DNA from: Antedon mediterranea
Lineage: Eukaryota; Echinodermata; Crinoidea; Comatulida; Antedonidae
Direction of reading: 5' to 3'
Length of the DNA: 64,000 nt
Assembly (NCBI RefSeq): GCF_964355755.1
Contig: NC_092672.1
Location: 6,324,001 to 6,388,000, forward strand
The first letter of the stretch is position 1. The number at the start of each line of letters is the position of its first letter. Under the pieces are notes generated by a model, which saw nothing but the letters and a program-made list of their open reading frames with translations, ran no database searches and was not told the DNA's origin. The position numbers were made by a program, and so were the translations under genes. This document shows positions 1-64,000 of the stretch, piece by piece.

Positions 1-382
1 TTTGTTGAATGCCTCTGACTGTGCAACACTACAAAAACAAAATTTCAATATTTATTTTTAAATAAAGACTTCGGAAATAGGATTGCAAGAGACACTATAT
101 CCTGTATATCCTCCAGAGTCTGCCAAATTGGCAGGTATTCCCCAGGAATGTTCCAGAGTCTGCATGATTGCCCAGAAGTATCCAACACCGGACTTCTCTC
201 AGAAATGCATCAGTATTTCTAATCTCAAAATTTTCATAATTTCCTCAAGATCTCTTAAGTGTCCAAGATTTTGCACAGCAGATGATTTATTAATTATATA
301 CAAATACCATGCAGATTACTTCAATAGCTCAAATTGTTAGCGTGATGACACAAACAGCTTTACAGTATATCAATTTTCTTAC

Positions 383-3300
383 CTCGCTAAAGCAGCTTTG
401 TTATACAGCTCGCCCTCTGGAGTTCTCATAATTTCAAACTCTTCAAAAGTCACATTCACCATCGATGGGTTCTCCAGACATTTGTTAACATGTTCAATAA
501 TCCTTGTAAACGTGATATTAGGAGCAGTGCATGATAGCGTTTTTAATGCTTCCAACGCAGACTGAAATAATATAAAGAACAAAAATATTGGTTTATTTTA
601 TTTATTATTGGTGTGAATTTGTTGGTATTTTAGATTTACATTTTGCATATTTGCCAGGTTACAAGCATAGTACAACTAGAGTAGTTGTACAACCTCTGCC
701 TATAGGAATATGAAAATTTAATGAAGTATTCCCATACAGCTATAAAACAATCCTTTAACTTTTTTTGAGGTAATAAACACTGTACAGGCATAGCAAAACT
801 CTAATCCACTCAGTATACAGGAAATTTATATAGGAAATCTGTGAGAATGAAAAATGGCTGCCCCAACCATGATTTGAACACAGAATCTTCTGCTTTATAT
901 GCAGACATCCTACTGGACCATAAGACCAATAGGCTTTTATTCAATTCAATACAAAATTCTTTAATCATCCCACTCAGGGCAATTCAAATAAAAAGGTTTG
1001 GCTATAAAAAGGTTTGGCTATAATAATATAGGCTTTCAAAAATAGAAGAATGTACTGGAAGATTCCATTATATTTTCAGTGTTTTTAATTCTAGGAAAAA
1101 ATAATTGTTTACTTACTTGACTTGTGAAATTCTTGACAATAATTTCAAATATCTTGTCAGCATTATCACTGATGAATTTCTCTGGATCTAGTTTGAACTT
1201 GGCAAGGAATGTTGACCATAGTGACGGTTGGGCATAAACTAGTAATAAAACAGAGTTTTACACGGTTTTTAATATCTAGACAAAGCCGCAAATATTAACA
1301 TATAAACATACATGTATATATAAATTAATTTTCGGAGTTTGATATTTAATTTTTACATTTTTTAAATATTTCATACGCAACAGCGAGTAACTCGCCAATT
1401 ACAGGATGGATAAACTGTTTTATTATTGATCATGCTTATAAACTAAGTCTCATTTGAGGCTTAGAAAGTGGAGTTGAAGAGTGATGAGTTACAACCCTGG
1501 CACTAGGTCAGGATTGAACACCGGACCTTGGGATTGGAAAGCAAGCACGGGAACCACCAAGCTACAGCTCCACTACATTTATACATATATATCATATATC
1601 AAACTTATTCATAAACCCTCTGGTATATTTGGTTATAGAAAGAGAATTGAATGTTCAATTCCACCACGGAATTTGCCCACAAGTGTCATAGCGACCATAT
1701 TTTGAATTTAAATATATAATTGAATATACTATTACCTATGCATGGATGATGAGCTGTCAGTAGTGAGGCTATCATCACACTTGTATTTTCCCCATCAGTA
1801 CTTCCAGCACTGTTTCCCAGTATAATACTCTCCAGGGCAGTGGCTAAAATTTGAGGCCTAACATTCCAAGGATAGGCTTCCTCAGTTATCTCACTATCTG
1901 GATCAGGAACCTACAATGACATTAAAAATAACATCAATTAAACTGAAAATATCATTTATGGTTTGAATTAAATAGTCTAATTTATATAACACCAAAATAA
2001 ATTCCTGCCATTTGTGGGTCACATGGCATACAATACCACATGAAATTATTTGTACCATAGCACTCATAAAAATTCATTATTTGTAAATTATAGCACACTT
2101 GAATGTATTTTGTTTTAAATTTCAACTGTGCATTCTGAAACCAACATGTACAATAGTGTACATGTCCTGTCTGTTTTCTACATCACAGCCTTCGATCCTC
2201 ATTAAACAGTAAATCTTTCAACTTCAACAGCAGAATCTAGCTCATGTGCATGAACCTAGTACATCGAGTACATCTTTTTAGACAAGAAGGGGTTACCCCG
2301 GTGTACACACAGCCACTGTCACACACAGACACTCATATTTAGTTCCGCTGAGAGACCAGTCTTTGACTGAAGACGTCACCAAGTACAAAGAAATAATACA
2401 TAACTGTACCTTTTGGTGTGTCAGAATCTTGTCAAATTCTTCAAGCAGTGCTGGAACTGCCTTCACACCTCCAAGACTATACAGAATCTTCTTGGTGGTC
2501 TGTTGTGCTGTTTTGCGTACTTTCCATGATTTGTGTGTCAATGCAATTATCATCGCATGGTAATAAGTTCTGAAATAATAATAATAATAATAATATTTAA
2601 TTGTAACAAATACAATAATTATTTATGTTATATGCCAACAAGAAGAACCTATAAATTATAATTATTCGTTTGATTCCGTCATGACTGCAATGATGGATCA
2701 CCATGTAGGTCAGATTGACAGTTAATTGATATATTATGTATAGGTTGACCAATCAACATTTTTATTCTTTAAACCATCCTGAACACAGAGCACTCTCTAT
2801 TTTCCCTTGCAACAGTGTCTTTTCTAAAGAAGTACCATCTCTTCTAGCTATATGTCCATAAAATAGCATTATTAGCTATTAGCAATAGCATGTTCAGCAT
2901 GTTACTCTTTACTCTTAAATAAGTAAGTACTTTAATTGGTTTTCTTTTCTAAAGATATTTTCTAGCCATGTCCAAAGTATGATAGCGTTTGTGAGTTTAT
3001 TTTGTTACTCTTTTACCCCTAAATAAGGATGGTTCCGTAGGTGTTCCGTTAATAAGGGGTTTACTGTAGTAGGAACAGTCTAGGATGGTAAAAAATTCTG
3101 ATTTGATAGATGACTATAGTAATATTCATCAAAAGGAAGACCTAATACCTTGCAACCGCATCTGTTACTTTAGAAGCTTGGTTCAAAAACAACTGTTCTA
3201 TAATCACAAGTAATGATGTAAAGCCTTCATCAGACACGCCCAACAGAAACTTTTCTGACGTAAACAGGCGCTTCTCATGGTCTGTTAACACTTTCCAAAC

Positions 3301-6300
3301 TATCTCAAGTTTTGATTCTGAAAAAAAAAAAAACAATTACAATCAGAAACGTACTGATAAATTTGTAACACATAAAATACACTATTAAAGCTGGATCTAT
3401 CTTTCCAAACATTATTTATTTATTTTTAAATATATAAGAATGTTACATACATTCCAGGTCACAGCTTGAAGGAGCAAGACAAAAAGTTAAAACAGTTAAA
3501 AGAAGGTAAAAATAGTAAACAGACATACAATTTGGTTCATTGCAAACCCTATATTGGCTACTCAAACTCACTTTTTCGTTCCATACTTACACAAATCCAC
3601 CGATATTTCACATACCTGCTTTTATCTCAACTTGATGAAGTTTCAAAAGGAGTGAAACAGAATGGGCAGCCTCTGTAACCATGGGAACCTGACTCGCTTG
3701 TGCGATTGCCTTCTCCAATGAATGAAGTAAAACCGGTAGGACTTGAAGCGCTTGTTCAAGAGTGTTGCCTAAAAAAGAAAATTATAATTAATATATAATA
3801 ACATAACAGGAACATTACTAAAGCTCTTTCTACGCTATTAAACAACAAAATGTGATGTGCCCATAAATGGATATTATGTCAAATCACTACCATATTTAGG
3901 CATATCACCACCATATTTGGGCATATCCCACTTTTTTTGTCAAACTAGTTTGATAGTGTAGACACATCCCAATATTGTACAACTAAATTCTAAACTAGAA
4001 GGGCACTCCGAGAGCGCAGACCTCCGCCAAGGCATATAAAAATGTAATGGCGTGTTCCTATACCTAAAAGCTATGAAACCATCCTTTAAAATCTCATGAA
4101 AATGGGGCAATAACTTTTTGAGTAATCCTGCTAACAAATAGAGAAACAAACACACAGAAACAGACAACATCAATCACATCCACTCGCCATTATGGCGGAG
4201 GTAACAATTATACCCAGATGTTAAAAAATAAACTTTAAAAACTTGCCATGAAATGTTGAGATCATGCACAGGATGTAGCCTTGTCGTACCAGAACGGTAG
4301 ACGTCTTTAAGGAGACCGCTTTCTTGAAAAATTCTATGAACTTAGTGGGTACTTCATTGTGAAATTTCTTGCACCAGAGTGACATCATTTGTAAAGCATG
4401 TACGAGTGTGCCTTCGTGTACTGAATAAAAAGTTATATAAATATCAAAAGTATTGTTATATTTCTTGTTAAACTAAAGCTCCGTCTACACTATCAAACTA
4501 GTTTAAGAAAAAAGTCTGATGTGCTAAAAAATGATGCAGTGATAACATCATCATGTCCAGATATGACATTTATTTGTCACATACAGTGTAGACAGAGCTT
4601 TAGTGTTGAGAATCTGGAAATGTTGGACCAAACAGGATCGTTACCTTCAGCTTGTAAATATGGAGGGAAGAGTTCAAGCGCTGTGGTTGCCAGGTTATGC
4701 ATTGAATTTCCGCTGCCCACTGTGTTGTAGCTAAGGTTCCCAATGCCTGTTAACACGCCTAGTCTCTGAGTCACAATTGCCAGCTTGCCCGAAGAACCTG
4801 TTGATAAAATAAAAAACTTTGAATTGGGATTCTAGAAAAAAAGAATAGAAAATGTGGGGATATTGGGATGTGATTCCTTGCTTGATTCCTCAGCAAAGTT
4901 TAGGTCTGGACGACAACCAATATGCGTAGATCTTTGGTACTAGCAAATCGAAAGATACAAGCGTATCCCCAGGCAACGTCCCAGTGTATAGAGGATAGAG
5001 TGGGCCTAGCCTAGAGGCAGTAAATTTTCTTTTAAACAAATTCTCACCAAAAATAGAGTAATTTAACAAAAATAGAGTAATTTCTCCGACACCAAATTTG
5101 GGCAAATTTCACATACAAGGAGAAATACGGTAATTATTAATCACAAAACTACCAGATTTACTCCAACCCATACTTACCATTCAAAACAGCAAAGAACTGT
5201 TTTAATAGATCTTCAATGGCACCAGGATCACTGCACTGAACTGCTAGATTTTTTGCTGCTTCACCAGCTAGTTCACGTAATGTATCATCTTTGCTGTGAA
5301 GCTGCCCTAATGACGCAAAGAAACGCATTCAATTCAGCACTTGTTTCATTTACATTAAAGCTCAGTCTAAGTAATTTTTAATCTTTTATCAGAGAATTGT
5401 GTTGTTTCTGTGTTTTTAGCATACTATTTTGTGTTGTGCAATTTTTTGTGTATTATTACTGTTATATTTATAATTTTTATATGATGATATGCCAGTTTTT
5501 CAAAGCAAATTTCTGTTAATTTCAGTTTTAATGGACAAATAAAGATACAATGACTATGACTCTCAAACTTTATGTGATGTGCCCATATATGGACAAGATG
5601 ATGTCATATCACTTCCATTTTTGGACACTTCATACTTTTTTTTCAAACTAGTTTTATAGCGTGGGTAGAGCTTAAGGAAAAGCACTTAGCATGTCTTATT
5701 TAACAAGTTGTGTTAATATTGTCAGTTTTAAGGTAATTTTGCAAACAATAGGTTAACTTTACCTGCAATACTCTTGCCTAGATCTGTAGCATACCGACTC
5801 AAATCCAATGATACGCCGCACAATAAATATGTTATAGCTAGATGTTAATAAAAAACAAAAAAAACGTACAGTATATAATGCATTTTTTTATAATTAAATT
5901 CTAAACAAAATACATACCTTATCTTTATCCCATACTTATTAATTAAAATGTGTTTTATTTCTAGTATTGGGAATAACTCACCCTCTAATGAATTCTCCGG
6001 GCTTCGCAATAGCGCCCTCTCAGATGCGGGTAAGAAGAGCTCTTTGAATTCATCATGAGTGACATGTTGCAGCAGCCACTTGCTAGCCTTCTATAAAGAA
6101 ACCACAAATTTTCGGGTTTTACCAATGAAAAATATTAATCTTTGATAAATTGATATGGTGCAGTACTATAGCAAAACCACTAATTTCACATAGTTGGATA
6201 CCCGCTTATTCTAAGTCAGTATTCACAAAATACAATAGAATCCCTTTCAAGTATCTGCTTAATAGGCGTGTCCTCTGAGATGGGGTTGACCGTAGTGTTA

Positions 6301-9300
6301 AAACATCTGTTGGCCCTTGTTTGCTTCATAGGAAAATGTCCCCAATAAGGGCCCAGTGCAGTATTCACCAATCGCACTTTATTTTCCTTAAATATTAAGT
6401 ATTTCACTTAACTTAATAAATATTTCGCTTAAATTGTATTCACTTGGATAGGCGATTTTCTTTACTTTAAGGGAAAGTGTTTCTCTTAGTCTAAGTGTGA
6501 ATGATGAATACAGCCACATGGTTCTACTGTGTGCTTCTAAGATAGGCTCTGGTGTTTACTGGTGTATTAGATAATGTCTTACCAACACATGTGTACGTGG
6601 TTTCACTTTACTTGTTAGTACAGACTTGATGTACAGGTCAATGACCTTTTTCTTAAGGTCATTGACCCTGTCCATCTGCTTCATCGATGTCAAGTATTTC
6701 AGTAGCTGGCTCAGCAGACACACACTGTAAACGCTAGGATCTCCATTGGTAATACATTTGGCAAATACTTCAACAAGCTCAGGAGTCTAAATCAAAACAT
6801 TATTTTTTTTTTTCAAACATTAAATATAAACTGACAAAATGTATCCTATATATTTCTTAAAGCAGATTGAGAATTTCAAAAACAGGGAAGCACATTAATA
6901 ACAAAGTTGAAAGGGTGTGTATCGTTACTAAAAGAAAGTTTTAAGGAGGTGAAAATGCAGTTTCATTTGATGGTGTTACACAGATTTCCGGTTGTAATAT
7001 TCTTGTTATATATACTATTTTTCGGGTACATTGAGAAACTCGCAGTTCTTTTCTGAACTAGATATATGTGGTGTACCGCAAACTTTATATCAACACTTGA
7101 TTTCGCCATGCAAACCTTAAAACAATATATAAAATTAAAGGTATTGATTAATTATTATAGATAAACTTATTATTTTTTATATTATCATCATTACCTTCTT
7201 CCATAAAGCTGTGAGATTCCTGAATGTGGAGTTGATTATTGATGTTTTACCAGATGCCAATACCACATACATAAACTCCCCTTGTAGTTGGATCTATATA
7301 TAAAGTTCAAATACGCAATTGTAAAATTATTATTAGACTGTACACTAAAGCAACTCAACAACCCAGCTGGAATAGAATAGTTTATCACCTCAGGTAAAAC
7401 ATTTTTTAAGAATATGTACTTGTAGGTCCCCAGAAATTACATTGTAATTCATTGTAAATCTGGGTCACAGCCCATAGTTTGTGGAATGTCGCATGCACTA
7501 GGGCATAGTTACCAACCTAGAGAGATATTTAAAAAGAGTGACAGAAATTCTGTCATTTGGTTGGGGCAGAGTGATGGTTTGTGCAAAATGTGTGTTGGTT
7601 TTAGAAATCCCTTTGAAACGCATGATGTGAGACGGTTGGCAACAATGGTAGAGTAACCCAATTTGAAGCACGCCAGCCTTAACCACTCAACTTAATTAAT
7701 AATATAGCACTTACCAATTGGTTTAGTTGATCTTCATTTTTCTGGGCGAAAATAATCTCAACAAGAATGGTCGTCCACTTCAATGCAACCATGCAAATAG
7801 CTCCACTGCTTCTCCTAAAGCCATACAATTTATTGTAACATTATTTATTAAAATTAAAAAATTTGTATCACCTATTTTACACTGTGTACCCAGACAATAT
7901 GTTATGATCTGAAGTTCAGTTGAGTTTTAGACTGCAAATAATATACTGTAGTTTGTAGTAAAGTACCAGTACCAGCGCTTGTGTAAGAAATTGGGGAATA
8001 GGGGAATAGGATTATACTGGGATAGGATTGTACTGGGATAGGATTATAAGTCCTGTGTCTGAATTTAGTCTAAAATTAGGGGTTGATATTTTTCTAGACA
8101 TGTTGTTCTATTGTGAAATTCTCTTCCTGCTGATGTGGTGCTTTGCGAGTCCATAAATCCTTTTAAAAATCAACTAAACATTGCATGGGCCAACCCCTCG
8201 CTAAAGTTTGCACTTTTAAGCACATAGCACTTTGCCCCAAAAACTCCAGATTTTTAGAGTGAACATGAAAAGTAAGTGTATTTGAGTGTGGGGTAATATA
8301 TTCACTGACACTATTTTTCGACTGAAGCTACATATAACATAGAGTAGGTCTTGTGAATGAAGAAATAGCAATACACTTACGAGTCATGGTTTTTGTTTAA
8401 ATTGGCTACATTTTTAAGAGCCGTACTGGTGTGTTTACATGTAGCCTGTGGTTGCTGTGTTGCAAGAGCTTGTAAAAGACACTGTACAGATTTGCGAGAA
8501 CCACGATCACTGTAACAATCAACAGTTTGTACAAGCAACGATGACATAGGTCGAATACCATTCTCTGGAAAACCTAAAAGCAAAATGTGAGAACAATTTC
8601 ATCCATTAGGTCACAATGCATTTCAGCAGCCAGTCATTCCGAACGGCCAAATTCATGAAAGGACAAAATATGTCATGTTCATTTGACGTTTATTACTAAA
8701 TATAAAATAAATTCTAATTTTACAGATCAAAACTGTAAGAGTTTATATTTCAGGGATCATTAGTAAAAATATAAAAATGTTTGCACACATGGCATGTCAT
8801 ACCATACATATTCCACAATTTATAATTCTGGTGGCCGAAATGAACAATACACATAGGCCTAGCCTAGGGGGCTAGGCCCTAGTAAACTAGGCTAGGCTAG
8901 GCCTACATGACGTGCCATATTAGTAGGAATATCAATAAATATGTCAATAATCATAATGTAATTGCCATGGACTAGCCTAGGCCTATAAGAAAGTGTTATT
9001 GAGTAGGCTAGGTACAAAACTTTGCTAAGCTAGGCCACCTCATTGAGCACATACAGACGCATGTTGCACCGGTACCAACCTGACTCGGTCACGCATTCTG
9101 CCAGCTGTGTTATGATCCGTATCCTTTCCTTCGGCCTAGAAATTGTTACTTTCGAAGCAAATTCTTTAAAAATCTCCGCAACCTGTAAGGAATTAATGGA
9201 TATTTCATTATTTCATAAGATTCTAAAAAGGAAATCTTTAAAGTTCATAAATCATTGAAACACGTGTACAAGTTCTGTACGTACCTTCGACCCACTGCTT

Positions 9301-9308
9301 GTCGCCAT
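383..9308 (-). CDS. GCN1: GCN1, eIF2-alpha kinase activator homologue (N-terminal part, continues past left edge)
   Basis: GCN1 is a very long HEAT-repeat protein that binds colliding ribosomes and activates the kinase GCN2 under amino-acid stress. Coding exons (minus strand, in order): 9285-9308, 9080-9182, 8381-8573, 7715-7814, 7195-7293, 6583-6786, 5982-6090, 5763-5837, 5178-5306, 4645-4797, 4247-4420, 3616-3768, 3149-3317, 2410-2569, 1736-1910, 1117-1238, 383-561. Together they give 2321 nt, about 773 residues. The start is MATSSGSK at 9308. Landmarks matching vertebrate GCN1 include ALLRSPEN, TSEKFLLGVS, VRKTAQQT, SLGGVKAVPALLEE and TPEGELYNKA. All introns are GT-AG except the one after 4247, which is GC-AG. 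The last exon ends in phase 2 with a clean donor, so the C-terminal majority lies outside. Identity is secure from recalled family sequence; exact ends are hand-called. Confidence 0.95.
845..935 (-). mobile_element. tRNA-like SINE relic (GCN1 intron)
   Basis: Complement reads GGTCTTATGGTCCAGTAGGA then TGTGTTCAAATCATGG, an A-box/B-box pair at tRNA-like spacing. No cloverleaf could be built with confidence. Confidence 0.35.
1362..1576 (-). mobile_element. tRNA-derived SINE, family S2 (GCN1 intron)
   Basis: On the minus strand the head reads GTGGAGCTGTAGCTTGGTGG with a B-box-like GTGTTCAATCC, then a body containing CCTCAAATGAGACTTAG and GCGAGTTACTCGCTG. Confidence 0.7.
2228..2350 (+). mobile_element. 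SINE family S1, 3' fragment (GCN1 intron)
   Basis: Matches the S1 body: CCTAGTACATC, GGGGTTACCCCGGTGTAC and CACAGCCACTGTCACACACA. The tRNA-like head is missing. Confidence 0.6.
3818..3965. mobile_element. MITE family M1, copy 1 (GCN1 intron)
   Basis: M1 is a 130-165 bp near-palindrome with ends reading CTAAAGCTCTGTCTACACTATC and a core of CCATATTTGGGCATATCAC and ATATATGGACA motifs. This copy has diverged ends. No coding capacity. Family defined here from about 12 copies in the window. Confidence 0.75.
4473..4603. mobile_element. MITE family M1, copy 2 (GCN1 intron)
   Basis: Both terminal arms are present (CTAAAGCTCCGTCTACAC on the left, GTGTAGACAGAGCTTTAG on the right) around a shortened core. 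Confidence 0.8.
5355..5675. mobile_element. MITE family M1, copy 3, split by a retroelement tail
   Basis: The left end (TTAAAGCTCAGTCTAAGT) is separated from the remaining M1 body (from about 5566) by about 190 bp ending AATAAAGATACAATGACTATGACT, which looks like the 3' end of a non-LTR retroelement. Confidence 0.55.
5372..5565 (+). mobile_element. Retroelement 3' tail inserted in M1 copy 3
   Basis: T-rich UTR-like sequence ending TTTTAATGGACAAATAAAGA and (ACAATGACT)-like repeats, as at LINE 3' ends. No coding part. Confidence 0.45.
8085..8190 (+). pseudogene. Decayed LINE polyprotein C-terminus (GCN1 intron)
   Basis: A frame reads NSLPADVVLCESINPFKNQL preceded by an in-frame TGA where LINE relatives have Trp. 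About 30 codons are recognisable. Confidence 0.55.
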
Positions 9309-10160
9309 CTTGTTGTGCAAAAGGCCTATTTTTCTACGGAAGCTTAAAAATGACCGTCAGGGTGGTTAGTTTTCCAGTTTTAGGTGTAGACCACCGGGGT
9401 GTAGACCCGGTTGAGTAGGTCTCAAATAATTCTTCAAGTTTTGAAAAACAGTCATAAAAATATTTGATATCTTCAGAAATGTATAAAATCTGCCCAGCTA
9501 ATGGTCGTGCAATGAGTTGCTAAAAAAATTATTTTTCTCTATTCTCAAAATAGCACATATGGTCACATTAGGCCGCCGTAGTTAATGATGGGGAAATTAC
9601 AGAGAGGTGGTGTGTTAAGCCTTCGGCTAAAAGATCTTTGGGAAATTACGAATTCGGGGAAGGGCAATATAAAGATTTAGCAATTTTATACATTACAAAC
9701 TGTATTGATAATATTAGTATGAGAAGTTTGGTTATTAAAATGTCATTATTTCTTTAGTCATAATTCGTTAGTTGTTGAATACCATTATGCCTATCATAGA
9801 GATCACTATAATATCTCTATGGGCGCGCCTATATAGGCCTACTCCGTAATAATTACATATATTTCGGCCTACCGTATAGATAGGCCTATCAGTTCAATTA
9901 TGCATTTGTATACTTTTTAAAACAGGCCTACTACTCAGTACAACAACAAGTAAATTAAACAATAAAATTCAACAAAACAATACATTGTGGGTTAAGAATA
10001 ACCACATCGAAAGCCGATGTCCGAATCCGATTGGTGAAGATGGTCAGAGTAAGAGAGTTTATCGATCCGAAACTCTGTTTGCAATAAAAAACGATTTTGT
10101 GTGTTTAATGGTTTTATCTTTGTAGAAACGATCGACGAAGAAATAGGCCTACGTTGTGTT

Positions 10161-11543
10161 TTAAAGTGGAGCTCCACCCAGAAAATTACTATTTTTCATA
10201 CATTTCAACTATTATTTAAAAATATCATCGCTTATACTTCATATTTTTTTGAAATTTTTTTCAATGAGTACGATTTTCTTGAAAATCACGCCTTTTTGCG
10301 TTTTGGGGGGATACCTTGTAATTTCCTATTCTTTGACATGCAAAAGGGGGGTATATTTGAATAATCCTAAAAAATTCATTTCTTCACCAAAAAAAAAATG
10401 TAAAATGTAAATTTATGTAATTTTTCCAGATCTTTCTATTTCTGGTATTTTTATCACGTATACATTGCGCAATTTTGCGTAAATAGACACTTTCCCCCGT
10501 TCGGGTCCAATTGGGTTTTTTATTTTGCTAGGGAGTACGATCACGTGACATTTTTCACAATCACACTACACTGCAGCTGGCGATCTGTTATTTTGTCGCG
10601 ATGTTATTTTTGACGGGCGAAAAGTATATTAAAACATTCTGAATGTGACCCTATTATGTTTCACAGTGTAATAATGTGATTATGAGACTATTACTAAAAT
10701 GTCAAATTTAACGAGATTTGAGAAAGACGTGGCTATATATTCAATAAAGCTAGGCCTAGGCCTACTAGAGTGTAGGTATGTACCGATGCTGCGTGGCCTC
10801 TAGCTAGGCTAGGCTGACAGCAGTGAAGTTTGTTTTGCTGGCACCCGACCTTGGCCTACCCATGGGCCATGATAGGGTGCCTGAATAGTTGCTTTTCAGT
10901 CAGGTCTAAGCTTGCACATCGCTTACTACTCTTGTTCTGTATACTATAGGATTTTGTGTTTCACAATTCTTAATGTGCGAGAAAACCCAGGAACGATAAA
11001 TGGGGCGAAACGACCATGCCTATGAATACATAGGCCTCTAGACAAAAATTCAAGGCTAGCTAGGCTGAGCAGAAGCTGAGCTAGGCCTAGCCCTAGCTTA
11101 AAGTTAAAAGCAATCTGATAAGATTATTATGCTGTTGTTGTACAGTGAAAATCATGAGGTTACATGTAAATTATAATGACATTCTTATCGGAAATATTAC
11201 TTAGGCCTAAACAAATCGTATTAATTGTGTGTTTAAAATTTATTCCCCATTTTTCGACACATAATTTACCAAAGGGGAGACATTTCATCAATGCGTTGAC
11301 CGGCGACTAAAACGCATGAGTCGCTAAGTGTAACGCGTTTGCGACGTATTGTAAACTAATAACCCCTAAGTTACTGAAAAACTGTAATGTGTTAAAAAAC
11401 ACTATTTTCTGACCAATTTTTTAGAAATGATTTTTAGGAAAATATTTCCGTATTTTTCCTGTTTTTTTTTATGTAATCACTTTCAATTAAACATACTTAA
11501 ACATAATATAAGCTGAGAAAGTCTGAGTGTAGCTCCACTTTAA
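10161..11543. mobile_element. TTAA-flanked element, family T1 (~1.4 kb, non-coding)
   Basis: Left end TTAAAGTGGAGCTCCACCCAG; the complement of the right end reads TTAAAGTGGAGCTACACTCAG. TTAA at both sides fits a piggyBac-type target duplication. No transposase frame was seen inside, so a non-autonomous copy is inferred. Interior includes AGGCCTAGGCCTA runs. Confidence 0.55.
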
Positions 11544-13419
11544 AGTCTCACACGTACGTCATCGTATACATTATTTATTATTTTATGATGAATACGCGAT
11601 TTGATTGCTACATGCATAATTTAACGTAGAACTAATGCGATTACCATATTGTGTCGTAGTGTGTTCGTTCGAATGTGTTGATGATTTTATATAAATGAAA
11701 AAATCGCATGTTGCCACATGATATATAGTATGTCCACAGTTACGCAAAAAGTGTCACATTTATTTTAGGTACCCGTAAACACAAAAGTCAGTACGGTGTA
11801 CAGAATGTGATTCAATTGTCCTTGTAATAAAAATGTGTTAGTGAAAGCCGAGAAAAAAAAGCATATAAAATTGTAGAACAAATATCTTAATTAGGAGTAT
11901 ATATCAATTGTTCTTAATTATATTACAGTATGACCAATAAATTGGACGCAAAAAGATATAACAAAACGGCAATAATATTATCGCGTAACAAATCTGATTA
12001 CAATGATTCAATAAAATGATGAAAGAGGGTCTCGGGAAACCAGGAGGTTTGTATGATAGAGGCCCCATATTACTTTAACAAAATAATTTTTTTTAAATAG
12101 CATATAATAATAATATATTAATGATATATTAATATGTTAATATTGAGCCAAACAATTAATATATTTGTATATTAGTTGTTCAGTTCCGTTAGTTCTTACT
12201 ATTTTTGATGGCATAGAGTATAGGCTAAGTCCACGGACGGCAAAACCTTCTATGAAATCCAAAGCAAAAATCTTGATATTACGCCAAAGAAACGAACGCT
12301 TTAGGCTATATCGTCAAAGTTCTTGGTTACTACAAATCGTACAAATAGAAGGAAAAACGGTAAAATCAAAATGATTAATTCGCAAGGGTTTGCAGTTAAG
12401 ATGCCAACTTTCTTTTAAAAATGTGCTTTTATAATAATAATCTTAAAATGTATCCCCAATCCAACCGGACACCTACAAAAAAAGAAAGAAAGTTAAAGTT
12501 AATTTTGTTGTGCCGTGCTGTGGTGGTGTTTTTGTATGTTGGTGTGTGAGAATTTGGAAGGGTTGGCGGGTTAAGACTTGTATCCAAATATTTGAATGGA
12601 GTACTACAATATAGCAACCACTATTAAGGGACACATGTCCTCTTATTAATTGTGTCCCTAAGTATAGTGTTATATATACACATTATTCGTTTCACATGAA
12701 TGGTCCTCTTAAACTAAAAACGGTGTTACTGAGTTATAGGCCTATTAATAGCCGTAGTGTTAAATATACATATATTTCTCCTGGGTTTTTTCATAAAGGT
12801 GTGTCCCCTTAATATATGTGTTCCTCTGAGAGTTATTGTCCTCGGAGAGTGGTTTCCTGCCGGCCTCCACAATATTTCGGTTATTCATTTATCTCACATC
12901 GGAGCTTTCATTTACGATATGGACAAACAAAAACAATGTAGGCTTATCGTGCCTAATTTGTTCAATTTAGAGACAACGTGATGTTTACTTACCTACTGTA
13001 AAACACATACAGTCGGTGATTCTATATTCTTCATCGCACAAACAAAAGAACATATAGCCTTCGTTCTGATACAACGCACTGGAAGCAACTATTTTAACGC
13101 CACAATAAGAATGCAATTTTGATTGGATAATTCGTTAATATGCAAATCATTTTCGTCCATCTTTAGGCACACATTTTTTTGGTTTCGATTTTAGAAAATC
13201 TTGATCAAACGGAGCCATGTTTGCATTTGATTGTTAACTGAATATACACGTAACACAGTCATGTATTTTTTTTATTATTAGTGACGTATACTTGTGATAT
13301 AGTTTTATAATAAAAACGAACATTAATTTATGCAATTAAGATGCCACGTAAAACCGTCAATCCAAACGATCCAATCTCAATAAAATGCGAGTGTATAATT
13401 TAAATACACACATGTTTTA

Positions 13420-13566
13420 TAAAGCTCTGTCTACACTATCAAACTTTAAGCGACAAATAAAAATGTGATGTGCCCATATATGGACATGATGATGGCATAT
13501 CACTTCCATATTTGGGCACATCACAGTTTTTGTCAAACTAGTTTGACAGTGTAGACAGAGTTTTAA
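13420..13566. mobile_element. MITE family M1, copy 4 (intergenic)
   Basis: Well-preserved copy: AAAGCTCTGTCTACACTATC at the left, GACAGTGTAGACAGAG at the right, with the ATATATGGACATGATG core. Confidence 0.85.
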
Positions 13567-14591
13567 AGAATATTACAGTAACAGTATTGCAGTGTATAGA
13601 ATTATTGCAATAATTTACAGCAAACAACACAATACAACAACATTTTTTTATATATATTTTTTAATTAGACAACTTGCATATACACACACAATGCACAACA
13701 CAATTCTAAAAGATTTGGCAAAGTTCAAGTTTACTACAATATCATGCACATTAGCGTCTGTTTTACGGTATATTTTGAATAACTGCAGTAATGGTTGGGA
13801 TGCAGCCTATAGCCTACCAATTAATTCATTTTTAACCAATATAGCCTGCTTTCATACGCATGCCTACAACATACTCTACTTTACAAGCCATCAAATTAAT
13901 TTTGGTAGTTGGCCTCATTCACCATGGAGTATAAGGCGACCCCCCCCCCCCACCCCGACTAAAATCTAAAAATCGACATAAATGAAATACCTATTCTCAA
14001 TGTGATGGGTGAATAATGGCCAATGTGGGATTATTTTGTATTAAAAACTTTTTTTACTAGAAACAGCCTACTATTTCAATATCTAAAGCAATGCTTTGAT
14101 ATGTTTATCACATATGTATTTTACATTGAAGCTTTGATATGCCAATCAAATACTTTACATTCAACAAGCTAACCCCTATCAATTTCATTTTAATAATTTA
14201 GCAACAATGCCATTCATTTCTGTATTAACCATTTTAGTACCGAACCCTTCCTTCAAACACCCCATATTGAAAGGGACAGAGACACTTTCCCATGAAACAT
14301 ACAAAAGGGAAATTATGTTTACACTACAGGCTAGGGCAACCCTTATTTAGGGGACATCCTTATTCAGGGGACATGTCTATTCAGGGGACATAACTATTCA
14401 GGGGACATCCTATTAAGGGGACAGTTGGTTGGGTCTCAACAGTTTCCCCCTTAACAGAGGATCTAGTATATGTATGTTACTGGGAGATGGATCATCTGAA
14501 ATGTGAATGTCTAGCACCAGTGACTTAGAGTATGTAGCAAAATAGAGCTGTAGCCATTGTGAAAAATGTTAAAATGTATGGAATACATTCC

Positions 14592-14757
14592 CTAAGCTCT
14601 GTCTACACTATCAAACTTTATGTGACAACAAAATGTGATGTGACCATATATGGACAGGATGATATATATCACTACCATATTTGGGTATATCACTACCATA
14701 TTTGGACACACCACACTTTTTTGTCAAACTAGTTTGATAGTGTAGACAGAGCTTTAG
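14592..14757. mobile_element. MITE family M1, copy 5 (intergenic)
   Basis: Well-preserved copy with both arms and a doubled CACTACCATATTTGG core motif. Confidence 0.85.
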
Positions 14758-14988
14758 AAATTAAGTAAACCTATTTTAGTTTCATTCTAATAACACTAAA
14801 TTACAGTATGTTTATACAGTATATTCAATTATGAACGGTTTGAAGTACATTGCAATAGATCCTAATTAGGCCTACTCAAGACATTATTATTATTTGTTTC
14901 CAATATATTTCTACTAAAATGTATCCCAGAAAAAAAAAACAACTTGAAAATACATTCCTTTTTACTTTTGTTGGAATTAGGGAACATT

Positions 14989-15712
14989 TTCCCATGAAAC
15001 AAGAGGTAATGTTTTAACACTACAGACAACTCTTGTTTAGGGGATACCCCTATTAAGAGGACCCTTTTTAATGAAACCAGAGGTAATATATTAACACTAC
15101 AGAAAACTCTTGTGCAGGGGGTACTCCTATTAAGAGGACCTTTTCCATGAAACCACAGGTAATAATATTAACACTACAGATAAATCCTATTTAGGGGACA
15201 CCCTATTAAGGGGACCGTTTTCCATGAAATCAGAGGTAATGTGTTAACACTACAGCCAACTCCTGTTCAGGGGTAACCCTACTAAGAGGACCCTTTTCCA
15301 TGAAACCGTAGGTAATGTGTTAACACTACAGACAACTCCTGTTCAGGGGTAACCCTATTAAGAGGACCCTTTTAAATGAAACCAGACGTAATATATTAAC
15401 ACTACAGACAACTCTTGTTCAGGGGTCACCCCTACTAAGAGGATCCTTTTCCATGAAACCGTAGGTAATATATTAACATTACAGACAACTCTTGTTCAGG
15501 GGATACAGATATTAAGAGGACCCTTTTCCATGAAACCGTAGGTAATATATTAACATTACAGACAACTCTTGTTCAGGGGATACAGATATTAAGAGGACCC
15601 TTTTCCATGAAACCGTAGGTAATATATTAACACTACAGACAACTCTTGTTCAGGGGATACCCCTACAAAGAGGATCCTTTTCCATGAAACCAGAGACAAC
15701 TTTAGAAAAAGA
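14989..15712. repeat. Tandem array of ~76 bp units (about 9.5 copies)
   Basis: Units read TTTTCCATGAAACC, GGTAATATATTAACACTACA, GACAACTCTTGTTCAGGGG, then ACCCCTATTAAGAGGACCC. Unit starts are spaced about 75-80 bp from 14990 to 15683. A degenerate relative precedes it at 14289-14430. Confidence 0.85.
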
Positions 15713-15964
15713 AAGTTAGGACCCTTAAGGGGTTCTATTGTAATTAGGAAAACAAGAAATACATTCTAAAATGATTTATTACAAATGATTTGTATGGATA
15801 TTTTAACTTAACCATGTTAAATTTGTTTACTCATGTGTATTGATTCATCATATATAAACATTTGAGAATTACAAAGCAACGTTACATGTTACGTGAAACA
15901 CACACTGATACCGTTGGATAAGAACATTCTGGTATTAGAGTAAGAGTGAAAAAAAAATCTCCAA

Positions 15965-16040
15965 AAACATGATTCGGCTTCTGAACACAATAACAATAAG
16001 CAGAAAGCCCTACCATTAGACCATTCTGTGCTCATCATGT
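15965..16040 (-). mobile_element. tRNA-like SINE relic (intergenic)
   Basis: Complement has ATGGTCTAATGGTAGGGC, an A-box-like head, and a degraded B box GTTCAGAAGCC. Confidence 0.35.
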
Positions 16041-16211
16041 CTGATTGGACACCCATTTCACCTTTAATGTATTATTACGTGCATGCACATAGGAAATGCA
16101 ACACATACATAATCAATTCTACTATTTATACTTACAATACAATACTACTGGTTTTTGAGGTAAAAACTATTCTTTTATAGAGAGAATCACAGGTCAAGGG
16201 TTATGTTCAGG

Positions 16212-16681
16212 ACTAAACTACACCATCAAACCAGTTTGTGTCCAAATATGGTAGTAATATGACATCGTGTCCATATATAGCGTATCACGGTGCGACGTCA
16301 CAACGATACAGGGCGCTGCATGGTTGCTAGCCAACCAAAAAATGCATTCAGCCCTACTATGTTGATAAACAGTAAAGATCTGTATTTCTATCAAATTATG
16401 TATCTTAGCTTAGCTAACTTAAACTGTAGTTGAAGAATAAATAGATTGTTAAAAACAAATATTTAGTGATCTTTTGAAATTTTAGTTTGTTTTTATTAAA
16501 AATGATTAAGTTTTAAAATGACTACTTGAATGAGCCTATTCCAAACCATTGGTGACCTTGTCACTCAGGCAGGCTAAACGCATTTTTGGTTGCGCTAGCA
16601 ACCACGCAGCGCCACTTACCGTCCTAACGTCAGCACCGTGTTACTCTATAGGCACGCCACATTTGGGAATTAAAACTTTAA
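16212..16681. mobile_element. MITE family M1, copy 6, interrupted by a foldback element
   Basis: M1 sequence runs from 16212 to about 16280, stops in CCATATATAG, and resumes at 16647-16681 with GGCACGCCACATTT, equivalent to the M1 GGGCACATCACATTT. The intervening 366 bp is a separate inverted-repeat element. Confidence 0.65.
16281..16646. mobile_element. Foldback MITE nested in M1 copy 6
   Basis: Long imperfect terminal inverted repeats: the left arm has CACGGTGCGACGTCA, GGGCGCTGC and GGTTGCTAGC; the right arm has the complements GCTAGCAACC, GCAGCGCC and GCACCGTG. TATAG on both sides (16276-16280 and 16647-16651) is a likely target duplication. No coding capacity. Confidence 0.7.
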
Positions 16682-17700
16682 ATTCAAATGGTAAAGACGA
16701 ATTTTGCAACAATTAATTCTCCTTATGGTTAGAAAGGTATTATAGTATTATTATTACAGTCGGCAAATATAAAAATTAGGACAAATTAGGAAGAATATTA
16801 TTATACCCAGAAATTAAGAATAAAAATTAAAACTTTTAGTTCTTCTGAATCAAAGGTGGATGGAATTAAAATCAATCATTTTGTCTGTAAATTGTAACCT
16901 TTACTAAAATAAAAATCCTCCTTTTTGTATAAAACCCGAAAATAATATAAAAATAAAACCAAACTGGTTGCAACATTTATTCCTAATGTGAGATGTTTAA
17001 ATAGTTAATTTTCCTACTAATGTACGTAAAAACTTTGCAGCAGCAAATATTGTCAACTGTTAATATTAGTTCACCCATGGAGGAAATATATATATATATA
17101 CCACCATATTATTAACAATAAATTTATATTACCGCACTTGGGAAAGCTAATATTTAAAGTTTTGTTAAAGGTATGTATTTAAAGACATGGCAGGTAATAA
17201 AATAAATATGTCTTTTAGCCGATACGGAATTGATTAACATTTACGTTAAAAGTCAATCACTTGAGTTGAGTTGCTCCCTTAATTTATGATCTAAAAAGAT
17301 CAATAACAAACAGCATTATTGTATGATGATGACATTCTTGACAATGCTGTACTGACTTTCCATATCACATCCTTCCCCCCCCCCACCCCCCTCTAATGAT
17401 TGTTAAAGAATTATACTGAATTAGTTTCATGAACAATTACTGTCAACTTATTATGCAAAATTAGTCATCTATTATCCATAAATTAGTGCAGGCTACGTGA
17501 TTTCATTGTCTACTACAGTGTATGCAGTGTTGGTCACAAGAGTGTACTACTATACTGGTTGTAATACAGTTGTACAAATGTTCACCATAGCACTATTTAC
17601 TATCATTAGCTTATCTTACGTACATATGACCACATCGTCTACTAAAGACAAACATATTACTAGACATACTGTATGTTACTAGCCTAGTAATGATATCTAT

Positions 17701-17863
17701 CTAAAGCAATGTCTGCACTACCAAACTAGATTGACAAAAAAGTGTGTGTACCAAATATGGTAGTGGTATGCCCAAATATGGTAGTGATATGACATCGCCA
17801 TGTCCATATATGGGCACATCACATTTTTTGTCACATAAAGTTTGATAGTGTAGACATGGCTTT
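17701..17863. mobile_element. MITE family M1, copy 7 (intergenic)
   Basis: Opposite orientation relative to copies 4-5, with the core CCAAATATGGTAGTGATATG and right arm TTTGATAGTGTAGACATGGC. Confidence 0.85.
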
Positions 17864-18530
17864 ATACTGTCAGTTCATATAGTAGCAGTAGAGACATTTG
17901 CTTTTAAAACAAATTCATTTTCAATTTGAAAAAAGTACTGACAAATACTCAAACGCTTGCACATGTCCACCTTTCGAGACTCAAAAACTTATAGGACGGG
18001 AACATGTTGGCTAACTTACAGTGACAATTATTTTGCCCAAAATCACCCACCGGTAAATGAGCTTGAAAACCATGATTTTGTATGTACTGTAACTGCTTTT
18101 TTGTCTATTGAACACTAAAAATTTAAAATTTACCCACCATAATTCTCACATACAGTATTATTCAAACACTACCATGATACGAAATGATATCCACTAATAT
18201 GGTTAAAAGCTAATACATACAACATTACTACAGACTTATATTATATATGTACATTCAAAGTATTGGCATTTAAACTGCTTGCTTATACAACACTGGCTAT
18301 GTCTAAACTTCAGGATCGTTGTATTTAACATATAAAGTTGTTCGGCTTAAGTGTAACTAGGGAGTACCTCCACTTATCATTGCTGTGTTTGGCCTTGCAC
18401 AATAATCTGTATTGGTACTGTTGAGTTGAACGGTTAAGACTAGGATACTGCAAACTAAGATATTGGTACATGTTCAAGGCTTAGCAATACTGTAGTGATA
18501 GAACAATTCTTGAATAGGGACTTAATACTA

Positions 18531-18610
18531 GAGGTCCAGTGTACGTAACTGGCTCGTGCGAACTTAAAAGAACATCTTTTGGAAAGACCAGTAGTTACCT
18601 GATGGTCCAT
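18531..18610 (+). mobile_element. SINE family S1, degenerate fragment
   Basis: AGGTCCAGTGTACGTAACTG, GCTCGTGCGAACTT and AAAAGAACAT resemble the S1 middle section. No head or tail is visible. Confidence 0.4.
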
Positions 18611-19170
18611 TTCATTTCAGCGCCTCTGTTCGCCTAAAAACTCTACGGTTTTATCACTTTCTGCAGAAACCTTAAGAGTTGCCCTATTTCCCAATGAGAT
18701 GAAAAAGAAATAACTTGTGTTTACGATAAGGATATGTTACAATTATCTTCCAGTTAGTATTCCTTTAACCAAAGAAACTGGCATTGTTCCAAGTTTTGCT
18801 TGCTGATCTACACTAGTCAACAGGTACTTGTGTGCTGTTACCGTTGTTTGGCATAGCACACGTCACTTGACATGAATGCGTGTACCTTCAGAAACATCCC
18901 ATAACCGAAGGTTCAAAACACCAATATCCCAACACAATAACAACAATAATATCCACATAAACGAGTTGGAAACGACTGCGATTATCCACTGCCGTAAACT
19001 GGAAATGACATTCGAGTCGCAAGAACGAACACACTTATTTCTTTTGTGAACTAAATGTGTTACGGTCATCACAGCCTCTTGTATTATACAATTAACAGGG
19101 GTACATTTACATTATTATTACTTGTCCGATATTAAATTAATAAGTAAAGTTTGTGGCTTCGTTGCCTGTG

Positions 19171-22100
19171 TCATACGTCTAACAGAGTCTTCTTTGGTGT
19201 GGTGACATTGAACGGCTCATGCCACATCCTTCGTAAATCACCCTTTAAAAGATAAAAAGAAAACTTAAAGATATATTGTCCCCCAAAAACATGAAAGATG
19301 AAGATTAATTAAATCAGACTTTGAATATTTTATTTTGTAGTTTTAATAAAGTTAATCACTTCCATAGAAAAAAAAAAAAATAAAAATAACGTTTTCACCT
19401 ATAAATTGATTAAATAAATGGTTAAATTCAACCAAAACCCCACTGGCTGGCAGCCAATTTGGCAATTTTTTGCTTTAAATTACTGTTTTTTCAGATAATA
19501 CATTTTTTTCCGATCCAATTTTTGGTCAAAGTTAAAATTAAAATGGCATATTCAACAAAAATGTTGTTAAGAATTATTTTTTCAGGGTGACAATACATCT
19601 TTAAGTTAATAGAATTTCTGTGTAGTTTACATTTTGTTGTCCCTAATTGCTTGACAAACTATGCAAGTTTCAGCTCCTAAACTAAATTGTATTTGAGAGT
19701 CAGCTATAATTGAAGTTGTCAAAACACTTTTGAAAACAAACTTTTTAGTTCGTTGTAATCCAATCTGTTATTTATTTATTGATTTCAATCTCCCTTTTAT
19801 TTCTCAGTGCTTTGGAACAATTGTTAAAAACGCTAATCATAACAAAATTAACATTTAACTTTGTACTGTAAGGAACACTGTTTTGGGTTTTTTTTTTTTT
19901 TTGCTTCGAGTGCCCAGTGTCCCCTCTCAACATTCAAAGTGAATCAACGCCCTTGATTGTATGTTTACCTTAAGATAAGCCATCAGCAGCAATGGTAGAA
20001 GTGTAAATGGAACTAAGTAAAGAAGAGCTGGTTGGGCTGCCTTGTATACTTCAGACGATATTGTTGCAGTCATAAGACCTGTCAGAAAAGAAAGAAAATT
20101 AGCAAAATTAAATTTACACAAATGAAAATTCTGTATATTAGTAAGGTAAGTAAGGTTGATAGTTGGTTCATTCCATTCTATAAACTCTGTATAGAGAACT
20201 CTTTCAATAGATCAGCTTTAGAAAACAATCCAGGCCTCTAGAATTTGAAGGTAAGTCTGTAAGCCACGGTAAAGGCACAAACCAGACAAGTCACCTTTCC
20301 AGAAAATCGTTCTCTCTTACTATTGAATCATTTGCGAGTGAGTGGCCGAGTGGTTAAGGTGCGAGTGAGTGGCCGAGCGGTTAAGACAGTGGAACCGTAA
20401 TTACGTAGCCATAACATCGGCAAGGGTTCGAGGCTCACTCGCTCCATGGTTCTGGTGGTAGAAGGAGTCTTCTCGGATAAGGACTATAAACCGTAGGTCC
20501 AGTGTACACATAGCTCATGCGCACTTTAAAGAACCTAGTACATCTTTCGAGACGAGTAGGGGGTTACCCCGGTGTACTAGTCCACACAAACACAGCCACT
20601 GTCACACACAGCCACAGTGCAAATTGGGACTGGACCGTTTTAGAGGTGTTTACCACCTGTTGGTCCAGATCCTTCACTAACTGAGTTAGTGAGAAGTCAA
20701 ATAAAAAAAAATAAAAAAAAAAAATAAAACATTTTGAGTTGTTATCTGCCACAACACAACAACATTATTATACTATATATAATACTACTACATACATATG
20801 TAACATTGTACTACAGTAACTTATTTTGACTAATTGTCAAAAAAGGTGTTTACATACCAACAAAATATCCGACTAAAGAGCAGTGAAAATAGGTGAGTTT
20901 ATCTGTGAGCGTTGGTGGTAGTGGAATTCCAGTTGAGGTGGTTGCTTCCAGATTTGATTGCCGCTTATATTTATCGTATCGCATTACAAAACATAAAAGA
21001 AGTCCAGGCATGACAATATCACCAAGACCAAGCATTGAGAAATGCCCAGAATTATGCATACTAGAAAAAAAAAATCCATTCAATATTCTAATGTCTACAA
21101 TACAAATATGCCATACTTGCAAATTTTATGCACCATGGATTAATATACAAATAATGAATGTTTTATATTCGTGTAATGGTACAAATAATGGCATGAGGTG
21201 AATGATAAAAGGTTATATTTCAACGAGGCAAATTTGTTTAATATAACATCTACCGGTAAATAGATTCCTGTCATTTGAATCAGATTGAATAAAAGGTTAG
21301 CCTACATTTGTTTCACATTGAAACAGTAACATTTATTAATTTTTTTTATAATATATCAAATATTATATTTATTTGGAAAAAGTGTGTTCAATAGTGCATA
21401 CTATTGCATTGATATGTGACCCATAATCATCCAATCAACAGGTGTTATTTCGGTGTTATATAATATGTTATATTATGTATTATACCTACAAAATTTACAT
21501 ACTGGTGATGTCACTAAAGCTTATTAAAATAGTATAGTAATAGGTAAGTCCCGTATTTATTTCTGATGTTATGAGGTCACTTTACTAAGCCTCTGCATTG
21601 TGTGGTAGGGTAACCAGTTCCTTCCACACCGCCTTACCCTCCCTAGTATTTTCAACCAGGTACTCATTTACAGCTGAGTAGACTGGGAGTTGTCGGCAAT
21701 TCAACCCGGATCTCTCTTTATGACAGTCAAGTGTCCTAACCACTTGGCTACCTAAACTAGTAACAGTAATAGTAACAGTTTTAAAATCTGTATCATCATT
21801 ATGGGCTGAAATAGCATAGCACATTTTGTGTTGAAGTTGTTATTTCGAATCAATCCTTGTTTTACTTAATGATTTCCCTTCTTAATCAATTATTTTTGAC
21901 AGCATCAATACAAGCTGCCTCATATTATTACTCACCTAGGAAATATTAATTTTCCAGGTAATGATAATTGAGGTGCATCTTTTGCCAAGCCAGGAAAATT
22001 TATCCTCTTCGCAATTATTCCAACCTGAAAAAAATATTGATTACGGTTAAACGAAACTGTTTAAGAAGATCAAACCGGTTTTGAAGTACAGTATAAGAAA

Positions 22101-25100
22101 ACATATAAGGTTTTTAGTAAATAAACTTGATAAAACAAGTAAATTAATATGTATTTCTTTGTTATTTTTTTTGTAATGTAACAAAATAAACACTTTGGTT
22201 AATATAGTGTGTTACTTTAGTAGCAATATTATAGATATAATACTTTATACTATACAAGAGTAATCTTTCTTTGGCGACTATTTATTTGGCGTGGACAAGA
22301 ATTAAAGGTATTTTTTTGTAATATAACAAAATAAACACTTGGACAATATAGTGCGTTACTTTAGTAGCAGTATTAAATATAGATATAATACTTATATTAT
22401 ACAAGAGGAATATTTCTTTTGGCGACTATTTATTTGGCGTGGACAAGAGGAATATTTCTTTTGGCGACTATTTATTTGGCGTGGACAAGAGGAATATTTC
22501 TTTTGGCGACTATTTATTTGGCGTGGACAAGAGGAATATTTCTTTTGGCGACTATTTATTTGGCGCGGACAAGAGGAATATTTCTTTTGCCGACTATTTA
22601 TCTGGCGCGGAGAAGAATTACTGGGTTAATGTACCATTAAACCAAATAAAAAAATAAAAAAACTGAAAACCAAATAAACCAATTAAAACTCCCCATTTTA
22701 AGCTGGCTAGTGATGTCCATCAAAATTGTTTTGTTTTCATTTGTGTTATTTATATTCCGGTTGACTGATTATAGCTATATATGCCACTCATACATAATAC
22801 ATACTTTTTAATAGTAAGCATATAAGTTTTTAAAAGATTAATATGAATAACCTAACCATAGGGATATATACAGTAATTCTTGATAAAGAATAGGCCTACT
22901 TTTAAAATTGTAATTTCAATACTGTTTATGATTGTCCTCTTGTTGAATATACCAACTCCCACTCGCACTGTTTGCTCTACGTTCCTTGTAGAACATTTAA
23001 TAGTGTGCCTGTTACTTGTTTGGATATTGAATTATAAGCAGTAATTTCTTTATGATACTTTAAATGTATTTAAATGGTAAAATTGTTAAATCTCTATAAT
23101 GTTCCAATCTTTGTTTATGTTATTGTTGCATATTTGAATTTATTATTGTAGTTTATTATGTTTAGACTCAACCTGTTAGTGGCGGTTTCATCGCTGTTGG
23201 TTGTGAACTGAATAAAATAAATAAATTAAATAAATTAGTAATCTATGACCTACCGGATTATCTGCAGGCCTTGTTGCAACTTTAACCATGACATTAGCAT
23301 TAAATATATACGTGGAGAAAAACACCCAAAATACATCATATATGAGAAGACCACTAAGTAGAAGTGTTGACACCTTCAAACTTGGTAACCTCACAAAAGC
23401 TATCATAGTTACACAAAGGCCCATCGCCAGAGCTAGAAAATAAAAACAAAACAAATAAAATATGTTGTTATTTACTAAGTTGTACTAAACATTATAACAA
23501 GTCTTTCATTCTTCAATTGATTGTTACTTAATATATAATAAACATGTCTCAAAATATTTTGCCTGTCATGGAGATCATAATTTGATATAAAATTTTTATA
23601 AATTTTGCCAAATTTGGGACTGTATGTATACAGTTTTTTTTTTACAACTTTTAAATATTGTCTGTACTTTTCAATTGTTTATGTTTTTAAACTATTTAAA
23701 TTTTAATTTTTATATGAATTAGCCAATAAAAGATGAATTAAATTAATGAAGAAAAAACCTAAAATTTCTGAAAGTAGGTTCATTTGAATTGATAAACACA
23801 TTTCTCTCTGCATGGAAAACAAAATGTTGTTATCCCTTTCCAATTCTAAACAGATGTGACCGGTTACTTTCCTTATAATAAGTTGAGCATCTTGTACTGT
23901 GCATGTCATGTTTAATATTATGTGAATAATAATATTCATATTTTCACTCAGGTCACCATTTTCATAGTCATTAAAAGTGTTATTATCTGAGGAATGTATA
24001 TATCAATGGATTCTCACTTCTGTAAATAATTCCTATGATACAGGAATATAGATACAGTATGATACACATGTGCACTGTATCACAGTATATGCATAGATAT
24101 GGAGACAATTTATACTATTTCCTTAGATACAGTACAAAAGTGTATTATTATTAGTGTAGTGATTAAAAAGGTTTCAAAACAACAGGTTAAAGGCCCATTC
24201 ACACTAGGACGATAACGATCGACGATAATAGACAATAATTTGCATTTTTCATACATAAAATAAAAGAATATAAAACATTTTCATTCTAGAACTATAGAAT
24301 AACCATCTATGCTTCCTTTGATGAAAATTATAGTTAAATCACAGCTCAAAAAGCAAGCAATGGGTTTATTCCTTAACAAAAGTTACACCTGTATACTCTA
24401 CATTTAACTCTAGTTAAATCACAGCTCAAAAAGCAAGTAGACCATGCATCAACTTGGCCAATCAGATACACAAGTTTAAGGTTACGCCCCTTCTTACTCG
24501 AGCAAGGCGCAGACTAAAGGCCCATTTACACTAGGACAATAACGATCGACGATAAATAGACAAATGTGCATTTTTCATACATAAAACAAAAGAAATATAA
24601 AAACTTTTCATTCTAGAACAATAGAATAATCTTTGCTTCCTTTGATGAAAATGATACTTTCACACGTCCAATCAAATGACGTCATGATGAGTAAGAGCAA
24701 TAATAGAGTGACAATACAATGATTTTATTGTTTTTATGTATCATGACGTCATTTGATTGGAATTTTAAAAATATTATTTTTATCAAAGACAGCATAAATG
24801 ATTATCCTACAGTCCTAGAACGAAAACCTTTCTAATTTCTTTTGTTTTATGTTAAAAAAATGCATGCTTATATATTTATCGTCGATCGTTATCGTCCTAG
24901 TCTGAATGGGCCTTAATATTAGGTTATGGTACAGTAAGTGTTTGGTTTATATTTATACTTTTTTCATAAGATGAACAATTTTAATTAGAAAAAAATAATC
25001 ATCTACTGAACAACAATGGCTTTTAGTTGATTAATTAATATAATGTGTATTTAATAAATTTGACAGAGGAAGGAAATTGACAAATCTGTAAGTAATCTAC

Positions 25101-28100
25101 ATTAGAAGGATGAGGAATGTTCTATTTATAGAATAGGGGTAATTTATGCTATTGTACTTTAACCTCCAACACAAGAGCTACAAATTGTTTTTATTCCTTC
25201 AATACAGAATGAAAACTGTTTTGAGATTCAGATCTCCAGTGGCTAAACTTAGGGGCTCCAGAGCTTAAGGAATCCCCAGAGCATAAATACCCTCCATGCA
25301 ACTACCAAGCGATGGAGGCCCCTTAGGAGTGCCTTTTGCCCATGCGTTACGCCACTACAGGTCTCAATATGATGGTGCCTAAAGCTTGGTTCCCACTAGT
25401 GACGCAATACAGCACTTTGTGTAGTAGTATTTAATAAAGTAATAGTGGTTTATATATCATAGGTCCTTAAGATTGGAAAGAAATCTAATTAAAACATAAG
25501 CACATTGCCATATCATGATGGTTAATAATCGTCAAAATAAAAGGAAGTCTTAAATTAGAGGTTTAGGAATTAAAGGAACTACTGTCGGATCTTAAATAAT
25601 CATAATAATCCTAAGCTACAGTACATTACCCCTGTATATTTACTAAAGGAAAGCCTCAATATTATAAAAACAAGTTGAAACAACATTAAAATAGTACATT
25701 GGGTACTACACTATACACCAACAATACCACAATATAAACTCATTAACTTACTTCAGGACTAAAGAAACACTTTATCCTTCATCTCATTCCTAAATAAGCA
25801 TTTATTCTTAATTTGCGATATTTTACACGGTAAAGACAAGACAAGGTAAAGACATCTGAATTAGACTTAAATTTAATTTTTTTTTAAATTTTATACGCAT
25901 CCAACAGCAAGTAACTCGCTAACTCCAGGATGGATAAACTATCTTATAATTTATTGTGCTTATAAACTAAGTCTCATTTGATTGAACCCTGGTACTAGGT
26001 CAGGATTGAACCCTGGACCTTGGGATTGGAAGGAAAGCATGTTAACCACCAAGCTACAGCTCCATTACTGAAAGATCCCTATTTTTTCCAGACTAAAAAT
26101 ATTTTAAAGCCAAAGAACGCCACATAACTGGTAAAAAACGTAATCCAATTAAAGCTAATTGAAGTGCAAGTAAACAGGTTCTATTGTGTGTTTTTTTTTC
26201 AAACTAGGCAATTAAAATTGTATTCTTATTTTACAGGCTTATAGTGTACTTGCACAGGTATGATAAATGTATAATTTTATTACAGTAGATAAATTACACC
26301 GGGGTAACCCCCTACTCGTCTCGAAAGATGTACTAGGTTCTTTAAAGTGCACATGAACTAGATGTGTACACTGGACCTACGGTTTATAGTCCTTATCCGA
26401 GAAGACTCGTTCTACCACCAGAACCATGGAGTGAGTGAGCCTCGAACCCCTGCCGATGTTATGGCTAGGTAATTACGGTTCCACTGTCTTAACCGCTCGG
26501 CCACTTATCACTCATATGTAAATGTATAATTTTATTACAGTAGATAAATTATCACCTACTATTTTTTGCTCATTTTAATCTTGTAAAGTTGGTTTTGATC
26601 TTACAGTATATCTCAGAGTCAATATGAAATGTTCATATGCTTTTAATTCTGGATTATTGGCAAAACCACTTTAAAAAACTAATTTTTTTCTTTCTAATTA
26701 TGTACTGTATAGTGTCATTCATATTTAAATTATACACACAGTACTTTCATCAATTTTTAAATTATACAAGCAGTATTTGAATAACATCTTTAAATTATAC
26801 ATGCTGTACAAAATATGAATCTGTTGCTATGGGATATATATTCTTAGCCATTGTTTGTAGGTTTGTTATATAAGTAATTGAATTAGAACTCAACAGCTAA
26901 TAACGAATGTTATTTTTTATTAATCATCATTCTGTTTTCGCTTCTATGTTCAGACATAACATTGAATTTGATCTAGATACTTTTTAATGCTTATGTTGTT
27001 TATTGTACAGTATCACCTTGTAATAAATTACCATTCCCTAACATATAGAGTAACATAGTATTTACATGAACATTCTAGAATTAGATGTTTTGATTTAAGA
27101 AACCATGTATAATTAATAAGAACAATCAAGAACATTCCAGAAGTGCTATTAATAGAAACTGTAATCAATAGAATAAGAAGAAGTATAAGGAATGATCTAG
27201 AAGGTTATGAACATATTGTATATAAGGGGAAGTATGACAATTGTAAGAGGGAGAAGGATTTTTGATTGAAGCATTTATTTTGAAGAAGGTTGTTGGATTA
27301 GAGGTTGGATTAGAGGTTGGATTAGAGGTTGGATGTTATATTGTAAAGTCATTGTGAAGCTGTTGTTTAAAGTGCTTACTGGATTGTTAAAAGTTGAAGT
27401 TGATTGAAATTAAAGCTTTGTTTTGAGTTATTTTACAACTTTGTGGATTTTGTGTGTATACTTTTATGTCACAAGGGAGTTCCTAAAGTATTTTCAACCG
27501 CTCGGAAACATACGTGAGAGGAGTTCGTGACACACCTTTAACCCAGGATACTCTAAACATATTACAGAATGAACTTACAGTATGAACATTGGTTTTTATG
27601 GATTTAACTTTAGTTAGTATACTAATGATGTTTTTTTCTGAGTATACCGTTATTCAATAGGGATTTTAAACGAAGTGGCCCGGGAGATATCTAGGGTCGT
27701 GTGTCTGTAAAGTTAAGAGATACTGTAGGGGGTAATGTAGAAAACCAATAACCTACTGTACTAATAAACTATTATTCAATACATAAAGCCATGAAGTACA
27801 TCAAGGGGGAAAGTCTCAGTGTGTACAAAGATTTTTTGTAGAACATCAATAACCTACTATCATTATATCAATAACATGTATTTTCCAAGTATACTGTTAA
27901 ATGCAAATAGGGTTTTATTTAGGTATATTTATTCATAAAAAGACATCAAAATACAACGGCAGCCAAAAGGCTGAAAAGTAGTATTTTACAAAATTTGATA
28001 AAAATATATAAATACATTATGTATAAAAGGTAAAACTAGTTTAAAAAAAAAAATAAATAAAATAAAAAAATTTACCACATTAAAATTGGTCCACCTGTAA

Positions 28101-31100
28101 GTTAAAATAGTGCCAGCCTATTCAATATTCATCATTAATGAGTCGGACTAAAAAAGGGACTGGTGAAGATTTAAATCTTTCTGTACGACCAAACGGGATT
28201 TTGAGTAGAGGCTTACTCGCAGACCTCAGGGTTCTGCTAATGTCACGAACAGGGGGAAGAATGCTTCTAAATGTATCGGACTTTATTATTCCTTTACCAA
28301 ATTTCAGTAAGAGTTGGACTCTTCTGTTAACTAGCGATGGAAGGTCTGACAATTTAAGAGCAGACTCGTAGGATACATAGTTCATGCCATAAATGATTCG
28401 TAGAGCTCTTTTTTGAACTCTTTCTATTGACTTAGTTTGGTCTTTCGTAATTGAACTGTAATTTAAACAAGGGCCCATGAATTACCTACAGGTGTGTGTC
28501 TGTGTGTAGAGAGATGATGTTTTTATGGAAAATCCAGAAACCTTAATATTAATAATAGTAGACTTGTCATTACATTATCTTTGCATATGTCATGCAGAAT
28601 CGACCAAAAAACCTTCTCTTGATTGGTTTATAAAAATATGCACAATTATAAAATCATCACTAATAGTTGCAGCATAAATTAGGAAATTTAATTAATGCTT
28701 CTCATATTTTTCAGTAATGACACAAATGTTTAGATTACAAACTCATTATACACTATGTACTGCACTTACCATCCATCAGTAGCCAATGTCCTGTCATGAC
28801 CCACATAAGAACTAGCAGAACAGAGAGACTAAAAGACATCAACTCAGCCGACGTGAACCGACCACAACAACCAAAAGATATTCTGTAAAAAAAAATTGTC
28901 AAAATAAAAGTCCTAATAAATTGAAATATTAATTTCTGGAGTGTTAAGATGTAGCAGTTGATACAGGTATTTATAAATATAGACTGTAAGAAAAGTTTTA
29001 ACCGATTTAGGGTGGTTACCTTTAATTAGGCTGGAATCAAAACTTGAGCTCTGCCTACACTATCAAACTGGTTTGAGAAAAAAGTGTGATTTGCCCAAAT
29101 ACTGTATGGACGATGACATCATCATGTTCATATGGGCACATCACATTTTTTTGTCACATAAAGTTTGATAGTGTAGACAAAGTCTTATTGACAAAAACAA
29201 ACTGGTTCTGCACTACACTCAATAACAGGCAATGTGGGGATATGTGGGGCAACTTCAACAAAGTTACGAGGTGTGTGGCAATGCGTGCAACAATGTTTGC
29301 ACACATTAAAAAGTTGACAACACAACATTATAATTTGCGTATTTCTTTTATTTTTTTGAAGAAAAAAACACACCTATGCATACGTACAGTAACGATGCAT
29401 GTCATATAATAGTAATATGTATTCATGATATAATGCATCGCATACAGTATGGCATGTATTGAGTTTACTATACTGTAGACCATAATGTGTACTGTATACT
29501 GTAAGTATGAAAGAAAAGTTCACAACATACAAGCAGTTATAATTTGCGTATTTCTTTTTTCTGAATAAAATGCATAGTTTGCCTATGTATACATAAAATG
29601 CATGTTGTAGTAATATATGTATTGATGATATAATGCATGGCATATGGCATGCATTATTGAGTGTATTGTAGACCAAACATAAGTATGAAAGAAAGCCATC
29701 AGTTTTAACTACACAAACTAGTTAAGTCAACACCTATTTTAGCTAAATCTACCTTGGGGTTCAGCATGAACAGTCTCCAGGCACTATAATACCTGAATTT
29801 TTTACAAATGAACACTGAATTTACTAAGATAATCTTTTGAGTAATCTTGCTTTCTCAATTCATTCAATTTATAGAATTCTTCTCGCTCCATTCAGGGTGA
29901 ATGCATTTAAAATGACCATGTACAGTACAAAGTATTTTACTTCAGTATGTTTTGTTTACTTTCTGTTTTTGCAATGCCTTATTGAGCTGAATCAATTGTA
30001 CACAATGTTTTGTGCAGACGGCCTCATAAACGTGTAGACTATACTGTACTATTATGGTAAAAGATAAATGTATATACTTTAAATATGCTGTACTTACTTG
30101 GTGCCTTGAGAACATGGTCGCAGAATATATTGGCACATTGGTAACAGAAGAAAAGCAAAGGCTACTGTTGCAAGGACTAAAAAGAGAAATAAGTTAATTA
30201 CAATCTGAAACAATAGCAAAGAAATTCCATCAGGACAAGATTTAATAATACAACATTATACAACATCAATTTATCATCAAATTACTGTAAAATCAACAGT
30301 ATCATATTACTGTAGAATATTGTTTTATAAATGTTAATATCAATATTTATCTTTGAAAATATTACAGCAATTTTACATGAATCTGGTAAAAGAATGATTA
30401 TTAATATTATACATAAAAATTACCATCTGTTATAGCCATAGAGTATGCACAGTGAAATTAAATTAAAAATTAAAAAAAAAGTAAGAAAGAAAGAAACCAA
30501 AGATAATAATGAATGTATTTATAAAAATATAATATTCTGAATATAAATGTTATACTGTATGCAAGGCAGGTGTATGTGTATGTTGTAATTTGTCCTAATG
30601 ACATTCTAATTTTTTTTGGGGCAATTATATAAAATCTCAGTTTTCCGTACAGATGGTTTAATACTAGTGATAATATGACAAATTTATAAATATGGCATTC
30701 ATAATACCGTTTACCGTATTGTTTCTTTTACTTTTTTCCCCTCATAAAACATCTTTTGAGCAAAACACATTACTGTATATCGATTTGTATTACTCCAGAG
30801 CATTTTGCATGTAGGTTTACAATATGTTGGCAAATAAATTATTTTATAAAAAGTAATAAAATATAGTGGCCAATGTTTTGCAATATTAATAAATTAATAA
30901 AGTGATTTTCGATTTTTGGTACCCCATTAAATGAATGTGAACTCTCACTTTCTTCAATGGTTTTAACTTATACTTATCTGAGCTTTTTATGGGTTTCTCT
31001 TTGCATAATTTAAGTAAATCTGTGGTTACATAAAAATCTATCAAAAAAGAATACAAATTCCGTAGTTTGTATCACGACTTCTTTATTTATCACATTTTTT

Positions 31101-34100
31101 GCTAAGTACTCTAATAACGTTTTATGAAAAATTTGAACTTTTTTCGGGCTAATATCGTTTTTTTGATTTAGCTTTTTGTTTATTTTATTTAGATCCAGCC
31201 ATTGATACCTACAACATTGCCACTTTGTCAAGTGTTTTGTATACAGCTAACTACGCTATCAAACTTTATGTTGATAATGTGATGTGCACATAAATGGGCA
31301 TGGTGATGTAATATCACTATCGTATTTGGGTTTAGCAATACCATATTAAACGGGTATTGCTAAACTCCGCAAACCTAAAAAAAACCATAGCAAACCCCAC
31401 TGAACCAACATAAAAGTGATTGAGTCATGTAGTGTACGACCCACTGGGTATATCCATGTAAAAAAAATATTAAATTTCTACTGTTATGTTAACCACTTAT
31501 TTTTGGGGTAAAACATCATTTTTTTGGTCAAAAATAACTGCTAAACCCCGCAAACCTCCAAAAAAACATAGCAAACCCCACGAAACCAACATTAAAGTGA
31601 TTGAATCATGCAGTGTACGACCCACTGGGTATATCCATGTAAAAAAAAAATTAAATTTCTACTGTTAACCACTTATTTTTGGGGTAAAACATCATTTTTT
31701 GGTCAAAAATAACTGCTAAACCCCGCAAACCTCCAAAAAAATATAGCAAACCCCACCGAACCAACATAAAAGTGATTGAATCATGTAGTGTACGACCCAC
31801 TGGGTATATTCAAGTAAAAAAATATTAAATTTCTACTGTTAGCTACTCATTTTTGGGGTAAAACATCATTTTTTGGTACAAAAATATTACATTTTTTTGG
31901 AGCAAAAAATGATGTTTTACCCCAAAAATTAGAAGTTAACAGTAGAAATTTAATATTTTTTTACATGGATATACCCAGTGGGTTTACACACTGCATGATT
32001 CAATCACTTTTATGTTGGTTTGGTAGGGTTTGCTATGTTTTTTTGGAGGTTTAGTAGTTATTTTTGATCAAAAAATGATGTTTTACCCCAAAAATAAGTG
32101 GTTAACAGTATAAATTTAATATTTTTTTACTTGAATTATACCCAGTGGGTCGTACACTACATGATTCAATCACTTTTATGTTGGTTCGGTGGGGTTTGCT
32201 ATGTTTTTTTGGAGGTTTGCGGGGGCTTGCGGGGTTTAGCAATACCGTATTAAAGCATATCACTACCATATTTGGGCACATCACACTTTTTTGTCAAATT
32301 AGGTAGATAGTGTAGACAGAGCTTTAAACAATTATTTTATTCGAACTACATTAAGGATCAGAATAACATTAAATTACTTAAATTGGATCTAAAAACGTAA
32401 AAAAAACTTTTAAAGCGTCACAGAAACATAGTATTATACAGGTGCTATACTACATATTTATGTAATGTAATATTAATTAATTAGCAATTACAGACAAAGG
32501 AAACAAACAATAGTTATCATATCATTATCATAACTTGATAGAGGCTTTAGGTTGTTGACTGAATGCTCTTTTAGTTTCCATTAAGGCTAGCATTTAGCAT
32601 CAAGGGATTTCATCTTTCACACATCTACCAACCGTGCATGAATAAGATCAAAGCCATTGACATTTCAAGACACGACCATGTCAAGTATACAACTGAATAA
32701 AATTATAGTTGCGAACATTTTATTCTTTAATTAAATCTTCATTTTCTAGTACTGTAGTATACAATTGCTGGTAAAAGAATTTTAGTATAATTTAAGGTTT
32801 AGCATTTAGGATACATTATTTTTAAATGTAAAATTGAGGTTACTGTAGGTTTGTCTTGCCTAAAGGCTCTCTACATTATCGAACTTTAAGTGATGTGATA
32901 TGCTCATACTGTATATGGAAATGATGATGTCATATCACTACTATATTTGGGCATATCACTACCATGTTTGGGCAGTCTTGCCTAACCACTTTACTATAGG
33001 ATGCATGCGTTGAGCTGAAGGCCTGATGAAACTACTGTACTGTACACCGAGACATGGCGAGCCAGACATTTTATGTCCGGTTGGCTCAGGAAGAATCTCA
33101 ATTATTGTACAGATTTCAACTACACTGTTTCTAAGTTAACCATCTGAAAGACTTTTAAAAATAAACAAAATAAAGAGGTTCATATATATATAGAATCCTA
33201 AGTAGAACTTAAATAGGCATGATTATATCAATGAAAATGATTACGTATTAAAAAGTAATGAAAACCATCTGTGGTTTAAATGCCTACACAACTTAAGATC
33301 CTTGTACTAAACATTCTCAAAACCAGCTTGATCTTCCCTTGACCTTAATAATGAACACCATATTTTGACTGCAATTAGCATTATGACCTACAAAGGCTAA
33401 TATTAGAAATTGCAAAACCACAATCAACAGAACTAAAGTTTGTATTATTCTTTCTAAATCTAAGGAACAGTCGTAATTCCTATAGATATACAACAAAGGT
33501 ATATGAATTACAGGTTTATTAACTAAAGAATAACAGATTATCTTCATAGGTAGGCCTACAGTATTATTAAAGGGCTAAATGCATTTCGTTATAACAACCC
33601 ATTGCCCTGTGGTTGTGACCAAATCGACTATGCCTACAGTATACTGTATGTGTCATCAAATACCGTTTATATTTATTTATAGAATTATGTTTTAAGTTTA
33701 AAACTTTATTTAAATTAGTAATGCCATAGGAATAGCTTTAAGGGATAATTGATATATTAATAATGTTAGTAATTAATCTTTTTATAAAAAAAAAAAAGAT
33801 TTAAATTTAATAAACACCTAAAATAGTAGCAGAAGAGGATTAAATTAAATGTTTCAAGTGCAATGGATCACGAAAACTATTTTTAAAACAATTTTAGGTT
33901 GGATGGCAAGAATGTTCCATTTTATTATAGGGGTTTTAAAGTTAACGTTCTAATTGTTGGTTTATCCATGAGGACCTCCATGGTTTATCCAAGTACAGTA
34001 AGCTAAGCAAAAAAACAGTATACTAGAAACTTGGTTAGAAATTGACATTTTTGGTGTTTTGATTTTTGTCGGGAAGAGTAACCTTTAAACTCAAACCCAC

Positions 34101-37100
34101 AACTGTTACACCTCAATGTACCATGTAATACCAGATTAGATGATTAATACACACAGCGTTCGCAATAACACTGGTCCGCCGGCCAATGGCCGGTTAAAGT
34201 CCGCCTGGCCAGTTAAAATGTCAGTAAAATATGACGAATATCAATAATTTTACTCAATTTACCTCATCACGATTTCCTTAAGAAATATTTTACACCTGGA
34301 CAAATGTAAACAAGATCGATTTTCTGTACCTCAATAACTTTTTTTCAAGTTAATGTTCAGGTATAAACAGTATTTTGGTTGTTAATTGAAGGCCTCCCTA
34401 TACAGTAGTACTAGTAAAAGTGTGGCCGACCAGTAAAAAGAATGGAGGACCAGTAAAATTGTAATTTTACTGGTCCTATTGTCTTGTTTAAAAAAAACGG
34501 AGACCCCTGACACACATAAAAAATAAAAAAATGTAATGAGACAAACCTGCTGTACATATAGCAAATATCATCTGCATGGAGTCAAAGAAGAAGAACATGA
34601 CAAGTAAAGAAATGGAAGCACCGACCGGCAAGAACATGGCTTGAGTTGTATCAATACTATGTACTGAAAAGAAAGAACAAGAAACATATTTTTAAAACCG
34701 TCTTTTTGGTACAGACAATTGAAGCAAAATGAAGCGCTAAGAAACTAAACAAAATACATGGCGAAATGCAGAGAGCGACGAAGGGCGTGTTATTTAATAT
34801 TTTGTCCCCAAGAAAACTGGAAACATGCATAGAGCGACAGATGGCATGTTATTTGTCCCAAATTAAACAGATAACTCAACATTTTAATAGGCTTTTGTGA
34901 TGTTAACAATACATTGATTTTCCCTGAGAATCAAATATACATTGTCTGTTGGTATATTAAACATAAAAATTGTTGACATCATTGTGCAAATATATCGTAC
35001 TGCATGTATCCCAAAATTCTTGGAAAAATAAATAGAGCGACAGAGGGCATGCTAAATTTAATATTTCATCCCATATTAAAGAACAGATAACTGAAGATTT
35101 AAATAGGCTTTTGTGATGTTAACAATACATTGATTTTCCCCGAGAAATAAATACACATTGTCTATTGGTATATTAAACTTTAAATTGTGGACGTTATTGT
35201 GCAAATATATGTATCCCAAAATTCTAGGAAAAATGGATAGAGCGACAGAGGGCAGGCTAAATTTAATATTTCATCCCATATTAAAGAACAGATAACTGAA
35301 GATTTTAGTAGGCTTTTGTGATGTTACCAATACATTGATTTTCCCGAGAATCAATGCATTGTCTGTCAGTTGGTATATACTGTACATACTGTATTAAACT
35401 TGAACATTGTAGATGTTATTGTGCAACCAAACATTGATCAAATAGCAATTAATACACTTTGCATTTTCATTTAAGTAATGAAGCATAGAGTAGCTTGTAG
35501 GGTTGAAGGGTTTACAAGGAAATAATGCAGTATCAAAACATTACTTAAGGTAGAAATATACACAAGTGTCATTAATAATAATACATACACAATAAAAACA
35601 CTATATTACTTGTGAGTTTAATATTCAACCAGGATGTTAATTGAATGAAAACATCCTTAAGAAATATCACATTACTTGCATTGAGGTGAATGTAAAAGAA
35701 GTTTTAGGCTATTTAGTTGTTGAAAACACATCACATCACACACAAATATAATTACTACAACATGCATGTGACATCAGAAAATAGTAAAAATAACTACAGC
35801 ACATGTTAGCCATCAAATTGAACGTCTATTTTTCAATTAAGAAAATGTTAATCATGTCCAAATACGTCATTTATAATAACTATCATTAAACAATTGTTAT
35901 TAGAAACTATAAATATATTTTATTATGTTTTTTGTAATTAATTTTACTGGAATTTATTATGTTTACCTCAATTTCTTGAAGAAAGAAATAAATGTTAAGT
36001 TGAATTGAATTGAATTGAACATACATTGTGCTTGTATTGGTAAAAGAACTGACAATAAGGCAGACATAAGTGAAAACTCTTTACAAACACATGTATAGAA
36101 AGTTCACGACAGCTTTTTCTGTCTATACAAACAACGTACTACTAAACCAAGTAAACAATGTCCAGTTACTTAAGCTCCTTAGAGACAAGCCCAGTTAACT
36201 TACTAGCAGACGGGGCTAGTAAGTAAAGAAAGCTCTGTCAAAGCATAGACTAGATATTTTTTGGGAATGTAAGTTTGGGCCATCAAAATGGCAGGAGGGC
36301 TAGTACAATTATCTGCTAACTAGCCAGATCTTACCATTTTTAGGACACTAGATATTTTTAAAGTACAGCCTATTTGTGAATTTTCGTTTTGGCTATCACA
36401 ATGGCAGGTGGGCTAGTAAGATTACCTCCTGACTATCCAAAACCCAGTTACCATTTTTAGGACACTAGATATTTTTAAAGTAATTTTCGTTTTGGCTATC
36501 ACAATGACAGGCAGGCTAGTACAATTTTAACAAAGGCCAATACACTCTTGGGACTAGATGTTTACAGTAATTGTGAAATGTTTGTTAGTTTGGGCCAGCA
36601 AAATGGCTGGTGGGGTAGTACAATACTAACTAGCCTGATACACTACTTACCATTTTCAGGATGACTACAACAGTGGATATATTTTATAAATTATTCAATT
36701 TAGATACATATTTGATTTTAGGCCACCAACAAATTCTTACCATTTTCATTGTTGATGGTAACATTTGCAGATTGTCCTGTTGCTTCATTTTCTTCACTTT
36801 TTCTATCCTTTTCATCAAGATCCATGTTTAAAGACCTTAGTATCAGAAAAATAAAATCATACAGTAATTTGAGAAATTAGAATTAACGAAGATTTATTAT
36901 TATTTATTGCAAAAAAAGTTTAGTATTCAATGATGAATATATAAATAATCAATTATACAAGAAATATTAAATATTAATTTATCAAATCTGTAGTAATACA
37001 CGCGGCTTCGCGCCAATCGATCTGCGCGTAGCATCGATTTTTCGGCGCCGGACCAGAACCGTGCCGGAACAGGTGTGGAAGACTCTTCACATATATCTAC

Positions 37101-38490
37101 TGTAGTATAATATATTTATGGAAACAGTTTCTAAGGTAAGATACTTTTTTGTCGTTCCACTAAAAAGTTTGATACATTTTTTTTTAGAAGATAAGGAAAT
37201 GAAATTTGAAATATTAAAATCATAATGACTTGCCTCTCAAAGTTCTTAATTTGTTTATATTATCAAGATATATATATTTTTTATATACTTGTATTTATAC
37301 AGTTTTTTCAGTACTCACTTCAATAAGAGTACAATAAGTTCTGGTAATTTCATTATAATATATTCTTAAACCACATAAACGATAACAAAACCCAAGGTGA
37401 ATAAAACTATTTAAATATCAATCTACATCTGTTGTACTGTAGTAGGCAGCATGATCTACCTATTGTTTAGTCTGGTGTCCTTATTTATAAATCCTTTGTT
37501 GTTAATGGAAATGTACAAGTGTTCACACAACCGTAAACAACAAAGCGATTATTGTTCCTGCGATTATAATACTACAAGTTTGGTCACTTCAATGTAGCCA
37601 TTTATTATTATTCATGATATTATTTTTAATATGCAATGCATTGAAGTAGAAGAATTGAAGAACCAAAAAAAGTGCCATAGTAAAATTAAAAACAAAAGCA
37701 TTGATCAATTATACCCATTTTTGTTTAGTTAATATCTTTGTTTAATGTTGTGATTATACAGTATAAGAATTATGTCTGCTGTATTTTTCTATTCGAAACT
37801 CTGTAAAATGCTTGGCAAGTAAGGTGAAAATCATATGCCATTTTAAAAAGAAAAATTGGAATTTCATTGCCCCACATGGTTGCTTGTACGGTCATTTAAA
37901 AAATAAGAACATCTCAAATTTGTTTTGTTTTTTTTAACTTACCTGAAACTACCATACACAATCAAGAGCATGGATATAAGAAATGTTGAGACTCTAGAAG
38001 AATCCACAAGGGAGTATGCCCTGTAACGAAAGACAAAATCATACAATTTAAACTTTAAATGTATTGTATTCATATAGAATTATAAATTGTATTCATAGAT
38101 ATGCTATATAACCCTAGACCTATATTAGAATACTATTACTGTAATAAAATAAAAAGATAGTTAAAATGAGTCCACAAAATCTAGGTTAGGCCCTTCTGTA
38201 GGATTTTTTAGACCAAGCCTATCCTATATAACTTAATAAGCATATAGGAAAATTATGCTAAGTCTAAAATAAGGCTTTCAACTTTGTTGTGTTACTGTTA
38301 TCAACTTTCCTTTTCAACTTTTTAGATAAAAAAACCTTATCTAATCTACTCGGTCCATACACATGTTATTCATACTTAAGTTAGGCCTAGGCCCTAGTCA
38401 TATAACATAGATAGGGCCATCATTCGTATAGCTAGGCTACACAATATCTTTAATTTAATATTTACATACTTACCAATCATAATCAGACAT
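19171..38490 (-). CDS. SPPL3: SPPL3, signal peptide peptidase-like 3 intramembrane aspartyl protease (complete)
   Basis: SPPL3 is a GxGD-type intramembrane protease of the Golgi that sheds type II glycosyltransferases in vertebrates. Coding exons: 38474-38490, 37943-38020, 36741-36835, 34547-34663, 30098-30176, 28770-28882, 23254-23432, 21936-22024, 20858-21060, 19969-20078, 19171-19242. They sum to 1152 nt, 383 aa plus stop, close to the human length as I recall it. The first catalytic aspartate is in the YD pair (198-199, LLIYDVFW), the second in GLGD (267-270), followed by the PAL motif (340-342). Several hydrophobic segments are visible. The N-terminus reads [14 protein letters not shown] and the C-terminus ends KKTLLDV. 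Exon 3 encodes a short polar loop, less conserved. All junctions are GT-AG and all phases close. Introns are large and loaded with repeats. It lies head-to-head with HNF1, start codons about 1.3 kb apart. Confidence 0.97.
20334..20728 (+). mobile_element. tRNA-derived SINE, family S1 (SPPL3 intron)
   Basis: The head resembles a Ser/Leu-type tRNA, with an A box GTGGCCGAGCGGTTAAG and a B box GGTTCGAGGCTC. The body includes GGTCCAGTGTACAC and GGGGTTACCCCGGTG and the end is a poly(A)-like tail (20700-20728). The first ~27 bp of the head is repeated in tandem (20334 and 20361). Confidence 0.8.
21583..21762 (-). mobile_element. tRNA-like SINE, family S3 (SPPL3 intron)
   Basis: Minus strand has an A-box-like GCCAAGTGGTTAGGACACTT and a B-box-like CCGGGTTGAATTGCC, followed by a body with GTAAATGAGTACCTGG. 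It differs from S1 and S2. Confidence 0.5.
22405..22614. repeat. 42 bp minisatellite (5 copies) in SPPL3 intron 7
   Basis: Unit GAGGAATATTTCTTTTGGCG then ACTATTTATTTGGCGTGGACAA, spaced exactly 42 bp. It sits in the second copy of a ~135 bp direct duplication (about 22185-22310 and 22316-22440). Because 42 is divisible by three, several frames stay open, which is not evidence of a gene. Confidence 0.9.
22910..23230 (+). mobile_element. Probable LINE 3' UTR (SPPL3 intron 7)
   Basis: Ends GGTTGTGAACTGAATAAAAT followed by AAATAAATT repeats, the usual shape of a LINE 3' end. No reverse-transcriptase frame recognised. Confidence 0.45.
24187..24916. mobile_element. TTAA-flanked foldback element, family T2, with an internal end duplication
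   Basis: TTAA at 24187-24190 and 24913-24916 bracket long inverted arms: left AAGGCCCATTCACACTAGGA then CGATAACGATCGACGATAA; right the complement TTATCGTCGATCGTTATCG through GAATGGGCC. A second left-arm copy begins near 24516, and a 27 bp segment (TAGTTAAATCACAGCTCAAA and on) occurs twice, at about 24331 and 24412. No coding capacity. Confidence 0.7.
25888..26069 (-). mobile_element. tRNA-derived SINE, family S2 (SPPL3 intron 6)
   Basis: Second copy: complement head GGAGCTGTAGCTTGGTGGTT, B box GGTTCAATCC, body GCGAGTTACTTGCTG. A stretch near the middle is deleted relative to the copy at 54689. Confidence 0.7.
26297..26518 (-). mobile_element. tRNA-derived SINE, family S1, with a 33 bp target duplication
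   Basis: Reverse copy with the same A box (complement at about 26489-26505) and B box. It ends at GGGGTTACCCCGGTG, lacking the 3' part of the copy at 20334. A perfect 33 bp direct repeat flanks it at 26264-26296 and 26519-26551. Confidence 0.8.
27293..27338. repeat. 14 bp tandem repeat (3 copies)
   Basis: TTGGATTAGAGG-type units repeated in SPPL3 intron 6. Confidence 0.75.
27915..28480 (-). mobile_element. 5'-truncated non-LTR retrotransposon (LINE) with C-terminal RT frame
   Basis: The open frame 28122-28478 (minus) encodes the C-terminal end of a reverse-transcriptase polyprotein: [34 protein letters not shown], ending LVRLINDEY. This pattern is typical of CR1/L2/jockey-like LINEs in marine invertebrates. 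The 3' UTR follows to about 27915, with AATAAA-type A-rich sequence. The rest of the element is missing. It lies in SPPL3 intron 6. Confidence 0.8.
29046..29188. mobile_element. MITE family M1, copy 8 (SPPL3 intron)
   Basis: Both arms are recognisable (GAGCTCTGCCTACACTATC and GATAGTGTAGACAAAGTC) with the ATCATGTTCATATGGGCAC core. Confidence 0.8.
29331..29697. repeat. ~209 bp direct duplication (SPPL3 intron 5)
   Basis: TAATTTGCGTATTTCTTTT at 29331 and 29540, then GATATAATGCAT and AAGTATGAAAGAAA in both copies. Confidence 0.75.
31244..32328. mobile_element. MITE family M1, copy 9, carrying a ~0.9 kb palindromic insert
   Basis: M1 left part spans 31244-31330 and its right part about 32255-32328 (CACTACCATATTTGGGCAC through GTGTAGACAGAGCTTTAA). 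The middle is an inverted array of another repeat, described separately. Confidence 0.7.
31331..32255. repeat. Composite palindrome: three direct and two inverted ~175 bp units
   Basis: Each unit contains ACCCCGCAAACCTCC, AAAGTGATTGAATCATG, GTACGACCCACTGGGTATA and TTGGGGTAAAACATCA. Units read forward from about 31360, 31540 and 31715, and in reverse from about 31905 to 32240, so the block can fold on itself around 31890. Both ends carry TTTAGCAATACC-type sequence near TATTAAA. Short open frames on both strands (31486-31668 plus, 32102-32284 minus) come from the same unit and are not taken as genes. Confidence 0.7.
32860..32974. mobile_element. MITE family M1, copy 10, right-truncated (SPPL3 intron)
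   Basis: Left arm and core (CACTACTATATTTGGGCATATC) are present; the right arm is missing after GGGCAGTCT. Confidence 0.65.
34760..35400. repeat. ~204 bp direct repeat, three copies (SPPL3 intron 3)
   Basis: The marker AGAGCGACAG recurs at 34831, 35034 and 35239, each followed by TTAATATTT, GGCTTTTGTGATGTTA and CAATACATTGATTTTCCC. Confidence 0.85.
35905..36022 (+). mobile_element. Probable LINE 3' tail (SPPL3 intron 3)
   Basis: TTTCTTGAAGAAAGAAATAA followed by TTGAATTGAATTGAATTGAA, a short-repeat 3' terminus. Confidence 0.45.
36165..36665. repeat. ~117 bp degenerate tandem repeat next to SPPL3 exon 3
   Basis: Units carry TTACCATTTTTAGGACACTA, GATATTTTTAAAGTA, TTTTGGCTATCACAATGGCA and GGGCTAGTA. 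Clear copies begin near 36333 and 36450; flanking ones are decayed. Confidence 0.75.
36997..37090. mobile_element. Partial copy of family T3 (SPPL3 intron 2)
   Basis: About 90 bp matching the right half of T3: CGCCAATCGATCTGCGCG, TTCGGCGCCGGACC and GTGCCGGAACAGGTGTG. The left half is missing. Confidence 0.65.
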
Positions 38491-39774
38491 TTTATTTCAG
38501 CACTTTCACCACTTTTACACAAAGGCCAACCTCAAATCAAAGAACCGTAGTTCTTTCCTAAGCCGGCTGAGTAAAGATGTCCAGCTAGGTTAGGAGCCTA
38601 GCTAGCTAGCCTGCTGAGACCAGTATATCGGGCCCAGGTCTAAAATAATCAACACAAGATGGCCGATGAGAACAAATTTTTCAAATCAATAATTTCAACT
38701 AATCGTAAATTCTTGTCACTTTAAATTTACCATAGTCGAATCTGTATTATCTGAACACTTAATAAGCAGTCGTACAACCCCAAATAATACCGTAATCTGG
38801 AACACCAAGTAAGTAAAGTTAGGGGTCGAAATGAGCGAAGGACAATGGACACATTTCCGACGACAAAAAACAGTGTTATGATTATTATTGCGCATGCGTA
38901 GATTCAGTTAAAGCTCAAGATTTTATGGGATTGGCAATTTACGATGATAGGTTGTAATGAAATATGTTATTATACAATATTTAAGCATATTGATCCTTAT
39001 TAGATTTTTATTACTGAAAAATTAAAAAACTATGCAAATTTTTACATATAATTATTACACATATTATTTAAAACTGCTTTATTTTTCGTTTTATATATGC
39101 ATGGATGCTAATGTAGCCACATAAATATGGAATATTCCAAAAGTGTTCATTTAAATACATACATATCTTTACAAATTATTTCGATTATTATTATTAATTT
39201 TAGATCATGAAGACAAATTCGTTTGTCTATGATTATAGTAAGCCTAAATAGCTACAGAGTACCCATAGGGCCTACTACATGAATGACAATACATTATTAA
39301 CAGGGAGGCTCACAGTAGGCTGAACATGAACATTCGTGTTCACTCCAACTGGTGTTTACTTCTTTACTTTTCAACTTTGTTTTATTTTTTACAATTTTAA
39401 TTTCTATTATGTCCCGGTTAGTTTAAAATGATTCATGTAATTCTTAATACCGCATATAGGCCTAAATAACATTGATTAAAATACGATTTGAACCATTGAA
39501 CTTGGAACCGCAAGATAGCTTAACCACTAACACAAGCACGTATAACTTGAAAACAAATTGCAGAAACCAGTTTCACACATCCTTATCAATTTGGTTAGTG
39601 ATGGCGCCCTACCTGAATATATTTGGAAAACGATCTGGAATATAGATAAAACACGACCAGGTTTTAGTACAACTATATCAGTGGTATCTCAGCCAGGAAA
39701 ACACACGGGTGCGTATTTATATAAACCAGCAACGTATTGTTAGACAAATTCTTTGGAGGAAAAAAATCGAAAAA
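38491..39774. promoter_or_regulatory. Head-to-head spacer between SPPL3 and HNF1 (putative divergent promoter region)
   Basis: About 1.3 kb separates the two start codons, so both 5' UTRs and promoters should lie here unless upstream non-coding exons exist. The SPPL3 side (38491-38650) is less AT-rich, with AGGCCT/CTAGCTAG clusters; the HNF1 side has a TATA-like TTTATATAAA at 39717-39726. The middle is AT-rich with no repeats I recognise. Promoter function is inferred from position only. Confidence 0.45.
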
Positions 39775-42700
39775 ATGGTCGTTGGATGTGTAAAAATGTC
39801 GACCGAGTTAAGTGAACTTCAACAATATATGCTCAATGCATTGCTGGAATCGAATGTAAGTAAAGACGCACTTCTTATGGCAATCTCGAAATATTTCAGA
39901 AGATTTGAGGAAGATTGCATTCCTACCGGAGATTCAAGAGTCACAACAGAGAGTTCAAGAACTGACGTTCGTTCAGAAACTTATCTGGATTTAGATGCCA
40001 GGGAAAATGGAAACGAAAAAAGAGATTGTACGTTTATGACCGAAGAAAAGTTTGAACCGATGGAAGATAAACGGAAAAATGGGAATGTAGATGTGGAAGG
40101 AGAAGATGAGGATGAGGAGGAAGAAGAAGAGGAAGAAGAAGATGATGAAGAGGATGACTACACGTTACCTATCGATTCTCTTAACCACCAAGTGACACTA
40201 AAGGACCAGTTATTAAGGTAGACTTTTAATTTCTTTAACAACATTTTTGGAAAAATAGAATAGTTTACACATTGATTGTAAATGTTCATCTGTTCTTCTT
40301 TACCATCTAATTTCGTATTTGTTTACAACTGGTTTGATTCATACATTCAGTAGTTTAGACACTGTATATTTTATATTTATTTTTAAAAAACAAACTTGTT
40401 TTTAAAGGAGGAGAACAATAGAAGAACCAGTGATTTAACAAATGTAATCTTTAAATTGGTCGATTCTATTAACGTACAAATAACTTGCATTAATGTTTTT
40501 TTACATTCAAATACTAAAATTAATAGTATATTACAGGTATTATTAACATTTAAAAATTTATAGAAGTTACGTGGATATTTTGATTTATGAAATTATTTGA
40601 CATATTACTTTTTTGTAAAATAATTTTTTATTATATAAAATAATTATTATTAAAATAGTTATGATAGATATAATTTAAATTTCACATAAGATGCAACAAA
40701 AGAAAATAAAATAAAAGAAAATAGATACAATAAATCCATCATCATATTGTAATTCGATCAACTTGAATTTGTTTACTTTTCATTCTTTTTGAAACCAAAA
40801 TCATATAGACCTATACCACACACACGAATTGTGTATTTTATGATTAATTTAATAAAGAAACTCAAGTAATTTACTTTGGCGGCCCCATCAAACAAAAGAA
40901 ACAACGAAAGGTTGATACCTGGTGAGTATTTCAGTGGTTTTCTACTCAGAAGTGCAACCAGCCTAGCTAGCTACATCTCTACAAGGCACTTACTGGGATC
41001 AAACTGAAACACACATGGAAAAGAAGCCCAGTATAATAATACTAATTAAGTGACGACAGGTTTTGCCAAACAGCATACCAGTATTTTATAGTGCTATTAT
41101 AGTAAAAACAAGAACAAGAATTCATTGTATAGTTTTGTTGAATAAGAAAGTATAGACCAGCTCCACCCAGAATGCCTAAAATTAATTGTTCATACGCTTA
41201 GAATTATTCATAAACAGTATAACAACCTTTGTAAATTAGCACAAAACGTGGTAATGTTTAGTACAGTATAATATTATTAGAATATCCTAATTTTTTATTA
41301 AAAGCCGATAAGTATCATAACTTTAGAAATAGCTATTTTTAATGAAAATACAAGTTTAACATAATTGTAAATATTATAATAATAGGCCTATAGATGAATG
41401 CCAGATCATTTAATTTTCTTAATTACAGGTCCATAGTTTAATAATTCCTATTTGAAATAACATCTACTAGCTTTATTTAAAAAATAAACACCGTTGTTTT
41501 ATGACGAAAAATGCTGCATTGTGATTGGAAAGAAGTTTATTAGATAGTACTTAGACTCTAGTTATTCCATAACTAGGGTTATGGCCGACTGGGATAAATC
41601 ATCAACTTAGGTTATGGCTTAATTGCTAATAAATAAAAGAAGCATTGGTAAACCATTTGCTAATTTATAACTTTATCTTAAGCTGCAATCAGATAGACTC
41701 TACCTAATTTGCATATTTATATATCGCGTTCGTCAGGACTAGCAGAAATACATTTATATAACCTGATATTAATAATCTATATTTATAAAGTAATTTTCTA
41801 TATATTTCTAAAATAAATGGTGCCATATTGAATAATATTGGAGGAAACAAAACATCAAAATATCTTTTCTTCAATATGGACTTTGGCCAATTCGTCTTGT
41901 TTTTCACATCTGCAGCAATACGCATGTTTAGCTGCTATTCCCACAAAGAATATTCCATTTTTAATATCGGAAATTATTATTTTTTAAATAATAAAATAAA
42001 CCTCCTTTATGTAAAATAGAATGTTAATACTTAATACTAGAATAATTCATTGATTAAGAAAAATAGAGCAATGTCAAATGTGAAATAAATAGGTGATAGG
42101 TAGTTGATTCATTGCATTAAATGTTTAAGTTTTCCTAAAATATAATGAAATATTCTAAGCTGTTTGCATCTGGCTGTTAATCACAACAGTAAATACGAAC
42201 TGTGGACCCGGCTAGGTAATCATAAACCTAAAGTAAACACTTATCCTATCAAACAATAACTTATAACAAAATATATAACGTCCAAAACCAACTTGGTCAC
42301 CTATTAACTATTAACGAAACTTGTTACTTAATTATTAACAATACGGGATTTTGCTGGCGGTGTTTGCGATGAAAACATTAATAGTTACTATTACAATAAT
42401 ATTTATAATAGCTACTGTTTGACAAATTATTATTCGTAAAGGTAAACAAAATAAAAAAGAAATAAATATATGTTACTGACACATTTATTACTAAGTAGCC
42501 TTATTACTACTTGATGATTATTTCTTTTAATGAATTATATAATTTTATATATAGCGACTTTTTCTCATTCTCACAGATTTCCTCATCTGTATCGTTTCAA
42601 ATTAATTAATTAAATTTCTGTATATCACCGGGCGGTTTCGAATTAATGTTCATTGCCTAATGTGTTTATATATATATATTCCTATGAAAAAAATAATAAA

Positions 42701-45700
42701 AATAGTTATTGTTCTTGCACAAGCCATTAACAAATATCATAATTTTTTAAAAAAATTAACCGGACGCCTGTGCGATTTTTTATTTAATTTAACTGTATAG
42801 GTTAAAAAATGCAACTCAATTTTGTTCAAGTCTTTACCAAGATAGTAATGCAATATAGTATTACTTCAATAATAATAATTGCAATAACAATTCTAAATAT
42901 TTGTTTCATAACAATATTGGTCGTCCAGACAAGAGAAGTGGTATGGCGTCGATAAATACTCAAAACCTTTTTTCCTCCGCGTAAATTAAAGTATCATTTC
43001 GAGATTTGCGTCTAACAATATCTCAAACATGATTGAATTAGTGCTTCAAGTCGAATAAGCGGTGTTTAATAATCGCCACACCAGACTATACGTATTCTAT
43101 AAATGCCGCTATAAAGAACGCCTGGTTCCCACTTGAAATTAACTTATACAGTAATTTGACCAATCCCGACGCGATGGATCATCCAAATTCCCCTTGTGAT
43201 TGGTCAACTTATGTTGTTCCTACTAGTATTACCATACGTCGTTGCGTACAAATGGGAACCAAGCTTTGTCTCATGTACCTCATAAATGTGTACAGTATTA
43301 GTATGGTACTTAGCTTACATTTTATTAGAAGACGTTTCAATTCAAGTTAATATGTAATCTTTTGAGATTTTTCACACAAAATTATAGACAGTTTTAATAA
43401 ACTGAAATGTCATCATTTTTTTTATTAATATTTTGAAAATAGTTGGTATTAAGCCTATGCCTTTATTGATTTTCATAACGCGAAGAATCTGCCAAACATC
43501 ATGGTAAAACAAATTCGAGTACTCCTATCTTTTTCAACAAAATAATTTCATTTACTTTCTGGAGTCAATAAAACAATTACAATCACAATCACGATTTCAG
43601 ACATCCTGTTGGTGTGTTACTCAACATCTTGGGTTTCCTCACATGACCAGCAAACGATGTCACCAGATCACCTGGTCACCCAATGACAACTCATATTTAC
43701 TGTTAACAATGTTTAAGAAATGTTTTCCAAGATTCTTTCATAATATTAACTTTTGTCTGTGGCCAGAGGCAAATTGGTATTTAGACTGCTATGTTGATTG
43801 GAATGTAATTAGAAAGAAGCTGTCGAATGGTGTTTCTTAAATACGCTGTCAGAACTTTGAAGATTGAGTCAATGAAAGACAAGTTGTAATCGGCTATCGT
43901 ACTTCGTCAATACATTATTGCTAATTCGTGAAAACACTCTTCACATTAAACTCTTTCTATTATCAATGAATTCCCGCGACTTTGGTGAATCTTTCCTACT
44001 TTTCTCAAAGTTACCATACTCATTCTCCACATTCTTAAATATAAAGATGGATTGTCCCCTAAATAAAATCAGTGTTATTAAAGATACGCCTATTCACATT
44101 CTTATGAAAAAATCGGGCAAAAATAATTCCACTTTTGAAAAACCAAAATAGGCCTAAACGAAAAAAATAACTAAAAGCCATTGTCTGACAGGTAATTTAA
44201 CTATTTTTTTGCTTTAAATGACAGATTTTCTGATAAACTAATTTTCTACTGTTATTCCGATCAAATTTTTTTTGAAAAAAAGTTTTGCCATGAAATATGT
44301 ATCATTTCAGGTGAAATTCTTCGCATAACATTTAATGTTTACAATTCAGTTTAAAACCTAAATTGAAGGAAACGAAATGTTTGTTTGTAAAAAAATAAAT
44401 TCCTTATATAAACTTGTATTTAATGTACAGTATACGATTTTATGATGTTAAACTATTTTTGTAACCAGAGGCAAATTTCTGTATAAATTAAAGTGCTGAT
44501 GGAACAAGTTTTTGAAAAGTCAGTAAACCCATCAACCAATATCAAACTTTCAAAACTATCAACATTTGAGGAGGATGGATGGAACATTAAAAATAATAAC
44601 TATTCAAACAGGGCATTTAAAGATTTTAAAAGTTCAACGTTGATTGCTTATGTCCCTAACCATTACAGATACGCACTTGGAAGATCCGAGTTGCACGTTT
44701 TATTCGACTATCGAGGCATATACGTACCTATGTCTTATATCGTGTCTTTATTTGAATTTACTCATTCAATATAGGTTACAATACATTATTTGAAACCAAA
44801 CTAAATTAATATTATTTTTGTACATTGCTAGGGAGGATCCATGGAGGGTTGCCAAGGTAATCAAACATTATATGCAGCAGCATAACATCCCGCAACGTGA
44901 AGTGGTGGACGTAACAGGACTCAATCAAAGTCACCTGTCGCAACACCTCAACAAAGGTACACCAATGAAGAACTCAAAAAGAGCTATGCTCTACTCCTGG
45001 TATGAACGTAAACAAAAGGAAATACTAACGCGTAAGTTGCACATTTTTGTTAAATAAATCTTGCACTATAATGATGGAGTCGTTGAGTCTTCATCATGAT
45101 TGGAGACAATCCTCAATCCGTTTTCCAGGCCGATTTTAGTAAGTTATCATATCTAGTGACAATAAACAGCCTGTAGTATCGTGTCTGCTGATGACAACTT
45201 ACAATCCGAAAAATCTCATACATTACCTCTGTTGCACCTTTCACACCAAACACCGTGAATAAACTCCGAAACACCGACGTGTAGCGGAATTCTTATTTTA
45301 TTTTATTTTATTTTTATTTTATTTTATTTTATATAAAAGGGTATATAAAAGGGCATATGACCATAAGCATCTTTAAGATAGCAAAATAAAAATTTGCCGT
45401 ATGGTTCACCCTCTACAACTAAAATATCATTGAATATTTGAATTTGTAATTCTTATTTGAACCACTTCAACGTATATCACTATGAGGATACACTCGTTTC
45501 TTTATTTCAGAATTCAGTCGACCACAATCGGCTCCTCTTGAACAAGAAACAGAAAGCCAAATAGCAGTGCACGGGAGAAAAATTAAGCGGAATCGATTTA
45601 AATGGGGGCCAGCATCACAGAGCATTCTTTATCGGGCTTATCAACATAACCGAAACCCAAGCAAAGAGGAACGAGAACAGCTAGTCGCAGAATGTAACTC

Positions 45701-48700
45701 GTAAGTATGTTTGCAATGGACTGTAGTAGGTCATACAGTTAGTATAAGAGTTGTCGACGTAGCTTCTATTTATGCAAAAAAAAAAAAAAAAAACACACCA
45801 AAAAACGCATTTTATTTGTAATAATTTTGTTCAGTTATTTCCTGCTAGATAACTACAATTTTAAGACACCTCAATTAAGGGGACATTTTTCCGTGAACAA
45901 AATTAATATTTTAATACACAGCGAACTCCTAATCAAGGGACGCACTCTCGTTGTTTGCGCTGTTACTATTTTGTTAATGTAAGCCAAAATGATTCTGTTT
46001 TTTTGTGTGTACTGTACCAAAATCCCTGATTAAAAGGACGGATTGTTTTTCTTGTTAGAGCCGAATGCATACAGAGGGGTGTTTGCCCGACGCAGGTTAA
46101 CGGACTGGGTGCGAATCTTGTTACAGAGGTGCGCGTGTATAATTGGTTTGCAAATCGTAGAAAAGAGGAGGCGTTTAAGAACAAACTAGCAATGGAAAGT
46201 GCTCATCAACAAGTGCTAACATACCATCAACAGCAAATACAACCAGGTAAATATCTCATACATACAAACATACAAACATAGTTGTTTTATCATGTTTATA
46301 GTATGCACATTTATGATGGTATCTCTACGCAAAAATTAATTTTGCAGATATCTGAAATAAATACCAAACATCTATCTATCAAAACAAAAACTGAAATAAT
46401 CTAACTCTATTAATCAATCAATCAATCTAAAACGTCAATCAATCAAATATCAATCATTCATCACTGATTTAATAATGTCTATCGAACAACAAAGTTATTT
46501 GATTAGCCAATCAATCAATCAATCAACTCAACAACAAAAGCATTATCGTAACAATAATATTTTTCAATCAAATAATCAACTTTTCACCCAATTATTGTTG
46601 TACCTAATCAATAAACTAATCAACTAATATCGTAACTATTCAATATGAATTTCCAAATCTATCACTTATTCAGATTGATCAATCTCTACTATAATGAATA
46701 GTAATTAACAAAACTATTAATCAGTCAATCAATCAATCCATTAATTGATGATCAATTTATTAATCAATCAATATATGAATCGATATATCAAAATTACAAT
46801 AAATTAAACTAAATAAATCAATCAATCAATAAATCGACTATTAAAAATCAATAAACTGATCAATATCAATCAATATTTCAGCAGGTAGTACGGTAGAATC
46901 GATGTCTCTCGATACGGTGACAGACATGATGGTAGAAAGCAATAATCACCAGGGTACAACCACAGCAATCATACATCCATCAGGGTCAACGAACCTTCTG
47001 ATAGGGGGTAGCCACATAGCCTCGTTATCAAATATGGACACCAGCCATCTTGGGGTCCAACATGACAACCACCAACCAAAGCAACCAATGATCAACTTCC
47101 CGGCTACTCACCAAATGGTTAATGTAAGTATAAATGATTGTTCACACGTCACAAGAGTTAATCATGAATAGAACAACGAGCTGTTCCGAGTCATATCCGA
47201 GTCTTACCCGATTTAAGAGCTCACTTGATCGGTTAACTCTCTTATAACTCCGATATAATGTCCGATCTGTACCACTGATATAACTACGATTTAAGAGCTC
47301 ACTTGATCGGTTAACTCTCTTATAACTCCGATACAATGTCCGATGTACTGTACCACTGATATAACTCTGATTAGTAGCATGTAACGTAACCACACACGTT
47401 TGAACGCAAAACAAGTTCAACCTATTCATTGGGTGTATTTAACTCCGATACAGAAAAGAGTTGTAACCATTAACTTCAGTGACAAGTTAGAGATAGAGTT
47501 GCAACATTTTCACAACACTGTTGTTTTTGTAGTCTCAACTTGTACATTAATGTTAAAACAGAGCGTAAAATAATACTCCATATAATTTTATAATTAAACT
47601 AAACTAAAAATTATATACGTACTAAATACTAGCAACTTGGAAATGTTTATACACGTATAATGTCAAAGTAATAATGGTAAGTTAAAACAGGGTGTAAAAT
47701 AATAATGAAATAAGTTATTCATTTTGTAAATAAACTAAATACTGAACTAGTAATATGGAATATTAATCTAAGTATAGTATTATTAAAGTGTATCAATAAA
47801 CTACATAAAACCATTCTAACTTATTTACTTTATAAATTAATAAGAATTAATTACTAATAATCAAATGGCATCTACAATTTTAATAACACATTTCATTCAT
47901 AGATTATTCATTAATCATATAAATTGCCAATACTTATTAGGACCAACTAATCTCTCTGAATAAATAAATGATCAAAATGCCAAAATTAATGTTTACTTAA
48001 AATTATAAGTGACTTGTCTCTTATAAGCTAATTAACAAAACACTCCACATACAGTCTATACCATATGTGCCATTTAAAATGTTGCTTAAAGGGTCTTTCA
48101 CACCTGTTCCGACACGGTTCCGGTCCGGCGAATCGACCATCAATGTTTCGTTTTCACGACGCTCCACGCGGCTATGCGCCAATCGATATGCGCGTAACCG
48201 CGTGAAAACGAAACATTCACGTTCGATTGGATTTTCCGGCGCCTGACCGGAACCGTGCCGGAACAGGTGTGAAAGACCCTTAACTCAATAAAATAAATAC
48301 ATATGTATAAAAGTGTATTAATTGTTCAAAATAAAAGAATAAATCATAAGTATTTTAAAATGATATGCGAATGTGAATACTACAAACAAACACTGCAGTA
48401 ATTAATTTTTTAATAAACAGATGAATTGTAAATCATTTTGACTTTGTTTATTGAACAGATGTTTAATTAATAAATCATTAATTTTTGTACTAATTATTGA
48501 AGGTGGCACAACCAGCAAATGTGTTGTGCTTCGAGGGCCCACAATATGCTCTGTATATATTAGAAGAGCTCTTGACGGGTCACAAACAACAAACGTTTTT
48601 GGCTCAAAATATTTTTTCAAATCTTTTATTTATTCAAATGTCTGCTAAATATAAACCAAAAAGATATAAAGTGTCTTGTCTACTTTGGGACAAAAAAAAT

Positions 48701-51534
48701 ATGATGAGCCCGTGGACATGATGATGCGATATCACTACCATATTTGGGCATATAACTACCATGTTTGGGCACATCACACTAGTTTGATAGTGTACACAGA
48801 GCTTCAGTTCCCACCTACTAGGAGTAATTTAACCAATCACACACAATTCACTAATTATCACGTTTGCTCTGGATTGCATCATGAGAACCTAACTTTCATG
48901 GTTGACAGACAGTGGAGTTTAATGCTATTAAAGAATGGAATAATTTACCAACTAACATTAAGGAATCACAAACTGTTTGTTGTTTTAAAAGTAAAGTTAA
49001 AAAGTATCTACAGGAACGTAAACTAGCTCTAGAAACTATTTAATAAGCGCTTCTTCTATTTTTGATGTCCTATTGTTGTTTTTTTTAGTAATTTTTATAT
49101 GTTTCATTGTTTGTCTTTTTTGCTGTTCTTTCAAAGGACCTCATTGGAAACAAGTCCGTAGAGGACTTTTATGAGTTATCCTTGGCATCTCCTTTCTTGT
49201 ATTATTCTTGGTTTTTTATATTTGCTATTTTTAATTGTATGTCTGTGATATTTTATGTACTGATGCCGAAATAAATCAAATCAAATCAAATTCAATTCAT
49301 TCTGTTCATCTCAGCATTTAAATGGTTTTTATTGAACAATTTATATTGGGAACATTTTATCTGGTGTTGACAACTATTCTATGAATTTAAATTCCGAAAT
49401 TCATTTCTAAAAAAAGTTTTTTCTTTTCAGACGACAAATAAACTCCCGCCAGTGAGTAGTTTATCAAATTCTTCTTACAATTCTACAACAGCCCAGCTCT
49501 CCCTTCCAAACTTACTCCAGATGCCGAACACACAGATCATGCACCAACCTTCCCATCAGCCCTCTATGAGGAGTCAAGGGCAGACTACCGTTCTGGGACT
49601 TCTAAATGCCTCAAGCCATCATGGCCAGTGTAAGTGATAAAACAGTTAATGCTAATTAAACATTTTAGTTTCACTAATTTGTAATTAAAATAGTTTTTAC
49701 GACCACAAATTTATTTTAAAATCATATGTTTATGTTGTTACAGTCAGACTACTACTATTGAAGTCAAATTTGAAATGACTAGCCTATGCCTTAAATGCAG
49801 ATGTACAAATATGTATAAAGTTCTATTAAACACCTAATTTAAAATAAAAAAAACAAAATATAAAATACACACTGTACTACCTCTACTGGTCATTGTAATT
49901 AACTGCATATTTTAACCAAAGAGTGAAATAGTGTCGTAACAAACAAAAGAGAGAAAAAAATTTTTTTTTCCAAAAAATAGATAACATGCAAATATGATCA
50001 ACCATCATTAATGTTACTTTCTATTGGCACGATGAATTAATTATTAAAATAAATTTTTCTCTGAGCATGGTTCACTGTGCATCTAGTAACTCTCTGCGAC
50101 AGAATAAAGGCACATTACATGTAATGGTAGGCTTTGATGATATATTGTGTATTGTGTGGCACACTGAAACAATTAATTTACTGTATGGTCAACTGTGCCA
50201 ATATCCTCAAATCAAAATATTGACTGCGAAAATGGAAGATACTAATTTAAACAGTAAAGTATATTCTATTCTTTAGCTTTGAGCCAAGCACATCAGATTC
50301 AGCGAATCACAGGAACCAACATGAGTGGTAACAGCATGTTGATGGTGCAACAACTGCAGCAGATCAACGACCAGAGCCAGCCAATCAGAATGGCTCAGCC
50401 AACGCAGCAACACCAATCACAACACCAGACACAGCAACATAGTTTGTGTATGCAACAGAATTTTCTTCAACAACTCCATAATGGTGAATATTAAAACCGT
50501 AAAGCTCTGTCCACACTATCAAACTAGTTCGACAAAAAATGTGGATGTGCCCAAATATGGTAGTGATATGCCCATATATGGGCTGCTGGGCACATTACAT
50601 TTTGTTGTCAAATAAAGTGTAGACAGAGCTTGAAATCATCAAGATGGCAGGACCTTTTCATTGCAATCATTTAACAGATAACAAGCTTGCCAGGGAATGA
50701 CCAACTTTAACAGAGGTTTTCTACAATGTTGGTCTTTATTTGGAGAGGCAGACCATTACCACATAACAATTACATCATTACTGTTGTTTTTTCAGCACTG
50801 AATAACAATCAGACCAAACCGTTGCAACCGGTCAGTCATTTTCAGATTCAACTACCAACTCAGCAGCCCCAGCAGCATATTCCCCAGCAGATAACAAGCT
50901 TGCCAAATAACGTCATGGGGTCTGGCCCACCCCTCACCATGACGACTATGACAACGGTGAATCCAACGCAAATCAGTCAATTACAACAACACATGATGGC
51001 AGCAAAACGAATGGCTAATGGAGAGATTAAGTCAGTCAAAAATACAGGTGAGATTGCTATACAAAAATTCATAACTATGTTAATGAAAAGTTACTATTGT
51101 TGATTTCTTCCTTTGCTTTTATTATTTTTTCCAAGCACACTCTACATTTCAAGAGTTCTTTTCCAAGCTAAAGTTGTCATATCATTTATTCTGATGTTGG
51201 ATTTGGCAACTGCACCTGGGAGAGGCAAAAGTAATAACTGTACTGACATATACTGTACACTGTATTTTACAATCTGTTTTTATTAATTTTATACAGTTAA
51301 TCCGTTTGTTTGGGCTCATACCTATATTTACTGGTACATTATGTACTTTTTAAAATTTGCAGAATAAATATTATTATAGACTGTAACTTCATAATCTGTA
51401 TTTTGACAGGGATGCTTGCAGATCACGCATTAGAGTGCAGGACAGACACAACAGCAATATCACAGTCAGACTCTAAATCCAGAGGAATAAACAACAATAC
51501 AACCATTCACAATAGTTGCTCTATGACATCTTAA
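39775..51534 (+). CDS. HNF1: HNF1 homeobox transcription factor (complete)
   Basis: HNF1 proteins dimerise and bind DNA through a POU-specific-like domain and an atypical homeodomain; in vertebrates they act in liver, gut, pancreas and kidney. Coding exons: 39775-40217, 44832-45031, 45511-45700, 46059-46246, 46882-47123, 49431-49629, 50277-50483, 50796-51047, 51410-51534; 2046 nt, 681 aa. Domains: N-terminal dimerisation helix (about 8-41, [13 protein letters not shown]), acidic tract (about 108-128), POU-specific domain (149-214, [20 protein letters not shown]), homeodomain with the long HNF1-type insertion (about 238-322, containing [20 protein letters not shown]), then a Gln/Ser/Thr-rich transactivation tail. 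The start is the first in-frame ATG after a stop at 39643 and has a strong context (A at -3, G at +4); the ATG at 39796 is an alternative. The paralogue split HNF1A/HNF1B is vertebrate, so I use HNF1. Exon 5 has a CAGCAG double acceptor. Confidence 0.96.
40218..44831. other. HNF1 intron 1 (4.6 kb)
   Basis: The largest HNF1 intron. It is AT-rich with comparatively few recognisable repeats; a small inverted-repeat element lies at 43120-43268. The open frame 44493-44774 just before exon 2 has no recognised family. Enhancers are plausible here but nothing in the sequence proves one. Confidence 0.6.
43120..43268. mobile_element. Small inverted-repeat element in HNF1 intron 1
   Basis: Left end GCCTGGTTCCCACTTG is complementary to the right end AAATGGGAACCAAGC. 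A partial relative (AGCTTGGTTCCCACTAG) is at about 25383-25418. No coding capacity. Confidence 0.5.
45293..45335. repeat. (TTTTA)n microsatellite (HNF1 intron 2)
   Basis: TTTTATTTTATTTTATTTTT array followed by a doubled TATAAAAGGG. Confidence 0.8.
45860..45955. repeat. Single dispersed unit related to the ~76 bp array (HNF1 intron 3)
   Basis: TCAATTAAGGGGACATTTTT, CCGTGAACAAAATTAATATT, TTAATACACAGCGAACTCC and AATCAAGGGACGC follow the same motif order as the array at 14989-15712. Confidence 0.5.
46400..46880. repeat. (ATCA)n-rich simple-sequence region (HNF1 intron 4)
   Basis: Many interrupted AATCAATCAATC runs lead up to the exon 5 acceptor at 46881. Confidence 0.75.
47136..47431 (+). mobile_element. 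Interspersed element family E1 (HNF1 intron 5) with internal duplication
   Basis: Begins GTTCACACGTCACAAGAGTT, ends ACGTTTGAACGCAAAACAAG. An ~80 bp segment containing CTCACTTGATCGGTTAACTC occurs twice (about 47215-47290 and 47291-47371). An inverted relative lies at 51808-52025. Confidence 0.55.
48086..48283. mobile_element. TTAA-flanked foldback MITE, family T3 (HNF1 intron 5)
   Basis: A 198 bp palindrome with TTAA on each side. Ends read AGGGTCTTTCACACCTGTTC and its complement; the interior has GGTTCCGG, CGCCAATCGAT and ATGCGCGTAACCGCG. It is strikingly GC-richer than its surroundings. Confidence 0.75.
48668..48805. mobile_element. MITE family M1, copy 11 (HNF1 intron 5)
   Basis: Diverged left arm, clear core CACTACCATATTTGGGCATA and right arm TTTGATAGTGTACACAGAGC. 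Confidence 0.75.
48811..49294 (+). mobile_element. LINE 3' fragment in HNF1 intron 5
   Basis: A frame reads [19 protein letters not shown], then [11 protein letters not shown] and a stop: the tail of a CR1/L2-like polyprotein. The UTR ends in a (AAATC)n-type repeat, AATAAATCAAATCAAATC. It abuts an M1 copy at its 5' side. Confidence 0.75.
50500..50631. mobile_element. MITE family M1, copy 12 (HNF1 intron 7, close to a donor site)
   Basis: Begins TAAAGCTCTGTCCACACTATC and ends GTGTAGACAGAGCTT. It starts 16 bp after the last base of HNF1 exon 7. Confidence 0.8.
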
Positions 51535-51807
51535 CATGCCAAAAAAACCTTTTCATTATAGATTATAGTTGATTTATACAACTGTGGTGACCAAATGGTT
51601 GACAAAAAGGGAGAGTGCAAAGGAAGTCTTTTGGAAAGGGCTGGGTCAATGCTGGTGACCATTCAGCGACCTTAAGGTCGGTGCTTCCCAACGGATAAGT
51701 TTTATGGAGTACCACTAACAAATTAATATATACAAAAAATACATGATAAAAGCTATGATTACACTCCCTTTCCTTTATCAGAGTTAAATATGGTCAATTT
51801 TTTGTGT

Positions 51808-52025
51808 TAAACTTGTTCTGCGTTCAAAGGTGGTCTAACATTACAACGGATATAACTCTGAAACCTATCGGAGTTAGATCATAAGTAAATCATAGTTTGT
51901 ATCAGAACGCATGCAGTATAAGAAAGTTAACCGATCACACAAGCACATGGTTTTAACTTGGATATGATTCAGATCAGCTTAAATCCATTCTATGCATGAT
52001 TAACTTTTGTGAGTGTGAACAACAC
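51808..52025 (-). mobile_element. Interspersed element family E1, reverse copy (HNF1 3' UTR)
   Basis: Read on the minus strand it starts GTTCACACTCACAAAAGTTA, contains GTGATCGGTTAAC and ATAACTC-like motifs, and ends TTTGAACGCAGAACAAGTTT, matching the intron 5 copy. Confidence 0.55.
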
Positions 52026-52531
52026 TGTTCCAACAATATAACTTCATATAACGAACAGGGTCAGTTTAAAGCTCACATTCTTCTGGTCCAGCATACTTTA
52101 ATTGCAACCAAGAAAGTTCACCATCTTTATACAATTTAGTAGTAGCTATATCACTAGTAGTCCTTTCTCAAAAGTGGTGCTTCATAAAATAGTGTATTGT
52201 GCTATGTTGTAAACAGTGGTAATATTTAGTGCAAATGTGTATATATGTTTGCAGATCCTGTAATTAAGAAGAATTGGTAGCATAAATTAAATGAAATACA
52301 GTTTCTTATCAATATTTAATAATTATGTAAAATCATATTTTAAAATTTAAGTATTAAAGTACAACTGAAAAGGTATGGACTTCAACTCCTTTAAAAATAA
52401 CCTATAAACTCCTATTCTGGAGAAACGATTTGTTACCATTGTGGCTTGTGTATATGGACTGTTAAGAAATGTTGCATTTACTGGGACTAGGCAAAACACC
52501 TAAAACAAGGCTTGGTATTATGCATGGGTGC

Positions 52532-52689
52532 ATGGGGGTGATATCCTGTTAATGGCATACCAGGCCAAAGTGTGTACATGCTGGTGGATGTGTTCTAATG
52601 TCACAAGTGTATGGGAGTGATATCCTGTTAATGGCATACCAGGCCAAAGTGTGTACATGCTGGTGGATGTGTTCTAATGTCACAAGTGT
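52532..52689. repeat. 79 bp direct duplication (HNF1 3' UTR region)
   Basis: Two nearly identical copies, 52532-52610 and 52611-52689, each with GATATCCTGTTAATGGCATA and GTGTTCTAATGTCACAAGTG. Confidence 0.85.
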
Positions 52690-53410
52690 AATCAAACGTA
52701 TTCAGACAACTATTCTTTGTATTTACCAGTACAAATTTCTATTCAACTCTCAACTGAGCCTACTAACAGGTAGCAGTCATCACATGTATCAATATACAAG
52801 TATTCTGGCAGGCATTGAGCCTATGGCAATATTATAAAACCTAAGTGTATGCCTAAAGTCAATGCTAATGTCTTTACCAGAACAAACCCTGGATTAACAA
52901 TATGCAGGTTCAACAAAACTTCAACTAAGACCCAGAAACTTTTAAACCTTTTTGCATCAGCCTCTCCACAATTGGCCAGTTCCAAAGCAAGTTGCCTGTA
53001 TATTTTTTGTAGGAGGAATCTCAAACCATATTTACCCCCCTTTTTTTAATCATTTCTACACTCAGGGGCAACTCTACCACATAACTAATTACCCAATCAA
53101 ACCATATTTATCCTCTTATTTTGTAATTTATACACTCTAACTAATTACTTTGCACAATGCCACACAGGAGGTTAACCTGAAAAATCAAATTCAAGAAAAC
53201 TTTATTATTAACCAAATTAAAAGGGTTATTTGATCTGCATGAAATGTATTACATTTTTCAGCCATATTTTGTCTTTAATTATTATTGAAAAGAAATGATA
53301 AAATGTATATAAATTATAAAATCCAAGTATATAGTAAGTTATTCAAATATGAAATGTTAAAGGGTACTTAGTACTGTACATAACTTTAGGTGTCTTTGTA
53401 TTGTTTTGAT

Positions 53411-53435
53411 AATAAAATATTGATGTTGAAAATAA
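53411..53435 (+). other. Candidate HNF1 polyadenylation signals
   Basis: Two AATAAA hexamers, at 53411-53416 and 53430-53435, are followed by a T-rich stretch. They would give a 3' UTR of about 1.9 kb. No closer strong signal was noticed, but this was not checked exhaustively. Confidence 0.45.
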
Positions 53436-53806
53436 AACTTTTTTGGTCATTTTTTACACTATTAAATAACATATTCAAACAATATTTTAAATCTGTTTTT
53501 TCTTTATATACACATATTTCACATTTTGTACAATATATTTAAAATGCTAGCAGATGATGAGAAGGAAGCCACTAAAATTCCAGTGTCATACCTTAGACTT
53601 GCCGGGGGACTCGTTTCATCACCGAACTACTGTGACCATACTTTTTTAAAATTTTATTTTTATTATATATTTAGGCAAATTGCCAAGGATAACTATATGC
53701 GAATTCATTCACTATTCTTCTTAAAGGTGGCAATCCTGTTCACAAGACAAACATATACAAGATGCTCTACATAAACAAAGTCTTATTACAAGTCTTTGGG
53801 AGTGGA

Positions 53807-53912
53807 GTGGTAATTTGTCATTAGAATAAATCCTGACATATTACAGGACTTGAACCCAGGACCCTTGAATTGGTAGCCAAGCATCATAACCACCAAGCCA
53901 CAACTCCACTCC
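53807..53912 (-). mobile_element. tRNA-like SINE relic related to S2
   Basis: Minus strand reads GGAGTGGAGTTGTGGCTTGG with a B-box-like GGGTTCAAGTCC. Only the head is preserved. Confidence 0.5.
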
Positions 53913-54180
53913 GATATTCTGTCTATCCGTTTTCAGTGTCATGGCATGGCTATTAGTGGGGTGGGGTCATGGGAGTAGGGTGTTCACCCTTTGGAGGGTT
54001 TGGGATAATGTGCTGACATTCTGGTGCAATATTTATTATAACACCATACATCACATCTATCTACTGAGGATGCTTCTTTGTCTTTTTTGCTTCTTTTTGT
54101 TTATTTTGATGTTTCCTATTTTTTTTTATATACATTTTCTTTTCTTATCTAAAACACGTTTTTTCGTCTCATTTAATCTT

Positions 54181-57100
54181 CTAAGATATTTTGGGGTGGA
54201 CATGAATATATTTTTTATTTTTCTTCTTTTTGGATTTGCTAACATTTTGGTCTTCAACGTCATCTTGTTTTATTGAATCCATACATTCTATATTACTAAC
54301 ATTTTCTATAGGGCAATTTGAAGACTTATTGCCATTTATATCACCTTTCTTTTTTTTCTTCTTTTTCATCTTTTGTTCTATCAACACTGGTGCATCATCA
54401 ACTTTGTTTTTTCGGTCAGAATCAGACGTGTTTAAGCTAGGTGTCTCACATGCTAACTTGCTGCCTTCTTTAAGCACTTGAAAACCATCAACCACTACCG
54501 AACTTAGACGTATATTCTCTTCTTCAGAATCACTAAAATATATTTGAAAAAATTAATAATTGATAAGAAAACAATACATTTATTATTTCTACATAATTAA
54601 AAAAAATACACCCAGAAAATACCACTGGTTTTTCATTTTTTTTATCTATTTTAACAAATAATATTTTGTTTTTAAAGTAAAATAGTAGTGGAGCTGTAGC
54701 TTGGTGGTTAACATGCTTGCCTTCCAATCCCAAGGTGCAGGGTTCAATCCTGACCTAGGATGTAAGGAATGACTCTTTTAACTCCATTCCCTAAGCCTCA
54801 AATGAGACTAAGTTTATAAGCATGATAAATTATAAAATAGTTTATCCATCCTGTAATTGGTGAGTTACTCGCTGTTGGATGCGTATGAAATAAAAAAGCT
54901 GGGGTGTCCTCTGAAGAGAGGTTGGGTGCATGTATTGCATTTCCCCTTGTTCTTTTAATAGAAAGTGTACCCTGAATAGAGGTGTTCACTGAATAGGGGT
55001 GTACCCTTAATAGAGGTGTTCACTGAATAGGGGTGTACCCTTAATAGAGGTGTTCACTGAATAGTGGTGTACCCTTAATAGAGGTGTTCACTGAATAGGG
55101 GTGTACCCTTAATAGAGGTATTCACTGAATAGGGGTGTACCCTTAATAGGTGTTCACTGAATAGGGGTGTACCCTGAATAGAGGTGTTCACTGAATAGGG
55201 GTGTACCCTTAATAGAGGTGTTCACTGAATAGAGGTGTACCCTTAATAGGTGTTCACTGAATAGAGGTGTACCCTTAATAGAGGTGTTCACTGAATAGGG
55301 GTGTACCCTTAATAGAGGTGTTCACTGAATAGGGGTGTATCCTTAATAGAGGTGTTCACTGAATAGGGGTGTACCCTTAATAGGTGTTCACTGAATAGAG
55401 GTGTACCCTTAATAGAGGTGTTCACTGAATAGGGGTGTACCCTTAATAAAGGTGTTCACTGAATAGGGGTGTACCCTTAATAGAGGTTTTCACTGAATAG
55501 GGGTGTACCCTTAATAGGTGTTCACTGAATAGGGGTGTACCCTTAATAGAGGTGTTCACTGAATAGGGGTGTACCCTTAATAGAGGTGTTCACTGAATAG
55601 GGGTGTACCCTTAATAGAGGTGTTCACTGAATAGAGGTGTACCCTTAATAGAGGTGTTCACTGAATAGGGGTGTACCCTTAATAGAGGTGTTCACTGAAT
55701 AGGGGTGTACCCTTAATAGAGGTGTTCACTGAATAGGGGTGTACCCTTAATAGAGGTGTTCACTGAATAGGGGTGTACCCTTAATAGAGGTGTTCACTGA
55801 ATAGAGGTGTACCCTTAATAGAGGTGTTCACTGAATAGGGGTGTACCCTTAATAGAGGTGTTCACTGAATAGGGGTGTACCCTTAATAGAGGTGTTCACT
55901 GAATAGGGGTGTACCTTAATAGAGGTGTTCACTGAATAGGGGTGTACCCTTAATAGGTGTTCACTGAATAGGGGTGTACCCTGGTGTTCACTGAATAGGG
56001 GTGTACCCTTAATAGGTGTTCACTGAATAGGGGTGTACCCTGAGTAGGGGTGTACCCTTAATAGAGGTGTACCCTTAATAGAGGTGTTCACTGAATAGGG
56101 GTGTTCACTGAATAGGGGTGTACCCTTAATAGAGGTGTTCACTGAATAGGGGTGTACCCTTAATAGGGGTGTACCCTTAATAGAGGTGTTCACTGAATAG
56201 GGGTGTAAAAAAGGAGGGGTCTATTGTAAACGAACAAATGTGTTGTTATAATTATTATTACGCATAGGCATTTAGGTATTTCTCATTCCCATTTATGAAA
56301 GATTATATGTCTCAAAGGACCGGTTATACTGTATTGAATGATAAATATATTAAAGACTAAATTAGCAAAGAATAAACTGTTTTATACCTGGAGCTGGCTA
56401 TCCTCTTCCTTTGAGGAGCTTTAGGTAAGGGTGGCGACATCAACCAACCAACAGGTTGTGAAGTAGAAAATAGAAGTAAACCTACGGGCAACAATAACAA
56501 AACAATTCAAGGTATGTTGAATTGTGTGCTGTAAGTTTGTTTAAAAACACTTTAACAATAATAATAGTTCATTCTTATATATTGTAACGCTTATAAGCAA
56601 GCTCTCAATGCGCTGCACATTATTACCCTGGTCATTTTGGATCAAACACTGGAAACATATTCCCATAATAATAAAGTTGGGTCTTGATCTAGCTGGTACC
56701 CATTTTATACACCTGGGTGGAGAGAGGCAAATGTAAGCAATGCGGCAAGAGTCTCACAATCAGTAATCCCACGTCAAACGCCACACGCCCTCACAATGTA
56801 AGTACACAATACTTGATCATCCGCAAGAAACAAATTTACAAACATAAGGACATGTATAAATTCAACTCCATTTGGAATTATTTTCAGCCACTACAATATT
56901 GATTGTGTATAAATTTGAATTAGCATCTACCAGCCACAATGTGGTGATACATAAAAAAAATTTAAATAAACACTAGATTCACCATCTAAGACAGCGAATT
57001 GTGGGATAATACAAGGTTAACATTTAAAGACACTAGACTTGCAATTGTTGACGTTTTGTAAAATTTATGCATATATATTTAAAAACATTAAACCAGGTAA

Positions 57101-60100
57101 TTTCTTGTCTTGTGTGTGCGTTATAAGGTTAATTATGATAAAAAGATTAAACAATGCACTAGCTCGCGTCGTAAGTTCTCTCGTCGACGTTTCTAGGCCT
57201 AGCTTAGTTTTGTAGGCCTAGTTTTGTAGGCCTAGATGGTAAAGAGTGGTAACGTACGAACATCACACGCTAGCTATATATTTAGCCTGATGTTGTCTCA
57301 TTGCTGAATTAATTGTCTTTCCTATTTTGGCAGAATCCGTTAATATAAATTGGGCAAGACCTGGTATTTTCCTTGAAAAGTTATGGTGCTTTTTATTTGT
57401 TTACCTTTCACACGATCAATCGAAGTGGGTGCATCACATCACAATATGAAAATATTGAATGAATGAATACACTGTATGAATAATCCGTGCGCGATGCATG
57501 TTGTAATTTATAGCGGGCCGCTAAAATGATTAGAATCAATTATTTTTAACCATTTAAAGATGAAAAAAAGTATCGCAATAGGTCTATAAAGTATTTATTT
57601 TTATATAAAATGTAGCAAGTCCCCTTAAATAAAGTAAAAAAAACATATGGCTAGTGACTACTAGGTCTAAATACATACCTTCATTTTCTGATGTCCCCAA
57701 CGTCAGTCTTTCCGTTTTGTTGACTGAATATGTTTTAATTGTGCTGTAAAAATAAATAACATCATAGCTCATCGAAAATAGTTGTTATATAAATAATATA
57801 TGACTATAGAAGAAGTGCAGGATTATATATTATATTACACAGTCAATATCATCGTTCTCGAGGATATATACGATTTACGATCCTCGCAGCGGTAGTCATG
57901 TGATGCAGTTTCAACCAATCACGTTCGCGTATTTACATAGGCTATGTAATATACACACATACAATATATATTATAATTCTTGCATTTTGATTAGGATTTC
58001 AAATTCAATCGGCTAGTGAGGCCTTTTGCTGTACCTGCCAGTTTGTCTGAGGCTTACTGAACATAATAATTTATTGGAACACCATCATTTACATCGATGC
58101 ATGTGACATGCTCATAAGCTTTGCGTTCATATATAACGTACAAACAAGACAGGAACAACCAATATAATACTGTAAGATAAACAAACACGCAGATGGAACT
58201 GCAAAATAATGTTATGTAAGCAAGTAAATGACGTTGGATGATATTACCTATCCAGAAACGTTTCTAGTTTCTTAGCAACATGTTTCTGAAAACCTGGAGT
58301 GACTAGGAGACTTCTATAATCATCATCAGTTGAATCTTCAATGTTTTCTCTAAAAAAAGATAGGAAAAAAGAAAACTTAAAATTAAGAATTTTAAATAAA
58401 TGCTTAGAATCTTGCTACTTAAAAGATGTATTGTCCCACAAAAACATAAAAAATGATTTTGCAGTTTTAATTAAAAAAAACATTATTATAATTATTTCAC
58501 AATTATTTTTGCTTGTATTGTTTTTCTGGATTTGGAGAGACACGCCCTTTGCCCTCAGTTGTCTTCAACAGCTCCATTGACACTGACGTTACGATTAAGT
58601 GATGCATTATATAAAACGGCTGCAACACAAAGTTTACTGTGCATTGACAAAGACTGGAACAAGTTAATAATACCTAAGAGATTTCTTTTCTACTTGTACC
58701 ACCAACTTCTGGAATTCTTTTTTCTCTAGAATAGAAAATTTTGAAAATTGCAGTTAACATATTTATAAAACAAAGTCATTTTTTTTATTTTATGTCAATT
58801 CAATTGCTTATATGTATGACATATTTTGCAAAATGTTGTGTTACTTTTTTATGCTAACAATGAGTTGCTTTCAGTTTCATTTCAACTAGGCCCTAGCCCT
58901 AGGTCGATGTTGCGCAAACTATGGGCTGCAGCCAAAATTAGGGCCGCAGAGTTTTTTTGAAGGGCTGCAAGATGGATTGGTCAGAAAAATCACAAGCAGA
59001 GGAAACAGGCATGCGAAAATGGATGAGTGCACTAAATACAAAACAGCGCAACGCAATAAAACCCCATCTAAACCCGATTGAATATGCGACCATGGAGGTA
59101 TTTATTTTATACCTCCATGATGCGACGTACGACCAATGATGATAAAAAGCATAGGTAGCTAGTGGCGCACCATACACAATCCGAAAGTTTATTTTATTGC
59201 GAACAAAATAAAACGTGATCTTCTGAATTATAGAATAGATTAGAATGGCTAGAAAAATTGAAACGTGAAGATTAAAAACAATAATATCGTCGTCATCCAC
59301 CACAATTTGGACCCAATCATTTCTGGTCCCCAGGCCTATATCGTCTTAAAACCTTGTTGGGGCCGATCGTCTCACACTTTGTGGACGGTCGTCTGTTCCT
59401 AGTAGCAGTAGGGCCTAGCCTAGTAGTAGACTAGTAGCAGTAAGTACGTAGGGGCCTAGAAGGAAGGCCTAAGGCTTAGACTAAGCATGGAGGGGATATG
59501 ACCGGTTGGGCCGCCGACAAGTTGAGCCGCCGGTAATTTCTATGAAACGCCCAGTGCGTCTTTTACGACATTTCGCGTAGTGATAGAGGGGTTTCCTAGT
59601 ACATAAGTTCATGGTCTTTAGGTTTATTGTGTCATGAAAATAAATAATAATTACATACTACAATTTTGTTGGTTTGAACCGCCATAACAACACAGCAAAG
59701 GAAAGTAGTCATATTTAATAATTTAATTGTTTTTAATCTTTCAAGGTAAAAATGCAGTGCACTCCATAATATTTTTCTCGCGTAAAATCACGTTGTCTCT
59801 CAGGACTAATAAGTAATAGAGTATTGATACTCTTCGAATGAGGTTAAATAATTATTATTTTTTATCTACTATCTTTTAATATCATATTTGATTGAATTTT
59901 ACAATGTTAATACACAGAATATTTTACTAAAAAACGGTGATTTTATGCAATTATTTTACCGAAAAATGGAGTAGGCCTAGTTCATACAACTGCCGCCTAA
60001 GGGGGAAACATGTTTACGTCATTTTTGGCTAAAAACGATCACTTTCGGTCATGTTTTAGGCCTTATATTTTGGAATCTACAAACAAGTCAGATATTCATA

Positions 60101-60602
60101 ATTATTTCTCTTTAATTATAATATTTAATAATATATACTAAAAACCGTGATATATAAACTTTGGAATATACATCGTTATTATATCTAATAATTAATATAA
60201 ATAGAACTTCTATTAAATAGAAACGAGCACCGGCGAAAGTAAGCATTTGGCGTTTCATAGAAAATAACGTTTTTCTGGCGGCGGCTCAACTTGTCGGCGG
60301 CTCAACTTGGCCTAATCCGCATGGAGGTATAAACTCCATGGACTAAGGCCCTCTACTAGCCTCTAGCTAGCCTAGCCTAGCTAGGCCTAGGCCTAAACAA
60401 AACAACACGTGAATGGAAATTCTAATCTATTTTAGTTACACCACAAGAAAAGAAACTAAATGGCACCACTAAATGTTAGTAATTTAATCACTAACATACT
60501 ATTAACATATTTAGGTGAAAAATCGTGTTTCCAAACTGCAGATGTCAGCTTTTCTTGTTCATCATTATCCGTCTCATCTGACGATGAAATCGAATCAGCC
60601 AT
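54181..60602 (-). CDS. CUSTOS: CUSTOS (C12orf43) homologue, nuclear Wnt-pathway regulator (complete)
   Basis: Coding exons: about 60496-60602, 58248-58349, 57679-57743, 56388-56481, 54181-54532, giving about 239 aa (human is about 260 as I recall). The start reads MADSISSSDETDNDEQEK, a Ser/acidic N-terminus like vertebrate CUSTOS. Exon 2 carries the best-conserved block, TPGFQKHVAKKLETFLD. Exon 4 has LLFSTSQPVG and PQRKRIASS, exon 5 starts SDSEEEN, and the tail has lysine runs (KKKKKKK and KSKKKKNKK) that look like nuclear localisation signals. In vertebrates CUSTOS is a nuclear protein that restrains beta-catenin signalling in head development. The exon 1/2 junction is ambiguous: donor at 60496 with acceptor before 58349, or donor at 60500 with acceptor before 58347; both keep the frame. 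A poly(A) signal (AATAAA, minus) is at 54100-54105. Position next to HNF1 supports the call. Confidence 0.85.
54689..54892 (+). mobile_element. tRNA-derived SINE, family S2 (CUSTOS intron 4)
   Basis: Best forward copy: GTGGAGCTGTAGCTTGGTGG head, GGGTTCAATCCTGACC B-box region, body ending GCTGTTGGATGCGTATGAAA. Confidence 0.75.
54963..56209. repeat. 34 bp minisatellite (about 36 copies) in CUSTOS intron 4
   Basis: Consensus GAATAGGGGTGTACCCTTAA then TAGAGGTGTTCACT. Length variants (shortened TAATAGGTGTTC units) and GGGG/GAGG alternation occur along the array. Confidence 0.95.
59505..60312. mobile_element. Long-TIR element in CUSTOS intron 1 (~0.8 kb)
   Basis: Inverted ends about 50 bp long: left has GCCGCCGACAAGTTGAGCCG then CTATGAAACGCC; right has GGCGTTTCATAG then CGGCTCAACTTGTCGGCGGC. 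The GCCGCC motif is doubled in each arm. The interior is AT-rich with no frame of note. Superfamily not identified. Confidence 0.7.
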
Positions 60603-60839
60603 ATTTCGCTCGCTGTGTGAATGACCGGCGAACGAAACGTAAACAACGTGCGCAAATCGAATGAGCAATCCGCGATTTTTGCATTGGAAATTTGTAGCGC
60701 TTTTAACAGCGCATGGGTGCCCGCCCTCACACGAGTGGATGAATACAGACGAAAGAATACTTGATTTTTAAATAGATCACATGAATTATGATAAAAATAT
60801 AATATATTTTCTTATATTTTTTTAATTTATTTTATTTTA

Positions 60840-61557
60840 TGTCTTTAGGCAATGTGGCCAAGGATTTTTTTAAACCATATATACAATTTTACAAACTATT
60901 GTACATTCAATTCTAGAAATTTTTTTTACCACAAAGAAAGTAACAACAAAAATCAACCATGCGTTATTACTCAGATGGCCTATTTCTTCTTTATCTTTGC
61001 CATTGCCGCGTACTATTTACGCTCGGTAAATTAAGTAGGCCTAATGTTTTTATGATATAAAGTAGTATAAAATACAATGTTATCTTTTTTTTTAAAACCA
61101 GAAACAACTTACAAATAGAAATATTATTAAACTATCCTTCGTGAAAACAGAGAGGTAATATGAAACTTACGTCAGCAACAACGCGCCCGGCGGCCCAGAG
61201 TAGTTGACGTGAACTGTCTATTCGGCAGTTTTTTACTAAATAAATTACATAAAACGAACAATTAAATATCCAAATAGCATTTAATAGTTAGCATGTAGTT
61301 GCAGATAAGATTGTTTATCATGAAAACACTACCGGTGGTCCAGGCTTAGATGATTAGTGTGACCGTCACGTCACAAAAAGTTTTATACATCCTGACTTAT
61401 GGCGGCGCCCTACCGCATGGACAATAATTACTGTTACAGGGAAACCCGCCGATTACTCATTCTTGTGATAAAAAAAATTTCTAGAATTGAATGTACAATA
61501 GTTTGTAAAATTGTATATATGGTTTAAAAAAATCCTTGGCCACATTGCCTAAAGACA
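60840..61557. mobile_element. TA-flanked element with ~95 bp TIRs, upstream of CUSTOS
   Basis: The left arm (60840-60932) starts TGTCTTTAGGCAATGTGGCC and the right arm (61464-61557) is its close complement. TA dinucleotides flank both ends (60838-60839 and 61558-61559), as in Tc1/mariner insertion. The 530 bp interior has no transposase frame; a non-autonomous copy is inferred. Confidence 0.7.
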
Positions 61558-61699
61558 TAATTCTTTGCTGCTCTGGATTACAAATAAACAACGGGGGAGT
61601 GGTACAGTAGTAAAACAATAGGAGCAAAGAACCTATTATTATGGGAAGCAGGTAGGCCTATATTTTCTTATTATTTATCATATATATTTTGGCGTATAT

Positions 61700-63155
61700 A
61701 TAACTAGCAATTATACCCGCCCCCCCAGGGCGGGTTTCAAAATTAGTTTACAGCCTTCTCAGTACATAACACCCGACGCCAGTATCTGTCTATACTCACC
61801 AACATCCACCCCTCAATAACACCCCATACTCTTTCTTAAAAACAAAATCTTCCCAGTGATGGACAAATTCAATTCAACCTAAGCTTCGAATTGAGAGGAG
61901 TATTCATAACTACGATGGGTCTAATAATGGTTGTAGTACGTTGTAAATTGTGTAAATGAATAGGTGTCATATTGGCTGATAATTAAAATTTGTAATTTAG
62001 ATACTGCGGGCACCCAGCCTTCTTTCTCCTTTCACCACCCCAGCCACCATCAACAAACCTTAACTCCTCCCCTGGACAGTTCAAATGTAGTAACTTTTCC
62101 TAGTACAATCCAATCATATAGGCTACTTCATTACGCTAGTGTTTTCGCTCCTCCTCCCCCTACAAAAAACACACCCCAGATACACTGGGTGATCTGTTGA
62201 AGCCGCTTACAGTACAATTTATATTATTATCACTCCCAACCCATAATCCCTCAGTGGCAGTTTTCAAATGTAGTTTAAAACATTCCAAATACAGTTTCGG
62301 TCATGGTGATAGGCCTACATGTACATCCCCACCCCAAACTCCCATCCACTTCCCAGGGATGATTAAATACTTTAAAAGTTTCCAACCACAATTCTGGTGT
62401 AAGCAAAATCCCCACTTTCTCCTGAAACCAAACTCCCAAACCCTATCTCCCAACCCCACTCTCCCACAATGTACGTTTTTTCCCTTGGAGGATTGGTGAT
62501 GTAGTTGAACACAGTAACAGTAAACAACATGTGTATGTTCACACAGGTATGGATGTCTGTAATGAGGCAATCCAAGAGACCAATAAATAGCTGGATACTT
62601 GCTAAATGTGTAATTGAATAGGTGTCATATTGTTTAATGAATAAAATTTGTATATCTATCTATATTTCCCCAAACGCCTTGCTGAGGATAATTCAAATAC
62701 TGTAAAACTTTTGTAGTATAATTTTACAATTCGATAGACTACAACCCCGAGCCCTAGCAAAAATGACATCACAAACCACCACACAACCACCCCCCCCCCC
62801 CCCCCACCCATTTCACAAAAACCCCAGCAGTCGGGGGAATTTTTTTTTTAATGTAGTTTAAAACCTTCCGGGTACAATTGCCATCATTTTGATACCCCAT
62901 ACGTATGGTTACGTGCAGACACAGAAATTTTTAGAACGAACAAACATCGAAAGTGGGGGTTTTGACCACATTTTGGTCCCTAACTTGGATCCTAGGTGGC
63001 GGATGATGTTGAAATATAGCTTAGAACATTCCCGGTACAATTGCGGTCATTTTGATACCCCATATGTAAGATTATGTGCAGTAACAAAATTTTGTATAAC
63101 GAACAAACAGACAAACAAACAAACAGACAAACTCTCTCACTTATAATATAGATAA
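61700..63155 (+). mobile_element. Composite non-autonomous element between CUSTOS and the SLC35-like gene
   Basis: The left end reads AACTAGCAATTATACCCGCC and the right end AACAAACAGACAAACAAACA... TTATAATATAGAT, an end pair resembling RTE-type non-LTR elements. The interior repeats itself about every 660 bp: GAATAGGTGTCATATTG at about 61960 and 62615; GTACAATTG(C)GGTCATTTTG-like blocks near 62280, 62872 and 63030. C-rich low-complexity tracts (62791-62806). No gene frame recognised. Confidence 0.5.
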
Positions 63156-63587
63156 AGGTTCAGTCGGTTCATTCTATCATTGATGATGATGAGTGCGTGA
63201 GGGAGGAGAAGAGCTGCTGAGTGAGTGAGAGTGGTGGAAGAGAGCAGCAGCAGTACTACTAAAAAAATGTGGGGAGGAGAATGCTGAGTGAGGTTGAATT
63301 GCCGAGGAGAAAGGGTACGGGTAATGGGTGGTGATGTGAGTTAATGTTACCACATGAATGAATGAATGATGGATAGTCGTTGTGACTGGACCACTACTAC
63401 TACATTTGCTTACCAAATTGTGAAACTGATGGTTCCAGTAGCGAGTCAAAGTTGGAGCAGATGATAATTTGGGTTTTAAAAATAAATTTTAAAAACACAA
63501 TTAAATTCTTTTCATAATCTACAGTACTCAATTAATTTTTCAGACTAAGGATTGAATGATACCCACCAAATCTATTCATCAGTTAGA

Positions 63588-64000
63588 ATGTTGCAAGATC
63601 GACTCAAAATATTAACGTTACTTTCAATATGTGGTTGGCTGTTTCTAAGCGTCACACTTGGTAACCTAAACAAATGGATTTTTGCGAACCATAATTTCAA
63701 CTACCCATTATTTTTAACAACGCTACATGTTTTAACAACATACATAGTCATCCATGTTGCTCTTCATAAGACCTCGCTAGGTGTGGCTTACGATGATCAA
63801 TGGAAAAATTTACCCACCGTCCAAGGAAATAAAATTCAAGTATTAAGTGTAATGTTTGCTGCAAGCATTGCCTTAGGAAATGTTGCCATTCAATATCTGT
63901 ATATTTCATTTGCGAAGATGATATTTGCTTTGACGCCACTTACAACTGTTTTGGTTTCGCGATTGCTACTGTGTAAAACTCACAATAACTACACGTATAT
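63588..64000 (+). CDS. SLC35/TPT-family transporter, probably SLC35E4-like (5' part, runs off right edge)
   Basis: An open frame from ATG 63588 to the edge encodes 137 residues with alternating hydrophobic segments. The first membrane segment holds SVTLGNLNKWIFANHNF, which matches the N-K-W-I-F signature of triose-phosphate/nucleotide-sugar transporters. A second signature, ASIALGNVAIQYLYISFAK, and a third, ALTPLTTVLVSRLLL, follow in family order. By eye it is closest to SLC35E4, an orphan Golgi/ER-type carrier, but other SLC35E members are possible and no substrate can be named. An in-frame TAA at 63586 minus 40 (63546-63548) limits the start. A good splice acceptor (TTTTTCAG ending at 63543) suggests a 5' UTR exon begins just before the coding start. 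It is divergent from CUSTOS, with about 3 kb between start codons. Confidence 0.75.
   Translation, partial: MLQDRLKILTLLSICGWLFLSVTLGNLNKWIFANHNFNYPLFLTTLHVLTTYIVIHVALHKTSLGVAYDDQWKNLPTVQGNKIQVLSVMFAASIALGNVAIQYLYISFAKMIFALTPLTTVLVSRLLLCKTHNNYTY

Follow-up and report, generated by a model that had tools for sequence, protein, structure and literature searches.

Deep microsynteny around developmental genes is already well known, and the SPPL3-HNF1-CUSTOS trio considered here adds one more example. The deuterostome pharyngeal gene cluster has been described for deuterostomes including hemichordates, and the main text of that description names neither HNF1 nor SPPL3 (PMC11175523). Genomic regulatory blocks are defined by enhancers that lie inside bystander genes. 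A further described counterpart of the present locus is the HNF1A region of vertebrates. In the pig, the published order is GCN1, RPLP0, PXN ... MLEC, ACADS, SPPL3, HNF1A, C12orf43, OASL (PMC10734178), and the human order contains ACADS, SPPL3, HNF1A (PMC11321361). All four genes are also present within 1 Mb of chicken chromosome 15, between 9 and 10 Mb (PMC7402339).

Genes of the window

The window, the whole stretch of DNA that was analyzed, covers 64,000 nt of a 38.96-Mb Antedon mediterranea chromosome (here C3), which makes up ~11% of the genome (354 Mb, 18 contigs). Gene models were rebuilt by tblastn, using human protein queries, and by Pfam models; coding-like segments were scored with a crude codon score. 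The window reads GCN1 (-), SPPL3 (-), HNF1 (+), CUSTOS (-), and the coordinates of these and surrounding features are collected in Table 1.

Table 1. Features of the window and of chromosome C3. Positions are window coordinates (in nucleotides, or in kb where marked) unless given in Mb or as positions of C3.
Feature	Position	Strand	Basis or remark
Window (Antedon mediterranea, NC_092672.1)	6,324,001-6,388,000 of C3	forward	64,000 nt
GCN1, 5' part, ~first 790 residues	1..9185	-	colinear tblastn exons vs human GCN1
SPPL3, complete coding region	19174..38490	-	tblastn, Peptidase_A22B, exon 1 read
SPPL3/HNF1 head-to-head stretch between start codons	38491..39774	.	1.3 kb
HNF1, pro-orthologue of vertebrate HNF1A and HNF1B	39775..51536	+	HNF-1_N, Homeodomain, exon matches, last exon read from sequence
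HNF1/CUSTOS tail-to-tail gap between stop codons	51537..54183	.	2.6 kb
CUSTOS (C12orf43 orthologue)	54184..60602	-	match to human CUSTOS, BLASTP, splice sites
CUSTOS exons, approximate	60602-60510, 58348-58252, 57745-57680, 56440-56389, 54531-54184	-	splice sites read
SLC35E4-like transporter, next gene right of CUSTOS	63549..64000, on to ~64675	+	TPT family 1e-30
GAS2-like gene with CH domain, outside window	-55.7 kb	-	
SFSWAP, outside window	~78-115 kb	-	
KIAA0100/Hobbit, outside window	127-129 kb	-	
Seven-helix receptor-like frame, outside window	137.7 kb	+	
MLEC	34.61 Mb of C3		search of genome contigs
UNC119	34.43 Mb of C3		search of genome contigs
GATC	35.23 Mb of C3		search of genome contigs
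P2RX	4.20 and 6.70 Mb of C3		search of genome contigs
ORAI	4.16 Mb of C3		search of genome contigs
COX6A	3.93 Mb of C3		search of genome contigs

Approximately 38 tblastn matches colinear with the exons of human GCN1 run leftwards from the N-terminus at window position 9185 to -44588, giving the gene a span of ~54 kb, the remainder of which lies beyond the left window edge and reaches C3 near 6279.4 kb. The tblastn match to the human protein is strongest in the central region, and the Pfam model HEAT_GCN1 matches the exons in the left flank at 1.4e-19. A GCN1 start at 18.7 kb was ruled out by the exon matches, which begin near 9.2 kb. The 10-kb interval between GCN1 and SPPL3 holds no segment that appears coding-like by the crude codon score; a 77-base unit is present there in nine copies (14988-15695). 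An Rfam search matched only one weak tRNA, scored at 35 bits and with an ATA anticodon, inside an intron of GCN1 (859-927, minus strand); it is probably a repeat of tRNA origin and not a functional tRNA-Tyr.

All exons of SPPL3 were found, from a 17-base exon 1 (MSDYDW, 38490-38474) down to position 19174. The product is identical to human SPPL3 at 266 of 370 aligned residues (72%), keeps the YD, GLGD, and PAL motifs, and matches Peptidase_A22B at 6.6e-23 and 5.7e-19. Because the remaining A22B proteases of the genome are located on contigs C11 and C2, the gene in the window is the right paralogue, SPPL3. Further tandem arrays occur within it (22401-22616 and 31358-32218), and one of its introns contains a piece of sequence similar to the terminal part of a non-LTR reverse transcriptase (28122-28481, minus strand).

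HNF1 begins at an ATG at 39775 or 39796 and has its last stop near 51536. Its POU-specific exon (44824-45042) is identical to the human sequence at 52 of 66 residues, its large-loop homeodomain is split over two exons (45525-45704 and 46057-46200), and the corresponding Pfam values are 1e-36 for HNF-1_N and 4e-6 for Homeodomain. The exon boundaries coincide with those of human HNF1A. The block contains one HNF1; a second HNF-1_N match, on C11, reads as HMBOX1.

Within 224 kb, the central exon of CUSTOS matches human CUSTOS far better than any other segment, and BLASTP gives 2e-5 across 35 aa. The assignment also fits the start MADSISSSDETDND, the exon pair SPPLPKAPQRKRIASS/DSEEE, the splice sites, and the human exon order. 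Judged by these matches, the predicted CUSTOS is the weakest gene call of the four, its similarity being short and matched by no Pfam model; the protein is fast evolving. One CUSTOS intron carries ~37 copies of a 34-base unit with 93% matches (54965-56207). The 2.6-kb gap that separates HNF1 from CUSTOS likewise showed no coding-like segment by the codon score. The gene that follows CUSTOS on the right was assigned to SLC35E4 by eye, and this identity is presumed.

The preliminary description had called the source an apparent non-chordate, and the tektins of the genome agree. A search of the genome contigs for mitochondrial COX1, as another marker of the phylum, gave no match. Tektin-4 exons score 294 bits against the tektin of PDB 8snb, a structure that we take to come from sea urchin sperm, compared to 158 bits against the best mammalian Tektin-4, and Tektin-1 scores 182 bits against sea urchin and 139 against mammals. 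Together with the TAGGCCTA-rich intergenic DNA, these matches point to an animal that is at least ambulacrarian and probably an echinoderm.

Gene order and chromosomal context

We compared the order in this one invertebrate genome with published gene lists for mammals and chicken. SPPL3, HNF1, and CUSTOS adjoin one another here and in the pig and human lists, and the genes paralogous to SPPL3 and HNF1 are on other contigs. The order and strands of the trio match those of mammals, with strands computed here, mammalian order taken from papers, and human strands of GCN1 (-), SPPL3 (-), HNF1A (+), and C12orf43 (-). The preliminary description had extended this likeness with human 12q24 to all four genes. 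Order and strands bear this out, but GCN1 adjoins SPPL3 here and is no neighbor of SPPL3 in mammals, where ~20 genes intervene (RPLP0 to ACADS in the pig).

The same neighbors could have been joined independently in both lineages. Re-adjacency of a single pair inside one conserved chromosome is not negligible and may fit GCN1-SPPL3. When all three genes match in order and strand, however, the chance is ~1e-7 for the named oriented trio, and it is ~1e-4 for any trio of this kind on C3, values that are estimates rather than computed tests; C3 is taken to carry ~1,500 genes, itself an estimate scaled from nine genes in 224 kb. Coincidence is thus scarcely credible as an explanation of the trio. 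By estimate, the next gene would come from the ~40 genes of the human neighborhood, as GCN1 does, with a chance of a few percent, and GCN1 therefore adds little to the evidence for a block.

From the sequence matches and gene order, SPPL3(-)/HNF1(+)/CUSTOS(-) is very probably an orthologous microsyntenic block that echinoderms and vertebrates both inherited from their common ancestor; from the one invertebrate genome considered, we infer that both arrangements descend from a single older one. This high confidence concerns the inheritance of the block and not the cause of its persistence. In the open literature searched, no statement of SPPL3-HNF1 synteny was found; one may stand in a table of a published microsynteny survey.

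The trio would belong to an ancestral chromosome, unbroken here as C3, from which human 12q24.31 was derived. All eight 12q24.31 families searched for (HNF1, SPPL3, MLEC, P2RX, ORAI, COX6A, UNC119, and GATC) are found on C3, and the controls HMBOX1, the other A22B proteases, most tektins, and TSTD2 (on C2, by a human query) are found off it. The whole of 12q24 was rejected as one unit, under a 12q24/17q12 duplication scheme, as acetyl-CoA carboxylase (ACACA/ACACB) lies on C2 and not on C3; the human genes lie at 12q24.11 and 17q12. The suggestion of an ancient deuterostome block made in the preliminary description is accordingly sustained for SPPL3-HNF1-CUSTOS by the adjacency in mammals, chicken chromosome 15, and the eight families on C3, while a block of four genes is only suggested.

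MLEC, UNC119, and GATC, which separate GCN1 from SPPL3 in mammals, form a second neighborhood on C3, 28 Mb away, and COX6A, another of the intervening mammalian genes, lies 2.4 Mb from the block on the side opposite to these three. Human 12q24.31 therefore seems to combine two regions of this chromosome. Such mixing would explain how GCN1 and SPPL3 can be neighbors here and apart in human, whichever state is the older. GCN1 is a member of the same ancestral chromosome; its adjacency to SPPL3 may be ancestral or may have re-formed within that chromosome, and we put even chances on its having adjoined SPPL3 originally. A more specific scenario holds that GCN1-SPPL3-HNF1-CUSTOS is an intact ancestral deuterostome (or bilaterian) block, kept together by putative HNF1 enhancers in SPPL3 and GCN1, and that a vertebrate rearrangement parted GCN1 from SPPL3 by bringing in the MLEC-UNC119-GATC region and spared the HNF1 regulatory domain. 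We consider this scenario unlikely; if it were true, this animal would help to delimit the DNA from which a human diabetes gene has been regulated since ancient times.

Linkage is conserved at the scale of the chromosome, and local order elsewhere is shuffled. At C3:34590001-34630000, MLEC is located between TYW1 and RAD1 (identified by eye), without its mammalian neighbors, and UNC119 is 175 kb off; local order is therefore not generally kept on C3. Other scraps of order survive. ORAI, BCKDK, POLR2J, and a P2X receptor gene lie within 45 kb (C3:4155462-4200948), with ORAI at most 15 kb from POLR2J. ORAI2 and POLR2J are close together on human 7q22.1, and ORAI-POLR2J is a second small conserved linkage on C3. 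On the human map, the genes flanking the window correspond to 22q12 (SLC35E4), 12q24.33 (SFSWAP), 17q11 (KIAA0100), and 22q12/17q12 (GAS2-like), and genes intermixed with the four at 9 to 10 Mb of chicken chromosome 15 lie on 22q12 in human.

Persistence of the trio

We lean towards constraint around HNF1, at a confidence only just short of even, as the factor that keeps the trio together. Candidate cis-elements of HNF1 would be spread over SPPL3, and possibly over CUSTOS, and breaks between the genes would be selected against. This constraint is plausible because HNF1, with its HNF-1_N and homeodomain matches, is a developmental transcription factor, as is found for the target of a genomic regulatory block. 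Human genetics adds a hint: variants at UNC119B/SPPL3 associate with CRP, and the authors of that study cannot exclude an effect on HNF1A (PMC3266885). The window shows no enrichment of HNF1-type (autoregulatory) sites, with 12 counted against 15.7 expected.

Since the start codons of SPPL3 and HNF1 stand head to head, 1.3 kb apart, one regulatory stretch between them might drive both genes. Bidirectional promoters are expected to have starts less than ~1 kb apart and to be conserved elsewhere; the distance here exceeds this value, and the stretch is not a CpG island (GC 0.32, CpG observed/expected 0.78). In human, SPPL3 and HNF1A are separated by tens of kb in which HNF1A-AS1 lies, and a shared promoter is therefore unlikely to be the common constraint; as an explanation, it is highly improbable. 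A human SPPL3 SNP is positioned at 120.798 Mb and HNF1A-AS1 SNPs at 120.951-120.965 Mb (PMC6797125).

The main competitor of HNF1 constraint is neutral survival, in which an ancestral adjacency of close genes was by chance never broken, small inversions were few, and no function was involved. Plain inertia of this kind is a real option because ORAI-POLR2J survives without an obvious developmental target, and we regard it as nearly as likely as HNF1 constraint, at somewhat less than even confidence. The shuffled order around MLEC and the removal of UNC119 from it argue against such passive survival, as does the human gap of tens of kb between SPPL3 and HNF1A, a larger target for breaks. On the other side, the gaps between coding ends are small here (1.3 and 2.6 kb), C3 is strongly conserved and has kept the non-developmental linkage of ORAI, BCKDK, and POLR2J, and published work reports little interchromosomal rearrangement among sea stars and sea cucumbers (PMC11310086).

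A functional pairing of SPPL3 and HNF1, in which an effect of both on N-glycosylation would have favored their co-regulation, seems most improbable. SPPL3 is generally known to be expressed broadly, whereas HNF1 is tissue restricted, and neither CUSTOS nor GCN1 fits such a pairing. What speaks for the pairing comes from mammals, where SPPL3 sheds Golgi glycosyltransferases and HNF1A regulates glycosyltransferase and fucosylation genes (PMC4919920).

The conserved neighborhood bears on human genetics. The MODY3 diabetes gene is HNF1A, and its locus is dense in GWAS signals that reach into SPPL3. Conservation of SPPL3-HNF1-CUSTOS from echinoderm to human would give a comparative handle on the flanking DNA that belongs to HNF1, and the trio would be a clean marker for reconstructing the ancestral deuterostome chromosome. 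The general picture is unchanged by the trio, as many such blocks are known.

Comparison with known systems

The trio resembles the HNF1A region of human 12q24.31 and chicken chromosome 15 in that SPPL3, HNF1A, and C12orf43 are adjacent in mammals and the four genes lie within 1 Mb in chicken. It differs from the human region in the placement of the ~20 genes between GCN1 and SPPL3, of which MLEC, UNC119, and GATC are here 28 Mb off on the same chromosome. With the nkx2.1-xrn2, pax1/9-slc25a21, and mipol1-foxa sub-blocks of the pharyngeal cluster, the trio shares a developmental transcription factor long kept beside unrelated neighbors. Unlike that cluster, the HNF1 block has one transcription factor only and is known from gene order, and it presumably belongs to a different ancestral chromosome. 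In the terms of genomic regulatory blocks, HNF1 would be a plausible target and SPPL3, at 19 kb and with large introns, a plausible bystander; those blocks are defined by enhancers inside the bystanders, whereas the HNF1 block is known here from its genes.
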